From: Mycoplasmatota bacterium
Lineage (GTDB): Bacteria; Bacillota_I; Bacilli_A; Haloplasmatales; Haloplasmataceae
Length of the DNA stretch: 64,000 nt
Reading direction: 5' to 3'
Assembly (NCBI GenBank): GCA_018394295.1
Contig: CP074573.1
Location: 1,619,156 to 1,683,155 of the forward strand
Shown: one piece after another, positions 1-64,000 of the stretch
Layout of the letters: each line of letters begins with the position of its first letter
Numbering within the stretch: the first letter of the stretch is position 1
Translations under genes and position numbers: made by a program
The notes under the pieces: generated by a model
Seen by the model: the letters and a program-made list of their open reading frames with translations, nothing else
What the model was told of the DNA's origin: nothing
The model's database searches: none

Positions 1-335
1 ATCACTAACCTTGATATCAGATACCCTTTTTTTCTTATAGGTGTGACAGTTAAATGATTGATGATGTTGTTATCATATTCATCAAGCATTGTCATGGCAG
101 CAGCAAAACAAAACATATAGGGTGTCATAGTTACTAGAAACAAGTCTATAAGTCCATAGTAGTCACTTATAACTGACGCTTGCCCTAGATAGTTAACCAA
201 TTGTTTTTCAATTTCAGGAATACCAAATCGAAAGAAAAACCCTGCTAAAACAGGTGATATTAATATCATAATGAGCATACCATCTCTTGATATTTGGCTT
301 AAGAATATACGAAATGATTTAATAATCGCTCTCAT
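1..335 (-). CDS. ABC-2 type transporter permease, N-terminal part (cut by window edge)
   Basis: The frame opens with ATG at 335-333 and runs to the window edge, so only about 111 residues are seen. It begins MRAIIKSFRIFLSQISRDGM and has one clear hydrophobic segment (LIMILISPVLAGFFF), then a polar loop and a second hydrophobic stretch (YMFCFAAAMTMLDEYDNN). This is the usual N-terminal layout of ABC-2 permeases: a cytosolic leader with Arg/Lys, TM1, then an extracytosolic loop. The ATG overlaps the stop of the upstream permease gene by 4 bp (ATGA), which implies translational coupling. With the next two genes it forms one ATPase plus two different permeases, a drug or lipid exporter layout. 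The substrate cannot be read from the sequence. Confidence 0.8.
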   Translation of the reverse strand, partial: MRAIIKSFRIFLSQISRDGMLIMILISPVLAGFFFRFGIPEIEKQLVNYLGQASVISDYYGLIDLFLVTMTPYMFCFAAAMTMLDEYDNNIINHLTVTPIRKKGYLISRLV

Positions 336-1015
336 ATTCTACCACCACTTCCTTGCTTAAACTTCTTAACTAAAACTTTTTGTGCGATTAAGAATACAAT
401 GGTTAACCAAATCAACAATATTACCAAGGATAAAAAGATATAATTGCCTGCAGATAATAATTCTATGATTGCAATCCCTGGGTGAAATATAAACAATGGA
501 TTGTTTAAACCAAGACAATATGCAGCACCTGGGATAATGATTAATATCATAGCTGGAATGATTGATATGAAAAATTGATTCAAGGTACTCGTTTTAAATG
601 CTAGAATTAGCCCAAGTGTTGAAAATAACATAGAACCAATCAATAATCCTAAAATAAACCAAAAGTAATTTGTAATAGCTTGTACTGATAAGCCTATAAA
701 TAAACCAACTAGTACAGATATTAATGCAATTGATAAGAGTTTTGCAATTAGATAATCCGATGGTTTTATTGGAGCAATATAGAGAGAATTGATTGTTTTT
801 TCAGAAATCTCTAGATGGATGATCGCTCCCATGAACATCAAACCAAGTGCTGATGGATCTGAGAAAATTAATAGAATTGCCATCGTGTTTGTCCAAGACC
901 CTGGTAGTACTTTAATCAATATTACATACATTAATGCAAACACTAAATAAACGAAATAAAATCCATATTTGAATTGAAAACGAATATCTCCCATTAATAA
1001 TTTAAGTATTTTCAT
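332..1015 (-). CDS. ABC-2 type transporter permease
   Basis: A 227-residue membrane protein with about six hydrophobic segments: one near residues 17-37 (YGFYFVYLVFALMYVILIKV), one near 45-65, two around 90-130, one at 148-170 and one at 190-212. The charged C-terminus is KKFKQGSGGRI. Size and layout match ABC-2 permeases annotated as fluoroquinolone-type exporters in other bacteria, but the substrate is unknown here. Its start codon overlaps the stop of the ATPase gene (1012-1015, ATGA) and its own stop overlaps the next permease start, so all members are translationally coupled. Regulation is probably through the TetR protein at the head of the operon. Confidence 0.85.
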   Translation of the reverse strand: MKILKLLMGDIRFQFKYGFYFVYLVFALMYVILIKVLPGSWTNTMAILLIFSDPSALGLMFMGAIIHLEISEKTINSLYIAPIKPSDYLIAKLLSIALISVLVGLFIGLSVQAITNYFWFILGLLIGSMLFSTLGLILAFKTSTLNQFFISIIPAMILIIIPGAAYCLGLNNPLFIFHPGIAIIELLSAGNYIFLSLVILLIWLTIVFLIAQKVLVKKFKQGSGGRI

Positions 1016-1857
1016 ACTAGTGTTCTTCCTGTTATTTCAATAAATATATCATTTAGATTAGGTTCACTACTATGAATGGATGTGATTATATTCTCTTCAA
1101 GTGCTCGTTTCAATTCATTATCACTATTCGTTTTGTTTAATAAAACACTAGACTTTATTTCCTTTTTGTCCTTTAAGTAAGTGTATTCAATTTTAACTGC
1201 TCCTCTGAGCATAATCAAATTCCTTGGAGTATCTAACGCTCGAATATCCCCATCAACAATGAACGCTACTCTATCACATAATTCAGTAGCATCGTACATA
1301 TTATGTGTTGTTAATATAATTGTTTTTCCCTTTTCTTTTTCCTTAAGAATAATGTCTTTCATAATTTTAGCGTTTGTTGGATCTAACCCACTGGTTGGTT
1401 CATCTAAAAAAAGAATTTTAGGGTCATGAATTAAAGCTTTAATAAAATTCAATCTGGATTTCATTCCTTTAGAGAAATCCATTACTTTCTTATCTGCATC
1501 AAATTGTAAACCAACACTTTTCAATAATTCATCAATGTTTCTTTCCTTATTATATAATGATCCAAAAAACTGTAAATTTTCCTTTGCACTTAATTTTTCA
1601 TATAAACTAGGAAATTCAAAATCAACCCCAATGTCTTCATAAAAACTCGCAGTTGTATTTTTTACTTCTGTACCATTTACAGTAACGCTCCCTTTATAAT
1701 TTGTTAGAACACCAGTAAGTATTTTCTGAAGTGTACTTTTACCTGCTCCTGATGGTCCTAGGAAACCAAAAATCTCACCCCTATTAACGTCAAAACTAAT
1801 GTCTTTCATATAAGGCTTATTAGTATAACTAAACTCTAAATTATCGACTTTAATCAT
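1012..1857 (-). CDS. ABC transporter ATP-binding protein
   Basis: A 281-residue ATPase of the ABC-2/drug exporter type. It shows Walker A GPSGAGKST (about residues 34-42), a Q-loop region near VDFEFPSLYEKL, a degenerate signature FSKGMKSRL, Walker B ILFLDEPTSGLDP with the catalytic Glu, and the H-loop TTHN. The signature begins FSKG instead of LSGG, which is common in this subfamily. The roughly 60-residue C-terminal tail after VDGDIRAL is typical of CcmA/DrrA-like ATPases. It overlaps the upstream tetR gene by 8 bp and the downstream permease by 4 bp, so it is the motor of a TetR-controlled exporter with the two permeases. Confidence 0.93.
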   Translation of the reverse strand: MIKVDNLEFSYTNKPYMKDISFDVNRGEIFGFLGPSGAGKSTLQKILTGVLTNYKGSVTVNGTEVKNTTASFYEDIGVDFEFPSLYEKLSAKENLQFFGSLYNKERNIDELLKSVGLQFDADKKVMDFSKGMKSRLNFIKALIHDPKILFLDEPTSGLDPTNAKIMKDIILKEKEKGKTIILTTHNMYDATELCDRVAFIVDGDIRALDTPRNLIMLRGAVKIEYTYLKDKKEIKSSVLLNKTNSDNELKRALEENIITSIHSSEPNLNDIFIEITGRTLV

Positions 1858-2455
1858 TATTTTCCTCCTTCATCATCTGAATGATAATCCCTCGTATAGA
1901 AAGTTTTAAAGCATCATCAAATGATTCTTCACCTATTTCTTTTTTATGTAATATTGACACTAAGACAAGTCGCAGTGCTGCACTATGAACTTTTACTTGC
2001 TTTGAATCTAAGTTTGGCATCATAGAAAATAGTTTCTCCATACTTAAATCATCCCTACTATTATGATCTTCTAGCATACTTTCAGGAACCTTTCGCATTA
2101 CCAATTCAAAGTCACCACTAGTAATAAATGAAAATAGAAATGAATCTTCTAACTGTTTATATAAATCAAAAAGAACATTAGTAATCACATCAGCATTTAA
2201 ATTGTCTTTTAGATTCGATATCTTTTCAAGAAAATTATTTTGTATTGAATCATGTCTTAATCTAAATAGTTCAAAGAACAATATCTCTTTTGAATCAAAA
2301 AATAGATAAAATGTTCCTTTTGAAATATTTGCTCCTTTTACCAGTTCATCTACAGTTGTTTTTTTGACACCATAGTGACGTAAAGAATCTTCTGCCACTT
2401 CAATCAATTTCTTTCTAATTATTTCTTTTTCATGATTAGTAAACGCTTTGGGCAT
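1850..2455 (-). CDS. TetR/AcrR family transcriptional regulator
   Basis: The N-terminal TetR helix-turn-helix is clear: KKTTVDELVKGANISKGTFYLFFDSKEILFF (about residues 32-62), with the family's KGTFYLFF recognition helix. The remaining 140 residues form a divergent ligand-binding domain. I place the start at ATG 2455-2453 because GGAG lies 8 nt upstream; an in-frame GTG at 2464 lacks its own ribosome site and would add three residues. The gene heads the ABC-exporter operon and overlaps the ATPase gene. A dyad just downstream of its promoter suggests autorepression, so the regulator would control itself and the exporter together. Confidence 0.93.
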   Translation of the reverse strand: MPKAFTNHEKEIIRKKLIEVAEDSLRHYGVKKTTVDELVKGANISKGTFYLFFDSKEILFFELFRLRHDSIQNNFLEKISNLKDNLNADVITNVLFDLYKQLEDSFLFSFITSGDFELVMRKVPESMLEDHNSRDDLSMEKLFSMMPNLDSKQVKVHSAALRLVLVSILHKKEIGEESFDDALKLSIRGIIIQMMKEENND

Positions 2456-2470
2456 ACTTTTCACTCCATT

Positions 2471-2525
2471 TGACTAAATTTGTTTTTATAGTCATAAGTA
2501 TATATTCTTTTATACTCTTTGTCAA
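2471..2525 (-). promoter_or_regulatory. Promoter and TetR-type operator of the ABC exporter operon
   Basis: On the minus strand TTGACA (2525-2520) and TATACT (2502-2497) are separated by 17 bp. Immediately downstream lies the perfect inverted repeat TGACTA-N12-TAGTCA (2471-2494), overlapping the expected transcription start. That is a standard place for a TetR repressor site ahead of its own gene. The -35/-10 match is strong; assignment of the dyad to this TetR is inference. Confidence 0.75.
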
Positions 2526-2606
2526 TAGTATTTTAGTTATAACTAGTAAACTTTCGTTATCTATATGTTAACAACTAACAGATACAGATAACTTATCCTA
2601 AAAGCA

Positions 2607-2638
2607 AAAACAAGAGACTTAGTTCATCTCTTGTTTCA
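2607..2638 (-). terminator. Intrinsic terminator after MATE gene
   Basis: The arms AAACAAGAGA and TCTCTTGTTT form a 10-bp stem around a 9-nt loop. On the minus strand the stem is followed by TTTGCTTTT. It lies 14 bp after the stop of the MATE gene at 2652. Confidence 0.8.
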
Positions 2639-2651
2639 AACTATATTAAAA

Positions 2652-3950
2652 TTAAGCGAATATTTTCTTAACATGTGACAGATATACAATTACAAGTAAC
2701 GTACAAATCTCTCCTATAATAATTGAAATCCAAATTCCTCTATTTCCAATGATTAAAGGAAGAACTATTAAAAATATTATTGGAAATACTATTCCTCTAC
2801 TTATAGATATTATATTTGCTATTTTTGGTTTTTCAATTGATTGATTATAAGTTAGATTAACTATATTTATTGATGCAATAATAAATGAAAATGTATATAT
2901 AATCATCGCGCTATAAGTAAACTTTATAAGCGTTTCATCATTATTAAAAATACTGATGATTGTCTCACCAAAAACAAATAATAATACATATATTGTGACT
3001 GAAACAAAAAAGTTCGTCTTAACACCCATTTTGAATATTTGCTTTACCTTTTCATAGTCTCTTTTTCCATAATTATAGCTTAACAAAGGTTGAATTCCTT
3101 GAGAAATACCAATAAATAATGCGATAAGTACAACACTAATATAACTAATGATACTAAAACCTGCTAATCCAAGTTCACCAATTCTTCTAATTAACACCAG
3201 ATTGAAAGCAAAAATACTAACTGCTGGTGATATCTGATTAATAAATTCTGGTGTCCCAACCCTCAGGATTTTAATAAGATCATGCTTCTTTAACTTAGGC
3301 ATATACAACTTAAGTTTTCCTTTTCTTTTTATAAAATGAGTTAAAAGAAGTGCTACACTAGATAATTGACCTAATCCTGAAGCTACTGCAGCTCCAGCTA
3401 TTCCAAAATGAAAAATAAAAATAAAAGTGTAATCCAGTACTATATTAGTTATTGCACCTACTATTAGAGAAATCATAGCTAAATTAGGATTACCATCATT
3501 TCTAACAAATACACTTAGTGCTAAACTTCCAGAAAATCCTAAACCAAAAAGTAAATAGAAAAATATATAATCAGCCGTACCTTTTAGTAACCCATCACTA
3601 GCTCCTAACATTTTAGCTATATATTCTGGAAAAAGAACACTAAATAATGCTAATATACCTATTACAGAGAAGATTAAAAATAAGCTTTCTAAGAAAATAT
3701 TATTTGCTTCCTCATACTTATTTTCTCCAAACTTTATGGACATTAATGCTGCTCCGCCCATAGTAATCATCATCGTTATAGCGATTAATAGAGTTGTAAA
3801 AGGAACAGCTACATTTATTGATGCTAAAGCACTTGCTCCTACACCTCTACCAACAAATATTCCATCTACAACAACATAAAGTGCTGAAACCATCATACCT
3901 ATTACAGATGGCATTGCATATTTCATAAATTCTTTCCAAATTGATTTCAT
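2652..3950 (-). CDS. MATE family multidrug efflux transporter
   Basis: A 432-residue integral membrane protein with about 12 hydrophobic segments in two similar halves, the MATE/NorM layout. The start MKSIWKEFMKYAMPSVIGMMVSALY carries the family's N-terminal P-x-x-I-G-x-M motif followed by VVDGIFVGR. It would exchange cations (Na+ or H+) for drugs across the membrane. It has its own promoter with a MerR-type 19-bp spacer and lies 55 bp downstream of a MerR gene with an effector-binding domain. The natural reading is a MerR-activated drug pump. The start has a GGGTGA ribosome site about 8 nt upstream. Substrate is unknown. Confidence 0.92.
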   Translation of the reverse strand: MKSIWKEFMKYAMPSVIGMMVSALYVVVDGIFVGRGVGASALASINVAVPFTTLLIAITMMITMGGAALMSIKFGENKYEEANNIFLESLFLIFSVIGILALFSVLFPEYIAKMLGASDGLLKGTADYIFFYLLFGLGFSGSLALSVFVRNDGNPNLAMISLIVGAITNIVLDYTFIFIFHFGIAGAAVASGLGQLSSVALLLTHFIKRKGKLKLYMPKLKKHDLIKILRVGTPEFINQISPAVSIFAFNLVLIRRIGELGLAGFSIISYISVVLIALFIGISQGIQPLLSYNYGKRDYEKVKQIFKMGVKTNFFVSVTIYVLLFVFGETIISIFNNDETLIKFTYSAMIIYTFSFIIASINIVNLTYNQSIEKPKIANIISISRGIVFPIIFLIVLPLIIGNRGIWISIIIGEICTLLVIVYLSHVKKIFA

Positions 3951-3969
3951 TCTATATCACCCAAAAGGT

Positions 3970-4000
3970 ATTATATAGTCTATACCATGTATAGAGTCAA
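3970..4000 (-). promoter_or_regulatory. MerR-type promoter (19-bp spacer with central dyad) of the MATE gene
   Basis: On the minus strand TTGACT (4000-3995) and TATAAT (3975-3970) are separated by 19 bp instead of 17. The spacer is filled by a dyad with arms AGTCTATAC and GTATAGAGT around CAT (3977-3997, 8 of 9 matching). A long spacer carrying the operator dyad is the hallmark of promoters activated by MerR-family proteins through DNA distortion. The regulator encoded directly upstream (4006-4818) is the obvious candidate. Confidence 0.85.
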
Positions 4001-4005
4001 TAGTT

Positions 4006-4818
4006 TTATATTAAAATTTGTAGTTCATATAAATCAGTATTTTCACACGGTTCTATTGTGTTAAACAACTGAATTTCTAACCCAACTCCTTTATATTTTA
4101 TATTATTTTCTTTAATATATTTACTTAATTTGTCTACTGCTTGTTCTCTTTCTTTACTCAAATAGGAAATACATATAAACTTACCCTCTTTTATTTGTTT
4201 AATATCTAAATTATTATTTCCAATGTCATCAATGCAAAGCGTTGAATAAACACTCTTATAACAGAATTTACCTTTATTAATAAACAAATCTAAATTGATG
4301 AAACACCCTACTTCTCCCTGAAGCATAATCTCATTCTCTTCCATTATCTTATCTAACTTTCTTATCTTTATTTCAACATCACTATATTCATCTTTTTTAT
4401 TCAATTCAATATCTATAATAAATCTTTTTTCTAATTCCCTGAAATATATTTCATTAGTTTCTTTTAGTTCTACAGCATATTTAATTTGATCTTTTATATG
4501 CCCAATAGCATTATTCATCTTATTTAACCGATTTATTTCTTTTTCTATTACTGATTGTTGTTTATTAAGAAAAGATAATAATGTAACAACATTTTTATCT
4601 TGTAATACATTACTAATTTCTTTAAGAGTAGCCCCAATATGTTTTGAATACTTTATTAAATCTAAATAGATAAATTGATGTAATGAATAATATCGATACT
4701 TACTTTCAGGATCAACATAAGCTGGTTTTAAAAGTCCAATCTTATCATAATGTCTTAAAGCTTGAATAGATACATTATTAATCTTTGCTGTTTCTCCTAT
4801 AGAAAAATATTTTTTCAT
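4006..4818 (-). CDS. MerR family regulator with BmrR/GyrI-like effector domain
   Basis: The N-terminal winged helix starts FSIGETAKINNVSIQALRHY and continues DKIGLLKPAYVD and YRYYSLHQ, the diagnostic MerR DNA-binding sequence. A coiled dimerisation helix (about residues 75-115) follows. The C-terminal 150 residues (from about IYFRELEKR) look like the GyrI-like effector-binding fold used by BmrR to sense lipophilic cations. I use ATG 4818-4816 because GGAGGAATTC precedes it directly; an in-frame ATG at 4833 would place the ribosome site inside the coding region. The next gene is a MATE pump with a MerR-type promoter, so it is inferred to be a drug-responsive activator of that pump. Confidence 0.9.
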   Translation of the reverse strand: MKKYFSIGETAKINNVSIQALRHYDKIGLLKPAYVDPESKYRYYSLHQFIYLDLIKYSKHIGATLKEISNVLQDKNVVTLLSFLNKQQSVIEKEINRLNKMNNAIGHIKDQIKYAVELKETNEIYFRELEKRFIIDIELNKKDEYSDVEIKIRKLDKIMEENEIMLQGEVGCFINLDLFINKGKFCYKSVYSTLCIDDIGNNNLDIKQIKEGKFICISYLSKEREQAVDKLSKYIKENNIKYKGVGLEIQLFNTIEPCENTDLYELQILI

Positions 4819-4831
4819 GAATTCCTCCTTC

Positions 4832-4881
4832 AATAACTTAGTTATTCAAACTAATTTAAGTTATTCTTCTTTACTATTATA
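4832..4881 (-). promoter_or_regulatory. Possible merR promoter and dyad
   Basis: A TATAAT hexamer (4881-4876, minus strand) lies about 60 bp upstream of the merR start, but I see no good -35. Between it and the ribosome site is the perfect palindrome AATAACT-T-AGTTATT (4832-4846), and its right half is repeated at 4858-4866. This could be an operator in the leader; there is no direct evidence for which protein binds. Confidence 0.35.
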
Positions 4882-5058
4882 ATCTAAAAAAATTCTACTT
4901 CATAGATTTCATATTATTAATATCAACTAATATCAAAAACGATTATAAACAACTTTATAGATGTTACGTCTTAATATTATTATTATCATTTAACGTCTTT
5001 AAATAAATAATCTATAATTTTCTTAAACTAATTATACTTTGTTTTATAGAAACAATAA

Positions 5059-5085
5059 AAAAAACGAGGTGAAACCACGTTTTTA
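5059..5085 (-). terminator. Intrinsic terminator after the MATE-tetR operon
   Basis: The inverted repeat AAAAACG-A-GGT / ACC-A-CGTTTTT has one central mismatch and a 3-nt loop. On the minus strand it ends in a T-run. It lies about 40 bp beyond the tetR stop at 5124. Confidence 0.6.
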
Positions 5086-5123
5086 GTATATATAAAATAT
5101 GAAAATTATAGAGTAATTTTTTC

Positions 5124-5669
5124 TTAAAAGAATCTTTGCTTGATTTCTTTAAAAACTAATTCTTTATCAAGACGCATTTTAGTAATACTATTTAATACAA
5201 TTAATAAAATCCATTCAGTAATAATATAACAATCTTTTTCAGAATAATTATTATATTTTTTATCCTGTTTTATAATTTTAAAAAGTGTATCGCGTAAGGG
5301 TAAGAATATTGTGGAATAAGATACGCTTTCCTTATAATTAAAAGCAGTGCTATCAAACAGCTTTTTACCAATTCCATAACGAGACCTTATTTCGTCTTCA
5401 ATCAAAATGTAAAAATCCGTAAATAATTCAAATGGAGGCTTATTATGAAATGGTAAATCCTTTAACAGGTTATGAGTTTTATTCCAACTAAAATAGAATA
5501 CTTCTTCTAACAAACTTCTATTTGAAGGAAAATAATTATATAGTGTTCCAACTGAGACTTCAGCCTTACCAGCAATTTTACGCATGGATAAAGCCTCAAG
5601 TCCTTCTTTTCTAAGTATTTCTTCTGCAAAAACAACAATTTCTTCTTTTGAAATAGTTTTTTTTCTCAT
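5124..5669 (-). CDS. TetR/AcrR family transcriptional regulator
   Basis: A 181-residue regulator with a clear TetR helix-turn-helix at residues 8-50: KEEIVVFAEEILRKEGLEAL, then MRKIAGKAEVSVGTLYNYFPSN. The C-terminal ligand domain is short and unlike its neighbours. The gene sits 9 bp after the MATE gene 5679-7040 on the same strand and shares its promoter. A near-perfect dyad covers that promoter, so the simplest model is a repressor made from the operon it controls, with the inducer probably being a substrate of the pump. Confidence 0.92.
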   Translation of the reverse strand: MRKKTISKEEIVVFAEEILRKEGLEALSMRKIAGKAEVSVGTLYNYFPSNRSLLEEVFYFSWNKTHNLLKDLPFHNKPPFELFTDFYILIEDEIRSRYGIGKKLFDSTAFNYKESVSYSTIFLPLRDTLFKIIKQDKKYNNYSEKDCYIITEWILLIVLNSITKMRLDKELVFKEIKQRFF

Positions 5670-5678
5670 TTTTTACCC

Positions 5679-7040
5679 CTAATTTTCTAAATTCATTTCT
5701 TTATCAAGCTTATTTAATTTCATAAATCTTGCGAATAAAAATACTGAAAGTAATAATGTTAAAATATCAGCTACAGCCTGTGATACAAGTACTCCTTTGT
5801 AACCAAAAGTATATGTTAAAATATATAATAATGGAATAAATATTAATCCTTGTCGTGCAATACTTAAAATGAGCGATTCTAAACCTCGACCAATTGCTAA
5901 AAAGAAAATAGTTATTGTATTTGCAAAGCCGAAGAAAATAATTCCTGTCGCCATATATCTTAAGCCTATTATACCATATTTTTTCACTTCAGGGGCTGCT
6001 TTAAAAACATCCATAATTTGCGGGGTAAATATAAAAGTAATTAAAAAAGATATAAACACTACATACGCTGTTAATTTCATTGTATACTTTAATGACTTGA
6101 TAATCCTTTCTTTATTTTGAGCACCAAAATTGTACCCAGCAACTGGTTGCAATCCTTGACCAATCCCAAAAATAATATTTGTCGTTAACATTGTAAACCG
6201 GAAAGCAATACCAATTGCAGCTAGTAATTCATCACCGCCAAATTCTGTAGCTTTTTGATTAAGTAAAACTATTGAACAACTAAATAAAATTTGTTTAACA
6301 AATGTAGGTCCACCAATCACCAGTACTTCTTTATATAAATTAATTGTAGGTTTAATTGAAGAAAGTTTCATTTTGACTACTGTACGTTTTCTTAAATAAA
6401 AGCTTAGTAACAAGCCTGTTGATACACAATAAGATAGCATCGTCGCAATAGCTGCCCCACTTATTCCCATATCAAATACAAAAATAAAAATAGGGTCTAA
6501 AATAATATTAAGTATTGCTCCAGTAGCAAGTCCAACCATTGAATAGCTTCCACTACCTTCTGATCTAAGTAGATTATTAAGAACCATATTTACAATTAAA
6601 AACAATCCACTTATTACAATAAAGAAACCATAATCTTTAGCCATATCCATAACTTCACTTGTTGCACCAAAGAACAAAAGGACATCTTCTAAAAATAATA
6701 AATTTATAACAACAAATATTATTCCAGCGATTATTCCACTAAATAATAACGTACTTGTTACTTCTTGTGCTTTTTCTATCTGTTTTTCACCAAGAAGTCT
6801 TGATAAATAACTTCCTCCACCAATTCCAAATCCAAGTCCTAGTGCAGTTGCAACTAAGACAATAGGTAATACTACCTGTGTAGCACCAGTTGCTTCGGTA
6901 CCAATCCATGCAACAAACATAGTATCTACAACATTATATATTGCATTAACAAGTAACCCAATAATTGCTGGCATTGCTAACTTGTTAACGGCTTTTGATA
7001 CAGGCGCTTTAGCCAATAAATTAATTCTTTTATCATTCAT
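5679..7040 (-). CDS. MATE family multidrug efflux transporter
   Basis: A 453-residue MATE protein. The start LAKAPVSKAVNKLAMPAIIG leads into LVNAIYNVVDTMFVAWIGT, the conserved first membrane helix. It contains about 12 hydrophobic segments, and FGIGQGLQPVAGYNFGA in the second half is a well-known conserved region of the DinF/NorM-like branch. Its AAGGAGC ribosome site lies just upstream of ATG 7040. It is the first gene of a two-gene operon with the TetR gene and has a consensus promoter covered by a long dyad. It is only distantly similar to the MATE protein at 2652-3950, so the two are not a recent duplication. Confidence 0.93.
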   Translation of the reverse strand: MNDKRINLLAKAPVSKAVNKLAMPAIIGLLVNAIYNVVDTMFVAWIGTEATGATQVVLPIVLVATALGLGFGIGGGSYLSRLLGEKQIEKAQEVTSTLLFSGIIAGIIFVVINLLFLEDVLLFFGATSEVMDMAKDYGFFIVISGLFLIVNMVLNNLLRSEGSGSYSMVGLATGAILNIILDPIFIFVFDMGISGAAIATMLSYCVSTGLLLSFYLRKRTVVKMKLSSIKPTINLYKEVLVIGGPTFVKQILFSCSIVLLNQKATEFGGDELLAAIGIAFRFTMLTTNIIFGIGQGLQPVAGYNFGAQNKERIIKSLKYTMKLTAYVVFISFLITFIFTPQIMDVFKAAPEVKKYGIIGLRYMATGIIFFGFANTITIFFLAIGRGLESLILSIARQGLIFIPLLYILTYTFGYKGVLVSQAVADILTLLLSVFLFARFMKLNKLDKEMNLEN

Positions 7041-7059
7041 TATAACTGCTCCTTAAATA

Positions 7060-7101
7060 AACACTGTTCACATTATAACTGAACAGCGTTCATTTTGTCA
7101 A
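7060..7101 (-). promoter_or_regulatory. Promoter and TetR operator of the MATE-tetR operon
   Basis: On the minus strand TTGACA (7101-7096) and TATAAT (7077-7072) are separated by 18 bp. The dyad AACACTGTTCA-N9-TGAACAGCGTT (7060-7090; 10 of 11 positions symmetric, inner seven perfect) covers the -10 and half of the spacer. Binding there would occlude RNA polymerase, as expected for a TetR repressor. Confidence 0.8.
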
Positions 7102-7375
7102 TAAAAAGAATAAACACTTAATCTAATAAAGTTACAGACAGTATCATAAGAAGTCTACATTATATTTAATATACCCAATTTTGACAGTTGATTTCATATA
7201 TTTAACACTTTACGTTATTTATAAGATTATAACTAATTTAGGAAGATAACATTTTAAGTAATATATCGTCCACTCTAAAAAATTTATCTTAATCTACCTA
7301 AAACTTAACATTAGATAGATTAAATAAAATAATTTTTTTTATTTGATTTAATCTGTACAGTTTTTCTCTGTAAAT
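7102..7375. other. Intergenic region without recognisable gene
   Basis: Very AT-rich DNA between the MATE promoter and a degraded coding remnant. I see no open frame, RNA gene or convincing hairpin. Confidence 0.5.
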
Positions 7376-7713
7376 CCTCATGCTGATTTGTTCGTAATAA
7401 TACATGTAGATGAACATGAAAATACATTAGGTGAGGTACATCATTAACACCCAAGTTATTAAGCAGAAAGCATTAAAAAACTGCAAAAAAATATCATGAA
7501 TTGATTCAAGTAGTGTAGTTACCTACGACAGAGTATAACAAGTAATATTGAATTTAGAAAAACAGATGGAAATTGGTATATTTAAATACAAATGATGCCT
7601 TAAAAATTAAAAAAATGATTGAATCTTTTGGGCTAGACCCAACTATCAATCAGGAAAACTTATTTACTATCATGGTAATTAATACTCTATTTAATTATTT
7701 GAATATTTTATAG
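7376..7713 (+). pseudogene. Degraded coding remnant, family not recognised
   Basis: Reading the plus strand with a few stops and one frame change gives protein-like sequence: HADLFVIIHVDEHENT, GEVHH, then (other frame) KKYHELIQVV, then NTNDALKIKKMIESFGLDP and ENLFTIMVINTLFNYLNIL ending in TAG at 7711. At least four in-frame stops break it. The amphipathic composition and continuity of sense on both sides of the lesions argue for a decayed gene, not chance. I do not recognise the family. A strong hairpin follows at 7734, consistent with this gene's old terminator. Confidence 0.4.
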
Positions 7714-7733
7714 CAACTAAAAAATTCAAAATG

Positions 7734-7774
7734 AAAACATGCCATTTCAATTAACATTAAAATGGCATGTTTTT
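7734..7774. terminator. Strong hairpin terminator, probably bidirectional
   Basis: The perfect 14-bp arms AAAACATGCCATTT (7734-7747) and AAATGGCATGTTTT (7760-7773) are separated by 12 nt. The plus strand continues into TTTTTG and the minus strand into TTTTCATTTTG. It can end the plus-strand remnant and the minus-strand giant-protein/lipoprotein operon. Confidence 0.8.
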
Positions 7775-7863
7775 GTTACATTAACAAATAAATTTTATTA
7801 GCAGAAGATAGAATGTTGAAATCTATTTTACACGTGTATTGTTCTATATAGTTTCTATTTCCT

Positions 7864-8385
7864 TTATTCTATTACGGTTACAACCCTTGTTATTGTTGAT
7901 TCATTTCCACTTGAATCAATTGCTGAATAAATAATTGTATACGTTCCTACTACTGCAGTATCAACTGTACCTATAGTTGTGTAAGTAATTATTTCTAATG
8001 AATTGTCAGTTACAGTAATCCCTGCATCTGTCCAAGTACTATTTACTTTAATTGTATCTACTCCAAGATTAAGTTCTAAAACAGGGGCTGTTTGATCTGT
8101 TACCATTACATATCTAATATCAGTATATGCTAATTCATTATAAGTTATTGAATATTCAATTTCATATAACCCTAATACACTAGTATTTACAAATCCACTG
8201 ACTTTTGCGTTATACAAATCATCATCAATATATAGATTCGCACCAGCATCGATCCATTCTGTATTAATTTCAACTGTATCTACGCCTTTTAGTACAACAA
8301 AATTTATTTCTTCTGGTTCGTCATTTTTACACCCAGTTAGAGTGATAGTAAATATTGTTAATAATACTAAAATATATTTTCTCAT
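7864..8385 (-). CDS. Lipoprotein with two DUF5011-like Ig domains
   Basis: A 173-residue protein starting MRKYILVLLTIFTITLTGCK, a lipoprotein signal with lipobox LTGC (lipidated Cys at about residue 19). The mature part is two DUF5011-like beta-sandwich domains. The first contains VDTVEINTEWIDAGA and the second VDTIKVNSTWTDAGI followed by TVGTYTIIYSAIDSSGNES-type sequence. These are the same domain type as the C-terminus of the giant protein. Its ATG overlaps the giant gene's stop (8382-8385), so the two are coupled. The likely location is the outer face of the membrane. A role as partner or anchor for the giant protein is inference. Confidence 0.85.
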   Translation of the reverse strand: MRKYILVLLTIFTITLTGCKNDEPEEINFVVLKGVDTVEINTEWIDAGANLYIDDDLYNAKVSGFVNTSVLGLYEIEYSITYNELAYTDIRYVMVTDQTAPVLELNLGVDTIKVNSTWTDAGITVTDNSLEIITYTTIGTVDTAVVGTYTIIYSAIDSSGNESTITRVVTVIE

Positions 8386-11300
8386 AATATATCACTCTCC
8401 TCTTCTTTTCTATAGTACAGTGTTAGCTTCGTGCCCACTTCATATACAAATATATATCTCATATATGTATAATTTACACCATCAACCTCAATACCATATG
8501 TAATTGTATAAATACCAGCTGTATTTATATCTACATTTCTATCTATTACATCACAACTTTGTTTAATTCCATCAACATAAACAATGCAATCTCCATCGTC
8601 ATATTCATTACCAAGTGGTATAGTTGTTGATGCTGATTCTAGTTCAAAGGAAACTGTTGGTTTTTTTTCTAATACATTAACATATCTTTTTATAATTGAT
8701 ACATTTCCAAATGAATCAGTAACACGATATGTCAATTCATAAACACCTGCGGTTGATGAATTAACTGTACCTTCTATGATTGTAGTAGTGTCACTATAAT
8801 CATTTATAACAATTCCATAATCAGTGTATTCTTCATTTACATGAATCGTATCTCTACCTGGATTTAATGTAATAATTGGTGCTGTGGTATCATCAACTGT
8901 CACATTAAATGTTTGGGTTGTTTCATTAAATGATTCATCTACTACTTTTACTGTTACTGTATATGTTCCTGGTGTATCGTAATCGACATTGTCAGTAACC
9001 TCAACCTTAGTTAAAGTTCCATCTACATTGTCAGATTCATTTTCTATTAATGTAGTCCAATCGATATCTGAAACACCTACTTCTATTGTTTGGTCAACTA
9101 TTATATCAAACGTAGGGGCTGTAGTATCTTCGACTGTCACATTAAATGTTTGAGCTGTTTCATTGTTTGATTCATCTACTACTTTAACTGTTACTGTATA
9201 AGTTCCTGGTGTATTATAATCGACATTGTCAGTTACTTCAATAAGTGTTAAAGTTCCATCTGAGTTATCTGATTCATTAGTTATCAATGTAGTCCAATCT
9301 ATATCTGAAACGCCTGCTTCTATTATTTGATCCGTTATCGAATCGAATGTTGGAGCTGTGATATCTTCAACTGTCACATTAAATGTTTGGGATGTTTCAT
9401 TGTTTGATTCATCTATTACTTTTACTGTTACTGTATAGATGCCTGGTGTATCATAATCAACATTATCAGTTACTTCAACTTTTGTTAAAGTTCCATCTGA
9501 GTTGTCAGATGCATTTGTAATGAATATAGTCCAATCTATATTTAAAACGCCTGCTTCTATTATTTGATCTTCTATTGTGTCAAATGTTGGGGCTGTTGTA
9601 TCTTCAACCGTCACATTAAATGATTGAGTTGTTTCATTTAATGATTCATCTACTACTTTTACTGTTGCTGTATATGTTCCTGGTGTATCATAATCAACAT
9701 TATCAGTTACCTCAACATTAATTAAGATTCCGTCTGAGTTATCTAAAGTATTTTGGATTAATGTCGTCCAATCGATATCTGAAACACCTGTTTCTACTAT
9801 TTGATCAGCTATCGGGTCAAATGTTGGAGCTGTTGTATCTTCAACCGTCACTTTAAATGATTGAGTTGTTTCATTTAATGATTCATCTACTACTTTTACT
9901 GTAACAGTATAAGTTCCTGGTGTATCATAATCGACATTGTCAGTAACTTCAACTTTTGTTAAAGTTCCATCTGAATTATCAGATGCATTTTCTATCAATG
10001 TAGTCCAATCGATATCTGAAACACCTGCTTCAATTATTTGGTCAGCTATTAAATCGAATGTTGGAGCTGTTGTATCTTCAACAGTCACATTAAATGATTG
10101 AGATGTTTCATTTAATGATTCATCTACTAATTTAACTGTTACTGTATAGATGCCTGGTGTATCGTAATCGACATTGTCAGTTACTTCAACATTAGTTAAG
10201 ATTCCGTCTGAGTTATCTAAAGTATTTTGGATTAATGTCGTCCAATCGATATCTGAAACGCCTGCTTCTATTGTTTGGTCTAATATTTCATCAAATGTTG
10301 GGGCTGTTGTATCTTCGACTGTCACATTAAATGTTTGTGTTGTTTCATTTAATGATTCATCTACTACTTTTATCGTTACTGTATACATGCCTGGCTTATC
10401 GTAATCGACATTGTCAGTTACTTCAACCTTAGTTAAAGTTCCGTCTGAGTTATCAGATTCATTTGTTATGAGTGTAGTCCAGTCTATATCTGAAATACCT
10501 GCTTCTATTATTTGATCAGCTATCGGGTCCAATGTTGGAGCTGTTGTATCTTCCACTGTCACATTAAAGGTTTGAGCTGTTTCATTAAATGATTCATCTA
10601 CTACTTTTACTGTTACTGTATAGGTTCCTGGTGTATCGTAATCAACATTATCAGTTACCTCAACCTTAGTTAAAGTTCCGTCTGAGTTATCTAAAGTATT
10701 TTGGATTAATGTCGTCCAATCGATATCTGAAATGCCTGCTTCTATGGTTTGATCTAATATTGTATCAAATGTTGGCTCTGTCGTATCTTCAACCGTCACA
10801 TTAAATGTTTGTGTTGTTTCATTGTTGGATTCATCTACTACTTTTACTGTCACTGTATATGTTCCTGGTGTATCATAATCAACATTATCAGTTACCTCAA
10901 CCTTAGTTAAAGTTCCGTCTGAGTTATCTAAAGTATTTTGGATTAATGTCGTCCAATCGATATCTGAAACACCTGCTTCTATTGTTTGATCTTCAATTAA
11001 ATCAAATATTGGAGATATTGTATCTTCAACTGTCACATTAAATGTTTGGGATGTTTCATTATTTGATTTATCTACTACTTTTACAGTCACTGTATAGGTT
11101 CCTGGTGTATCATAATCGACATTATCAAATACTTCAACCTTAGTTAAAGTTCTGTCTGAGTTATCTAAAGGATTTTGGATTAATGTCGTCCAATCTATAT
11201 CAGAAACACCTGCCTCTATTGTTTGATTTTCAATTAAATCAAACGTAGGGTTTGTTGTATCTACAACTGTTACATTAAATGTTTGTGTTGTTTCATTGTT

Positions 11301-14300
11301 TGATTCATCTAATACTATTACAGTCACTGTATAGGTTCCTAGGGTATCGTAATCAACATTATCAATTACTTCAACCTTAGATAAAATTCCATCTGAATTG
11401 TCAGATTCATTTGTTATAAATGTAGTCCAATCTATATCTGAAACGCCTGCTTCTATTGTTTGATCTTCAATTAAATCAAACGTAGGGTTTGTTGTATCTA
11501 CAACTGTCACATTAAATGTTTGGGATGTTTCATTATATGATTCATCTACTACTTTTACAGTCACTGTATAGATTCCTGGTGTATCATAATCGACATTGTC
11601 AATTACCTCAACCTTAGTTAAAATTCCGTCTGAGTTATCTAAAGTATTTTGGATTAATGTCGTCCAGTCAATATCTGAAACACCTGCTTCTATTGTTTGA
11701 TTTTCAATTAAATCAAACGTAGGGTTTGTTGTATCTACAACTGTCACATTAAATGTTTGGGATGTTTCATTATTTGATTCATCTACTACTTTTACTGTTA
11801 CTGTATAGATTCCTGGGGTATCGTAATCGACATTGTCAGTTACTTCAACCTTAGTTAAAGTTCCGTCTGAGTTATCTAAAGCATTTTGGATTAATGTCGT
11901 CCAATCTATATCTGAAACACCTGCTTCTATTGTTTGATTTTCAATTAAATCAAACGTAGGGTTTGTTGTATCTACAACTGTCACATTAAATGTTTGGGAT
12001 GTTTCATTATTTGATTCATCTACTACTTTTACTGTTACTGTATAGATTCCTGGGGTATCATAATCAACATTATCAGTTACCTCAACCTTAGTTAAAGTTC
12101 CATCTGAGTTATCTAAAGTATTTTGGATTAATGTCGTCCAGTCTATATCTGAAACACCTGCTTCTATGGTTTGATTTTCAATTAAATCAAACATAGGGTT
12201 TGTTGTATCTACAACTGTCACATTAAATGTTTGGGATGTTTCATTGTTGGATTCATCTACTACTTTTACTGTTACTGTATAGATTCCTGGGGTATCATAA
12301 TCAACATTATCAGTTACCTCAACCTTAGTTAAAGTTCCATCTGAGTTATCTAAAGTATTTTGGATTAATGTCGTCCAGTCTATATCTGAAACACCTGCTT
12401 CTATGGTTTGATTTTCAATTAAATCAAACATAGGGTTTGTTGTATCTACAACTGTCACATTAAATGTTTGGGATGTTTCATTATTTGATTCATCTACTAC
12501 TTTTACAGTCACTGTATAGATTCCTGGGGTATCGTAATCGACATTGTCAATTACCTCAACCTTAGTTAAAATTCCGTCTGAGTTATCTAAAGTATTTTGG
12601 ATTAATGTCGTCCAGTCAATATCTGAAACACCTGCTTCTATTGTTTGATCTAATATTGTATCAAATGTTGGCTCTGTCGTATCTTCAACCGTCACATTAA
12701 ATGTTTGAGTTGTTTCATTGTTTGATTCATCCAATACTATTACAGTCACTGTATAGGTTCCTGGTGTATCGTAATCGACATTATCAATTACTTCAACCTT
12801 AGTTAAAGTACCATCTGAGTTATCTAAAGTATTTTGGATTAATGTCGTCCAATCGATATCTGAAACACCTGCTTCTATGATTTGATCTTCAATTAAATCA
12901 AAGGTAGGGTTTGTTGTATCTTCAACTGTCACATTAAATGTTTGGGTTGTTTCATTGTTTGATTCATCCAATACTATTACAGTCACTGTATAGGTTCCTG
13001 GTGTATCGTAATCAACATTATCAGTTACCTCAACCTTAGTTAAAGTTCCATCTGAATTGTCAGATTCATTTGTTATAAATGTAGTCCAATCTATATCTGA
13101 AACGCCTGCTTCTATGATTTGATCTAATATTGTATCAAATGTTGGTGCTGTCGTATCTTCAACCGTCACATTAAATGTTTGAGTTGTTTCATTGTTTGAT
13201 TCATCCAATACTATTACAGTCACTGTATAGGTTCCTGGTGTATCGTAATCGACATTGTCAGTTACTTCAACCTTAGTTAAAGTTCCGTCTGAATTGTCAG
13301 ATTCATTTGTTATAAAAGAAGTCCAATCTATATCTGAAACGCCTGCTTCTATGATTTGATCTAATATTGTATCAAATGTTGGTGCTGTCGTATCTTCAAC
13401 CGTCACATTAAATGTTTGAGTTGTTTCATTGTTTGATTCATCCAATACTATTACAGTCACTGTATAGGTTCCTGGTGTATCGTAATCAACATTATCAGTT
13501 ACCTCAACCTTAGTTAAAGTTCCGTCTGAGTTATCTAAAGTATTTTGGATTAATGTCGTCCAATCGATATCTGAAATGCCTGCTTCTATGATTTGATCTA
13601 ATATTGTATCAAATGTTGGTGCTGTCGTATCTTCAACTGTCACAATAAATGTTTGAGTTGTTTCATTGTTTGATTCATCCAATACTATTACAGTCACTGT
13701 ATAGGTTCCTGGTGTATCATAATCGACATTATCAAATACTTCAACCTTAGTTAAAGTTCCGTCTGAGTTATCTAAAGTATTTTGGATTAATGTCGTCCAA
13801 TCGATATCTGAAACACCTGCTTCTATTGTTTGGTCTAATATTTCATCAAATGTTGGGTTTGTTGTATCTTCAACCGTCACATTAAATGTTTGGGTTGTTT
13901 CATTGTTTGATTCATCCAATACTATTACAGTCACTGTATAGGTTCCTGGTGTATCGTAATCAACATTATCAGTTACCTCAACCTTAGTTAAAGTTCCATC
14001 TGAATTGTCAGATTCATTTGTTATAAATGTAGTCCAGTCTATATCTGAAACACCTGCTTCTATGGTTTGATCTTCAATTAAATCAAACATAGGGTTTGTT
14101 GTATCTTCCACTGTCACATTAAATGTTTGTGATGTTTCATTGTTTGATTCATCTACTACTATTACTGTTACGGAATATATTCCGAGCGAATCATATTCGA
14201 CATTGTCAGTTACTTCAATAAGTGTTAATATGCCATCTGAATTGTCAGATGCATTCTCTATTAATGTAAGCCAGTTAATATCTGAAACACCTGCTTCTAT

Positions 14301-17300
14301 TATTTGGTCTGCTATTGTATCAAATGTTGGGTCTGTTGTATCTTCCACTGTCACAATAAATGTTTGAATTGTGTCATTTAATGATTCATCTACTACTTTT
14401 ACTGTTACTGTATAGGTTCCTGGTGTATCATAATCTACATTGTCAGTTACTTCAACCTTAGTTAAAGTTCCATCTGAGTTATCAGATTCATTTGTTATAA
14501 ATGTAGTCCAGTCTATATCTGAAACACCAGCTTCTATTATTTGATCTTCTATTATATCAAACGTAGGGTCTGTTGTGTCTTCCACTGTCACATTAAATAT
14601 TTGAGATGTTTCATTGTTTGATTCATCTACTACTTTTACTGTTACTGTATATGTTCCTGGTGTATCATAATCGACATTGTCAGTTACTTCAAAGATAAAT
14701 AATTGTCCATCACTGTTATCTGATATATTAATTATTAAAAATCTCCAATCAATGTCATCATATTCATCTTCTATTATTGTTTGAACCGCTATCGGATCAA
14801 ATGTTGGAGCTGTTGTATCTACAACTATCACATTAAATGTTTGGGATGTCTCATTGTTTGATTCATCCAATACTTTTACAGTCACTGTATAGGTTCCTGG
14901 GGTATCGTAATCAACATTATCAGTTACTTCAACTTTTGTTAATGTACTATCTGAATTGTCGGATTCATTCGTAATAAATGTAGTCCAATCGATATCTAAT
15001 ACACCTGCTTCTATTGTTTGGTCTGCTATTGTATCAAATATTGGATCTGTTATATCTTCAACTGTAACATTGAATGTTTGGGTAAAGTAATTATAACTCT
15101 CATCAAATAAAGCTATAGATACATCATAAATTCCAGGATTATTATAATCAACATTATCTGCTACTTCAAAGATGAATAATTGTCCATTACTATTATCTGA
15201 TGCATTTTCAACTAAAAATCTCCAATCAATGTCATCATATTCATCTTCTATAATTATTTGATCCGCTATCAAATCAAATGTTGGAGGTGTTGTATCTTCG
15301 ACTGTCACATTAAATGTTTGAGTTGTTTCATTATTTGATTCATCTACTACTTTTACTGTTACTGTATAAGTTCCTGGTGTATCATAATTGACATTGTCAG
15401 TTATTTCATAAATGAACAATTGTCCATCACTATTTTCTAATATATTTTCTATTAACAATCTCCAATCAATATCATCATATTCATCTTCTATAATTGTTTG
15501 ATCAGCTATCAGGTCAAATGTTGGAGCTGTTGTATCTTCAACTGTCACATTAAATGTTTGAATTGTTTCATTATTTGATTCATCTACTACTTTTACAGTA
15601 ACTGTATAGGTTCCGAGCGAATCATAATCAACATTGTCAGTTACTTCAACTTTTGTTAGAGTTCCATTTGAATTATCTGATTCATTAGTTATTAATGTAG
15701 TCCAATCTATATCTGAAACGCCTGCTTCTATTATTTGATCAGCTATTGGATTAAATGTTGGAGCTGTTGTATCTTCAACTGTCACATTAAATATTTGAGA
15801 AATTTCATTAAATGATTCATCTACTACTTTTACAATAACTGTATAAGTTCCTGGGGTATTATAATCGACATTGTCAGTTACTTCAATAAGTGTTAATATA
15901 CCATCTGAATTATCAGATGCATTTTCTATTAATGTAGTCCAATCGATATCAGTATTTATATCCTCTATAATTGTCTGATCCTCTATTGAGTCAAATATTG
16001 GAGCTGTTGTATCTTGGACTGTCACATTAAATGTTTGAGAAATTTCATTAAATGATTCATCTACTACTTTTACTGTTACTGTATAGATGCCTGGTGTATC
16101 GTAATCTACATTGTCAGTTACTTCAATAAGGGTTAATATACCATCTGAATTGTCATATGCATTTTCTATTGATGTAGTCCAATTGATATCTGAAATGCCT
16201 GCTTCTATTGTTTGATCATCTATTATATCAAATATTGGTGATATTGTATCTTTAACTGTCACATTAAATGTTTGGGATGTCTCATTGTTTGATTCATCCA
16301 ATACTTTTACAGTCACTGTATAGGTTCCTGGTGTGTCATAATCAACATTATCAATTACTTCAACCTTAGTTAAAATTCCATCTGAATTGTCAGATTCATT
16401 AGTTATCAATGTAGTCCAATCGATATCTGAAATACCTGCTTCTATTATTTGATCATCTATTATATCAAATATTGGTGATATTGTATCTTCAACGGTCACA
16501 TTAAATGTTTGTGTTGTTTCATTGTTTGATTCATCTACTACTTTTACTGTGACGGTATAGATTCCTGGTGTATCATAATCTACATTATCAGTTACTTCAA
16601 CTTTTGTTAAAGTACCATCTGAATTATCGTATTCATTCGTTATGAATGTAGACCAATCTATATCTAAAACTCCTGCTTCTACTATTTGGTCCGCTATTGG
16701 ATTAAATGTTGGAGCTGTTGTATCTTCAACTATCACATTAAATGTTTGAGATGTTTCATTATTTGATTCGTCTACTACTTTTACAGTCACAGTATAGGTT
16801 CCTGGGGTATCATAATCAACATTATCAGTTACTTCAATAAGTGTTAATATGCTATCTGAATTGTCAGATGCATTCGTAATGAATGTAGTCCAATCTATAT
16901 CTGAAACGCCTGCTTCTATTGTTTGGTCCACTATTGTGTCGAATGTAGGGGCTGTTGTATCTTCAACTGTCACATTAAATGTTTGAGATGTTTCATTGTT
17001 TGATTCATCCACTACTTTTACTGTGCCGGTATAGATTCCTGGGGTATCATAATCGACATTGTCAGTTACTTCAACTTTTGTTACAGTTCCATTTGAATTA
17101 TCAGATGCATTTTCTATTAATGTAGTCCAATCGATATCTGAAAGGCCTGCTTCTATTGTCTGATCCGCTATCGGATCAAATGTTGGAACTGTTATATCTT
17201 CAACTGTCACATTAAATGTTTGTAATGTTTCATTTAATGATTCATCTACTACTTTTACTGTGACGGTATAGATTCCTGGAGTATCATAATCGACATTGTC

Positions 17301-20300
17301 AGTTACTTCAACTTTTGTTAAAGTTCCATCTGTGTTATCTGATTCATTAGTTATCAATGTAGTCCAATCGATATCAGTATTCATATCCTCTATAATTATC
17401 TGATCTTGTATAATATCAAATGTTGGAGCTGTTATATCTTCTACGGTTACATTAAATGTTTGTGAAAAGTAATTATAACTCTCATCAAATAAAGTTATAG
17501 ATACATCATAAATTCCAGGATTATTATAATTAACATTATCTACTGCTTCAATGATGAATAATTGTCCATCACTATTATCAGATGTATTTTCAACTAAAAA
17601 TCTCCAATCAATGTCATCATATACATCTTCTATAATTGTTTGATCCGCTATCAAATCAAATATTGGAGAGGTTGTATCTTCAACTGCCACATTAAATGTT
17701 TGTGTTGTTTCATTGTTGGATTCATCTACTACTTTTACTATAACGGTATATATGCCTAGTGTATCGTAATCGATATTGTCAATTACCTCAGCCTTAGTTA
17801 AAATTCCATCTGAATTATCAGATTCATTACTTATTAATGTAGTCCAATCAATATCTGAAACACCTGCTTCTATTGTTTGATCAGCTATTGGATCAAATAT
17901 TGGAGCTGTTGTATCTTCAACTGTCACATTAAATGTTTGTGTTGTTTCATTGTTTGATTCATCTACTACTTTAACTGTGACGGTATATATACCTAGTGTA
18001 TCATAATCGACATTGTCAGTAACCTCAATGAGTGTTAATATGCCATCTGAATTGTCAGATGCATTTTCTATTAATGTAGTCCAGTCAATATCTGAAATGC
18101 CTGCTTCTATTGTTTGATCAGCTATCAGGTCAAATGTTGGAGAGGTTGTATCTTCCACTGTCACATTAAAGGTTTGAGCTGTTTCATTGTTGGATTCATC
18201 TACTACTTTAACTGTGACGGTATAGGTTCCTGGTGTATCGTAATCAACATTATCAGTTACCTCAACTTTTGTTAATATACCATCTGAATTATCTGATTCA
18301 TTCGTAATGAATGTAGTCCAATCTATATCTAAAACGCCTGCTTCTATTATTTGATTCGCTATCAGATCAAATGTTGGAGAGGTTGTATCTTCAACTGTCA
18401 CATTAAATGTTTGGGATGTTTCATTGTTTGATTCATCTACTACTTTTACTGTAACAGTATAGGTTCCTGGTGTATTATAATCGACATTGTCAGTTACTTC
18501 AATAAATGTTAATATACCATCTGAATTGTCAGATGCACTTTCTATTAATGTAGTCCAATCGATATCAGCATTTACATCCTCTATAATTGTCTGGTCCTCT
18601 ATTAAATCAAATGTTGGAGAGGTTGTATCATTAACTGTCACATTAAATGTTTGGGATGTTTCATTGTTTGATTCATCTACTACTTTAACTGTGACGGAAT
18701 AAGTTCCTGGTGTATCATAGTCAACATTGTCAATTACCTCAACCTTAGTTAAAATTCCATCTGAATTATCAGATTCATTTGTTATAAAAGTAGTCCAATC
18801 GATATCTAAAACGCCTGCTTCTATTGTTTGATTTTCAATTAAATCAAACATAGGGTTTATTGTATCTACAACTGTCACATTAAATGTTTGGGATGTTTCA
18901 TTATTTGATTCATCTACTACTTTTACTGTCACTGTGTAGGTTCCTGGTGTATCGTAATCGACATTGTCAGTTACTTCAATAAGTGTTAATATACCATCTG
19001 AATTATCAGATTCATTTGTTATAAAAGTAGTCCAATCGATATCTGATACGCCTGCTTCTATTGTTTGATTCACTATCGTATCAAATGTAGGAGCTGTTGT
19101 ATCTTCAACTGTTACATTAAATGTTTGTGATGTTTCATTTAATGATTTATCTACTAATTTAACTGTCACAGTATATATGCCTAGTGTATCATAAACAACA
19201 TTGTCAGTTACCTCAACCTTAGTTAAAGTTCCATCTGAATTGTCAGATGCATTTTCTATTAATGTAGTCCAATCGATATCTGAAACACCTGCTTCTATTG
19301 TTTGGTCAACTATCAAATCAAATGTAGGAGCTGTTGTATCTTCCACTGTTACATTAAATGTTTGAGTTGTTTCATTATTTGATTCATCTACTACCTTTAC
19401 TGTTACTGTATAGGTTCCGAGTCTATCATAATCAACATTGTCAATAACTTCAATAAATGTTAATATGCCATCTGAATTGTCAGATGCATTTTCTATTAAT
19501 GTAGTCCAATCGATATCTGAAACACCTGATTCTATTATTTGATCATCTATTACATCAAAAGTTGGGGCTGTTATATCTTCAACTGTCACATAAAATGTTT
19601 GTGATGTTTCATTGTTGGACTCATCTACTACTTTTACAGTCACTGTATAGGTTCCTGGTGTATCATAAACAACATTGTCAGTTACTTCAACTTTTGTTAT
19701 TATGCCATCTGTGTTATCAGATTCATTAGTTATCAATGTAGTCCAATCGATATCAGTATTCATATCCTCTATAATTGTCTGGTCCTCTATTGAATCAAAT
19801 GTTGGAGCTGTTGTATCTATAACTGTCACATTAAATGTTTGAGTTGTTTCATTGTTGGACTCATCTACTACTTTAACTGTGACAGTATATATGCCTAGTG
19901 TATCATAATCAACATTGTCAGTTACTTCAATGAGTGTTAATGTGCCATCTGAGTTATCTGATTCTGTTATTAGTGTAGTCCAATCGATATCTGAAACACC
20001 TGCTTCTATTGTTTGATCTTCAATTAAATCAAAAGTTGGAGCTGTTGTATCTTCAACTGTCACATTAAATGTTTGTGATGTTTCATTATTTGATTTATCT
20101 ACTAATTTTACTGTTACTGTATAGATGCCAGGTGTATCGTAATCAACATTGTCAGTTACTTCTACCTTAGTTAAAGTTCCATCTGTGTTATCAGATGTAT
20201 TACTTATTAATGTAGTCCAATCGATATCTGAAACGCCTGCTTCTATTGTTTGATCCGCTATCAAATCAAAAGTTGGAGCTGTTGTATCTTCAACTGTCAC

Positions 20301-23300
20301 ATTAAATGTTTGTGATGTTTCATTGTTTGATTCATCTACTAATTTTACTTGGACAGTATATATGCCTAGTGTATCATAATCAACATTGTCAATTACCTCA
20401 ACCTTAGTTAAAATTCCATCTGAGTTATCAGATTCATTAGTTATCAATGTAGTCCAATCGATATCTGAAATACCTGCTTCTATTATTTGATCAACTATTG
20501 GATCAAATATTGGAGATGTTGTATCTTCAACTGTCACATTAAATGTTTGAGATGTCTCATTGTTTGATTCATCTACTAATTTAACTATGACGGTATAGGT
20601 TCCTAGTGTATCATAATCGACATTGTCAATTACCTCAACCTTAGTTAAAATTCCATCTGAATTATCAGATTCATTAGTTATATAAGTAGCCCAATCGATA
20701 CCTGAAACGCCTGCTTCTATTGTATGATCTTCAATTGTGTCAAATGTTGGGGCTGTTGTATCTTCAACTGTCACATTAAATGTTTGTGTTGTTTCATTGT
20801 TTGATTCATCTACTACTTTAACTGTTACTGTATAGGTTCCTGGTGTATCATAATCTAAATTGTCAATTTCCTCAACCTTAGTTAAAAATCCATCTGAATT
20901 ATCAGATTCATTAGTTATATAAGTAGCCCAATCGATATCTAAAACGTCTGCTTCTATTATTTGATCCGCTATCGGATTAAATGTTGGAGCTGTTGTATCT
21001 TCAACTGTCACATTAAATGTTTTTGATGTTTCATTGTTTGATTCGTCTACTACTTTAACTGTTACTGTATAGGTTCCTAGTGTATCGTAATCAACATTGT
21101 CAATTACCTCAACCTTAGTTAAAATTCCATCTGAATTATCAGATTCATTTGTTATTAATGTAGTCCAATCGATATCTGAAACGCCTGCTTCTATGGTTTG
21201 ATCTGCTATTATGTCAAATGTTGGGGCTGTTGTATCTTCAACTGTCACACTAAATGTTTGGGATGTTTCATTTAAAGATTCATCTATTACTTTAACTGTG
21301 ACGGTATAGATTCCAAGTGTATCGTAATCAACATTGTCAGTTACTTCAACCTTAGTTAAAGTTCCATCTGAATTATCAGATGCATTTGTTATGAATGTAA
21401 TCCAGTCTATATCTGAAACTCCTGCTTCTATGGTTTGATCTTCAATTAAATCAAATGTTGGAGCTATTGTATCTTCAACTGTCACATTAAATGTTTGGGA
21501 TGTTTCATTAAATGATTCATCTACTACTTTAACTATAACTGTGTAGGTTCCTGGTGTATCGTAATCAACATTGTCAATTACCTCAACCTTAGTTAAAATT
21601 CCATCTGAGTTATCAGACTCATTTGTTATATAAGTAGCCCAATCGATATCTGAAACACCTGCTTCTATGGTTTGATCTGCTATTATGTCAAATGTTGGGG
21701 CTGTTGTATCTTCAACTGTCACACTAAATGTTTGGGATGTTTCATTTAAAGATTCATCTATTACTTTAACTGTGACGGTATAGATTCCGAGTGTATCGTA
21801 ATCAACATTGCCAGTTACTTCAACCTTAGTTAAAGTTCCATCTGAATTATCAGATGCATTTGTTATATAATTAGCCCAATCGATGTCTGAAATGCTTGCT
21901 TCAATTGTCTGATCAGCTATTGGATCAAATGTTGGGGCTGTTGTATCTTCAACAGTCACATTAAATGTTTGGGATGTTTCATTAAATGATTCATCTACTA
22001 CTTTTACTGTGACGGTATAGGTTCCGAGTGTATCGTAATCAACATTGTCAGTTACTTCAACCTTAGTTAAAATTCCATCTGAATTATCAGATTCATTAGT
22101 TATATAAGTAGCCCAATCGATATCTGAAACACCTGCTTCTATTGTTTGATCATCAATTATATCAAATGTTGGGGCTGTTGAATCATTAACTGTCACATTA
22201 AATGTTTGTGCTGTTTCGTTATTTGATTCATCTACTACTTTTACTGTTACAGTATAGGTTCCTGGTGTATCATAATCAACATTGTCAGTTACTTCTACCT
22301 TAGTTAAAGTTCCATCTGAGTTATCAGATGCATTTTTTATTAATACAGTCCAATTGATATCTGAAAAACCTGCTTCTATATTTTTATTCCCGATTGTGTC
22401 AAAAGTTGGAGCAGTTGTATCTACTACTGTTACACTAAATGTTTGTGATGTCTCATTGTTTGATTCATCTACTACTTTTACAGTAACTGTATAGGTTTCT
22501 GGTGTATCATAATCGACATTGTCAGTTACTTCAACTATTGTTAAAGTTCCATCTGAATTATCTGATTCATTTGTTATATAAGTAGCCCAATCGATTTCTG
22601 AAACACCTGCTTCTATTATTTGGTCAGCTATTGTATCAAATGTTGGGGCTGTTGTATCTTCAACTGTCACATTAAATGTTTTAGTTGTTTCATTAAATGA
22701 TTCATCTACTACTTTTACTGTGACAGTATAGGTTCCGAGTGTATCATAATCAACATTGTCAATTACCTCAACCTTAGTTAACATTCCATCTGAGTTATCA
22801 GATTCATTTACTATATAAGTAGCCCAATTTATATCTGAAATACCTGCTTCTATTATTTGGTCAGCTATTAAATCAAATGTTGGGACTGTTATATCCTCAA
22901 CTGTAACATTAAATGTTTGTGATGTTTCATTGTTTGATTCATCCACTACTTTTACTTTAACAGTATAAGTTCCTGGGGTATTATAATCTACATTGTCAGT
23001 TACTTCAACTTTTGTTAAAGTTCCATCTGAATTGTCAGATGCATTAGTTATCAATGTAGTCCAATCTATATCAGTATACATATCCTCTATAATTATCTGA
23101 TCTTGTATAGTATCAAATGTAGGGGCCGTTATATCTTCTACTGTTACATAAAATGTTTGTGAAAAGCAATTATAACTCTCATCAAATAAAGCTATAGATA
23201 CATCATAAATTCCAGGATTATTATAATTTACATTATCTACAACTTCTATAATCAATAATTGTCCATCACTATTATCTGAAGCATTTTCAACTAAAAATCT

Positions 23301-26300
23301 CCAATCAATGTCATCATATTTATCTTCTATAATTGTTTGATCTGCTATCAAATCAAATGTTGGAGCTGTTATATCTTCAACTGTCACATTAAATGTTTGT
23401 GATGTTTCATTATTTGATTCATCTACTACTTTTACAGTAACTGTATAGGTTCCTGGGGTATCATAATCGACATTGTCAGTTACTTCAAAAATGAACAATT
23501 GTCCATCACTATTTTCTAATATATTTTCAATTAAAAATTCCCAATCAATGTCAATATTTTCATCTTCTATAATTGTTTGATCTGCTATCGGATCGAATGT
23601 TGGGGCTGTTGTATCTTCAACTGTCACATTAAACGTTTGTGTTGTTTCATTTAATGATTCATCTACTACTTTCACAGTAATGGTATAGGTTCCTGGGGTA
23701 TCGTAATCGACATTGTCAGTTACTTCAACCTTAGTTAAAGTTCCATCTGAATTGTCAAATTCATTTGTTATATAAGTAGCCCAATCAATATCTGAAACAC
23801 CTGCTTCTATTATTTGATCCGCTATCGAATCGAATGTTGGAGCTGTGGTATCTTCAACAGTCACATTAAATGTTTGTGATGTTTCATTGCTTGATTCATC
23901 TGCTACTTTAACTGTCACTATATAGGTTCCTGAGGTATCATAATCGACATTGTCAGTTACTTCAATAAGGGTTAATATGTCATCTGAATTGTCAGATGCA
24001 TTTTCTATTAATGTAGTCCAATCTATATCTATAATGCCTGCTTCTATTATTTGATCTACTATCGGATCAAATGTTGGGGCTGTTGTATCTTCAACTGTCA
24101 CATTAAATGTTTGTGTTGTTTCATTATTTGATTCATCTACTACTTTTACTGTTACTGTATAGATACCTGGTGTATCATAATCGACATTGTCAGTTACTTC
24201 AACCTTAGTTAAAGTTCCATCTGAATTGTCAGATGCATTTTCTATTAATGTAGTCCAATCGATATCAGTATTCATATCCTCTATAATTATCTGATCTAGT
24301 ATAGTATCAAATGTTGGGGCTATTGTATCTTTAACTATTACATTAAATGTTTGGGATGTTTCATTGTTTGATTCATCTACTACTTTTACTGTTACTGTAT
24401 AAGTTCCTGGTGTATCGTAATCAACAATATCAATTACTTCAACCTTAGTTAAAGTTCCATTTGAATTGTCAGATTCATTTTCTATTAATGTAGTCCAGTC
24501 TATATCTGAAGCGCCTGCTTCTATTATTTGATCTTCTATCGGATCAAATGTTGGGGCTGTTATATCTTCAACTGTCACATTAAATGTTTGTGTTGTTTCA
24601 TTATTTGATTCATCTACTACTTTAACTGTTACTGCATAGATGCCTGGTGTATCATAATCGACATAATCAGTTACTTCAACCTTAGTTAAAGTTCCATCTG
24701 AATTGTCAGATGCATTAGTTATCAATGTAGTCCAATCTATATCAGTATACATATCCTCTATAATTATCTGATCTTGTATAGTATCAAATGTTGGAGCTGT
24801 TGTATCTTCAACTGTCACATTAAATGTTTGTGTTGTTTCATTGTTTGATTCATCTACTAATTTTACAGTCACTGGATATATTCCTGGTGTATCATAATCG
24901 ACATTGTCAGTTACTTCAATAAGTGTTAATATACCATCTGAATTGTCAGATGCATTTGTTATATAAATAGTCCAATCGATATCTGAAACACCTGATTCTA
25001 TTATTTGATCTTCTATTATATCAAACGTAGGGTTTGTTGTATCTTCAACCGTCACATTAAATGTTTGGGATGTTTCATTATTTGATTCATCTGAAACTTT
25101 TACTGTCACAGTATAGGTTCCTGGGGTATCATAATCAACATTGTCAGTTACTTCAATTAGTGTTAAAGTTCCATCTGAATTGTCGGATTCATTTGTTATA
25201 AATGTAGTCCAGTCTATATCTGAAACACCTGCTTCTATTATTTGATTCGCTATCGAATCAAATGTTGGAGCTGTTATATCTTCAACAGTCACATTAAATG
25301 TTTGGGATGTTTCATTGTTTGATTCATCTACTACTTTTACTGTTACTGTATATATGCCTGGTGTAACGTAATCAACATTGTCAATTACCTCAACCTTAGT
25401 TAAAGTTCCATCTGAATTGTCAGATTCATTAGTTATCAATGTAGTCCAATCTATATCAGTATACATATCCTCTATAATTATCTGATCTTGTATAGTATCA
25501 AATGTTGGGGTTGTTGTATCTTCAACTGTCACATTAAATGTTTGTGTTGTTTCTTTGTTTGATTCATCTACTACTTTTACTGTTACTGTATATATGCCTG
25601 GTGTATCATAATCAACATTGTCAATTACCTCAACCTTAGTTAAAGTTCCATCTGAATTGTCAGATGCATTTTCTATTAATGTAGTCCAATCTATATCTGA
25701 AACGCCTGCTTCTATTATTTGATCAGCTATCGGATCAAATGTTGGAGCTGTTGTATCTTCAACTGTCACATAAAAGGGTTGAGATGTTTCATTGTTTGAT
25801 TCATCTACTACTTTAACTGTTACTGTATAGATGCCTGGTGTATCATAATCGACATTGTCAGATACTTCAATAAGTGTTAATATGTCATCTGAATTGTCAG
25901 ATGCGTTTTCTATTAATGTAGTCCATTCGATATCTGAAACACCTGCTTCTGTTGTTTGATTTTCTATTGTATCAAATGTTGGAGCTGTTGTATCTTCAAC
26001 TGTCACATTAAATGTTTGAGTTGTTTCATTGTTGGATTCATCTACTACTTTTACTGTTACTGTATAGATGCCTGGTGTATCATAATCGACATTGTCAATT
26101 ACCTCAACCTTAGTTAAAGAACCATCTGAATTATCGGATTCATTCGTAATGAATGTAGTCCAATCTATATCAGTATTCATATCCTCTATAATTATCTGAT
26201 CTTGTATAGTATCAAATGTTGGAGATGTCGTATCATCAACTGTCACACTAAATGTTTGAGTTGTTTCATTTAATGATTCATCTACTACTTTTACTGTAAC

Positions 26301-29300
26301 AGTATAAGTTCCTGGTGTATCGTAATTGACATTGTCAGTTACTTCAATAAGTGTTAAAGTTCCATCTGAATTGTCAGATGCATTTTCTATTATTGTAGTC
26401 CAATCTATATCTGAACCGCCTGCTTCTATTGTCTGATTCGCTATTGGATCAAATGTAGGAACTGTTGTATCTTCAACTGTCACATTAAAAGTTTGAGATG
26501 TTTCATTGTTAGATTCATCTACTACTTTTACTATGACGGTATATATACCTGTTGTATCATAATCAACATTGTCAATTACCTCAACCTTAGTTAAAGTTCC
26601 ATCTGAATTGTCGGAATCATTCGTAATGAATGTAGTCCAATCTATATCTAAAACACCTGCTTCTATTGTTTGATTAACTATTGTGTCAAATGTTGGTGCT
26701 ATTGTATCTTCAACTGTCACATTAAATGTTTGAGTTGTTTCATTGTTGGATTCGTCTACTACTTTTACTGTTACTGTATAAGTTCCTGGTGTATCATAAT
26801 CAACATTGTCAGTAACTTCAAGTTTTGTTAAAGTTCCATTTAATCCTGTTCCATCTAAGTTATCTGATTCATATGTTATGAATGTAGTCCAATCGATATC
26901 TGAAACGCCTGCTTCTATTGTTTGATCAGCTATTGGGTCAAATGTTGGTGCTACTACATCTTCAAATACATCTTTCGATGCAATTACAAATCTATCTTCT
27001 ACAATGAATGTAAATATAAACTTATTCCATCCAGCACTATAAACATAATCACTATAGTCAACAGATGAATAATAATCTTGATTGTTATATGTTACGAATT
27101 GATTGGTTAAATTTGTAGATTCTAAATGAACCTCTGAATCAAAATTATAAAAATTCATTTCTTCAAAACTACCACCACTTGTTGCAACATCATCTCCAAA
27201 AACGACAATTGTTCTATTTCGAGTGGTTGTATTATTAGAATTATCAGTTGCTGTATAGGTTATATTATACTCACCTGGAGTATCCCAATCAACTGATCCT
27301 ACAATTGTAACAGTTAAAACATCACCATTATCATCATTAGATGAAGCAGCAATTAAATCATCATTTCCTAATGATTGTTCAATATATAATTCGTATGGAT
27401 ATTCATACTCTATTGATGGCGGAAAAGTATCATCAACTAATGTTGTGGTAGCGGTATTATCGCCAGTAACTAAAAGCTGTTCTCCATTAGTGAATATAAA
27501 AGTATTAACAGTAAATGTTACTTCATCTCCTATATTCCACGCATTTGGAATATAAACATCAATTCTTCCATGACTAGTTTCAAATTTAGTAGTATCATAT
27601 AAAAGATTATTTATTATCAATCCTGACAATTCAGGACCAACATTATATTCAGGAAAAATAGATAATTTTATATTGTTAAAAGTCCCATTTATTTCATTCT
27701 CAATATATGTTAATTTTATTTCGTCAACTTGAGCGAGAGTATTGTTAATTTGTGTTGGAGTATATCTAGATATTGTTGTCCCATCTCCTAATTGGCCATA
27801 ATAATTCCTTCCCCATGTGAAGATTCTTCCTTCAGAGGTAATTGTTGAGGTATGAGTACCACCTAAAATGACTTCGGTGATTGTTTCTTCTAATCCTAAA
27901 TTAAAATTACTTGTGATTTCTGTTGGAATACTTTTATTAGTTGTTGTTCCATCTCCTAATTGGCCAGTATGATTAGCTCCCCATGTGTAGATTCTTCCTT
28001 CTGAGGTGATTACTGAAGAATGATAATGTCCTAAAATGACTTCAGTGATTGTTTCTTCAAATCCTAAAATAAAATTACTTGTAATTTCTATTGGAATATT
28101 TTTATCAATACTTGTTCCATCTCCTAATTGGCCATAATAATTCATTCCCCATGTGAAGATTCTACCTTCTGAGGTGATTGCTGAGGAATGAGAATATCCT
28201 AAACTGACTTCGGTGATTGTTTCTCCTACTCCTATTGTGATTTCTGTTGGAATACTTTTATTAGTTGTTGTTCCATCTCCTAACTGTCCATAATTATTAT
28301 TTCCCCATGTGAAGATTCTTCCTTCTGAGGTGATTGCTGATGAATGAGTACAACCTAAAATGACTTCGGTGATTGTTTCTCCTTCTCCTAAATTGAAATG
28401 ACTTGTGATTTCTGTTGGAGTATATCTAGCAGTTGTTGTTCCATCTCCTAACTGACCATAATAATTATTTCCCCATGTGAAGATTCTTCCTTCTGAGGTG
28501 ATTGCTGATGAATGATATTTTCCTAAACTGACTTTGGTAATTGTTTCTCCATCTCCTAAATAAAAATGACTTGTGATTTCTGTTGGAGTATATCTAGCAG
28601 TTGTTGTTCCATCTCCTAGTTGACTGGTATTATTACATCCCCATGTGAAGATTCTTCCTTCTGATGTGATTACTGAGGTATTAGAATAGCCTAAACTGAC
28701 TTCGGTGATTGTTTCTCCTTCTCCTAAATTGAAATTACCTGTGATTTCTGTTGGAGTATTTCTAGCAGTTGTTGTTCCATCTCCTAGTTGGCCATAATCA
28801 TTAAATCCCCATGTAAAGATTCTTCCTTCTGAGGTGATTGCTAAGGAATGATAAGTTCCTAAACTTAATTTTTGAATTGTTTCACTTATCGGTAAGTATA
28901 TTTTTTCAACAACAACATCATTAAAATTACTTGTGATTTCTGTCGGAGTACTTTTATTAGTTGTTGTTCCATCTCCTAGTTGGCTATCATTATTACGTCC
29001 CCATGTGAAAATTTTTCCTTCTGAAGTGATTGCTGAGGAATGATGACATCCTAAACTTAATTCTTGAATTGTTTCTCCAACTCCTAAATTAAATTTACTT
29101 GTAATTTCTGTTGGAGTATTTCTAGATGTCGTTGTTCCGTCTCCTAACTGGCCATAACCATTATATCCCCATGTATAGATTCTTCCTTCTGAGGTGATTG
29201 CTGAGGAATTATTTCCTAAACTTACTTTCGTGATTGTTTCTCCATCTCCTAGATTGTTGAAATTACTTGTGATTTCTGTTGGATTACTTTTATTAGTTGT

Positions 29301-30182
29301 TGTTCCATCTCCTAGTTGGCTATCATTATTACGTCCCCATGTGAACATTCTTCCTTCTGATGTGATTGCTGAGGAATGATAATATCCTAAACTGACTTTG
29401 GTGATTGTCTCTCCAACTTCTAGATTGAAATTACTTGTAATTTCTGTTGGAGTATATCTATCATCTGTTGTTCCATCTCCTAGTTGACCATATTCATTAT
29501 TTCCCCATGTGAAGATTTTTCCTTCTGATGTGATTGCTGAAGAATGAAAACATCCTAAACTTACTTCGGTGATTGTTTCTCCTACTCCTATTGTTATTTC
29601 TGTTGGAGTATATCTATTAGCTGTTGTTCCATCTCCTAGTTGGCCAAAATTATTCCATCCCCATGTGTAGAGTTTTCCTTCTGAAGTAATTGCTGAGGAA
29701 TGATTACTTCCTAAACTGACTTCTTTGATTGTTTCTCCTACTCCTATTGTGATTTCTGTCGGAGTATTTCTAGATATAGTTGTTCCATCTCCTAATTGAC
29801 CATTGGAATTAGCTCCCCATGTGAAGATTCTTCCTTCTGAGGTAATTGCTGAGGAATGATAATCTCCTAAACTGACTTTGGTAATTGTTTCTCCTACTAC
29901 TAAATTGAAATTACTTGTGATTTCTGTTGGAATACTTTTATCAGTATTTGTTCCATCTCCTAACTGGCCATTGGAATTAGCTCCCCATGTGAAGATTCTT
30001 CCTTCTGAAGTGATTGCTGAGGAATGATTAGATCCTACATTTATCTGAACAAAATCTAAATCCTCATAGTATTCAAAGGAATCTTCTCCCTTTTGTACCA
30101 TTTCTGCAGATACCTCTTTAGTAAGAAATAGATTAGTTACTAAAAATATCCCGAATAGTATTAAAAATGCAATCTTTTTCAT
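8382..30182 (-). CDS. Giant secreted RCC1-repeat and Ig-repeat surface protein (7266 aa)
   Basis: A signal peptide (MKKIAFLILFGIFLVTNLFL, cleavage probably after VSA near residue 26) is followed by 14 RCC1 repeats (about residues 40-805) with the core G-RIFTWG-N--GQLGDGT. Next comes a roughly 270-residue linker with one Ig-like domain (IVGSVDWDTPGEYNITYTAT), then about 75 repeats of 79 residues (about 1078-7095). Two DUF5011-like domains close it: DTIHVNEEYTDYGI and a final one ending FVYEVGTKLTLYYRK. It has no LPXTG motif, C-terminal helix or dockerin. The protein is acidic and nearly cysteine-free in the repeats. AAAGGAGAG precedes the ATG. A stalk with a double-propeller binding head is the natural reading; the ligand is unknown. 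The frame is intact across 21.8 kb. Confidence 0.93.
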   Translation of the reverse strand: MKKIAFLILFGIFLVTNLFLTKEVSAEMVQKGEDSFEYYEDLDFVQINVGSNHSSAITSEGRIFTWGANSNGQLGDGTNTDKSIPTEITSNFNLVVGETITKVSLGDYHSSAITSEGRIFTWGANSNGQLGDGTTISRNTPTEITIGVGETIKEVSLGSNHSSAITSEGKLYTWGWNNFGQLGDGTTANRYTPTEITIGVGETITEVSLGCFHSSAITSEGKIFTWGNNEYGQLGDGTTDDRYTPTEITSNFNLEVGETITKVSLGYYHSSAITSEGRMFTWGRNNDSQLGDGTTTNKSNPTEITSNFNNLGDGETITKVSLGNNSSAITSEGRIYTWGYNGYGQLGDGTTTSRNTPTEITSKFNLGVGETIQELSLGCHHSSAITSEGKIFTWGRNNDSQLGDGTTTNKSTPTEITSNFNDVVVEKIYLPISETIQKLSLGTYHSLAITSEGRIFTWGFNDYGQLGDGTTTARNTPTEITGNFNLGEGETITEVSLGYSNTSVITSEGRIFTWGCNNTSQLGDGTTTARYTPTEITSHFYLGDGETITKVSLGKYHSSAITSEGRIFTWGNNYYGQLGDGTTTARYTPTEITSHFNLGEGETITEVILGCTHSSAITSEGRIFTWGNNNYGQLGDGTTTNKSIPTEITIGVGETITEVSLGYSHSSAITSEGRIFTWGMNYYGQLGDGTSIDKNIPIEITSNFILGFEETITEVILGHYHSSVITSEGRIYTWGANHTGQLGDGTTTNKSIPTEITSNFNLGLEETITEVILGGTHTSTITSEGRIFTWGRNYYGQLGDGTTISRYTPTQINNTLAQVDEIKLTYIENEINGTFNNIKLSIFPEYNVGPELSGLIINNLLYDTTKFETSHGRIDVYIPNAWNIGDEVTFTVNTFIFTNGEQLLVTGDNTATTTLVDDTFPPSIEYEYPYELYIEQSLGNDDLIAASSNDDNGDVLTVTIVGSVDWDTPGEYNITYTATDNSNNTTTRNRTIVVFGDDVATSGGSFEEMNFYNFDSEVHLESTNLTNQFVTYNNQDYYSSVDYSDYVYSAGWNKFIFTFIVEDRFVIASKDVFEDVVAPTFDPIADQTIEAGVSDIDWTTFITYESDNLDGTGLNGTLTKLEVTDNVDYDTPGTYTVTVKVVDESNNETTQTFNVTVEDTIAPTFDTIVNQTIEAGVLDIDWTTFITNDSDNSDGTLTKVEVIDNVDYDTTGIYTVIVKVVDESNNETSQTFNVTVEDTTVPTFDPIANQTIEAGGSDIDWTTIIENASDNSDGTLTLIEVTDNVNYDTPGTYTVTVKVVDESLNETTQTFSVTVDDTTSPTFDTIQDQIIIEDMNTDIDWTTFITNESDNSDGSLTKVEVIDNVDYDTPGIYTVTVKVVDESNNETTQTFNVTVEDTTAPTFDTIENQTTEAGVSDIEWTTLIENASDNSDDILTLIEVSDNVDYDTPGIYTVTVKVVDESNNETSQPFYVTVEDTTAPTFDPIADQIIEAGVSDIDWTTLIENASDNSDGTLTKVEVIDNVDYDTPGIYTVTVKVVDESNKETTQTFNVTVEDTTTPTFDTIQDQIIIEDMYTDIDWTTLITNESDNSDGTLTKVEVIDNVDYVTPGIYTVTVKVVDESNNETSQTFNVTVEDITAPTFDSIANQIIEAGVSDIDWTTFITNESDNSDGTLTLIEVTDNVDYDTPGTYTVTVKVSDESNNETSQTFNVTVEDTTNPTFDIIEDQIIESGVSDIDWTIYITNASDNSDGILTLIEVTDNVDYDTPGIYPVTVKLVDESNNETTQTFNVTVEDTTAPTFDTIQDQIIIEDMYTDIDWTTLITNASDNSDGTLTKVEVTDYVDYDTPGIYAVTVKVVDESNNETTQTFNVTVEDITAPTFDPIEDQIIEAGASDIDWTTLIENESDNSNGTLTKVEVIDIVDYDTPGTYTVTVKVVDESNNETSQTFNVIVKDTIAPTFDTILDQIIIEDMNTDIDWTTLIENASDNSDGTLTKVEVTDNVDYDTPGIYTVTVKVVDESNNETTQTFNVTVEDTTAPTFDPIVDQIIEAGIIDIDWTTLIENASDNSDDILTLIEVTDNVDYDTSGTYIVTVKVADESSNETSQTFNVTVEDTTAPTFDSIADQIIEAGVSDIDWATYITNEFDNSDGTLTKVEVTDNVDYDTPGTYTITVKVVDESLNETTQTFNVTVEDTTAPTFDPIADQTIIEDENIDIDWEFLIENILENSDGQLFIFEVTDNVDYDTPGTYTVTVKVVDESNNETSQTFNVTVEDITAPTFDLIADQTIIEDKYDDIDWRFLVENASDNSDGQLLIIEVVDNVNYNNPGIYDVSIALFDESYNCFSQTFYVTVEDITAPTFDTIQDQIIIEDMYTDIDWTTLITNASDNSDGTLTKVEVTDNVDYNTPGTYTVKVKVVDESNNETSQTFNVTVEDITVPTFDLIADQIIEAGISDINWATYIVNESDNSDGMLTKVEVIDNVDYDTLGTYTVTVKVVDESFNETTKTFNVTVEDTTAPTFDTIADQIIEAGVSEIDWATYITNESDNSDGTLTIVEVTDNVDYDTPETYTVTVKVVDESNNETSQTFSVTVVDTTAPTFDTIGNKNIEAGFSDINWTVLIKNASDNSDGTLTKVEVTDNVDYDTPGTYTVTVKVVDESNNETAQTFNVTVNDSTAPTFDIIDDQTIEAGVSDIDWATYITNESDNSDGILTKVEVTDNVDYDTLGTYTVTVKVVDESFNETSQTFNVTVEDTTAPTFDPIADQTIEASISDIDWANYITNASDNSDGTLTKVEVTGNVDYDTLGIYTVTVKVIDESLNETSQTFSVTVEDTTAPTFDIIADQTIEAGVSDIDWATYITNESDNSDGILTKVEVIDNVDYDTPGTYTVIVKVVDESFNETSQTFNVTVEDTIAPTFDLIEDQTIEAGVSDIDWITFITNASDNSDGTLTKVEVTDNVDYDTLGIYTVTVKVIDESLNETSQTFSVTVEDTTAPTFDIIADQTIEAGVSDIDWTTLITNESDNSDGILTKVEVIDNVDYDTLGTYTVTVKVVDESNNETSKTFNVTVEDTTAPTFNPIADQIIEADVLDIDWATYITNESDNSDGFLTKVEEIDNLDYDTPGTYTVTVKVVDESNNETTQTFNVTVEDTTAPTFDTIEDHTIEAGVSGIDWATYITNESDNSDGILTKVEVIDNVDYDTLGTYTVIVKLVDESNNETSQTFNVTVEDTTSPIFDPIVDQIIEAGISDIDWTTLITNESDNSDGILTKVEVIDNVDYDTLGIYTVQVKLVDESNNETSQTFNVTVEDTTAPTFDLIADQTIEAGVSDIDWTTLISNTSDNTDGTLTKVEVTDNVDYDTPGIYTVTVKLVDKSNNETSQTFNVTVEDTTAPTFDLIEDQTIEAGVSDIDWTTLITESDNSDGTLTLIEVTDNVDYDTLGIYTVTVKVVDESNNETTQTFNVTVIDTTAPTFDSIEDQTIIEDMNTDIDWTTLITNESDNTDGIITKVEVTDNVVYDTPGTYTVTVKVVDESNNETSQTFYVTVEDITAPTFDVIDDQIIESGVSDIDWTTLIENASDNSDGILTFIEVIDNVDYDRLGTYTVTVKVVDESNNETTQTFNVTVEDTTAPTFDLIVDQTIEAGVSDIDWTTLIENASDNSDGTLTKVEVTDNVVYDTLGIYTVTVKLVDKSLNETSQTFNVTVEDTTAPTFDTIVNQTIEAGVSDIDWTTFITNESDNSDGILTLIEVTDNVDYDTPGTYTVTVKVVDESNNETSQTFNVTVVDTINPMFDLIENQTIEAGVLDIDWTTFITNESDNSDGILTKVEVIDNVDYDTPGTYSVTVKVVDESNNETSQTFNVTVNDTTSPTFDLIEDQTIIEDVNADIDWTTLIESASDNSDGILTFIEVTDNVDYNTPGTYTVTVKVVDESNNETSQTFNVTVEDTTSPTFDLIANQIIEAGVLDIDWTTFITNESDNSDGILTKVEVTDNVDYDTPGTYTVTVKVVDESNNETAQTFNVTVEDTTSPTFDLIADQTIEAGISDIDWTTLIENASDNSDGILTLIEVTDNVDYDTLGIYTVTVKVVDESNNETTQTFNVTVEDTTAPIFDPIADQTIEAGVSDIDWTTLISNESDNSDGILTKAEVIDNIDYDTLGIYTVIVKVVDESNNETTQTFNVAVEDTTSPIFDLIADQTIIEDVYDDIDWRFLVENTSDNSDGQLFIIEAVDNVNYNNPGIYDVSITLFDESYNYFSQTFNVTVEDITAPTFDIIQDQIIIEDMNTDIDWTTLITNESDNTDGTLTKVEVTDNVDYDTPGIYTVTVKVVDESLNETLQTFNVTVEDITVPTFDPIADQTIEAGLSDIDWTTLIENASDNSNGTVTKVEVTDNVDYDTPGIYTGTVKVVDESNNETSQTFNVTVEDTTAPTFDTIVDQTIEAGVSDIDWTTFITNASDNSDSILTLIEVTDNVDYDTPGTYTVTVKVVDESNNETSQTFNVIVEDTTAPTFNPIADQIVEAGVLDIDWSTFITNEYDNSDGTLTKVEVTDNVDYDTPGIYTVTVKVVDESNNETTQTFNVTVEDTISPIFDIIDDQIIEAGISDIDWTTLITNESDNSDGILTKVEVIDNVDYDTPGTYTVTVKVLDESNNETSQTFNVTVKDTISPIFDIIDDQTIEAGISDINWTTSIENAYDNSDGILTLIEVTDNVDYDTPGIYTVTVKVVDESFNEISQTFNVTVQDTTAPIFDSIEDQTIIEDINTDIDWTTLIENASDNSDGILTLIEVTDNVDYNTPGTYTVIVKVVDESFNEISQIFNVTVEDTTAPTFNPIADQIIEAGVSDIDWTTLITNESDNSNGTLTKVEVTDNVDYDSLGTYTVTVKVVDESNNETIQTFNVTVEDTTAPTFDLIADQTIIEDEYDDIDWRLLIENILENSDGQLFIYEITDNVNYDTPGTYTVTVKVVDESNNETTQTFNVTVEDTTPPTFDLIADQIIIEDEYDDIDWRFLVENASDNSNGQLFIFEVADNVDYNNPGIYDVSIALFDESYNYFTQTFNVTVEDITDPIFDTIADQTIEAGVLDIDWTTFITNESDNSDSTLTKVEVTDNVDYDTPGTYTVTVKVLDESNNETSQTFNVIVVDTTAPTFDPIAVQTIIEDEYDDIDWRFLIINISDNSDGQLFIFEVTDNVDYDTPGTYTVTVKVVDESNNETSQIFNVTVEDTTDPTFDIIEDQIIEAGVSDIDWTTFITNESDNSDGTLTKVEVTDNVDYDTPGTYTVTVKVVDESLNDTIQTFIVTVEDTTDPTFDTIADQIIEAGVSDINWLTLIENASDNSDGILTLIEVTDNVEYDSLGIYSVTVIVVDESNNETSQTFNVTVEDTTNPMFDLIEDQTIEAGVSDIDWTTFITNESDNSDGTLTKVEVTDNVDYDTPGTYTVTVIVLDESNNETTQTFNVTVEDTTNPTFDEILDQTIEAGVSDIDWTTLIQNTLDNSDGTLTKVEVFDNVDYDTPGTYTVTVIVLDESNNETTQTFIVTVEDTTAPTFDTILDQIIEAGISDIDWTTLIQNTLDNSDGTLTKVEVTDNVDYDTPGTYTVTVIVLDESNNETTQTFNVTVEDTTAPTFDTILDQIIEAGVSDIDWTSFITNESDNSDGTLTKVEVTDNVDYDTPGTYTVTVIVLDESNNETTQTFNVTVEDTTAPTFDTILDQIIEAGVSDIDWTTFITNESDNSDGTLTKVEVTDNVDYDTPGTYTVTVIVLDESNNETTQTFNVTVEDTTNPTFDLIEDQIIEAGVSDIDWTTLIQNTLDNSDGTLTKVEVIDNVDYDTPGTYTVTVIVLDESNNETTQTFNVTVEDTTEPTFDTILDQTIEAGVSDIDWTTLIQNTLDNSDGILTKVEVIDNVDYDTPGIYTVTVKVVDESNNETSQTFNVTVVDTTNPMFDLIENQTIEAGVSDIDWTTLIQNTLDNSDGTLTKVEVTDNVDYDTPGIYTVTVKVVDESNNETSQTFNVTVVDTTNPMFDLIENQTIEAGVSDIDWTTLIQNTLDNSDGTLTKVEVTDNVDYDTPGIYTVTVKVVDESNNETSQTFNVTVVDTTNPTFDLIENQTIEAGVSDIDWTTLIQNALDNSDGTLTKVEVTDNVDYDTPGIYTVTVKVVDESNNETSQTFNVTVVDTTNPTFDLIENQTIEAGVSDIDWTTLIQNTLDNSDGILTKVEVIDNVDYDTPGIYTVTVKVVDESYNETSQTFNVTVVDTTNPTFDLIEDQTIEAGVSDIDWTTFITNESDNSDGILSKVEVIDNVDYDTLGTYTVTVIVLDESNNETTQTFNVTVVDTTNPTFDLIENQTIEAGVSDIDWTTLIQNPLDNSDRTLTKVEVFDNVDYDTPGTYTVTVKVVDKSNNETSQTFNVTVEDTISPIFDLIEDQTIEAGVSDIDWTTLIQNTLDNSDGTLTKVEVTDNVDYDTPGTYTVTVKVVDESNNETTQTFNVTVEDTTEPTFDTILDQTIEAGISDIDWTTLIQNTLDNSDGTLTKVEVTDNVDYDTPGTYTVTVKVVDESFNETAQTFNVTVEDTTAPTLDPIADQIIEAGISDIDWTTLITNESDNSDGTLTKVEVTDNVDYDKPGMYTVTIKVVDESLNETTQTFNVTVEDTTAPTFDEILDQTIEAGVSDIDWTTLIQNTLDNSDGILTNVEVTDNVDYDTPGIYTVTVKLVDESLNETSQSFNVTVEDTTAPTFDLIADQIIEAGVSDIDWTTLIENASDNSDGTLTKVEVTDNVDYDTPGTYTVTVKVVDESLNETTQSFKVTVEDTTAPTFDPIADQIVETGVSDIDWTTLIQNTLDNSDGILINVEVTDNVDYDTPGTYTATVKVVDESLNETTQSFNVTVEDTTAPTFDTIEDQIIEAGVLNIDWTIFITNASDNSDGTLTKVEVTDNVDYDTPGIYTVTVKVIDESNNETSQTFNVTVEDITAPTFDSITDQIIEAGVSDIDWTTLITNESDNSDGTLTLIEVTDNVDYNTPGTYTVTVKVVDESNNETAQTFNVTVEDTTAPTFDIIVDQTIEVGVSDIDWTTLIENESDNVDGTLTKVEVTDNVDYDTPGTYTVTVKVVDESFNETTQTFNVTVDDTTAPIITLNPGRDTIHVNEEYTDYGIVINDYSDTTTIIEGTVNSSTAGVYELTYRVTDSFGNVSIIKRYVNVLEKKPTVSFELESASTTIPLGNEYDDGDCIVYVDGIKQSCDVIDRNVDINTAGIYTITYGIEVDGVNYTYMRYIFVYEVGTKLTLYYRKEEESDIL
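8890..26950 (-). repeat. Tandem array of about 75 Ig-like (HYR/DUF5011-type) domain repeats
   Basis: A 237-bp coding unit is repeated in tandem with no spacer. Each 79-residue unit runs from APTFD-I-DQ-IEAGVSDIDW through a DNSDG-LTKVEV segment and DYDTPGTYTVTVKVVDESNN to TFNVTVEDTT. Some units are two or three residues longer, with IIEDMNTDIDW in place of IEAGVSDIDW. A divergent subtype with DDIDWRFLVEN and YNNPGIYDVSIALFDESYN recurs near 15.1, 17.5 and 23.2 kb. Units between about 10.1 and 14.2 kb are nearly identical to each other, indicating recent duplication or gene conversion. Confidence 0.93.
27780..30050 (-). repeat. Fourteen RCC1 (beta-propeller blade) repeats
   Basis: Counting the motif TWG-x(3-5)-QLGDGT gives 14 copies. 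Each is followed by a TPTEIT-type strand and HSSAITSEG. Most spacings are 50-54 residues. RCC1 propellers normally have seven blades, so this length fits two complete propellers. Confidence 0.88.
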
Positions 30183-30473
30183 CTATATCTCTCTCCTTTC
30201 AAATTTATCATTTTTCATATTTTTTCATAAAACTTAAATAGTTCTCTTAAAATAATTTATAATATTATGCGTTTAAATAGAACGTATCTTCATACTCTAT
30301 TTGAAATAAAAAATCAACGCTTATAGTTCAAAACGCAAAAATACTAAATATCATAATAAGTCTAAGTATTATTAAAAAAATAAAATACAATGTTTTTAAA
30401 AACTCACTTCATAAAAATATATTACTGCTGTGTTAAGTCTAGAATCATCAGCAATAAATTAATCAATAAAATA

Positions 30474-30506
30474 AAAGAAAAAAGAGAAGATTCAATTATC
30501 TTCTCT
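30474..30506 (-). terminator. Intrinsic terminator
   Basis: The arms AGAGAAGAT and ATCTTCTCT (30483-30506) surround a 6-nt loop, followed on the minus strand by TTTTTTC and more T-rich sequence. It may end asnB transcription or be the old terminator of the DUF5011 remnant that ends next to it. Confidence 0.75.
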
Positions 30507-30519
30507 GTTTCTTTTATTT

Positions 30520-30660
30520 TATAATATTCTTGTTATTGTTGATTGTTTACATTTAAATCAATTGCTGTATAAATTATTGAATGATTACAACTAAAGAAGT
30601 ATCTACTACTCCTGTAAATATTTCAATCAATCCCCGTCTAAATACAATTACTCCTTAAGC
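30520..30660 (-). pseudogene. Remnant of a DUF5011-domain gene
   Basis: The DNA closely resembles the 3' end of the lipoprotein gene at about 7885-7990. Shared blocks include CTTGTTATTGTTGATT and ATCAATTGCTG-ATAAAT-ATTG in the same order and spacing, and a later GTATC-ACT block. The copy is interrupted by stops and small indels and stops short of the asnB end. It shows that another member of the giant-protein/lipoprotein domain family once sat between asnB and the giant gene. Confidence 0.6.
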
Positions 30661-30683
30661 TGAGCTTCTACATAGTTAAAAAC

Positions 30684-32264
30684 CTATTTCCCGCTATTAC
30701 CGTAGTTTGTTAGGACCCTTGCTGATGGATCATCAACTTGACATCCTGTCCAAGTTTTGTTAGGCATCCAATAATTTGATACTAGATGTGAGTGACCTTT
30801 ATAATACTTTTCAAATATTTCTCTATAAAGTAAAGATTCCTTTGTAAAGGGTCTTGCATGATCGTATTGTTTTACTTTTTCTTCAAATTCAGTATCAGTA
30901 TATACTCTTTCCGCATAATCTTTTAAATGATCTACTAAACTATGGCCAACAGCATCACTAAATGCTGCTTTATCTCTGTAGAGAATTTCATCAGGTAAGT
31001 AATCACCTTCAAACGCTTTTCTTAGAAGGTATTTACCCATCTGCTTTTTATTCATTTTGTGTTCAGGATTAATACTTAATATATAATTTACAAATTCAAT
31101 ATCACCAAAAGGAACTCTTGCTTCTAGTGAGTTAGAAGCTAAGCATCTATCTGCACGTAAAACGTCATACATATATAACTCTCTAACTCGTTTAATTGAT
31201 TCTTTTTGGAACTCATCTGCATTTGGAGCGAAATCTGTATATTTATATCCAAATAATTCATCACTGACTTCTCCAGTGAGTAAAACTTTAATATCTGTAT
31301 TTTTATTAATGTATTTTGAAATTAAATACATTCCTATACTTGCTCTAATTGTCGTAATATCATAAGTTTCAAGTGCATATATTACTTCTTCAAGTGAATC
31401 AATTATATCTTTTTGAGATATCCTAACCTCTGTATGATCTGTCCCAAGGTAGTCAGCAACAATTTTGGCATACTTTAAATCAATTGGATCTGTATCCATA
31501 CCAATACTAAATGTCTTAATCGGTTTTGACATTACTGATTGAGCAATGCTACAAACTAAACTAGAATCCAATCCTCCACTAAGTAAGAAACCTACTGGTG
31601 CATCTGAGTCAAGGCGTTTTAGAACCCCTTTAGTTAATAACTTGTTAATACTTTTTAGCGTTTCATCTTTAGAAGATGAATGAAAATCAATAATATCTGT
31701 TACATCTGAAAATTGAATGAATTCACCTTTATAATAGTAATGACCTGGTGGAAAAGGATAAACCTTTGTGACAAGATTAATAATAGCCTTCGCTTCACTT
31801 GAAAAAATAATTTCTTGTGATTCAAGAGAGTAACCATAAAACATTGGTCTAATACCAATAGGATCTCTAGCGGCAATAAACTCTTTTTCATCTTTATCAT
31901 AAATAACAGTCACAAACTCTGCATCTAACATTTTAAATGCTTCTAAACCCTTTTCTTTATATAAAGGTAAGATAATTTCGCAATCACTTGTGCTTAAGAA
32001 ATCATATTTTATTCTCAATGACTCTTTCAATTGTCTAAAGTTATATATTTCTCCATTAGTAACAGAAAAACTTCCATCTATTTCAAAGGGTTGCATCCCT
32101 GAATCTGATATATCCATAATTGATAACCTATGAAAGGCAAATAATCCATTGTCTATCTCCAGTATCTCTGTTTTATCTGGACCTCTTTTTTTAATTTTCT
32201 GTACTCCTTGTAAAAATTCTTTATTTGATAATTTTTTAGATGTTGATACTACGAAACCACACAT
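30684..32264 (-). CDS. asnB: Asparagine synthetase (glutamine-hydrolysing)
   Basis: It makes asparagine from aspartate, glutamine and ATP in the cytosol. The protein starts MCGF, so Cys2 is the glutaminase nucleophile after Met removal. The N-terminal glutaminase domain spans about residues 1-190, with GEIYNF and the FAFHRLSI segment. The synthetase domain has the pyrophosphate loop FLLSGGLDSSLV (about 226-237) and the LTGEVSDELFGYK motif. The 526-residue length is normal for AsnB. It is preceded by a T-box leader whose specifier reads AAC (Asn), so expression should rise when tRNA-Asn is uncharged. The ribosome site AAAGGAGAG is close to the ATG. Confidence 0.96.
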   Translation of the reverse strand: MCGFVVSTSKKLSNKEFLQGVQKIKKRGPDKTEILEIDNGLFAFHRLSIMDISDSGMQPFEIDGSFSVTNGEIYNFRQLKESLRIKYDFLSTSDCEIILPLYKEKGLEAFKMLDAEFVTVIYDKDEKEFIAARDPIGIRPMFYGYSLESQEIIFSSEAKAIINLVTKVYPFPPGHYYYKGEFIQFSDVTDIIDFHSSSKDETLKSINKLLTKGVLKRLDSDAPVGFLLSGGLDSSLVCSIAQSVMSKPIKTFSIGMDTDPIDLKYAKIVADYLGTDHTEVRISQKDIIDSLEEVIYALETYDITTIRASIGMYLISKYINKNTDIKVLLTGEVSDELFGYKYTDFAPNADEFQKESIKRVRELYMYDVLRADRCLASNSLEARVPFGDIEFVNYILSINPEHKMNKKQMGKYLLRKAFEGDYLPDEILYRDKAAFSDAVGHSLVDHLKDYAERVYTDTEFEEKVKQYDHARPFTKESLLYREIFEKYYKGHSHLVSNYWMPNKTWTGCQVDDPSARVLTNYGNSGK

Positions 32265-32273
32265 GTTCTTCTC

Positions 32274-32560
32274 TCCTTTGTGTAATAAAAAAAACAGTTA
32301 TCTCCCATATTCAGGGACGAATAACTGTTAAATCCGCGGTACCACCCAATTTGTCAAATGTGTTTTGACCTCTTTATACTATCTATCAATAGCTGTAATT
32401 TGATAACGGGTTACATCCGACTTAATCTACTAAGAAAACTGTTCAATAAGTAACTCATGGGTGTTTTTCAAATAATAACACTCTCTAGGCTTTCACCATA
32501 CCCTAGTTCGCTATACAGTAATTATTTATTTTACTTCTCCCAATCAAAGTAATTATTAGT
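32274..32560 (-). ncRNA. T-box leader (tRNA-Asn sensing) of asnB
   Basis: On the minus strand the T-box core GGGTGGTACCGCGG (32347-32334) is followed by a terminator: arms AACAGTTAT and ATAACTGTT plus a run of eight T (32288-32330). Upstream are the stem I features, including a GAGAAGTA-like start and GGGTATGGTGAAAGCC. The most likely specifier is AAC at 32443-32441, in TTGAACAG with the usual purine after the codon, which matches asparagine and the gene it controls. Confidence 0.92.
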
Positions 32561-32589
32561 ATAGTACTGTATCATTTTGTTGATGTCAA
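32561..32589 (-). promoter_or_regulatory. Promoter of the asnB T-box transcript
   Basis: TTGACA (32589-32584) and TACTAT (32566-32561) on the minus strand are 17 bp apart, directly ahead of the T-box leader. Confidence 0.7.
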
Positions 32590-32790
32590 GTTAAATTGAA
32601 ATGAAAACGTTAATCAAAATAATATAAGTCAATTCAAATTTTATCCAAAAATGTGCGGTTTTAATATATATATACTAAATTTACATCTACAGAAGAAGTC
32701 ATTTTTCACAATCAAAAATCTTGTTAACAGGATTCCATTTTATAATTGTTATCCATGTTTTTAACAAACTAGATAAAAATATTAAATATT

Positions 32791-34104
32791 TTAATTACTT
32801 ACCTTAGTAAATTTGTCAAACAGTACACCAACTCCCATACCCACTAGTGCTGGTATTATCCATCCTAAGCCATCACTATATAGTGGTAGTTTATTAAATA
32901 AGTTAGTTAGAAAATCTAATTTAAGTCCAACTTTTGTTAAGCCCTCATAACTACTTACTACAGAGGTAAATAGGATTGTTAAACTATACACTTTTTTACT
33001 ATTATGAAGATATTTATCTAGTAAAGATAATAAAATTAACATAATCGCAATAGGATAGATTGCGATTAATAATGGCTCTGAAACTTTTAGTATTTTTGTT
33101 AGCCCCATATTCGCAAGAATAAAACTTAGGAATGTAATGATTCTTATCCAGCTCTTATAAGAAACTTTATCACTTAATTGTGAGAAATATTGACTACAAG
33201 AAGTAACTAATCCGGTACTAGTTGATAGACAAGCTAATGTAAATGTTAAGGCTAAGATAATAACACCTACATCACCAAAAATATATTTAGTAATATTCGT
33301 TAGTGTCTGTGCACCATTTTCTACATCAGTAAATAAATTACTACTTAATGCACCTAAATGAGCAAGCATTGAGTAGATTAAGATAAGTAAAAAACCTGCA
33401 ATTAACCCTGCTTTAACTGATGTTGAAATGACTTGTTTTTCATCAGTTATTCCTTTTGATTTAATAACTAAAGCCACAACAATCCCAAAGTTAAGCGCTG
33501 CGATTGTATCCATCGTTAAATACCCATCTAAGAAACCTTTAATAAATGGTGATGACATATAATCTTCAGTTGCAGAACCATACCCTACAACAGGTTTAAA
33601 TACAGCTCCAAAAAACATAACAAACAGCAATAGTAATAGTGATGGTGTTAATACCTTGCCCAATCTATCAACTAATTTACTTGGTGATAAAGAAAGCCAG
33701 TAGACTACTAAGAAGAAAATAAATGTAAATAAAAATAAAGCTAATTCCGAAGATACACTTTCTCCTAAATACGGTGCAACTACCATTTCAAATGGCATAC
33801 TTCCTGCCCGTGGAATTCCTAAGAATGGGCCAATTGATAAATATATTAAAATTGTAAAAACTAATGCAAATTTTTTATTTACTCTACTTGCAAGTTTTTC
33901 TAGTCCTCCTGATTTTGCTACTGCAACTACTCCTAATACTGGGAATCCAACTGCTGTAATACTAAAAGCACCCATTGCAATCCATGTATTTCCTCCTGCT
34001 AATTGTCCTAAAAATGGAGGAAATATTAAATTTCCTGCTCCAAAAAATAGTGAAAATAAAAATATACCGATAAGTAATGTATCCTTTCTTGATAACTTTT
34101 TCAT
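32791..34104 (-). CDS. brnQ: Branched-chain amino acid transporter (LIVCS/BrnQ family)
   Basis: A 437-residue protein with about 12 membrane segments. The N-terminal region LFSLFFGAGNLIFPPFLGQLAG carries the GAGN-IFPP motif that defines BrnQ-type Na+- or H+-coupled leucine/isoleucine/valine carriers. LGIPRAGSMPFE and the STSTGLVTSCSQYF region are also family-typical. It acts in the cytoplasmic membrane for uptake. A T-box leader with AUC (Ile) specifiers precedes it, matching the substrate. The ribosome site GAGGAGG is upstream of ATG 34104. No neighbouring biosynthetic genes are present, so the cell probably relies on import. Confidence 0.94.
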   Translation of the reverse strand: MKKLSRKDTLLIGIFLFSLFFGAGNLIFPPFLGQLAGGNTWIAMGAFSITAVGFPVLGVVAVAKSGGLEKLASRVNKKFALVFTILIYLSIGPFLGIPRAGSMPFEMVVAPYLGESVSSELALFLFTFIFFLVVYWLSLSPSKLVDRLGKVLTPSLLLLLFVMFFGAVFKPVVGYGSATEDYMSSPFIKGFLDGYLTMDTIAALNFGIVVALVIKSKGITDEKQVISTSVKAGLIAGFLLILIYSMLAHLGALSSNLFTDVENGAQTLTNITKYIFGDVGVIILALTFTLACLSTSTGLVTSCSQYFSQLSDKVSYKSWIRIITFLSFILANMGLTKILKVSEPLLIAIYPIAIMLILLSLLDKYLHNSKKVYSLTILFTSVVSSYEGLTKVGLKLDFLTNLFNKLPLYSDGLGWIIPALVGMGVGVLFDKFTKVSN

Positions 34105-34173
34105 ATTGAATCCTCCTCTTTATTGTTTTTTTAATCAAGTCTTGTCAGTAATTCCTCATATTCTCTCTTTTCA

Positions 34174-34466
34174 TAAAAAAAACCCGTCCCTTGAAAAACA
34201 AGGGACGGGTTAAAACCGCGTTACCACCCTAATTCCATAAGCTTGTCAAAAAAAAACAAGTTATAGCACTTAGTACGTATCAATCAATACGCTATTCTTT
34301 TTAACGGTGAAAGACGCCGTCAATACTTACTTATTTCAGTATTGCTTCTCAGAGATGATTTTCGATAAACTTCTGAACATTGGCTTTCAGCATAACGCCA
34401 ACTCTCTGTAGATCATAATTTTACTTACTCTTTCTCTTCATAGAATTTATTTTTTTTATTGAATAT
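34174..34466 (-). ncRNA. T-box leader (probably tRNA-Ile sensing) of brnQ
   Basis: The T-box core GGGTGGTAACGCGG lies at 34229-34216 (minus strand). It is followed by a strong terminator, arms AACCCGTCCCTTG and CAAGGGACGGGTT with a T-run (34174-34211). Stem I (TTGGCGTTATGCTGAAAGCC) and stem II (CAATACT/AGTATTG) are visible. In GAAAATCATCTC the specifier is read as ATC at 34359-34357 or 34356-34354; both give isoleucine, agreeing with a branched-chain amino acid carrier downstream. Confidence 0.9.
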
Positions 34467-34495
34467 ATATTACATTTTTAATATTATATTGTCAA
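34467..34495 (-). promoter_or_regulatory. Promoter of the brnQ T-box transcript
   Basis: TTGACA (34495-34490) and TAATAT (34472-34467) on the minus strand are 17 bp apart, just ahead of the leader. Confidence 0.7.
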
Positions 34496-34814
34496 CACTT
34501 TTTATAAACTTTTTTTTCTTGTATTTCTGTATAGATTTCTAATTTTTATTTATTTATTCTAATATATATAATATTTATCATATTTTTTTCTTTTTCAATT
34601 TGATAAAAATTATTTGTACATATTATTTATATTTTATTAAAAAACAATAATTTTGACCATTTTCAATCAAAATTCTTATTACTTTTAATAGACTAAGAAA
34701 CAATGATAAACATAACTTCAATTTTAATTTTTTATTTTGATGATGATTTATGGTAAAATCTTTGTTAATGAGTATATTTGTAAAAAATATCAAGTCTTTA
34801 AAAATATATATTGA

Positions 34815-34837
34815 TATAATACTAGTGTACATGTACA
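34815..34837 (+). promoter_or_regulatory. Extended -10 promoter and 12-bp palindrome ahead of AraC gene
   Basis: TGATATAAT (34812-34820) is an extended -10 element; no clear -35 is visible. Six bases further is the perfect palindrome TGTACATGTACA (34826-34837), at the expected transcription start and just before the ribosome site. It may be the binding site of the regulator encoded downstream. Confidence 0.55.
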
Positions 34838-34854
34838 AAAAAGGAGACGGTAAT

Positions 34855-36180
34855 ATGAATTATTATGAGAGAGTAGATAATGCGATTAATTATATTGAAA
34901 ATAATTTACATGATGAAATAATTATTGATGATGTAGCTAAAATGGCGTTTATGTCTGTAACGAACTTATATCGGATGTTTTTTGCCTTAACAGGATATTC
35001 AGTAAAAGAATATATCAGAAATCGTCGATTTTATAAAGCTAGTATTGATATAATTAATGGTTCAAATGTTTTAGATGTAGCGATAAAATATGGGTTTGAA
35101 AGTCATGAAGCTTTTACAAGATCATTTAAAAAGGTTACAGGAAAAACTCCTAGCTCTCTTAAAAAGGTTAAAAGACCATTTTTATTTGAAAGGATGAATA
35201 TAATGGACAAATATTTTGAGATACAAGATAAAGAGTTATTAGATAAATATCCAGATATAAAAGTATTAAAAGAACTTCCTAAAATGCGTGTTGCTAGTTA
35301 TTGTTATTATGGGAAAGAACCAGAAACAAATGCCTGGAATGTTATGAGTGAATGGCTACAAAGAAGTGGTCTGAGTATAGAAAAAGATAAACTTCGTTTC
35401 TTTGGTTTTAATAACCCAAGTCCTGGTCCAAATGATACAGAATATGGTTATGAAGTATGGACAATAATAAGTGATGATGTCGTTATTAATGATGATAAGA
35501 TTAAAGTCAAAGAATTCCCAGGTGGATTATATGCAGTAACTAGTGTTAAAGGAGGAGAAGAGAATATTTTTCCTACTTGGCAACGGTTATCTAAATGGTT
35601 AAATGATAGTAAGTATACCTATGGAGGACATCAATGGCTTGAAGAACATCTAGGATTTAATGATGAATTTGAACATTTAGGTGGCTTAGATCTATATATA
35701 CCTATTGAATTAAGAAAAGAATTTAATAATAAAGAATTAGTTGAGATTAAACCAATGAAATTAGCTTGTTATAAAGAAGTAGGAAAAGATGCTGTAAATA
35801 AAGCAAGAAAATTTTTTATAAAATGGCTAAATGATAATAATATAGTTAGAGATAATTTAAGTGTGATTGCTTGGTATAACCATGAAAGAGAAGGACTTGA
35901 GGATTATTTTTGTCAAATTGGTATATTTGTAGAGGAAGATTTTAAAATAAATGATGAAAGAGTTCAAATTATTGATTTTAAAGGGGGACAATATTTAGTA
36001 ACTAAAAGTAAATTTAAACGTTTAGGGTATGAATGGAATGTATTTATAAAATGGATGCAAAATAACAAAAAATACAATTTTGGATTACATCAATTTTTTG
36101 AACAATATATAATTAATAATGGAAAATTAGAAATGGAATCAGATGTATTATTATATATGCCTATAACTAAAAACCACTAG
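34855..36180 (+). CDS. AraC family regulator with two GyrI-like effector domains
   Basis: The N-terminal 100 residues are an AraC/XylS double helix-turn-helix: INYIENNLHDEIIIDDVAK, then LYRMFFALTGYSVKEYIRNR, then VAIKYGFESHEAFTRSFKKV and TGKTPSS. Two successive GyrI-like effector-binding modules follow. The first spans about residues 145-295 (MRVASYCYYGKEP to LDLYIPIELR) and the second about 305-440 (MKLACYKEVGKDA to VLLYMPI). I choose ATG 34855 because AAAGGAGACGG lies just upstream; an open frame reaches back to 34750 but lacks a ribosome site. The tandem sensor resembles Rob/SoxS-type drug-responsive regulators. It is one of few plus-strand genes, so it is a stand-alone unit with its own terminator. 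Confidence 0.9.
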   Translation: MNYYERVDNAINYIENNLHDEIIIDDVAKMAFMSVTNLYRMFFALTGYSVKEYIRNRRFYKASIDIINGSNVLDVAIKYGFESHEAFTRSFKKVTGKTPSSLKKVKRPFLFERMNIMDKYFEIQDKELLDKYPDIKVLKELPKMRVASYCYYGKEPETNAWNVMSEWLQRSGLSIEKDKLRFFGFNNPSPGPNDTEYGYEVWTIISDDVVINDDKIKVKEFPGGLYAVTSVKGGEENIFPTWQRLSKWLNDSKYTYGGHQWLEEHLGFNDEFEHLGGLDLYIPIELRKEFNNKELVEIKPMKLACYKEVGKDAVNKARKFFIKWLNDNNIVRDNLSVIAWYNHEREGLEDYFCQIGIFVEEDFKINDERVQIIDFKGGQYLVTKSKFKRLGYEWNVFIKWMQNNKKYNFGLHQFFEQYIINNGKLEMESDVLLYMPITKNH

Positions 36181-36199
36181 CTTTGCTAGTGGTTTCTTA
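36171..36199 (+). terminator. Intrinsic terminator overlapping the AraC stop codon
   Basis: AAACCACTAGC (36171-36181) and GCTAGTGGTTT (36185-36195) form an 11-bp stem with a TTT loop, followed by CTTAT. The stop codon TAG lies inside the left arm. Confidence 0.8.
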
Positions 36200-36234
36200 T
36201 ATTTATCATCATATCTATTCTATTTTCTAAAAAA

Positions 36235-36966
36235 TTATAAAAGTTCAGGTGTTAAAATAGTTTCAAGAGGTTTGTGTATTACTAATTTAGCATAATTATC
36301 ATATGGTGTAATTCCTTTACTTATTATTACTAAATTAGAACCTCTAAAATAATGGATTAAAGAAGCTGCAGGATTTACAAGAAGTGAAGTTCCAACAACT
36401 ATTAACAAGTCAGCTTTTTCAATTTCTATTAAAGAATTATCTAATACACTACTTGAGAGTGCTTCTTCATAAAGTACTACATCAGGTTTAATAATACCAC
36501 CACAATCACAAGTTGGAATTCCTTTGGCTTGTAATATTTTGGAAAGTGAATAACTTTTCTGACATTTAGTACAATAATTTCTGTGAATACTTCCATGTAA
36601 CTCAATAACTTTTTTACTTCCTGCTAATTGATGTAACCCATCAATATTTTGTGTTATGATTGCTTTTACCTTTCCCATAGACTCTAACTCAGCTAAAGTT
36701 TTATGAGCAATATTTGGTAAAGCATCTAAACAAATCATTTTATTACGATAAAAAGTATAAAATTTATCGGGATACTCTTTAAAAAATGAATAAGATAATA
36801 TTGTTTCTGGACTTATATCTGTCATGTCATTATCTTTATTATTATATAACCCATTTGAACTTCTAAAATCAGGAATCCCAGAAGGTACAGATATACCTGC
36901 ACCTGTCATTACAACTATATCATTAGCCTTATTAATTAAATCTTTTAATTTTTTTATTTGATCCAT
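36235..36966 (-). CDS. cobB: Sir2-family NAD-dependent protein deacylase
   Basis: A 243-residue sirtuin that removes acyl groups from lysines using NAD+. It shows VVMTGAGISVPSGIPDFRS (NAD-binding, about residues 18-36), TQNIDGLHQLAGS, the catalytic histidine in VIELHGSIHR, a zinc site CTKC followed by the second pair in TCDCGG, and VVGTSLLVNPAA. The spacing from CTKC to CDC is short but typical for bacterial class U/III sirtuins. It stands between two AraC genes without an obvious operon partner. The ribosome site AAGTGAT is weak. Confidence 0.95.
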   Translation of the reverse strand: MDQIKKLKDLINKANDIVVMTGAGISVPSGIPDFRSSNGLYNNKDNDMTDISPETILSYSFFKEYPDKFYTFYRNKMICLDALPNIAHKTLAELESMGKVKAIITQNIDGLHQLAGSKKVIELHGSIHRNYCTKCQKSYSLSKILQAKGIPTCDCGGIIKPDVVLYEEALSSSVLDNSLIEIEKADLLIVVGTSLLVNPAASLIHYFRGSNLVIISKGITPYDNYAKLVIHKPLETILTPELL

Positions 36967-37164
36967 AAATAATCACTTCTTTTTATCTTTATTAACTATC
37001 TAATATTAAACCATACATTAATTATTATTACACCTAAACTGTGATATGTCAATTAATTCTTGGTCCATGCTAGAAAAAGGACTTAGAAAATATAAAGAAT
37101 AATTCTAATACAGTACAATTTAAAATCAATCATATAATATCAATGAATATACAATAACTTTATG

Positions 37165-38652
37165 TTATTGATATATTAGTTTCTTAAATTGATTGTCTTC
37201 AGTCAATTGTTTTAATTCAGGAACTCTTTTCCAATAGTTTGGATTATTTTCTAAAAGTCTTTTTTGTTCTAATATTTTATTTGCTACTACTGTTTTGTCT
37301 TTTGTTACTTCCCATAATGAACCTAAATACAATCCACAACTATAGGGATTAAGTTGTGATTTTAAATCAATAGAAATTTCAAAGTAAGTTATAGCAAGTT
37401 TATATCTTTTTAAATGGTAAAGTATACAGGCAAAATTATGATTTATACATCTAAAAGCTTTGTATGGTTCTCGATTTTGATTAACTTCTTCATATGAACG
37501 AAAATAATACTTTACTTTTGGTTTATTTTTATACTTAGTACATAAATCATTGAAATTAATTCTCCAATCATCAATCAAATGAACCATTTTATTGATAAGT
37601 TCATCAACTAAATATAAATCTTTTAATTCGTAAGCTACCATCATCTTCCGATTAAAAAATTCACCTTTTTCAAAATAGTAATTTATGTCACCATGATCTT
37701 CATTTACTATTTTTTCTAAATTATCTAGTTCTTGCAAGCATTGTTCATATTGTTTATTACGATAATAAGCTAATGTTAACGAACGAGATGTTTCAAATCT
37801 TATATGCCTATTTTCAGGACTATCAATGGAATATTTTCTAATATAGTCGATGATACTGATTAATTTATCTTCATCTTTAATTAAAAATATATCAAGCATC
37901 ATTGAAGCATTAGATGTAATCCAATACCATTTTTCTTTTGGTAAATTAGAAATAATCCACTCAAAAAGACTAACTAAATCTTCTTTTACATCATTTGTAG
38001 CTTTTCTTTTTAACATAAATAGGTTATACCGTGCCCATGCCTCATCTTCTACATCTAATTCTTTTGTTAAGTATTGATTAAAGATATTAATCATTTCTTC
38101 ATGTTGACCAATTCTAAATAATACTTCAACAGCAAAGTTAACACTATCTTTATTATAATTATTCGACTTAACTTCCTCTATAACTTTTTCTTTATATTGG
38201 GATAATTTCATTTTTAAATTAAACGTAGATGGATTATGACGAAACTGTTCAAAAATCACTTCAATTTCATTTAAAAGTTTCAAATCCTTCCCTTCTTTCT
38301 TTATATTATGTTTAGGAACAATTCCAAAGAGTTTTTCATTTTTTCTATACTCAACAGGTGTAACACCAAAAAGTTGTTTAAAAGCTCGTGTAAATGACTC
38401 ATTTGAATTATATTGATATTTTATTGCGATATCAATTACCTTCATATCCTTATAAATTAAATCGATAGCTGCTTCAGATAATCGTCTTTTTCTTATGTAT
38501 TCTTTTAATGTGTAATCCATCAAATCTTTAAAAATACGATGAATATGTGGTAAAGAAAAATAAGCAAAATTGGCTATATCTTCTAAGGATATATCCTCTG
38601 TTAAATGTTCTTCAATATAATCAATCATTTCATTAAATCGTTTAATCTCCAT
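37165..38652 (-). CDS. AraC family regulator with long TPR-like C-terminal domain
   Basis: A 495-residue protein. Its first 100 residues are an AraC DNA-binding domain: MIDYIEEHLTEDISLEDIAN, LPHIHRIFKDLMDYTLKEYI, VIDIAIKYQYNSNESFTRAF and FGVTPVEYRK. The other 390 residues are helical and contain repeated aromatic/Leu patterns such as YNLFMLKRKA, YYRNKQYEQCLQELDNLEKI, HLKRYKLAITYFEISIDL, which look like TPR-type helical hairpins. That tail could sense a partner protein or peptide. GAGGAGGAATTC lies just before ATG 38652. A weak inverted repeat (CAATAAC/GTTATTG) overlaps its 3' end and may terminate it. Target genes are unknown. Confidence 0.85.
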   Translation of the reverse strand: MEIKRFNEMIDYIEEHLTEDISLEDIANFAYFSLPHIHRIFKDLMDYTLKEYIRKRRLSEAAIDLIYKDMKVIDIAIKYQYNSNESFTRAFKQLFGVTPVEYRKNEKLFGIVPKHNIKKEGKDLKLLNEIEVIFEQFRHNPSTFNLKMKLSQYKEKVIEEVKSNNYNKDSVNFAVEVLFRIGQHEEMINIFNQYLTKELDVEDEAWARYNLFMLKRKATNDVKEDLVSLFEWIISNLPKEKWYWITSNASMMLDIFLIKDEDKLISIIDYIRKYSIDSPENRHIRFETSRSLTLAYYRNKQYEQCLQELDNLEKIVNEDHGDINYYFEKGEFFNRKMMVAYELKDLYLVDELINKMVHLIDDWRINFNDLCTKYKNKPKVKYYFRSYEEVNQNREPYKAFRCINHNFACILYHLKRYKLAITYFEISIDLKSQLNPYSCGLYLGSLWEVTKDKTVVANKILEQKRLLENNPNYWKRVPELKQLTEDNQFKKLIYQ

Positions 38653-38763
38653 AGAATTCCTCCTCTTACTGTGGCCACAACCCTATTATATGTTATCAAA
38701 ATAAATAGTACTTGATATTTTGTATCATAATCATTATATAACAATTAGTTACCTTTCAAAAAC

Positions 38764-38785
38764 AAAAAAGCCCTAAAGGCTTTTA
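38764..38785 (-). terminator. Intrinsic terminator
   Basis: A short hairpin AAAGCC/GGCTTT followed on the minus strand by TTTTTTG. It lies 90 bp beyond the permease remnant and was probably its terminator. Confidence 0.65.
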
Positions 38786-38871
38786 AATATTTAATCAATT
38801 CGTAACCAATTAATGTCTAACAAAGTAAGGACCAAAACTATTAAGTGTTTGTAATATTAAATTATGATTAG

Positions 38872-39072
38872 TTATTTTTGTTTTAATGCTTCTATTGGTT
38901 TTAATAATGAAGCACGAATGACTGGAATGATTGTCGCAATGAAAATAGAAAGAATACTTAGCAAGATCATTTTTAAGGCGATATCAAAATTAAATTGTAC
39001 GATCTTATATTGAAAAACTCTACCCCTTACATAATATGGATGAATATTAATTAGCCTATTGCCAGCATATTG
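38872..39072 (-). pseudogene. 3' fragment of an FtsX/MacB-like ABC permease
   Basis: An open stretch of about 67 codons without a start reads FGQYAGNRLINIHPYYVRGR, then VFQYKIVQFNFDIALKMILL, then SILSIFIATIIPVIRASLLKP and ends IEALKQK-stop at 38874-38872. The terminal TM helix followed by R-(A/S)-x-x-(L/K)-xP-x-EAL is the standard C-terminus of FtsX-domain ABC permeases. The rest of the gene is missing; a lipoprotein gene begins 20 bp upstream. It is a truncated relic. Confidence 0.8.
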
Positions 39073-39091
39073 ACCAAATTAAATAAAGATT

Positions 39092-39838
39092 TTATTGTTG
39101 CTTCCCCTCTGAATCTCTTACCCATTTAGCGAACAACTGAAGTCTAACTTCTGCTTCATTTTCAAAATCCCACTCATTTATGGTCTCCTTCTCAGTAAAC
39201 CAACCTTTAAAAATATACCCCTCCCTTGAGGGATCAGTTGGTTTATCGATTTTATCTCCTTTTTCAGGTTGACTTGTCCAAAATAAATCCTGATTAGGTG
39301 AGTTATCGTAGTTGTAATAGAACGATACTGTTGAACGTTTTAATAAATCTCTATAATCATCCCACTCAGTCCCACTGTAATATTCATCATAAACTTCAAA
39401 TGGGACATAAACAGTAATAATTCTACCGGGTTCGCGAGGAATAGCATAGCCTCCTACTTCCATAACACTAAGTGAATTAATGACTATCTTCTCTAACTTA
39501 GATGAATCCCGGAAAGCTTCTGGTAGGATAATTGTATCTTCTCCACTTAAAATAGCTATTTTCATTTGATCAGTATCAATACCTTTGTCCTTATCTGGTC
39601 CAAAACTAAATCCACCTATACCAACATAACTATACCCTTCAATATAAGCTGGAAATTCAACTACCTCTAATTGAAGACCTTCTTCTGTTAATCCAACAAT
39701 TTCGACGTCTCCTTCAGTACCTTTAAAGCATTCAAAAATGTCATAAGTAAACAAATACTCCGGATCTCTTTCACAACTAGACATCATAAAAACTATGAAA
39801 ACTAACATAAATAATTTTATAGTTTTAACATGTATCAC
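39092..39838 (-). CDS. Lipoprotein with LRR_5-like part and InlB B-repeat-type domain
   Basis: The N-terminus IKLFMLVFIVFMMSSCE is a lipoprotein signal with lipobox MSSC. Residues 55-160 resemble the BspA/LRR_5 type: FPAYIEGYSYVGIGGFSFGP, ILPEAFRDSSKLEKIVI, YVPFEVYDEYYS. The C-terminal part is an InlB B-repeat (Listeria-Bacteroides) domain: KPTDPSREGYIFKGWFTEKE with FENEAEVRLQLFAKW. I follow the GTG start at 39838, because it gives a normal signal peptide. The AAGGGG ribosome site is best spaced for an out-of-frame ATG that gives only four codons, so the start is uncertain. Outer membrane-surface location is expected; function is unknown. Confidence 0.8.
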   Translation of the reverse strand: MIHVKTIKLFMLVFIVFMMSSCERDPEYLFTYDIFECFKGTEGDVEIVGLTEEGLQLEVVEFPAYIEGYSYVGIGGFSFGPDKDKGIDTDQMKIAILSGEDTIILPEAFRDSSKLEKIVINSLSVMEVGGYAIPREPGRIITVYVPFEVYDEYYSGTEWDDYRDLLKRSTVSFYYNYDNSPNQDLFWTSQPEKGDKIDKPTDPSREGYIFKGWFTEKETINEWDFENEAEVRLQLFAKWVRDSEGKQQ

Positions 39839-39999
39839 CCCTTAACAATATTTATTTTTTCTAAGATTATATAGCATATTTCCAACTATATCAGTGTTAT
39901 ATTATGTATTTTGTCGTATTATGACGATAAAAAATATTTACCAATACGATTTAGCTGTGTTTATAAATACTTAATATATAGTAAAACTCACCTGTAACA

Positions 40000-40033
40000 A
40001 AAAAGAAATAAACTAATTATGGTTTATTTCTTC
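40000..40033 (-). terminator. Intrinsic terminator after DinB-like gene
   Basis: AAGAAATAAAC and GTTTATTTCTT (11 bp, 8-nt loop) followed by TTTTTTG on the minus strand. Confidence 0.8.
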
Positions 40034-40089
40034 AAAGCAATCTCCATATATTAAGAATTAATTAATAAATTTTTTTAGATATATTGAAA

Positions 40090-40755
40090 TCATTTCTTTT
40101 TTGCACGTAAAGCTTCATTTAGGTGTACTACATGATGTCTTGTCACTGGCATAAGCAAAATACCAGATACATTTTTTCTTCCCCAAAAGTCTATTAACCA
40201 GTTTGATGCTTCAACATTTAAAACAGCACCTTCATCTATGATACGCTGTAATTTTTCTTTTTCAAATTTTCTTTTCATATCATTTGATTTAATATTTTGG
40301 ACTATCTGTCTTGTTTTTGTTCCTACCATTACTCTATAATTTTTTAATTCTTGACTATTAATTTCTTTACTAAATTCTAATATTTCTTCCTTTGTCATCG
40401 CATTTCCCGTATCAATAATATTAGAATTTATCTTTTCCTTCCAATTACCGATATTAAATATTTGTTCATCCTCAGCAACTAATAAATTCATTGTTATATC
40501 TTCTATTCTAGTTGAATGCCATAAGCTATACGCTATAGTTCTACCTTTTTCATTAATTGAAGTTCTAAATGTATTATCATCTAAATCTTCCCATAATTCA
40601 TCTTCAAGTGTTTTTTCTTTGATTCCAGACATTAGAGATGAATGAACTCTTGCATGTAAACTTAAACATAGACTTTTACTTTCGTCTATTTTATCTTTTT
40701 TTTTAATAATATCCCTTAATTGTTTTAAATCCTGATTCCATAATTTTAAATCCAT
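40090..40755 (-). CDS. DinB superfamily protein (putative)
   Basis: A 221-residue helical cytosolic protein. Three histidine-containing segments stand where DinB-like four-helix metalloproteins carry their metal ligands: SLCLSLHARVHSS (about residue 33), SLWHSTRIEDIT (about 83) and VTRHHVVHLNEA (about 211). Those proteins include thiol-dependent transferases and many of unknown role. AGGAGG precedes ATG 40755 by 10 nt. It has its own terminator and no clear partner. The family call is by motif reading only; a different helical family is possible. Confidence 0.6.
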   Translation of the reverse strand: MDLKLWNQDLKQLRDIIKKKDKIDESKSLCLSLHARVHSSLMSGIKEKTLEDELWEDLDDNTFRTSINEKGRTIAYSLWHSTRIEDITMNLLVAEDEQIFNIGNWKEKINSNIIDTGNAMTKEEILEFSKEINSQELKNYRVMVGTKTRQIVQNIKSNDMKRKFEKEKLQRIIDEGAVLNVEASNWLIDFWGRKNVSGILLMPVTRHHVVHLNEALRAKKK

Positions 40756-40852
40756 TTATCTATTACCTCCTAAAAAAACCTGAGTAACTGAAGAACCTAT
40801 TGATTACATTATTTACACAAATATTATCTCTACTATAAATGGAAAATTATTT

Positions 40853-40958
40853 TTAGTTATATAATAACCATTTAACAGCTTCTAACAGATTATCTGCGAT
40901 ATAATCTGGATCAACATCTTTCCATGTGTCTCGATATTGCTCAAGTGAGCTTTCTCCC
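40853..40958 (-). other. Out-of-frame genuine C-terminus of the HAD phosphatase
   Basis: In the frame shifted by one base relative to the upstream gene, the sequence continues GESSLEQYRDTWKDVDPDYI and ADNLLEAVKWLLYN before TAA at 40855-40853. It joins sensibly after LVKTGW if the GGG run at 40956-40958 is restored to GGGG. This is the expected C-terminal helix of the family, so a single-base deletion or a sequencing error has cut the gene. Confidence 0.75.
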
Positions 40959-41376
40959 ATCCTGTCTTCACTAATATTTTTATAGCTCCAACTTTGTCAG
41001 CTGCAACCATATCTGAACCAACATCACCTATAACAGCACATTTTGTTAGATCAAGATTATTCTCTTTCGCTGCTTGTAATAACATCCCAGGTTTTGGTTT
41101 TCGACATTCACAGTCACCATCATGAGGGTGAGGACAAACATAGGCTTTATCAAAACCATTAGAATTAAATTCATTAATAAAATCTTCAATCGTTACCTCT
41201 CCTCTTGAAATTCTATGTTGATTTGTAAAACCATATATTTTTATTCCTTGATATTTCAGCAGTTCAATCGCTTCTTCAGAAGAAGGATAAAGAGTAAAAT
41301 TGATAGGATGAATAAAGTGACCATTACCACCAAGAGTTCCATCTCTATCAATAAAAACAGCTTCTATCTTTTTCAT
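40882..41376 (-). CDS. HAD-IIIA hydrolase, histidinol-phosphate/heptose-bisphosphate phosphatase type, frameshifted at 3' end
   Basis: A 164-codon frame. The first catalytic motif is FIDRDGTLGG (nucleophile Asp and acid/base Asp), motif II is GFTNQHRISRGE, and motifs III/IV are CRKPKPGMLLQAA and VIGDVGSDMVAA. CPHPHDGDCEC supplies the zinc-binding Cys/His loop seen in GmhB/HisB-like phosphatases. From residue 138 on (EKAHLSNIETHGK and beyond) the sequence stops looking like the family, while another frame continues it to 40853. The enzyme core is complete, so the product could still fold. AUG at 41376 has GGAGG 6 nt upstream. The substrate cannot be stated. Confidence 0.82.
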   Translation of the reverse strand: MKKIEAVFIDRDGTLGGNGHFIHPINFTLYPSSEEAIELLKYQGIKIYGFTNQHRISRGEVTIEDFINEFNSNGFDKAYVCPHPHDGDCECRKPKPGMLLQAAKENNLDLTKCAVIGDVGSDMVAADKVGAIKILVKTGWEKAHLSNIETHGKMLIQIISQIIC

Positions 41377-41479
41377 ATAACCTCCATAATTTTAAAATCT
41401 ATGATTTTATTATAATATATAGGTTCTCTATTTACAATATTACATATATATATTAATAATTTTAATTTTCTTTGTCATA

Positions 41480-41515
41480 ACACCTAGTGTCAAGCAGCGT
41501 ATACATAACTATATC
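41480..41515. repeat. Short copy of a dispersed repeat (core only)
   Basis: GTCAAGCAG followed at 12 nt by CTATATCC matches the core shared with the longer copies at 48.6, 49.5 and 51.7 kb. Confidence 0.5.
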
Positions 41516-41565
41516 CATTTCTTTAAAGAAGAATATAATTTACAATTTATAAATCTATTATGATA

Positions 41566-41877
41566 TTATAATTCTTTAATTAGTTTCACTTTTAATGGAC
41601 GTTTTGTTAAAAATTCAGCATTTTCATACATTGAACTCATTGGGTGATTATATGTATCAATATCAACCTCAATAGGTTCATCTATTATATATAAAAAACC
41701 TTTCTCTACACCATTGTGAAATATTTTTCCATCTGTTTCAGATAACCTAGTAGGTTTATGCGAAAATGCCTCAGCTAACTCTTTCCATTGTGTAATCGTA
41801 CTTCCTTCACGTAATAAATTAAATTTTTTATTAGAACCATGATACCATAATTTTTTTGAATCAATTTCAATTATCAT
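41566..41877 (-). CDS. Small hypothetical protein
   Basis: A 103-residue protein starting MIIEIDSKKLWYHGSNKKFN. It continues GSTITQWKELAEAFSHKPT and ends AEFLTKRPLKVKLIKEL. The opening WYHGS is seen at the start of many ADP-ribosyltransferase-fold proteins, but I cannot confirm a full NAD site. AGGAGG is well spaced from ATG 41877. No signal peptide or membrane helix. I do not recognise a named family with certainty. Confidence 0.7.
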   Translation of the reverse strand: MIIEIDSKKLWYHGSNKKFNLLREGSTITQWKELAEAFSHKPTRLSETDGKIFHNGVEKGFLYIIDEPIEVDIDTYNHPMSSMYENAEFLTKRPLKVKLIKEL

Positions 41878-41998
41878 GCTTTCCTCCTAAATTTAAATAT
41901 TTATATAATATGTTCCTAAGTTAAAATAGACGTCTATAAATGTAGCATATTAGATTTTATATTTTATTTATTTCATTCTTAAATATATTATATATTAA

Positions 41999-43789
41999 TT
42001 ATTTATTAGTCAATTCTTCTTTATATAATGAAGCTTGTTTCATAAACATTTCGTAATATTTACCAGTTTTATTTATTAATTCTTGGTGAGAACCAGATTC
42101 AATAATTTTTCCTTGTTCAACTAAATATATTCTAGTTGCATCAATGACCGTTGATAAACGATGGGAAATAAGAATAACTGTTTTATCTTTTGAACTATCA
42201 ATTAATGTTTTATTGATTTCATATTCTGCAATTGGATCTAATGCACTGGAGGGTTCATCTAGTATTAAAATAGGTGCACTTGATGCAAACACCCTAGCTA
42301 ATGCTAGTTTTTGTTGTTCTCCACCAGATAAAACCAAACCTTCATCATCAAATTCTTTAGTTAATCTTGTATTTAATTGATTAGGTAATTTCTCTATTTT
42401 TTCCTTTAATCCTGCTTTTTCTAAAGACTTCCAAACTAAAGTTATATCTTCTTCATTTTTAACTTTTCTCATTAAAATATTTTCTGCAACTGTGATTGAA
42501 TATATTTGAAAGTTTTGAAAGATGGTCGCAAACATCTTTCTTAAACTGCCTTCATTTAAATCTTTATAATGATGTTCGTTTATGTAGATATTACCTTCAT
42601 TCGGTAAATAAAACTTTAATAATAATTTAATTAAGGTTGTTTTACCTGCACCATTATGGCCGACAATTGCTATTTTTTCACCTGTTTTTACCTCTAAATT
42701 AATATCATGTAATGCAAAGTTTTCATCACTATTATATTTAAAATAAACATTTTCTAACTTTAATGAAGCTTTGTCATCATTAATTACATAACCTTTTCTC
42801 GTCTCCATATTTGGTTTATAATCCATAAACCAAATATAATCATCAATGTATAAACTATTATCTTTGATCTTATTCACAAAATACAGTAGCCAATCTACGT
42901 TATTGGTAAATTTAGTAACAGCACTAATTAATGAAGAAAAGTTTCCAATAGATATAGACCCTTTGAGAACTCTAAATCCTAAATAAGCATAATTAATAAT
43001 ATTTCTAATGATATGGTAAGATAAACTATTAATTGCATTTAAAACTCCTACTTTATTATAAACTGTACGATATTTTCTCTTTTCAACATCTGCACTTTCT
43101 TTGTATTTATTCATTAATACATTATTTATGTTTGTAGTTTTAACCTCATTTACATACTGTTCAAGATAAAATACACGGTTTACATAAGCATAACGACGTC
43201 TTTGTTTCTCAGTATCCTTACTATATTTATACATTATTTTATTTATTTTACCAACTACGTAAAACGATATTACACATTGTATTAAAACAAATATAATTAA
43301 ATAAATATCTCCTAAAATAATGATACTACCAAGTGCTAATACATTCACAATTGATTCAATAAAATACATGAAATCATCAAATACATTAACCCCTTTAATA
43401 TCCCCTTCTTTAAGAGCACGAGTAAATTGATCGAAAAATTTTGGGTCATCATAACATGAAACATCAACTAGTTTTGCCTTTTCAAACATCACTCGTTGCA
43501 TCTTCATAGTATATACATACCTACATCTATGTCTTAAATATCTTTGATAAAACGTTTGAAACAACAAACTAAAAAAAACAATAATTGTATAGATAATTAT
43601 GGGTTTTAATGCTTCATCAAAGGTTTGATTTTTAAAGATTAAATCAACGATGTCTTGAATAAACAATAATTGACTAACATTTAAAGCCACACCTGCGATG
43701 ATCGATAATATTGAATAAAAAACCATCATGGGGACATACTTGAATACATATTTTATCATCAAAAAGTTATTTCTTAACACTTTACGCAT
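41999..43789 (-). CDS. ABC exporter (membrane plus ATPase domains), half 2
   Basis: A 596-residue half-transporter: six hydrophobic segments in the first 320 residues, then a nucleotide-binding domain with GHNGAGKTTL (Walker A), FQNFQIYSITVAENIL (Q-loop), LSGGEQQKLALARVF (signature), PILILDEPSSALDP (Walker B with catalytic Glu) and ISHRLSTVID (H-loop). I use ATG 43789, which is preceded by GGGGGG; ATGs at 43807 and 43804 lie in that ribosome site. It overlaps the upstream exporter gene by 8 bp. The two similar but non-identical halves would form a heterodimeric exporter. Both ATP sites look intact. The cargo is unknown; no peptide precursor is visible nearby. Confidence 0.93.
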   Translation of the reverse strand: MRKVLRNNFLMIKYVFKYVPMMVFYSILSIIAGVALNVSQLLFIQDIVDLIFKNQTFDEALKPIIIYTIIVFFSLLFQTFYQRYLRHRCRYVYTMKMQRVMFEKAKLVDVSCYDDPKFFDQFTRALKEGDIKGVNVFDDFMYFIESIVNVLALGSIIILGDIYLIIFVLIQCVISFYVVGKINKIMYKYSKDTEKQRRRYAYVNRVFYLEQYVNEVKTTNINNVLMNKYKESADVEKRKYRTVYNKVGVLNAINSLSYHIIRNIINYAYLGFRVLKGSISIGNFSSLISAVTKFTNNVDWLLYFVNKIKDNSLYIDDYIWFMDYKPNMETRKGYVINDDKASLKLENVYFKYNSDENFALHDINLEVKTGEKIAIVGHNGAGKTTLIKLLLKFYLPNEGNIYINEHHYKDLNEGSLRKMFATIFQNFQIYSITVAENILMRKVKNEEDITLVWKSLEKAGLKEKIEKLPNQLNTRLTKEFDDEGLVLSGGEQQKLALARVFASSAPILILDEPSSALDPIAEYEINKTLIDSSKDKTVILISHRLSTVIDATRIYLVEQGKIIESGSHQELINKTGKYYEMFMKQASLYKEELTNK

Positions 43790-45566
43790 CTTTATTCCCC
43801 CCATCATCTAAATAGTTCTTTGCTTGTACTTCAAACATATATTTATATTTTCCATTTTCTATTTTCATTAGTTCTTTGTGAGAACCTTCTTCAACTAACT
43901 GGCCGCCTTCAAATAAGTAAATTTTATCTGCTTTTATGGTCGTGGAAAGACGATGTGAAATAAAGATAAGCATTTTATTTTTGCCTAACTTAAACATATT
44001 TTCATGAATTTCATGTTCAGCAAGTGGGTCTAATGCACTTGATGGTTCATCTAAGACAATTAAATCATAATTTTGTGCATACACCCTTGATAGTGCTAAC
44101 TTTTGTCTTTGACCACCAGAAAATATAGTACCCTCCTTTTCAAACTCTTTGGTTACCTCTGTATAAATACCATTTGGTAATAAATCTACATGTCGTTTTA
44201 GACCACTAAACTCTAAAGCTTCATGAACTAGTCTTTCATCTTCTTCTGATTCTACAGGTCGTAATAGGATGTTTTCTGCAATACTCACTGCATATATTTG
44301 AAAGTTTTGAAATACAGCTCCAATTTTTTCTCTGATGCTTTTAGGATTAATTTTTGTATAAGCATGATCATTATAAGTGATTTCACCTTTAGTTGGATCA
44401 TACAATCTCAATAATAACTTTACGAGTGTTGTTTTCCCGGCACCATTGTGGCCTACAATTGCGATTTTTTCACCCTTTTTAATTTCTAAATCAATATTGG
44501 ATAATGCATTTTTATTTGTATCATAAGAAAAATCAACATTATTAATGGTGATGGTATTCAATGGTTCAGCAATAACATCTCCATGCTCTTCAATGCTTCC
44601 TTTAATATCCATCACATCAAAATAGTATTTCGTGTATTTAGCTGAATATTGTATACCTGATAATGAATTAATAAATCTAGAAATAAAATTAGATAAAGAT
44701 AAAGAAGCATAAACTAATCCTGCAAAAATAGCTTTATCAGTATTACCATGAATAGTTTGATAAACTAAAAATATTACCGCAACAATAAAGATTGAATTGA
44801 TTAAAAAATCACAGAAAAAATTGTACTTAACTCTTCTTCTAAAGTAGTTATCACAATTTTTGGTGATTCTATTTCCTACTGTATCATTAATTTCAAGTAA
44901 TATCTCATCCACATCAGTACTTTTTATATCCTCAATATGATCTTTTAAATAAAACGTTCTTCTTACATATGCACGTTCCCTAAAATTAGGTTGTTGTGTT
45001 TCATTTGATTCATAGATTAGTTCCACCACAATTGATTGAACTATAAAATAAATAATTGCTACTAGAAAAGCATAAATTGAAATAAAATAATGAACTTGAA
45101 ATAGAACTGACAATAGATAAATACTACTGACAATACTGCCAATAAAGTTTACAACTGAATAATAAGACCTATTTAAAAAATCATAAGATTGATCAACTGC
45201 TAAGGTATATTTGTTTAAAAATTTATTATCTTCATGATTTTTGTAATCGATTGTATTTAACTTTTTAAACAAACTGATATTAACTTTTGTTTTCACTACG
45301 ATTGAATATTTACTACTGAGGTATTGTTCAATAACATCACCCAACGCAAACAATATATAAATAATTCCTACAATTATAATAATTTTAAGAATTTCATGAA
45401 ATCCTTTGCCTTCGGTGATTAATTTCACGATCTCATTTATTAAATAAATTGGAATAACAGTTATAACTAATTGACGTAAAACTGTATAAAAGCTATCAAA
45501 TAAGTAAAATTTAGATAACCTAACGAATAAAGCAAAGGCTTTACAACTACTTTTTAATGTGCGCAT
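43782..45566 (-). CDS. ABC exporter (membrane plus ATPase domains), half 1
   Basis: A 594-residue half-transporter with six membrane segments (residues about 15-300) and a C-terminal ATPase: GHNGAGKTTLVKLLLRLYDP, FQNFQIYAVSIAENILL, FSGGQRQKLALSRVY, DLIVLDEPSSALDP and ISHRLSTTI. All catalytic residues are present. It is the first gene of a two-gene operon and its stop overlaps the start of its partner. Sequence similarity between halves (AVSIAENIL versus SITVAENIL) suggests an old tandem duplication. A GGGGG-rich ribosome site precedes the ATG. Cargo is unknown. Confidence 0.93.
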   Translation of the reverse strand: MRTLKSSCKAFALFVRLSKFYLFDSFYTVLRQLVITVIPIYLINEIVKLITEGKGFHEILKIIIIVGIIYILFALGDVIEQYLSSKYSIVVKTKVNISLFKKLNTIDYKNHEDNKFLNKYTLAVDQSYDFLNRSYYSVVNFIGSIVSSIYLLSVLFQVHYFISIYAFLVAIIYFIVQSIVVELIYESNETQQPNFRERAYVRRTFYLKDHIEDIKSTDVDEILLEINDTVGNRITKNCDNYFRRRVKYNFFCDFLINSIFIVAVIFLVYQTIHGNTDKAIFAGLVYASLSLSNFISRFINSLSGIQYSAKYTKYYFDVMDIKGSIEEHGDVIAEPLNTITINNVDFSYDTNKNALSNIDLEIKKGEKIAIVGHNGAGKTTLVKLLLRLYDPTKGEITYNDHAYTKINPKSIREKIGAVFQNFQIYAVSIAENILLRPVESEEDERLVHEALEFSGLKRHVDLLPNGIYTEVTKEFEKEGTIFSGGQRQKLALSRVYAQNYDLIVLDEPSSALDPLAEHEIHENMFKLGKNKMLIFISHRLSTTIKADKIYLFEGGQLVEEGSHKELMKIENGKYKYMFEVQAKNYLDDGGNKDA

Positions 45567-45727
45567 AATTTCCCCCTATAACTAATATTAATATTCTAAT
45601 AATTACTTAACCCAACTTTTTTAAATCATAACATCTTGTTTAATCTTCATATAATTAATGAATTTTTTAACAATTGTGTTAAAGTATTTGACCTTAGTAT
45701 GATTACTTATATTTTTATTTGAATTAT

Positions 45728-45934
45728 CTATTTCGTGTTAAAAAAGGGTAAAGTAATAGCTCTAATAAAATTGCTTTTTCCACTATTATTCACACCTATA
45801 AAAATTGCTAAATTATTTAGCATACATAAATACATCTGCATTATTTTTTCATGTCCATACCATTCAACTGTTGTTCTATCCACTACTAAATCAATAACAT
45901 TCCCAGTATAAACCCTTTTGTTTTCTACATCTTC
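45728..45934 (-). pseudogene. Remnant of an AAA/OLD-like ATPase gene
   Basis: A 69-codon open stretch between stops reads RVYTGNVIDLVVDRTTVEWY, then GHEKIMQMYLCMLNNLAIFI, then GVNNSGKSNFIRAITLPFF before TAG. GVNNSGKSN is a Walker A of the RecF/OLD/AAA_15 type, which normally lies near residue 30 and is followed by hundreds of residues that are absent here. The first half does not look like the same family, so this may be a junction of two broken pieces. No start codon or ribosome site. Confidence 0.5.
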
Positions 45935-45935
45935 T

Positions 45936-46308
45936 CATACCTTCGACAATTGAGTATATTAAAAATGCAAATATATTAATATTGATATAACTATCTCCAC
46001 CGATTCTATGTTCACTATCTTATTTTTCATTAATTTTGTGTATATTCTTGTCTAAAATTGGCTATTTTTGTCAAATAAATAAGCCTTTGATTCTATTATA
46101 AATCAAAAAAGCTTTCATTTCCATAGTTATAATTAAATTATTTACATAATTCGCATGTGAATTTCATGTGTCATCATGTCCAACTTGATACAATATTGTT
46201 AGTTAGATACCCATGTTGATACAATTTTTACTACATTTCTATAGCTCAACATCCCTCATCTTTGTTGTCTTGTCATTACTAAGTTTATTACTATTTTCAC
46301 TGTGATAC
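45936..46308. other. Intergenic region without recognisable gene
   Basis: AT-rich DNA. I see only a loose direct repeat of TTGATACAAT at 46188-46197 and 46221-46230, and no open frame of interest. Confidence 0.4.
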
Positions 46309-47061
46309 TTACTTTGCAACCTCAGATGCAATTAAAAAATAATTTACTCTTTCATCAACAGATAGATTACCCAAAATACGTTTATCCCATTTTGTCGAAT
46401 CAAAATTATCAGCGCCATAAATAAATGTATATAAATTTAATTTTCTAAGGTTAGCAAATGCTTGAACCGCACTGATTTCCATTTCAACAGCTATGCAACC
46501 TTGTCTTTTTCTTTCTTCATATATTTCTTCTGTTTCCCTATAAAAAGCATCGGTAGTCCATATATATCCTTTAACGTAATCAACACCAATACTTTCTAAT
46601 ATATCAGACACGACATGTTCACACTTAATGTCAATAAAATCACTTGCAGGTTGATAATGATAACTTGTACCTTCATCGCGATAAGTTTTAGTAGGTACAA
46701 TGATTTTTCCTGCTGTGATATTCTTATCTAAAACTCCACAACTACCATACATTACAATATTCTTTATATCTAAAGCGTAAGTAATTTCTTCTAAAATACC
46801 TACGGCTGTTGGGGCTCCAATCGGTGATAAATAAAAAAGAATATTAGGATTTTTTATGAGTTTAAATATTGAATACTTACCATGAGAACTACCAAATTTA
46901 CGTTCTGGTATTTCTTCAATTAAATTATCGTCTAAAAGACCTTTAAATACTTTACTTTGGAAAGTCACAACTAAAGTTTTAAAGGATTGATGGTATTTTT
47001 CACAAAGATCACATACTTTAAATTTTTCTTTTGAATTTTTGAATGTGTTCTCAATTGCCAA
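46309..47061 (-). CDS. Nucleoside phosphorylase (uridine/purine phosphorylase family)
   Basis: A 250-residue enzyme of the PNP/UDP family that cleaves nucleosides with phosphate. Visible motifs are APTAVGILEEIT, VMYGSCGVLDKNITAGKIIV (phosphate/ribose region), VWTTDAF-type TTDAFYRET and CIAVEMEISAVQAFA, whose Met-Glu binds the ribose. No metal site is needed. The reading frame begins with TTG at 47061-47059 after an AGAGAG ribosome site; no ATG fits the family N-terminus. The unusual N-terminal 50 residues (CDLCEKYHQSFKT) are longer than in E. coli Udp. The base preference (uridine or purine) cannot be told from sequence reading. Confidence 0.88.
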   Translation of the reverse strand: MAIENTFKNSKEKFKVCDLCEKYHQSFKTLVVTFQSKVFKGLLDDNLIEEIPERKFGSSHGKYSIFKLIKNPNILFYLSPIGAPTAVGILEEITYALDIKNIVMYGSCGVLDKNITAGKIIVPTKTYRDEGTSYHYQPASDFIDIKCEHVVSDILESIGVDYVKGYIWTTDAFYRETEEIYEERKRQGCIAVEMEISAVQAFANLRKLNLYTFIYGADNFDSTKWDKRILGNLSVDERVNYFLIASEVAK

Positions 47062-47359
47062 TTAAATCAACTCTCTTTCAAGTTCCTTATTTGTGCAATT
47101 TTCAAATAGTGTCTAAAGACTTAGAAGTTGTTCCAAATTGTTTAGTTTTCTTCATTAAACAAAGGTCTTATGCATACTTTATATGTACTTAACATTTTTG
47201 CTCAATGTTGTTTTTGTCTTAGGAATGAATGATATTATTAATTTAATTTAATCTTTACCAGCTTTACCATATTAAACATATCAGATATTTGCATAGTCAA
47301 TAAAGTTTTCTTACTGCATTTGCGTAAACCATGCATCTATCCCCTCATGTTATAAACAA
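47062..47359. other. Intergenic region without recognisable gene
   Basis: About 300 bp with no supported frame. Short minus-strand protein-like pieces (MQISDMFNMVKLVKI) suggest old coding DNA, but too little remains to name. Confidence 0.35.
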
Positions 47360-47800
47360 TTATTTAATAGCGTCTTCAATAAGCCTGTTTAGTTCATTAA
47401 CCAGTTCTTCTTTTACACTTCCAAACTCACTTTGATACTCTTTTGTTATACCACTTATAGTATATCTTACAAATAAATTCCTATAAAACCCTTGAATCGT
47501 AAAATCTTTAACATCCTTTAAACAAATTGAGTCTACTTTCCATTCATTTCTTCTTAAATATAAAACCGTACCCTTAACCCATAACGAATTACTAGCCTCA
47601 AAGACAATATAAGTCATAAACAAACAACCCAATAATGCAAATAAAAAAATAGCACCAATGTACAAGTTTGCTGAGTTGTTTCCTGATATAAAGGACATAA
47701 CAAATAGGACTGTAATAATCAAACCAATTATGTCGCAGATTATTAGCAGCAACAAATAGTTATTTGGATCTTTTGTTTTATGTAAAATTCTTCTCTTCAA
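47360..47800 (-). CDS. Hypothetical membrane protein with two TM helices
   Basis: About 146 residues. After a basic N-terminus (KRRILHKTKDPNN) come two membrane helices, LLLLIICDIIGLIITVLFVM and YIGAIFLFALLGCLFMTYIV. The cytosolic tail carries a short beta-rich domain (VKGTVLYLRRNEWKVDSICL, DVKDFTIQGF), similar in shape to bacterial PH-like domains, and a C-terminal helix. I prefer TTG 47800 as start because GAGGTGAT lies 5 nt upstream; ATG 47821 has no ribosome site. No close neighbour explains its role. Confidence 0.65.
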   Translation of the reverse strand: MKRRILHKTKDPNNYLLLLIICDIIGLIITVLFVMSFISGNNSANLYIGAIFLFALLGCLFMTYIVFEASNSLWVKGTVLYLRRNEWKVDSICLKDVKDFTIQGFYRNLFVRYTISGITKEYQSEFGSVKEELVNELNRLIEDAIK

Positions 47801-47958
47801 AATTATCACCTCACACCACATATTATATAATATAAAATTAAAAAAGCCAATTTCTCTTGAATTGATCCCTTATATAAAGTTAAGTTCAATCAGTGTGCAA
47901 CTATTAACTTTTCTCCTTAAAAGTCTGATTCACTAATGAATTACGGCTTATTTAAAGC

Positions 47959-47986
47959 AAAAAGCAGCACTAGTTTGCTGCTTTTT
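47959..47986 (-). terminator. Intrinsic terminator after ABC remnant
   Basis: AAAAAGCAGCA and TGCTGCTTTTT form an 11-bp stem with a 6-nt loop. It starts 3 bp after the stop of the truncated ABC gene, showing the fragment keeps the gene's original 3' end. Confidence 0.85.
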
Positions 47987-47989
47987 ATA

Positions 47990-48235
47990 TTATTTCTCTT
48001 GATATTGTATCTGATAGAGCTTGTAATAGTGACTGCGATTGGCTAATAGCTCTTGATGGCTTCCCTGCTCGATTATACGACCTTTATCGAGTACAATTAT
48101 ACAATTTGCGTGTTGAATTGTAGATAACCTGTGAGCTATTGTAATAATGGTTTTTCCTTGTGTAAGTTCTGTAATAGCAGATTGTATAGGTTCTGCAAAA
48201 ATATTATTTAAAATAAAATCCTCTAGTTTTATCAT
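47990..48235 (-). pseudogene. C-terminal fragment of an ABC exporter ATPase
   Basis: 81 codons. After about 15 unrelated residues the sequence is the end of an ABC exporter nucleotide-binding domain: PIQSAITELTQGKTIITIAH, RLSTIQHANCIIVLDKGRII and EQGSHQELLANRSHYYKLYQ. The H-loop histidine is present, but Walker A, signature and Walker B are missing, so it cannot bind ATP. It retains its terminator. It differs from the intact exporter pair at 42-45 kb, so it is the relic of a separate transporter. Confidence 0.85.
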
Positions 48236-48544
48236 ATACCAGAGGATTAATTTTTACAATACTATATATAAATAATTTTACATTATTGGTAATGTTTGGT
48301 ATGCTGGGACGTGCATTACTACATCCGCAAATTTCAACATGTTCTACTGAAACAAGACCTTTATTAATTACAACACCCGATCAAACTATAATTGAACCAG
48401 AACTTATTAATTTTCAGTTTAAATGTTTTCAAGACATTTTACTTTTTTTAAAATTACATTTAATATGTCCATTATTTTTCTATTATTTCCTATACATTTA
48501 TTCCTTAATTTGAATTCATTAAACATTTGTATTTTAATCAAACA
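48236..48544. other. Junction region with no assigned gene
   Basis: A plus-strand open stretch (from about 48286) begins MVMFGMLGRALLHPQISTCS and continues TETRPLLITTPDQTIIEPEL before becoming low-complexity. The first 45 residues look protein-like but match no family I know, and there is no ribosome site. It may be another truncated gene. Confidence 0.3.
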
Positions 48545-48646
48545 ATATTTTTTAATATATATCTGGAAAAATTATATATCGTTGTGTGTCTCACAAAAAG
48601 TCAAGCAGTGACATGTATAATATATCCGCTACAATTAAAAAGAAAG
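48545..48646. repeat. Dispersed repeat, copy B (about 100 bp)
   Basis: It shares with copy C (49463-49566) the start ATATTTTTTAA, then TGGAAAAATTATATATCGTTGT, TGTCTCACAAA, GTCAAGC and ATATCC-CTACAATTA, in the same order and spacing, at about 80% identity by eye. The two copies are direct repeats flanking the gene at 48782. Confidence 0.75.
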
Positions 48647-48781
48647 ATATATATAATAATCTTAATAACATTAAAAAAAAATATTAAACTTATGGTATTA
48701 AAATAAATTAAAAGGTTTTATTAACTATCTATCTATTTAGCAAAATAAAAACTACCACTTATAAAGTGGTAGAAAGTTTTA

Positions 48782-49192
48782 TTATTCATCTTTTTTTATT
48801 ATTTCTTCATTGAAAAGTTTTTTTGCCTTTATTACCTCTTCAACTAGACCTGATGTTGATGTTGCAGATTTTTGAATTTCAACTAAAGCTCGGATAATTG
48901 ATTGTTGTGCATCTATCATACCATTTTCGATTGAGATATTTAATGATTCAGTTAATCCTGTAATTACATTAGAATTTATTGTGAAAGTATCAACTTTAGG
49001 ATTTATACGATCAAGCATATCTCTTAAAAGATCAATTAACTTACGATTTGTTTCTTCTCTAGCAACTATTGATTGCAACTTGTCATCAGACATATTTGCT
49101 ACAAATTTATATAAATCTTTACCTTGTTCTGTAATTTCATCAATTTTCTTAATAATATATGTTATATCTAATTTTTGTTCATTATTATTCAT
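48782..49192 (-). CDS. Hypothetical cytosolic protein with helical/coiled-coil composition
   Basis: 136 residues, starting MNNNEQKLDITYIIKKIDEI. It is rich in charged and aliphatic residues with heptad-like spacing (DDKLQSIVAREETNRKLIDL, LRDMLDRINPKV) and ends LFNEEIIKKDE. No signal, membrane helix or metal motif. ATG 49192 has GGAGG 8 nt upstream. The frame is open further upstream to a stop at 49366 and encodes a conserved-looking basic/Cys segment (see 49193-49363), so the true protein may be about 55 residues longer. It is flanked by two direct repeats of about 100 bp. Confidence 0.65.
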   Translation of the reverse strand: MNNNEQKLDITYIIKKIDEITEQGKDLYKFVANMSDDKLQSIVAREETNRKLIDLLRDMLDRINPKVDTFTINSNVITGLTESLNISIENGMIDAQQSIIRALVEIQKSATSTSGLVEEVIKAKKLFNEEIIKKDE

Positions 49193-49363
49193 TTTATTTT
49201 CCTCCAAAATATAGTTTTTTGGTGGACACACAAGGCATATTTTATTCTCACCAATGAAGCGTGCCCGACCACTTTTCACAAGACCTTTTGCCCTTTTGGG
49301 ATAGGTCGCTTCATATTCATTACCTTGCTCATCTATGACATTTACGTTTTTTATAATGGGTAT
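49193..49363 (-). other. In-frame upstream extension without a standard start codon
   Basis: In the same frame as the gene above: IIKNVNVIDEQGNEYEATYP, then KRAKGLVKSGRARFIGENKI, then CLVCPPKNYILEEN. An AGGGGG ribosome site ends six bases before ATT (49357-49355) and next to ATA (49363-49361). There is no ATG, GTG or TTG before GTG 49279, which would cut the conserved part. Either a rare ATT/ATA start is used, or the start was mutated and translation now begins at 49192. Confidence 0.55.
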
Positions 49364-49462
49364 CTCCCCCTCTGTCTAAAATTGCAATAATATCAATTAC
49401 TGTTTTTTGTTATGAGTGTCACTCCTAATTGATAATTTAATTAAAGCATCATATATATATTC

Positions 49463-49566
49463 AAGCAATATTTTTTAAGTTGTATTTGGAAAAATTATAT
49501 ATCGTTGTATGTCTCACAAACGGTCAAGCTGTTCATTACTATATCCACTACAATTACAAAAGTAGG
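49463..49566. repeat. Dispersed repeat, copy C (about 100 bp)
   Basis: Direct repeat of 48545-48646. The shared core is GTCAAGC-N12-CTATATCCACTACAATTA. Confidence 0.75.
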
Positions 49567-49582
49567 AATTTACAAACAATAA

Positions 49583-49717
49583 ACACTATATAAGCATCTT
49601 GCTAAGTTTATTGAACAATATGCTTTTAATTCCTCTTTTAAAGAATTAGCAGAATGGATGGAAAAAAATAACGAACCTGAAGAAGCAAAATGGGCTTATG
49701 GAGAAGCTAAAATTTAG
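49583..49717 (+). pseudogene. C-terminal fragment of an unknown gene
   Basis: 45 codons on the plus strand without a start: TLYKHLAKFIEQYAFNSSFK, ELAEWMEKNNEPEEAKWAYG, EAKI-stop. A normal helical, soluble C-terminus, cut off at its 5' side by the dispersed repeat. I do not recognise the family. The group II intron ends 10 bp beyond on the other strand. Confidence 0.5.
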
Positions 49718-49775
49718 GATAATATAATCGAGTAGGAAGAAATAAATAGTTTTCTATTCATTTCAGACCTCTCAC

Positions 49776-49809
49776 ACCACCGTACGTACCGTTCGGTATA
49801 CGGCGGTTC
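49776..49809 (-). ncRNA. Group II intron domain V
   Basis: A 34-nt hairpin: outer stem ACCGCCGTA pairing with TACGGTGGT, a two-base bulge, and tip TACC-GAAC-GGTA. The catalytic triad is CGC, as in class IIC introns. Confidence 0.9.
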
Positions 49810-49815
49810 AATATG

Positions 49816-51087
49816 TTATCTAACAGATAAATAATATTCGGTCATTGATATTAGACCACGATGTTCTAATCTTTTATTTGTAATCGTAGTTGTTAAGATA
49901 AAGCTATGTGCGATTCGCGCATAGCTTTTTCTACTGTTTGCGTATTCCCAAGCCTTTTGACGACTTGCACCTAGTTTCTTTAGGGATTTAAATCGTTTCC
50001 CAATCCTTTTCCATGCTTTCCAAATACACATTCTTACACGAAATCTTATTTGTTCATCTAATTTCATCAATAACCATTTCATATCGGCTACTTTATAATA
50101 ATTAACCCAACCTGTTATAAGTTGTTTTATTTTGAGTAACCGATAATCTAAACTGATACTCCATCTTCTAGATGTTAATTTCTTAATCTTTTCTTTTATT
50201 CTTTTAATTGATTTTGGATGTACTTTGATTCTAACTTGTCTGTGCCTGGGATTGTAGTAAAAGCCAAAGCCTAAAAATTTGATTCCTTTATTATAGTAAT
50301 CTACTTTGCTTTTACTCTGATTAACTTTGAGTTTTAACTTCTTTTCAATAAAGTTAGTTATACTCTCCATTACTCTTTGTCCTGCACGTATACTTTTTAC
50401 ATATATATTACAGTCATCGGCATATCGTACAAATCTTAATCCTCTTTTAGTTAACTCTTTATCTAGTTCATTAAGCATGATATTTGATAATAATGGACTT
50501 AATGGTCCTCCTTGTGGTGTTCCTTCCTCACTATCTATTACGACTCCATTTATCATGATACCACTAACTAGATATTTCCTTATCAAACTCATTAAATCAC
50601 TATCTTTAATTGTTAAAGATAATATTTGCATGAGTTTATCATGGTTAACCTTATCAAAGAATTTCTCTAAATCCGTATCAACTATTACTTTGTAACCATC
50701 ATTTAAATACATTAAACTTCTCTCAATTGCCATATGACAACCTCGATTTGGTCTAAATCCAAAACTAGAGTCACTAAATTGTTTCTCAAATATTGGTGAT
50801 AGCACTTGATTAATGGCTTGTTGAATGATTCTATCTATAACCGTTGGTATTCCTAGTAGTCTTACCCCACCATCAGGTTTTGGTATTTCTACTCTCCTAA
50901 CGGGGTTAGGTTTATACTTTCTATTTCTTATGGCTCTTTTAATTTCATCACCATGTTTCATAAAATGTAATCTTCCTTGTTCAACATTCATCCCATCAAT
51001 TCCAGCAGCACCTTTATTCTTCACTACTCTAGCGATGGCTTCATTTAAATTGCAGTTACTTAAGATTAATTCTAGAAGATTTTCCAT
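49816..51087 (-). CDS. ltrA: Group II intron reverse transcriptase/maturase
   Basis: A 423-residue RT that helps splice its intron and copies it into DNA. RT motifs in order: GAAGIDGMNVEQ (RT1), RRVEIPKPDGGVRLLGIPTV (RT2), SFGFRPNRGCHMA (RT3), VIVDTDLEKFFDKVNHD (RT4), GTPQGGPLSPLLSNIMLNEL (RT4/5), RYADDCNIYV (catalytic YADD), GIKFLGFGFYY (RT7). A maturase X domain follows (about 300-390). No HNH endonuclease domain is present, so retrohoming would use replication-linked priming. The frame is intact and the active-site residues are present, so the element may be functional. GGAGC lies before ATG 51087. Confidence 0.96.
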   Translation of the reverse strand: MENLLELILSNCNLNEAIARVVKNKGAAGIDGMNVEQGRLHFMKHGDEIKRAIRNRKYKPNPVRRVEIPKPDGGVRLLGIPTVIDRIIQQAINQVLSPIFEKQFSDSSFGFRPNRGCHMAIERSLMYLNDGYKVIVDTDLEKFFDKVNHDKLMQILSLTIKDSDLMSLIRKYLVSGIMINGVVIDSEEGTPQGGPLSPLLSNIMLNELDKELTKRGLRFVRYADDCNIYVKSIRAGQRVMESITNFIEKKLKLKVNQSKSKVDYYNKGIKFLGFGFYYNPRHRQVRIKVHPKSIKRIKEKIKKLTSRRWSISLDYRLLKIKQLITGWVNYYKVADMKWLLMKLDEQIRFRVRMCIWKAWKRIGKRFKSLKKLGASRQKAWEYANSRKSYARIAHSFILTTTITNKRLEHRGLISMTEYYLSVR

Positions 51088-51595
51088 TAGTAATTGCTCC
51101 TTTCATTGTTAAGACCATACTGTTTGTCCTAAAGGCTCCTAGGTTCCTTACGATACCATCGAAGTTAGGCAGGTAATCCTGATTTTCTACTGTTCATATA
51201 GTCTTATAATTTACATTTACAATTAAACATACTGTTTCGCCCTTCGGTTTGGACCCTACTATGGCTCTGCTGACTTCTCACGATAAATCTTTTTCAACCA
51301 CGCTCGTGACGTGTCCATGAGATCTCCCAGGGTAAATCTATTCACTTTCATTTCATATACTCGCCACATTTACGTGTATTATTGCTTTGATGACTACGGA
51401 CTTTGTTTTGTTAAGCAAACTCATCCATAATACCCGCCTGATGTGATTTGTGTTCCTCGAGCCAAAATTTTGCCTCCTACTTCCTTCAGACCCTACTTCG
51501 CAATAGGCGCCCTTGTACTTGGCTAACACTTTAGTCATCTTCCCGTGTAGTGGACTTTCACCACCTAGTTAATAGACATGCCTGGCACACTTAAT

Positions 51596-51626
51596 AAAGG
51601 AGATAATGAAGTTCATTATCTCCTTT
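51596..51626. terminator. Terminator-like hairpin at the intron insertion site
   Basis: The arms AAAGGAGATAATGAA and TTCATTATCTCCTTT are perfect over 15 bp with one central base. On the minus strand the hairpin is followed by ATTAA and then the intron 5' end. On the plus strand it runs into TTATTTAT and could end the intron-side transcript. Confidence 0.75.
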
Positions 51627-51664
51627 TATTTATATATATTTAATAAATTTCTATTATTAATGTC

Positions 51665-51722
51665 CGTCACATCAATAGTCAAGCAGAATCGTATATAACT
51701 ATATCCGCTAATATTAACAAGA
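51665..51722. repeat. Dispersed repeat, copy D (core)
   Basis: GTCAAGCAG-N14-CTATATCCGCTAATATTAACAAGAAA aligns with the 3' half of copies B and C. Confidence 0.55.
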
Positions 51723-51769
51723 AAATCATTAACTTGAATTAACATTATATTAATTTATCAGAAATCAAA

Positions 51770-52267
51770 TTATATATTATATTCGAAGGTACTTTGATCA
51801 TTTCCAAAGATAAAATCAGCAAAAGGCTCTAGTCTTTTTAAATTTCTAAAACCTAACTTTTCATGAAGACTTATTGATGGAATATTCTCTTTTTCAATAT
51901 AGGCATAAACATGCTTACCTTTATTTTCTAAAGCCATATTTATTCCTATCTTAATGATATTTGTTGCGATACTTTGTTTTCGATACATTTCATCAATAAT
52001 TAAATCACCAAGGTACCATTGCATTCTATCTTTAGGATTCTGCATAAAAAAACAGTATCCTACAATATCTTTCATATCATTGTATGCTACAATTTCAAAC
52101 CACATTGTTCCATGAATTTCTCCAAAATTATTTTTCTTCATCCAATCAACTGTACGTATAATTTTTTCATCAGGTGTATTCCACCGAAGTTTTGCTACCT
52201 TTGCAAATGTTTCATCACATTTCTCATGCAAAGATATATATGTTTTATAATCAATATTTTTATTCAT
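51770..52267 (-). CDS. GNAT family N-acetyltransferase
   Basis: A 165-residue acetyl-CoA-dependent transferase. The N-terminal strand MWFEIVAYNDMKDIVGYCFF and DRMQWYLGDLIIDEMYRKQS lead to the acetyl-CoA loop QSIATNIIKIGINMALENKG, a loose version of the R/Q-x-x-G/A-x-G/A motif. The final IPSISLHEKLGFRNLKRLEP is the classic GNAT C-terminal NP-S--LYEKLGF segment. ATG 52267 is preceded by GGGGTGGG; a GTG at 52279 overlaps that site. The substrate is not identifiable and it has no operon partner. Confidence 0.88.
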   Translation of the reverse strand: MNKNIDYKTYISLHEKCDETFAKVAKLRWNTPDEKIIRTVDWMKKNNFGEIHGTMWFEIVAYNDMKDIVGYCFFMQNPKDRMQWYLGDLIIDEMYRKQSIATNIIKIGINMALENKGKHVYAYIEKENIPSISLHEKLGFRNLKRLEPFADFIFGNDQSTFEYNI

Positions 52268-52453
52268 ATAAATACCCACCCCTCTAATAAACTATTCTTA
52301 TATTAATTATATAGTATTATTTTGAAAATGTAAGGGAGAGAATAATTATAAATAATAATTCGGTTTTATTTTTCGTTATGAACCAAGTTTCACACATATT
52401 TTTATTTATAATCTAAAAAACATCAATATTAATTATTTTTTATACAGACAATT

Positions 52454-52481
52454 TCGACGGTGAGAGTAGAACCCGCGTCTA
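52454..52481 (-). other. Possible tRNA/tmRNA 3'-end relic
   Basis: The minus strand reads GACGCGGGTTCTACTCTCACC, close to the T-arm consensus of tmRNA/tRNA 3' ends (GACGCGGGTTCGA-TCCCGCC). The pairing stem is damaged and no 5' half is visible, so it is not a working RNA. Such 3' fragments are often left at integration sites. Evidence is weak. Confidence 0.25.
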
Positions 52482-52561
52482 GTTATAAGAAAAGACTAGG
52501 TTAATTAACTGTATTTAGATATTTCAGAAAAATATTTCCTATGAGATGTAACACTACCATT

Positions 52562-53947
52562 TTATAATTTATTCATTATTTTTTTTAACCATCCCACTCT
52601 ATTATTATAAGGAGGATATTTGAAAGTCAAATCAAACCAAAATCTCTTGTGCAAGATGCTTTTTTCATGACTAAAAGTATCAAACGATGCTTTTCCATGA
52701 TAATTACCAACGCCACTTGTTCCTACACCTCCAAAAGGTAGATAAGGGGATGTAAGATGCATGACTGTGTCATTTACACATCCTCCACCAAATAAGATAT
52801 TCTGATGTATATTTTCAACCATTTTCTTATTATTAGTAAACAAATATAACGCAAGTGGATTTGGAAACTTACTTGTTATATTATAAATATCTTCTTCTGT
52901 TTCAAAATCAAATACCGGTAAAATAGGACCGAATATCTCCTCTTGCATTATATTAGAATCCATTTTAGGACTATCAATCAATGTTGGCGAGATATAGCGT
53001 TCTTCACGATTTGATATACAACCATAAATAACAGATTGTTTTTCTAAGAGTGATGATAGCCTATCAAAATGTTTCTCGTTAATGATTCTTGGATAATCTG
53101 GACTTAAAATAATGTTGTCACCATAGAAACTTTGAATAGTTAATTTAATAGCGTTAATTAGATCATCCTTTATATCTTTGTGAACTATTAAATAATCAGG
53201 AGCTACACAAGTTTGTCCAGCATTTAAGAATTTACCCCAGACAATCCGTTTTGCAGCTTTATCTATGTTAACTTTTTTATCGACGATTAATGGACTTTTA
53301 CCACCAAGTTCTAATGTAACAGGAATAAGATGTTTAGATGCTTTTTCCATGATGATTTTTCCAACTGCTACACTTCCTGTGAAGAAAATATAGTCGAATT
53401 GGAGTGCTAATAAAGCCTCACTTACTTCTATTCCACCATTAATAACTGTAATATATTTTTTTTCAAAATTATTATTAATCATTTTCTCTAAAACTAGTGC
53501 TGTATTTTTTGATATTTCTGAGGGTTTTAAGACCGCACAATTTCCAGCAGCGATTGCACCAATTAGTGGTGAAAGTGCTAATTGAAAAGGATAGTTCCAA
53601 GGTGCAATAATAAGCGCAGATCCATAAGGTGACTTCTTTATATAACTTTTAGCTTTAAAATTCATTAAATTTGTTTTAACTTTTCTGTTTTTAGACCACT
53701 TTTTTAAATGTTTAATTGTGTAATTGATTTCTTGTATGACTACACCTATTTCAGTTTCATATGCCTCAAACTTTGACTTTCTCAAATCTGAATATAGTGC
53801 ATCAATTATTTCAGATTCATACTCTTGTATTAGTTTCTTTAACTTCTTCAAGTTTTCTATTCTAAACTCAAGTGATTTTGTTATATGTGTATTAAAAAAC
53901 TCTTTTTGCTGTATAACAATTTCTTTCATATTATCGTTAAGATTCAT
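52562..53947 (-). CDS. Aldehyde dehydrogenase family protein (class 3-like)
   Basis: A 461-residue NAD(P)-dependent enzyme oxidising aldehydes to acids. It shows APWNYPFQLALSPLIGAIAAGN (coenzyme region), FTGSVAVGKIIMEKAS, the general base in VTLELGGKSP, the catalytic cysteine in NAGQTCVAPDY, EEIFGPILPVF and a C-terminal KRFWFDLTFKYPPY membrane-associated tail typical of ALDH3 members. It follows the alcohol dehydrogenase gene by 35 bp, so the pair can oxidise an alcohol through its aldehyde to an acid, or run in reverse for alcohol production. The ribosome site GGAGGGAG lies about 15 nt from ATG 53947, and a perfect hairpin embeds that ATG. Confidence 0.93.
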   Translation of the reverse strand: MNLNDNMKEIVIQQKEFFNTHITKSLEFRIENLKKLKKLIQEYESEIIDALYSDLRKSKFEAYETEIGVVIQEINYTIKHLKKWSKNRKVKTNLMNFKAKSYIKKSPYGSALIIAPWNYPFQLALSPLIGAIAAGNCAVLKPSEISKNTALVLEKMINNNFEKKYITVINGGIEVSEALLALQFDYIFFTGSVAVGKIIMEKASKHLIPVTLELGGKSPLIVDKKVNIDKAAKRIVWGKFLNAGQTCVAPDYLIVHKDIKDDLINAIKLTIQSFYGDNIILSPDYPRIINEKHFDRLSSLLEKQSVIYGCISNREERYISPTLIDSPKMDSNIMQEEIFGPILPVFDFETEEDIYNITSKFPNPLALYLFTNNKKMVENIHQNILFGGGCVNDTVMHLTSPYLPFGGVGTSGVGNYHGKASFDTFSHEKSILHKRFWFDLTFKYPPYNNRVGWLKKIMNKL

Positions 53948-53960
53948 CTTAAATGAATCT
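53940..53960 (-). promoter_or_regulatory. Hairpin over the aldehyde dehydrogenase start codon
   Basis: AGATTCAT (53960-53953) and ATGAATCT (53947-53940) are perfect 8-bp arms around TTAAG on the minus strand. The start ATG begins the second arm. This could limit or time translation; pure inference. Confidence 0.45.
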
Positions 53961-53982
53961 TTCTCCCTCCTATATAAATTAT

Positions 53983-55197
53983 TTACTGTACTTGTGATTC
54001 ACCTTTTACTAAGCTATATATTTTTGAAAAATCATTTTTACTAAAGATTTTAGGCACTGGATAAAAAGGATTGCTTTCATGGTAGGCACGTTTTACCATA
54101 AGCGGAATATCGTTTGTTTTAATCTCAGGTATTATTGTTGGAATCCCCATACGAACATTCATATCTTTAATCCAATTGATGAATTTTTCAGCAAGGACCT
54201 TATCCGTATCAGATTCATCACCAAGATTCACAATTTTCGCTAGGTCTCCTAAAGATTTATGCACACTTTTACCATAATACTCTAAAACGATTGGTAAAAT
54301 AATAGCGTTAGCTAAACCGTGTGGGACATTGTAAAATCCACCTAGAGTGTGAGCTATCGCGTGAACATTTCCTACATAAGCTCTTGTAAATGATAACCCT
54401 GCATAGTAAGAAGCTTTTAACATGCTTGTTCTTGCTTCTATATTCGAACCATTTTCATAAACTTCATAGATGTTGTTAAAAATTAGTTTAACAGCAGTTT
54501 CACTCCACTTAAGTGTATCTTTTGTATTACTTTTTCCAATGTAGGCTTCAACGGCATGCGTTAGTGCATCCATTCCTGTTGTTGCAGTGATCTGTTTTGG
54601 TAATCCTACAGTTAATTTAGGATCAAGAACAGCATAATGTGGAATTAAAACCGGGTCATTGATTGAATATTTTTCATGTGTTTCTGGATTAGTAATGACA
54701 GCAGCAATTGTACACTCACTACCTGTACCAGCTGTTGTTGGAACAGCAATGAATAGGGGTATGGTTTTCCTAATTTTTAAGACACCTTTCATTTCCGAAA
54801 TAGACTGCTTGGGTTTTACAACACGTGCAGCAACTATTTTTGCACAGTCAATAGGTGACCCACCACCAAAAGCTATCACACTTTCACAATCATGTTTGTA
54901 GTACATTTTTAAAGCATCTTCAATATTTTGAATTGTTGGATTCGGTACGGTTTTATCATAGATAGTATAGTTGATTTTATTTTGTTCTAGTCCATTTAGT
55001 AAATCATTCATCAAGCCCAACTTGACTATATTATTATCTGTAACGACTAATACATTTTTAATCCCCTTATTTTCTAGTAATTTAGGAAGGCAAAGTATAC
55101 TATTTTCACCTTCAATAAGTTCTGGTTCTCTCCATGGTAATAATGGAGATACAACCTTTAAAACCTTTTGGGAAGTTCTATAATATATTTTTAACAT
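53983..55197 (-). CDS. Iron-containing alcohol dehydrogenase
   Basis: A 404-residue group III (Fe-dependent) alcohol dehydrogenase. The dinucleotide loop is FGGGSPIDCAKIVA, the next conserved block is VPTTAGTGSECT. Metal ligands are expected at the Asp and His of MDALTHAVEAY and at the two His of NVHAIAHTLGG and NVPHGLANAI. It interconverts an alcohol and its aldehyde with NAD(P)H. It heads a pair with an aldehyde dehydrogenase and lies 65 bp downstream of a TetR gene with a related operator in the gap. The exact substrate cannot be given. Confidence 0.95.
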   Translation of the reverse strand: MLKIYYRTSQKVLKVVSPLLPWREPELIEGENSILCLPKLLENKGIKNVLVVTDNNIVKLGLMNDLLNGLEQNKINYTIYDKTVPNPTIQNIEDALKMYYKHDCESVIAFGGGSPIDCAKIVAARVVKPKQSISEMKGVLKIRKTIPLFIAVPTTAGTGSECTIAAVITNPETHEKYSINDPVLIPHYAVLDPKLTVGLPKQITATTGMDALTHAVEAYIGKSNTKDTLKWSETAVKLIFNNIYEVYENGSNIEARTSMLKASYYAGLSFTRAYVGNVHAIAHTLGGFYNVPHGLANAIILPIVLEYYGKSVHKSLGDLAKIVNLGDESDTDKVLAEKFINWIKDMNVRMGIPTIIPEIKTNDIPLMVKRAYHESNPFYPVPKIFSKNDFSKIYSLVKGESQVQ

Positions 55198-55210
55198 GAT
55201 TAACCCCCTT

Positions 55211-55229
55211 AGTCGTTCAACCGACCGAT
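55211..55229 (-). promoter_or_regulatory. Putative second TetR operator, upstream of alcohol dehydrogenase
   Basis: ATCGGTCGGTTGAACGACT on the minus strand shares TCGGTCGG plus a CGAC half-site with the operator at 55852-55870. It lies 14 bp from the ATG, so binding would block transcription into the dehydrogenase pair. Confidence 0.6.
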
Positions 55230-55262
55230 AATTGATATAAAATTAAACCTAAACACAATATA

Positions 55263-55835
55263 TTAATCTATATTTAGGATCATTTCTGATAACTCATGAA
55301 TTGGCAGTTTGTCTTGTCCTAATAATTTTTGAATCGTTAGTCCATCAATAACAAGCATAATTAGATATGATACTAATTTTTTGTTTTTTGATTTGACATA
55401 TACCTTATTTAATCCCTCTTCGATAATATTACGCCAAGCATTATATCGTTCATTAAATCGTTGCTTAAGGGATTCATTTTCCGTGATAGCATCCGCTAAA
55501 AGGTAAAGGTGAAGTTTCCCACGTGGTTGGGCATCAATCAGTTTATTAAAAACTATTTCTAAGATCAGCTCTTTTGATACCTGATCGTTAATCTTATCTA
55601 TCCAGTTTAATAGTCTTTCAGACATCTGATTTAAATGATTATCTGCTATGTCATATATTATATCTGCTTTAGCTGAATAGTAATAATATAACGTCCCCTT
55701 ACTAATTCCCAAATCCTTAGCAATATCTTTTAAACTTGTTTCTTTAATACCTTTTTCAGTCATTATTTTATAAGCCGAAGTTAAAATTTCTGACTTTATA
55801 TCTTTTCCTTCTGTTTTTTTCATTGTCTTAGCCAT
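55263..55835 (-). CDS. TetR/AcrR family regulator of the alcohol/aldehyde dehydrogenase genes
   Basis: A 190-residue protein with the TetR DNA-binding domain near residues 15-60: ILTSAYKIMTEKGIKETSLK, then IAKDLGISKGTLYYYYSAK. The C-terminal domain (about 70-190) is a typical ligand-binding bundle. It lies directly upstream of the dehydrogenase genes on the same strand. A perfect dyad GGTCGG-ATGT-CCGACC sits between its promoter and its start, and a variant of it precedes the alcohol dehydrogenase. The inference is a repressor that releases both genes in response to an alcohol, aldehyde or fatty-acid-like compound. Confidence 0.92.
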   Translation of the reverse strand: MAKTMKKTEGKDIKSEILTSAYKIMTEKGIKETSLKDIAKDLGISKGTLYYYYSAKADIIYDIADNHLNQMSERLLNWIDKINDQVSKELILEIVFNKLIDAQPRGKLHLYLLADAITENESLKQRFNERYNAWRNIIEEGLNKVYVKSKNKKLVSYLIMLVIDGLTIQKLLGQDKLPIHELSEMILNID

Positions 55836-55851
55836 AATACCACCTCGTATT

Positions 55852-55906
55852 GTCGGTCGGATGTCCGACCTAATATCATTATATAGTTTTTATTACTTAA
55901 TGTCAA
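55852..55906 (-). promoter_or_regulatory. Consensus promoter and TetR operator
   Basis: TTGACA (55906-55901) and TATAAT (55883-55878), 17 bp apart, form a perfect consensus promoter on the minus strand. The operator dyad GGTCGG-ACAT-CCGACC (55855-55870) lies at the transcription start. Confidence 0.85.
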
Positions 55907-56159
55907 TGGAAAAAATATGGATTATTGAATATATATAGTTATAGATTCGACATTTTCCTTAATTTCAACTTGTATTCGTATTACTTTAGTTAGTTTAAAT
56001 CTCCTCTTTATAAGGTTCAAAAATTTGAACTCCTTTTTTAAGTACATTACAGAAAAATAAACAAATTTTATATTATCTTTGTTTGCTTGAAAATATATAA
56101 TATATATTCCAAAAATCAAAAAATAAGTCAAGTCTTGATTCTAAAATAATTATTAAGTA

Positions 56160-56188
56160 TTGTTAATCTAGGAAAAAACTGGTATTAT
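56160..56188 (+). promoter_or_regulatory. Promoter of the small membrane peptide gene
   Basis: TTGTTA (56160-56165) and TATTAT (56183-56188) are 17 bp apart on the plus strand, about 48 bp before the start codon. Confidence 0.6.
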
Positions 56189-56235
56189 TAGTCATATATA
56201 TAATTTTATTTAAACAAAGGAAAGGAGAGTTATCA

Positions 56236-56328
56236 GTGGAGATAGTGTATATGACAATAGCGGGTGCTGTTATAGGTGGTATCATAGGTTATTTATCTAT
56301 TAAAAAACAGAACAAAAACCAAAAATAG
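56236..56328 (+). CDS. Small single-pass membrane peptide (30 aa)
   Basis: GTG at 56236 follows AAAGGAGAG by 6 nt. The product begins MEIVYMTIAGAVIGGIIGYL and ends SIKKQNKNQK: one glycine-rich hydrophobic helix with a positively charged tail that should stay in the cytosol. It has its own promoter (56160) and terminator (56355), which supports a real gene. The GxxxG-like spacing (GAVIGGIIG) favours helix packing. Possible roles are a regulator of a membrane protein or a toxin-like peptide; there is no evidence to choose. Confidence 0.6.
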   Translation: MEIVYMTIAGAVIGGIIGYLSIKKQNKNQK

Positions 56329-56354
56329 GAACAAAATAATACTACACAGTACCT

Positions 56355-56396
56355 AAAAGGTGATTCCTAAATTGAATAGAAATCATCTTTTTTTAC
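56355..56396 (+). terminator. Intrinsic terminator after the small membrane peptide gene
   Basis: AAAAGGTGATT and AATCATCTTTT pair over 11 bp with one G-T, followed by TTTTT. Confidence 0.75.
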
Positions 56397-56435
56397 TCCC
56401 ATTGAAAGCGATCATAATAATAATGATACTAATCC

Positions 56436-56576
56436 TCAATCCCACTTACTTATTTCTCTTAAGTGTCAAATATTTTCAGCTTCATCTCTAAAATGTTCAA
56501 AGATTTATTTTATAGGAGCTTGAACATCTTTTTTAACTATTACATCCTCTAAATAATAATCAGTAAAGTTTTGATC
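56436..56576 (-). pseudogene. Decayed coding remnant, family not recognised
   Basis: One minus-strand frame reads DQNFTDYYLEDVIVKKDVQA, then PIK-stop-IFEHFRDEAENI, stop, HLREISKWD, stop. The amino-acid character stays protein-like across one TAA and two TGA codons, with no start. It is probably an internal piece of a broken gene. Confidence 0.4.
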
Positions 56577-56728
56577 ATAACAGCAGGATTAGAAACGGAA
56601 TCAACTGCAGATATAAAATTATTAAATTAAAAATTGGCAAGTCAATATATGTATAATATTTTCAATAATTAAGTTTTCAAATACAGAAAGAAAAGTAAGT
56701 AAATAGAACCAATGTCCTAGTACAATTA

Positions 56729-56758
56729 AAGACTAGATTCTTTACAAAATCTAGTCTT
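56729..56758 (-). terminator. Hairpin after trmB
   Basis: AAGACTAGATT and AATCTAGTCTT form an 11-bp stem, 6 bp after the trmB stop. The following T-run is short (TTAATT), so it may act in either direction. Confidence 0.6.
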
Positions 56759-56763
56759 AAAAA

Positions 56764-57405
56764 TTACTTCTTAAACTGTGCTTCCATTCTATATATTCTT
56801 TGTCCTAAATTATGAAATCTTTGTTCATATTCTGTCATCACATTTCCTTCAAAATCTGACTGATGAAGGTCTAAACTAATATAGTTAAACACCATACCAA
56901 AATGAGACATACTAGTAATAGAATATTCAAATAATCTTTGATTATCTGTTTTAAAATGAATTTCTTTATTTGGTTTTAGTATATCTTTAAATATTTCTAA
57001 GAATGTTTTATAGGTTAATCGTCTTTTTTCATGTCTCTTTTTTGGCCATGGATCAGAAAAATTCAAATAGATACGATCAACTTCATTTGTTTCAAATACT
57101 TCATTTAATGCTGAAGCATCAAAACAAACTAATATTACATTAGGAAGAGGTTCTTCTTTTAATTTTTCTACAGCTCTTACCATGACACTTTGAACCACTT
57201 CAATCCCGATATAATTAATATCAGGATTATTTTTTGCCATTCCAATAATGAATTGACCTTTTCCCATACCTACTTCTATATGAATTGGATTTTCATTTTT
57301 AAAAAAACGATTCCATTTTCCTTTATATTCTTGTGGCTCTAATTTTACATAATCAGGATTATTTTTTAATATTTCTTCCGCATTAGCGATTTTTCTTAAA
57401 CGCAT
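56764..57405 (-). CDS. trmB: tRNA (guanine-N7-)-methyltransferase
   Basis: It methylates G46 of many tRNAs with SAM. A 213-residue Rossmann enzyme: IHVEVGMGKG-type [11 protein letters not shown] (SAM loop), [31 protein letters not shown] and [20 protein letters not shown], which is the DPWPK-RH-KRRL signature unique to Trm[19 protein letters not shown] at the C-terminus is also family-typical. It lies 12 bp after pepV and shares its transcript. Confidence 0.97.
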
Positions 57406-57417
57406 TTACCTTCACCT

Positions 57418-58782
57418 TTATCTTGTTAAATTATAAATTGCCTCTGCATAAATTGCGACTGCTTTATATAAATCTTCTAAATCAGCATACTCATTTGGTT
57501 GATGAATAAGTGCTTCTTTATTTGGAAACTCTGGACCAAACGCAACTGCATTTTTAAAATTTCGTGCATAAGTGCCTCCACCAATTGTAAGAAGCGGTGA
57601 CTTATCATCATTTGTATATTTAATATAAGCTTGATGTAATGTCTTAACCAAATCACTTTCAGGGTCTACATAGTGTGGTTTAGAGTCTCTATCAGTACTA
57701 TATTCAAAATTAAAATCTGCTGCTTTTTGTTTTAATACTTTAGTCATATTTTCAACATCTGTATGGATAGGATAACGGAAATTTAACTCTAATGAGAATT
57801 TATTATTTTCGTACAAACAAACACCAACATTACATGTTAAATCACCCATTATATCATTTGTATAATCAACACCTGATTTTTTCATTCTTGAATCAAATGT
57901 TAGATATTTACAAGCAAACTTAACAAATTCATTATCAATTTGTTCATTTAAAAAAGTTAATAATATGAAACCTGCATTTAATCCATCGTTAGGTTCCATC
58001 GCATGCGCACTTTTACCATAAGCAATTAATTGAACTTTTCCATCATCTAAATCTTTGACTTCACCTTTAAATTCTAGTTCATTCAAAAATGTTTCATATA
58101 CATCTTTATATTTAGCATCTACAACAGCAACTGCTTTTTCAGGAACGACATTTGTTCTATCTCCAAACTGAAGTTGATATAAACCATTCCCATCACATTT
58201 CCCAGTAAATATTCCATCTAATATTCCTTTTTCACCATAAATTAATGGGAATGATGCATCCGGTGCAAACCCTAAGTCAGGCATTTTTTCTTTTTTTAAA
58301 TAATGATTTAAGCCTCTCCATCCTGATTCTTCATCTAAACCAAGAATAATTCTAATTTTTTTATTAAATTTAACACCCATATCAAGTAACATTTTAACTG
58401 CATAATAAGCAACAATTGTTGGTCCCTTATCATCTAAAGCACCACGAGCATAAATCTTTCCATCTTCAATGGTTGCGCTAAATGGATCAAACTTCCATCC
58501 ATCACCGGTTGGTACCACATCTAAATGACATAGAATACCTAAGATTTCTTCCCCTTCACCTACTTCAATATGACCTGCATAATTATCTACATTTTTTACT
58601 GTGTAATGATCACGTTTTCCTAATTCCATCATAAATTCTAAACATTCATGAATCCCATCTCCAAAGGGATGTTCATTATCTGGATTAAATTCTGTTAACA
58701 CACTAGGAATTTTTAGTAAACCTTGTAAATCCTTAATAAAATCATCATGATACTTTTTAAAGCTTTCATAAAAATTTTCCAT
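57418..58782 (-). CDS. pepV: Dipeptidase PepV (M20 family)
   Basis: A 454-residue zinc dipeptidase. Metal ligands and catalytic residues are readable: GILCHLDVVPTGDGW (His, Asp), RGALDDKGPTIVAY (bridging Asp), LGLDEESGWRG (catalytic Glu-Glu), FAPDASFPLIYGEKG and the late histidine region KPHYVDPES plus GGGTYARNF. It completes peptide breakdown in the cytosol. GGAGG lies before ATG 58782. It is the first gene of an operon with trmB. An imperfect long dyad at 58854-58886 lies in the upstream region. Confidence 0.96.
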   Translation of the reverse strand: MENFYESFKKYHDDFIKDLQGLLKIPSVLTEFNPDNEHPFGDGIHECLEFMMELGKRDHYTVKNVDNYAGHIEVGEGEEILGILCHLDVVPTGDGWKFDPFSATIEDGKIYARGALDDKGPTIVAYYAVKMLLDMGVKFNKKIRIILGLDEESGWRGLNHYLKKEKMPDLGFAPDASFPLIYGEKGILDGIFTGKCDGNGLYQLQFGDRTNVVPEKAVAVVDAKYKDVYETFLNELEFKGEVKDLDDGKVQLIAYGKSAHAMEPNDGLNAGFILLTFLNEQIDNEFVKFACKYLTFDSRMKKSGVDYTNDIMGDLTCNVGVCLYENNKFSLELNFRYPIHTDVENMTKVLKQKAADFNFEYSTDRDSKPHYVDPESDLVKTLHQAYIKYTNDDKSPLLTIGGGTYARNFKNAVAFGPEFPNKEALIHQPNEYADLEDLYKAVAIYAEAIYNLTR

Positions 58783-58853
58783 TTTAATTCCTCCAATAAA
58801 TTTATTATCTTAATCATTATCAATTTTGTTTGAAAATTATTTAATGGCTCTCA

Positions 58854-58886
58854 ACTAGTTAGGTACTTACTGTACCTATTTCTAGT
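58854..58886. promoter_or_regulatory. Dyad upstream of pepV
   Basis: ACTAG-N2-AGGTAC-N5-GTACCT-N4-CTAGT: a nested inverted repeat without a T-run. It could be an operator; no bound protein is suggested by the sequence. Confidence 0.45.
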
Positions 58887-59075
58887 CTACCACAACGAGA
58901 TACATCATAAACACAGATAATTCTATATTTACTTAACCTGTAGAATATCCCCCATTTTATTCCATATTCAATTAACTATTATAACATAAAAAACCAAATC
59001 TAAGAAGTTTAATAGGCACATTATTATGATTAAAACATACAATACTATTGAAATATTAGTTAAAGGAGTGAAATC

Positions 59076-59477
59076 ATGTATCCACAACAACCATATGTAG
59101 AACCAAGCATGTATGGAAGACCACCACAAATAGAAGGAATGTATCCACAACAACAAGGAGCGTTTCCTGGTATGGGTCCATCTCCTCAACAAGGAGCATT
59201 TCCTGGCATGGGTCCATCTCCTCAACAAGGACCGTTTCCTGGCATGGGTCCATCTCCTCAACAAGGACCTTTTTATCCACAACAATTACCATATCCTCAA
59301 CCAAGCGCACCTAAACCACCAAAAGCTCCTGGAACAATTATTGGTGATACTAGTTACAATATAAATGCTCGGTTAGACCGAATAGAACGTGAGATTATCG
59401 AAATGAATCGCCGTTTAAATAATTTAACACGCCGTGTGCGTCGTATTGAAAATTTCTTGAACATTAGAGAAGATTAG
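59076..59477 (+). CDS. Pro/Gln/Gly-rich protein with C-terminal coiled coil
   Basis: 133 residues. The first 85 are MYPQQPYVEPSMYGRPPQIE and three exact-like repeats of GAFPGMGPSPQQ, then a PPKAPG linker. The last 40 (YNINARLDRIEREIIEMNRR, LNNLTRRVRRIENFLNIRED) form a strongly charged coiled coil. No signal peptide or membrane helix. AAAGGAG precedes the ATG. The composition resembles small coat or scaffold proteins of Bacillota (inert spacer plus oligomerising helix), but no exact family is recognised. It is a single plus-strand gene with its own terminator. Confidence 0.85.
   Translation: MYPQQPYVEPSMYGRPPQIEGMYPQQQGAFPGMGPSPQQGAFPGMGPSPQQGPFPGMGPSPQQGPFYPQQLPYPQPSAPKPPKAPGTIIGDTSYNINARLDRIEREIIEMNRRLNNLTRRVRRIENFLNIRED
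59157..59264 (+). repeat. Three 36-bp tandem repeats inside the Pro/Gln-rich gene
   Basis: Units 59157-59192, 59193-59228 and 59229-59264 differ at only a few positions and encode GAFPGMGPSPQQ or GPFPGMGPSPQQ. Copy number could vary between strains. Confidence 0.9.
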
Positions 59478-59490
59478 GTAACCTCCTTTT

Positions 59491-59519
59491 AGCCTTACAA
59501 ATATTTGTAAGGCTTTTTT
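59491..59519 (+). terminator. Intrinsic terminator after the Pro/Gln-rich gene
   Basis: AGCCTTACAAA and TTTGTAAGGCT (11 bp) followed by TTTTTA. Confidence 0.88.
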
Positions 59520-59527
59520 ATGTAGAA

Positions 59528-59547
59528 AAGAGGGTTGTAACCCTCTT
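59528..59547 (-). terminator. Hairpin after the FtsX permease gene
   Basis: AAGAGGGTT and AACCCTCTT with a 2-base centre; the minus strand continues TTCT. It lies 9 bp from the permease stop. Confidence 0.65.
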
Positions 59548-59556
59548 CATATAAAC

Positions 59557-61902
59557 TTATTCATTAATTTTAAGTGCTTCCTGTAAAGCAATTTTATTCA
59601 GTTTTCTTTTCGCAATAAATAAGGAAACATAATAAGTAACTACAATGATAATAAGACCATATAGTGTTTGGATTAAAGATAGATTAAATGGGAAAGCAAA
59701 ATTTAATTCACTTCCAATCGTTGACATAAGCTTTCTTAAAGACATCAAAGTAATTGGAATTGATAGTAAATAAGCAATTATTATAATTGGTAAATATATA
59801 TTTAATACCATACTACTTATCTCTTTATCTTCATACCCCATTACTTTTAAGAAAGAAATTGTCTTAAAATTATCTTCAATATTAAATACGGCTATTAATA
59901 CTAAAACAATAATCGCTAATAGGACCGCTACAAAGACCATCACATAAACCAGTGACTTCACCATCCCTGTCATTTGTTCAATTGATTGAATCATTTCTTC
60001 TTTATCAAATAGACTTTTGACATGTTCGGTTTGTTTCTCATTTGTCCAAACACCATTATACCAACTTGAATCTAAACAATAATAATTATTTAAGGTTTTA
60101 ATTGGTATAAACACATATGGGGTAATATAGTTTTCCATGATTCCCACAACTTTTACTTGTTTAAGAGAATCTTTTCCATCTTGTGTTGTGACTAAGATAC
60201 TCATATAGTCACCCACATCAACCTCATGTATCACAGATAGCATTGATGAAATAACGACATTTTGCTCGTTCTCATATAATGTTGGTAATAAATTTTTATT
60301 CTTATCATCTACTAATTGATAACGGTTTAAAGTTGAATCCACTCCAATTAAAGTTACTTCAATTTCACTATTATTAGCGTTTATTTTTGATGGTATCATC
60401 ATAAACCGATCATCTAGTTCATTTTTTTCTGCCTGAGTAGGTTGATCATATATTACTTGATATTTATAATCTGATGAAGAGGATACATCACCTATAATTT
60501 TCTTAAAAGATTGACTAAATGATAATGCGAATATCATATAAATACTAGCAATTAGCACACCAATAAAAGTGATGAATAACTTCCCAAAACCTCTTAATGC
60601 GATATTATATTTAAATCTTGTCTTAAAAGAAAATTTCTTTAAGATAGGATGCATCCATTTCACTAAAAAGTTTACTTTATGATTAACTTTAGTTCTCATT
60701 AAATCAAGTGGTGATTTTTTCACAAGAAAATATATCACAAAAGCACTAAACAAATTCAGTAATAAAATCGGTAGAATAATGGAATTGATAAAAATATTTA
60801 TATTAAAATGCAATTCATTTACTGGCATTTGATAATAAATACCAAAAAATGAAATGATTGGTATCGCTAAATAATAACCAATAATATATCCAAATATCGA
60901 ACCAATAATACCAGCTGTAATTGGATAAATCATATATGCCATTAATATTTTAAATCGACTATACCCTAATGATTTAATAACACCTATTTGGCGTCTTTCC
61001 ATATTAATGCTTTTATTTACTACTATTCCAATTACAACTACTGCTAATACTAAAATCACACTACTTAATGCGGTAATTAATACCTTATTGGCATCAAGTT
61101 CTCCGTAGATTGCACCTGTTCTTAAAGCTGTTTTAGCATCAACTAAATTAACCATATAGAAATCATCAATTTTTTTTACATCCTCTTTAGTATAAGAACC
61201 TTTTAAAAATTCACCAGCATAATAGGTTACTTTAGGCGCTGAAAAATCCTCAAAAAAAGTATCATTCAATACCCCTAATGCTTGATTCTTAGCATCATAG
61301 ACAAAATTTTCACTCGATAGTTGAGGATAAATATAATCGACAAAATAAACAAATCCAACGATTTGGTATAAATCTCCTTCAATCTCAATGTTATAATTTA
61401 ATGATAAATGATTTGCTTTAGCAAAAGCAATCCCTAAAGCAATTTCTTGATCATTTTGAGGAAGACGGCCTTTTTCAATATACGTTTGATTTATTTCTTT
61501 ACTGTTTTTAAATACTCTAATTGTAATTGTTTTATTCAATTGATTAGAATCAAAATTAATTTGTTTATATTCTCTTCTCTCAATATTTATTTCATACTTA
61601 TTTTCTAAGTAATTAATTCTTTCTTCAATAATCTTTTTTTGTTCATTTTCTGGCAATTGATAAATATATTGAACATCATAATTATTTTCACTTATTTCAG
61701 TAGTAGATAAATAGGAGTTCATTTCAAAAGAAAAATCTTCTTGATTATAATCTACTACATAATTATCGACTGTTTCTTCCACTACAAATAATGTATATCC
61801 TAAAGATACATATAAACATCCGGCTAAGACGACCATTAAAATAATCCCAATAATACGAAATGGTTTATTTTTTATTCCTTTTAAAACATTTTTAATTAAC
61901 AT
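59557..61902 (-). CDS. FtsX-like ABC transporter permease
   Basis: A 781-residue membrane protein with N-terminal TM1 (RIIGIILMVVLAGCLYVSLG), a large extracytosolic domain (about residues 40-265), three TM segments near 270-395 (first FtsX domain, preceded by VNKSINMERRQIGVIKSLGY), a second TM/extracytosolic stretch and a final FtsX domain from about 655 on, ending RKLNKIALQEALKINE. The two FtsX cores and both IGV-KSLGY/VMGY coupling motifs are typical of LolC/MacB-like transporters in Gram-positive bacteria. It is 1 bp behind its ATPase gene, so the two form one complex. Confidence 0.93.
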   Translation of the reverse strand: MLIKNVLKGIKNKPFRIIGIILMVVLAGCLYVSLGYTLFVVEETVDNYVVDYNQEDFSFEMNSYLSTTEISENNYDVQYIYQLPENEQKKIIEERINYLENKYEINIERREYKQINFDSNQLNKTITIRVFKNSKEINQTYIEKGRLPQNDQEIALGIAFAKANHLSLNYNIEIEGDLYQIVGFVYFVDYIYPQLSSENFVYDAKNQALGVLNDTFFEDFSAPKVTYYAGEFLKGSYTKEDVKKIDDFYMVNLVDAKTALRTGAIYGELDANKVLITALSSVILVLAVVVIGIVVNKSINMERRQIGVIKSLGYSRFKILMAYMIYPITAGIIGSIFGYIIGYYLAIPIISFFGIYYQMPVNELHFNINIFINSIILPILLLNLFSAFVIYFLVKKSPLDLMRTKVNHKVNFLVKWMHPILKKFSFKTRFKYNIALRGFGKLFITFIGVLIASIYMIFALSFSQSFKKIIGDVSSSSDYKYQVIYDQPTQAEKNELDDRFMMIPSKINANNSEIEVTLIGVDSTLNRYQLVDDKNKNLLPTLYENEQNVVISSMLSVIHEVDVGDYMSILVTTQDGKDSLKQVKVVGIMENYITPYVFIPIKTLNNYYCLDSSWYNGVWTNEKQTEHVKSLFDKEEMIQSIEQMTGMVKSLVYVMVFVAVLLAIIVLVLIAVFNIEDNFKTISFLKVMGYEDKEISSMVLNIYLPIIIIAYLLSIPITLMSLRKLMSTIGSELNFAFPFNLSLIQTLYGLIIIVVTYYVSLFIAKRKLNKIALQEALKINE

Positions 61903-61903
61903 A

Positions 61904-62602
61904 TTAACTCCAACTTATATCTAATGCTTTCTTCTTATTATCGTTAATCTCTAAATCATAAATTTCGCCAGATTTCATATGAATTACCTTATCAGCAATC
62001 TCTTTAATTGCGATATTATGGGTTACAATAACTATTGTTGTTTTCAAATCTTTATTTAATTGTTGTAAAACATCTAATACTTGTTTTCCAGTTTCTTCAT
62101 CTAGTGCACCCGTTGGTTCATCACAAAATAATATCGATGGATTCTTTGCAAGTGCTCTAGCGATTGAAACCCGTTGTTGTTGCCCCCCTGATAATTGATA
62201 AGGATATTTATCTATTTGGTCTGTCATCCCAATTTTTTCTAACAATTCATCTATTGATAATGGATTTTCACTTAAATTTCTTCCAACTTCGATGTTTTCA
62301 TAAACATTCAAATTAGATAATAAATTATAAGATTGAAAAATAAACCCTAATTTTCTTCTTCGGAAATTAGTTAATGTTTTATCTTTCATATCTGTAATCA
62401 TTTCCCCGTCAACTTCAATTTCTCCACTTGTTACACTATCTAATCCACTAATAACATTTAATAAAGTTGATTTTCCACTTCCAGATGGTCCTAATATTAC
62501 CACAAACTCACCATCTTGGATTTCTAAACTGACATCACGTAAAGCATGGGTTTCTACAACACCTGTTTGGTAAACTTTCTTAACATTTTTAACCTTAATC
62601 AT
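61904..62602 (-). CDS. ABC transporter ATP-binding protein (MacB/LolD type)
   Basis: A 232-residue ATPase with MIKVKNVKKVYQTGVVETHA at its start, GPSGSGKSTL (Walker A), FIFQSYNLLSNLNVYENIEV (Q-loop), YQLSGGQQQRVSIARAL (signature), ILFCDEPTGALDEETGKQVL (Walker B, catalytic Glu) and VTHNIAIKEIAD (H-loop). I use ATG 62602 because AAGGAGG lies 7 nt upstream; an earlier ATG at 62668 overlaps the promoter. It drives the FtsX-like permease. Such pairs move peptides, lipids or lipoproteins, or act as resistance or cell-surface sensors. Confidence 0.95.
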   Translation of the reverse strand: MIKVKNVKKVYQTGVVETHALRDVSLEIQDGEFVVILGPSGSGKSTLLNVISGLDSVTSGEIEVDGEMITDMKDKTLTNFRRRKLGFIFQSYNLLSNLNVYENIEVGRNLSENPLSIDELLEKIGMTDQIDKYPYQLSGGQQQRVSIARALAKNPSILFCDEPTGALDEETGKQVLDVLQQLNKDLKTTIVIVTHNIAIKEIADKVIHMKSGEIYDLEINDNKKKALDISWS

Positions 62603-62639
62603 CTTATATCCTCCTTGTCCTTGAACTTGACTATTTTTA

Positions 62640-62668
62640 ATTATATGATTAAACATAAAATTAGTCAA
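62640..62668 (-). promoter_or_regulatory. Promoter of the MacB-like ABC pair
   Basis: TTGACT (62668-62663) and TATAAT (62645-62640) are 17 bp apart on the minus strand. An inverted TTGACTA / TAGTCAA pair (about 30 bp apart) brackets the promoter and may be a regulatory site. Confidence 0.7.
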
Positions 62669-62710
62669 ATTATATGTTATGATATAGATTTATTACGTAT
62701 AGATAAAATA

Positions 62711-62739
62711 AATGCATATCAATACTATTGATATGCATT
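62711..62739 (-). terminator. Intrinsic terminator after plsC
   Basis: AATGCATATCAATA and TATTGATATGCATT are perfect 14-bp arms with one base between, followed by TTATTTTAT on the minus strand. The gene ends 5 bp upstream. Confidence 0.8.
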
Positions 62740-62743
62740 AGAT

Positions 62744-63484
62744 CTATTCAGGAATAATTGTGGATTCGATTGTTTCCTTTGTCATTTGTTGAAGATCTTC
62801 CGCTATTTCTTTTACACCGACACCTTCTGAGATATGTTTTACATAGGGTTTTAATATCTTAATCACAATCGTACCTTTTTTCAATTTACCAATGACTTCA
62901 TGAGCTGTATATATCTTATCAGTTCCGATGACTACGACCGGAACGATAGGAACTTTTGCCTTCGTAGCTAATCTTAAACCACCGGTTTGAAACTTAGCAA
63001 CTGGCTCATCAGTTACCATTTTAGTTATTTCTCCTTCAGGAAACAAAATGAAAGAATGACCTTTTTTCATATTGTCAATTCCTCGATTAATTGCTTTGAT
63101 ACCTTCACGAGGATTTTTTCTATCAACAAAGATACATCCAAAAGATTTAAACCATGGTGCTAAAACAGGAATCTTTTCAAACCATAAATCACCAGCAATA
63201 ACAGCACCTAATTGTTTTACTACTGCATAACTAACAAAATAAGGATCAATCATACTAGGATGATTTGAGGTATATAAAACAGCTCCATCAGGAACATTCT
63301 CTCTTCCTTCTACAATAACCTTAGAACCTGCTCTTTTTACAATTATATTACATAATCTTCCGATATATTTAAATCTCTCTTCAATACTATATTTTTCTGG
63401 ATTTTTATATCGTTTTCTAATAGGAATTAAATGAAATAAAACATAAAAAAATGCATTTAAATAGACCCATAATATTCGAAACAT
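62744..63484 (-). CDS. plsC: 1-acyl-sn-glycerol-3-phosphate acyltransferase
   Basis: A 246-residue PlsC that puts the second acyl chain on phosphatidic-acid precursors at the membrane. An N-terminal hydrophobic helix (ILWVYLNAFFYVLFHLIP) is followed by the catalytic H-x4-D motif in TSNHPSMIDPY (about residues 73-83), FVDRKNP, the glycerol-phosphate site LFPEGEITKM and VPIVPVVVIGTD. All four LPLAT motifs are present. It stands alone with its own terminator. Confidence 0.95.
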   Translation of the reverse strand: MFRILWVYLNAFFYVLFHLIPIRKRYKNPEKYSIEERFKYIGRLCNIIVKRAGSKVIVEGRENVPDGAVLYTSNHPSMIDPYFVSYAVVKQLGAVIAGDLWFEKIPVLAPWFKSFGCIFVDRKNPREGIKAINRGIDNMKKGHSFILFPEGEITKMVTDEPVAKFQTGGLRLATKAKVPIVPVVVIGTDKIYTAHEVIGKLKKGTIVIKILKPYVKHISEGVGVKEIAEDLQQMTKETIESTIIPE

Positions 63485-63639
63485 TTTAATGCCTCCCTAA
63501 ACCCGAATATTCAATATTATTATTATAACAAAATACACAAAAAAATTCATCCATTATTATGAAAAAAATTATAGAACTGTTTAAAAAAAAGAGGTGAAAA
63601 TTCGAGGCTGCTGAAAAAGTCTCATCAAATTATGAATTG

Positions 63640-63670
63640 GGAAGAGTATATTAATTATTCTTCCTTTTTT
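63640..63670 (+). terminator. Terminator inside the IS left end
   Basis: GGAAGAGTA and TATTCTTCC pair with one G-T and are followed by TTTTTT. It would stop outside transcription from reaching the transposase. Confidence 0.7.
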
Positions 63671-63701
63671 CATATAAATACAACGAAAAGAAAGTGAAAA
63701 A

Positions 63702-63710
63702 TGATATAAT
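63702..63710 (+). promoter_or_regulatory. Extended -10 promoter of the transposase
   Basis: TGATATAAT on the plus strand, 33 bp before the start codon; no good -35. Confidence 0.55.
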
Positions 63711-63743
63711 GAAGGTAGAAAATAATTTGAAATTGGTGATAGT

Positions 63744-64000
63744 ATGCTACCTAATAAAGAACTTGTCTTAAGTCCATACAGTAAGTTGTATGATATTGTG
63801 GTTCCAAAGAATCATATATTAAGAAAATTTAAAGAATTAGTGGATTTTGAATTTGTTTATGAAGAATTAAAAGATAAATATACAAAGGATAATGGAGCGA
63901 CAGCGAAATGTCCTATTTTTATGTTTAAATTATTATTATTAAAAGTAATGTATCCAATGTCTGACCGAGATTTAGTTGAGCAAGCACAATTAAATATGGC
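63744..64000 (+). CDS. IS1182-family transposase, N-terminal part (cut by window edge)
   Basis: About 85 residues before the window edge: MLPNKELVLSPYSKLYDIVV, PKNHILRKFKELVDFEFVYE, ELKDKYTKDNGATAKCPIFM, FKLLLLKVMYPMSDRDLVEQ. The VP-NH-LR / D--FVYEEL / Y--D-G--A--P--MFKLLLLK / SDRDLVEQ order is characteristic of IS1182 (DDE) transposases. The catalytic part lies outside the window, so activity cannot be judged. Confidence 0.92.
   Translation, partial: MLPNKELVLSPYSKLYDIVVPKNHILRKFKELVDFEFVYEELKDKYTKDNGATAKCPIFMFKLLLLKVMYPMSDRDLVEQAQLNM

Follow-up and report, generated by a model that had tools for sequence, protein, structure and literature searches.

A putative two-gene anchoring module in Bacilli pairs secreted proteins with an overlapping two-Ig lipoprotein gene, with a 7266-residue giant as one extreme cargo

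Two overlapping genes in the 64-kb window, the whole stretch of DNA analysed here, which comes from a bacterium related to the wall-less mycoplasmas, encode a giant secreted protein and a small lipoprotein built from the same Ig domain family, and the same arrangement recurs as 79 distinct pairs in five families of Bacilli. Judged from sequence, the pair is probably a general anchoring module, of which the giant is one extreme cargo. The lipoprotein (partner) probably holds the C-terminus of the secreted protein (cargo) at the membrane in trans, independently of the head that the cargo carries. We infer that the two are in physical contact with 1:1 stoichiometry, through a surface formed by the terminal Ig domain of the cargo (D2) and the first Ig domain of the partner (L1). 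The cassette looks like an unrecognised way to tether proteins to the cell. In the window, the pair and its parts lie as follows.

8382 to 30182, minus strand: cargo gene, encoding the secreted giant (7266 aa, 799 kDa)
30105 to 30182, minus strand: signal peptide, approximately residues 1-26, without a lipobox (sequence and hydrophobicity)
27738 to 30053, minus strand: head of 14 RCC1 repeats, residues ~44-815 (Pfam PF00415 and repeat spacing)
8898 to 26951, minus strand: stalk, an Ig unit of ~79 aa repeated 76 times, spanning residues 1078 to ~7095 (unit profile and PF16403)
8676 to 8897, minus strand: D1, penultimate Ig domain of the giant, residues ~7096-7169 (alignment; model pLDDT 93.8)
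8463 to 8675, minus strand: D2, terminal Ig domain, common to all paired cargos, residues ~7170-7240 (profiles, alignment and model)
8385 to 8462, minus strand: C-terminal tail of the giant, 26 residues, whose RKEEE codons contain the Shine-Dalgarno sequence of the partner
8397 to 8401, minus strand: AGGAG, Shine-Dalgarno sequence of the partner gene, located within the coding sequence of the cargo (sequence)
8382 to 8385, minus strand: ATGA overlap of the cargo and partner genes (sequence)
7864 to 8385, minus strand: partner gene, encoding a 173-aa lipoprotein with two PF16403 Ig domains (frame and Pfam)
8329 to 8340, minus strand: partner lipobox LTGC, residues 16-19, with the lipid-bearing Cys19 (sequence; the Cys is invariant in a 37-row alignment)
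8086 to 8307, minus strand: L1, first Ig domain of the partner, residues ~27-100 (alignment and model)
7867 to 8085, minus strand: L2, second Ig domain of the partner, residues ~101-173 (alignment and model)
7734 to 7773, minus strand: terminator-like stem of 18 pairs, 91 nt past the partner gene, the probable operon end (1 found against 0.2 expected)

The giant frame starts with ATG, is preceded by a good ribosome site (gaaaggagagagatatagATG) and runs through 7266 codons with no internal stop; the uninterrupted frame and its signal peptide had been described in an earlier note on this DNA. That note had also counted 14 RCC1 repeats, and both PF00415 (611.6 bits, 14 stretches in two sets of seven) and the TWG motif recover this number. 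The repeats are spaced by 52-56 residues, but by 64 from the seventh to the eighth, a gap which fits two seven-bladed propellers, and the head is probably such a double propeller. The count of about 75 Ig-like repeats of 79 residues was right within one, the unit profile giving 76 strong units at residues 1078-7100 with a mean pairwise identity of 0.78, after which come the divergent domains D1 and D2. Neighbouring units differ by 1306 non-synonymous and 610 synonymous codon differences; because most of these change the amino acid, the units are no artefact of recent copying. PF16403 (Bact_surface_Ig-like, formerly DUF5011) matches the stalk as well as the giant C-terminus and the partner lipoprotein, the two places where DUF5011-like domains had been proposed; scores for the cargo C-terminus, stalk and partner are 161.8, 161.1, 165.4 and 64.2 bits, with a curated cut-off of 27. 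The giant contains 1431 D+E and 203 K+R, a sevenfold excess of acidic residues that is expected for a secreted protein of a salt-loving organism.

A scan of the whole giant showed no LPXTG motif and no hydrophobic segment other than the signal peptide, so the reported absence of an anchor holds, as does the 4-bp ATGA overlap with a lipoprotein of the same domain. The other PF16403 proteins of this genome (for example L004, L005, L006 and L009) end, unlike the giant, in a membrane helix of their own and a basic tail. The genome (3.29 Mb in two contigs) gave no match to sortase in a search that was positive in control genomes. It has three penicillin-binding transpeptidase genes, and the organism is thus not to be called wall-less.

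The earlier note had proposed to look for co-occurrence of the two genes across genomes, and this is what we find. In a first pass through 60 relatives with the lipoprotein as query, several had this small protein next to a large secreted frame. We then searched 395 genomes of the class with profiles for the lipoprotein and the cargo end. Partners were collected by their own profile, not by gene neighbourhood. The lipoprotein profile gave 38 full-length matches in 32 of the 395 genomes, with a clear score gap above generic Ig matches, and the 33 best matches of the D2 profile were all in paired loci. Three family-wide searches and a scan of named genomes enlarged the set to 79 distinct pairs from five Bacilli families, among them Haloplasmataceae, Acholeplasmataceae and Izemoplasma-type lineages. 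Carriers include Candidatus Izimaplasma HR2, Mycoplasmatota strain zrk2, Acholeplasmataceae and Tenericutes assemblies, and five genomes (G018, G059, G118, G200 and G214) have two or three pairs each. Among the 395 class genomes, the lipoprotein profile found no pair in the sister species of the window's genus, a point against the anchoring reading. NCBIfam contains no family that names the partner.

In each of the 79 pairs the cargo gene is the one immediately upstream, on the same strand, and the frames always overlap, by 1-14 nt, and are never spaced (4 nt in 46 pairs, 11 in 16, 8 in 10, 1 in four, 14 in two and 7 in one). Our choice of start codons favoured those near the cargo end; since the lipid-bearing Cys at position 16-22 allows few codons, the overlap is not an artefact of this choice. 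Every partner whose contig reaches upstream has a cargo there, and the cargo-less partners sit at contig ends (for example L085 in G152). These counts bear on the reading in which the lipoprotein is an independent surface protein that shares the operon by chance and does not interact with its neighbour. PF16403 domains are indeed common in these genomes, and gene overlap is not rare, two further adjacent gene pairs of the window overlapping by 4 and 8 nt. Hitch-hiking would, however, leave orphans and spaced pairs, while pairing holds 79 times out of 79 over five families with differing heads and overlap lengths. We regard a chance association as highly improbable.

The heads of the cargos differ, but every paired cargo terminates in D1, D2 and a short tail. 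The first 45 pairs comprise approximately 28 S8 subtilases with List_Bact repeats, 8 RCC1 stalks, 6 M6-like peptidases and a few unclear or truncated proteins. All paired subtilases whose N-terminus is readable show the Asp and Ser motifs, and the His motif is present in nearly every one; HETFH (HExxH) is present in all six paired M6 proteins. Among the paired RCC1 cargos, length varies between ~1350 and 7266 residues and the number of matched Ig units between 3 and 77; the giant described here is the extreme. The earlier note had seen a two-part adhesin in the giant and its lipoprotein. That description does not fit, because the cargos that share this C-terminal module and type of partner are mostly proteases (subtilases and M6), which indicates a general anchoring module rather than an adhesin-specific one. 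A role of the partner as a protease inhibitor was rejected, as the RCC1 cargos contain no protease. The shortest paired cargo (L081, in G329; ~350 aa) has an N-terminal domain with no Pfam match, whose sequence gives the impression of a somewhat cohesin-like fold. In the window's family, two RCC1-repeat proteins of ~490 residues (in G003 and G004) have no signal peptide and are apparently cytoplasmic.

The tail shared by the cargos is charged (KEE, RKxEE, KEDE, RR), and we considered these residues as a C-terminal sorting signal. This was rejected, since they coincide with the Shine-Dalgarno sequence of the partner: the match at cargo tails has a mean of 5.5 nt, against 1.3 nt at randomly chosen positions of these genes. 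The charged residues are there because the ribosome site of the partner lies within the cargo gene and is read in frame.

The distribution of membrane anchors favours attachment in trans. Only one of 40 full-length cargos has a possible lipobox of its own (in G004), and no C-terminal membrane helix was found in any of the 79 cargos. A lipobox Cys is present at position 16-22 in 76 of the 79 partners. The other three (L250, L251 and L252, from G483, G485 and G484 of one genus) lack the lipobox Cys and have instead a membrane helix at the N-terminus that stays uncleaved; their cargo and ribosome site are retained, as is an overlap of 4 nt, and the related G482 retains the lipobox. As the anchor was exchanged with overlap and cargo kept, membrane attachment, rather than the lipid itself, seems to be what is conserved in the partners. 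Relatives of the heads that occur without a partner show the opposite pattern. Of 15 secreted RCC1 proteins without a partner, collected regardless of anchors, 11 possess a lipobox themselves. Two unpaired M6-like relatives (L268 and L269, in G056 and G129) are single chains with a lipobox at the N-terminus, followed by Ig domains, and with leucine-rich repeats as well; their relation to M6 consists of one 46% match, the M6 domain not being called by Pfam. Overall, 13 of 17 unpaired head relatives have their own lipobox, compared with 1 of 40 paired cargos (Fisher p = 1e-8, phylogeny ignored). An anchor in cis and a partner in trans thus look like alternatives at the level of sequence. The earlier note had held that self-anchored homologues without the lipoprotein would speak against its proposal; such RCC1 and M6 proteins do exist, but all of them are in partner-less loci. 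Its suggestion that the lipoprotein holds the C-terminus of the giant is supported comparatively, by 79 strict pairs, anchor-free cargos, partners that stay anchored despite a change of anchor type, and unpaired heads that are mostly self-anchored, which make it probable.

PrsA and PrtM are membrane lipoprotein foldases, and the main rival reading is that the partner is a dedicated chaperone or maturation factor in their manner, after whose action the cargo is released. Genetic coupling and one-to-one pairing would suit a dedicated helper, as would the propeptide-like N-termini of the proteases that make up most cargos, and the analogous SprF is required both for secretion and for attachment (PMC9143113). 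However, a foldase (parvulin-type) domain is missing from the partner, which has only two Ig domains that resemble those of the cargo. It also serves unrelated heads, including non-enzymatic RCC1 stalks, which argues that the recognised part is the shared C-terminus, and the frequent lipobox of unpaired head relatives points to anchoring as the missing function. We therefore consider a chaperone improbable.

AlphaFold models of the cargo end (pLDDT 93.8) and the partner (pLDDT 96.3) are both two-domain Ig tandems, and the modelled cargo tail forms no strand pairing with the domain that it follows. The nearest solved structures are Moritella chitinase Ig domains, SraP, internalin K, Rib domains and the Bacteroides lipoprotein BT2262 (PDB 5fq3, 5fq7 and 5fq8). 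As modelled, both folds are ordinary Ig tandems, which counts against the anchoring reading. In mirror-tree comparisons, the D2-L1 correlation (r of 0.67 over 45 pairs and 0.72 over 79 pairs) was, in the set of 79, above that of every other domain pair, same-chain neighbours included. Gene conversion is an unlikely source of this correlation, as D2/L1 identity is nearly equal within pairs (0.295) and between pairs (0.266). In a control with 26 subtilase pairs, D2-L1 gave 0.46, D2-catalytic 0.46 and L1-catalytic 0.61. The catalytic domain correlates as well as D2 and L1 do, so shared ancestry explains much of the signal; since the excess mostly vanishes, we rejected D2-L1 coevolution as proof of contact, and it supports contact weakly. 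Residue-level mutual information was too noisy. Swapping paralogous partners within a genome lowered D2-L1 agreement in 7 of 8 cases.

The Ig tandems of both proteins resemble adhesin and S-layer domains, and several genomes hold more than one pair, as noted above for five of them. This would also suit a larger Ig-based lattice or fibre with cargo and partner as subunits, in which the partner is the membrane-proximal subunit and not a one-to-one anchor. The translational overlap in every pair favours matched product amounts, and the outcome of the partner swaps looks as if pairs were inherited as units; both fit a one-to-one anchor better, while being compatible with a lattice, which we hold to be somewhat less likely still than a chaperone.

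The nearest described arrangement to the proposed anchor is that of SprB/SprF and other cargo-PorP pairs of T9SS type B. SprB of Flavobacterium johnsoniae is a repetitive giant of 669 kDa; its cognate SprF, the product of an adjacent, co-expressed gene, keeps the C-terminal region of SprB at the surface, and T9SS type B CTD proteins and PorP-like partners form several cognate pairs per genome (PMC9143113). Both systems have a giant surface protein and a membrane partner encoded by an adjacent gene; in ours, adjacency and coupling hold in 79 of 79 pairs. SprF, however, is a 14-stranded outer-membrane beta-barrel of Gram-negative Bacteroidetes with type IX export, whereas the present partner is a small two-Ig lipoprotein of Bacilli, with no outer membrane involved, and cargo and partner have one domain family in common. 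Pfam gives only Ig families at the cargo end, with no T9SS type B CTD, and no FadL-family beta-barrel in the two-Ig partner. The cassette would thus work like SprB/SprF by analogy, with no sign of homology. The earlier note knew of no described two-part adhesin made of a secreted giant and a same-domain lipid anchor. Our searches of the open-access literature likewise gave no description of this cassette, although SprB/SprF works alike.

Other systems share single traits with it. BT2262, of the SusCD complex BT2261-2264, is a surface lipoprotein of a multiprotein surface complex and matches both alignments in sequence and fold, but it is an accessory of a nutrient importer, and we know of no gene overlap with a cargo or shared C-terminal module in its case. 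Sortase-attached LPXTG proteins also carry modular heads on Ig stalks and are attached at the C-terminus; they differ from the cassette in motif, in the C-terminal helix that all 79 cargos lack, and in the sortase for which this genome gave no match. Cohesin and dockerin form a dedicated domain pair by which secreted cellulosomal enzymes dock, in a similarly head-independent way, to a receptor that is anchored. The domains are others, however, no cohesin or dockerin match being found in the paired proteins scanned, and in the cassette each cargo has one partner, encoded by an overlapping gene. SiiE of Salmonella (595 kDa; PMC6272769) and a Mobiluncus mulieris adhesin (7651 aa; PMC10619420) resemble the giant in size, in having tens of consecutive Ig domains and in having a binding region, but SiiE uses type I secretion. 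The giant has an N-terminal signal peptide and is directly followed by the partner gene, in contrast to RTX/type I giant adhesins, and no type I module was seen among the neighbouring translations. In the literature abstracts consulted, none of these giant Ig-stalk adhesins has an RCC1 head or a two-Ig lipoprotein gene that overlaps its own.

Taken together, the two overlapping genes probably form one surface-display cassette. The cargo, which lacks an anchor, would be secreted via its signal peptide, and the partner would leave the cell as a lipoprotein that stays attached to the membrane. The two Ig domains of the partner would then bind D1-D2 of the cargo, leaving the C-terminus at the membrane and the N-terminal head outermost, and the overlapping frames, with the ribosome site of the partner inside the cargo gene, would tie the synthesis of both products. 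For the cargo of the window this predicts a 76-domain stalk, perhaps ~300 nm if extended (at ~4 nm per domain), tipped by a double RCC1 head; in relatives the same module carries subtilases, M6 peptidases or shorter RCC1 stalks.

Bacteria without a cell wall cannot use sortase, and to our knowledge little is known of how they display secreted enzymes or stalks, beyond ordinary lipoproteins or membrane proteins. We give slightly better than even chances to the broader proposal of a general, head-independent anchoring system of sortase-poor and wall-less Bacilli, in which a co-translated two-Ig lipoprotein captures any secreted protein ending in D1-D2 by an Ig-Ig handshake, replacing sortase and cell wall. 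A survey infers repeated loss of sortases and peptidoglycan genes in these Bacilli orders and reads it as reduced surface protein expression (PMC10868615). If the proposal is correct, two-gene anchoring in trans of proteases and giant stalks would fill this gap in surface display and would be a non-homologous, one-membrane counterpart of the SprB/SprF system of gliding Bacteroidetes. The sequence rule of a terminal D1-D2 with an overlapping partner would then predict surface enzymes in uncultured Izemoplasma- and Acholeplasma-type genomes.

Elsewhere in the window, a group II intron lies at 49727-51507 on the minus strand (Rfam D1-D4-3 and Intron_gpII), with a reverse transcriptase gene at 49816-51087. 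T-box leaders on the minus strand at 34198-34450 and 32310-32556 are located upstream of branched-chain amino acid transporter-like and asparagine synthetase-like genes, respectively.
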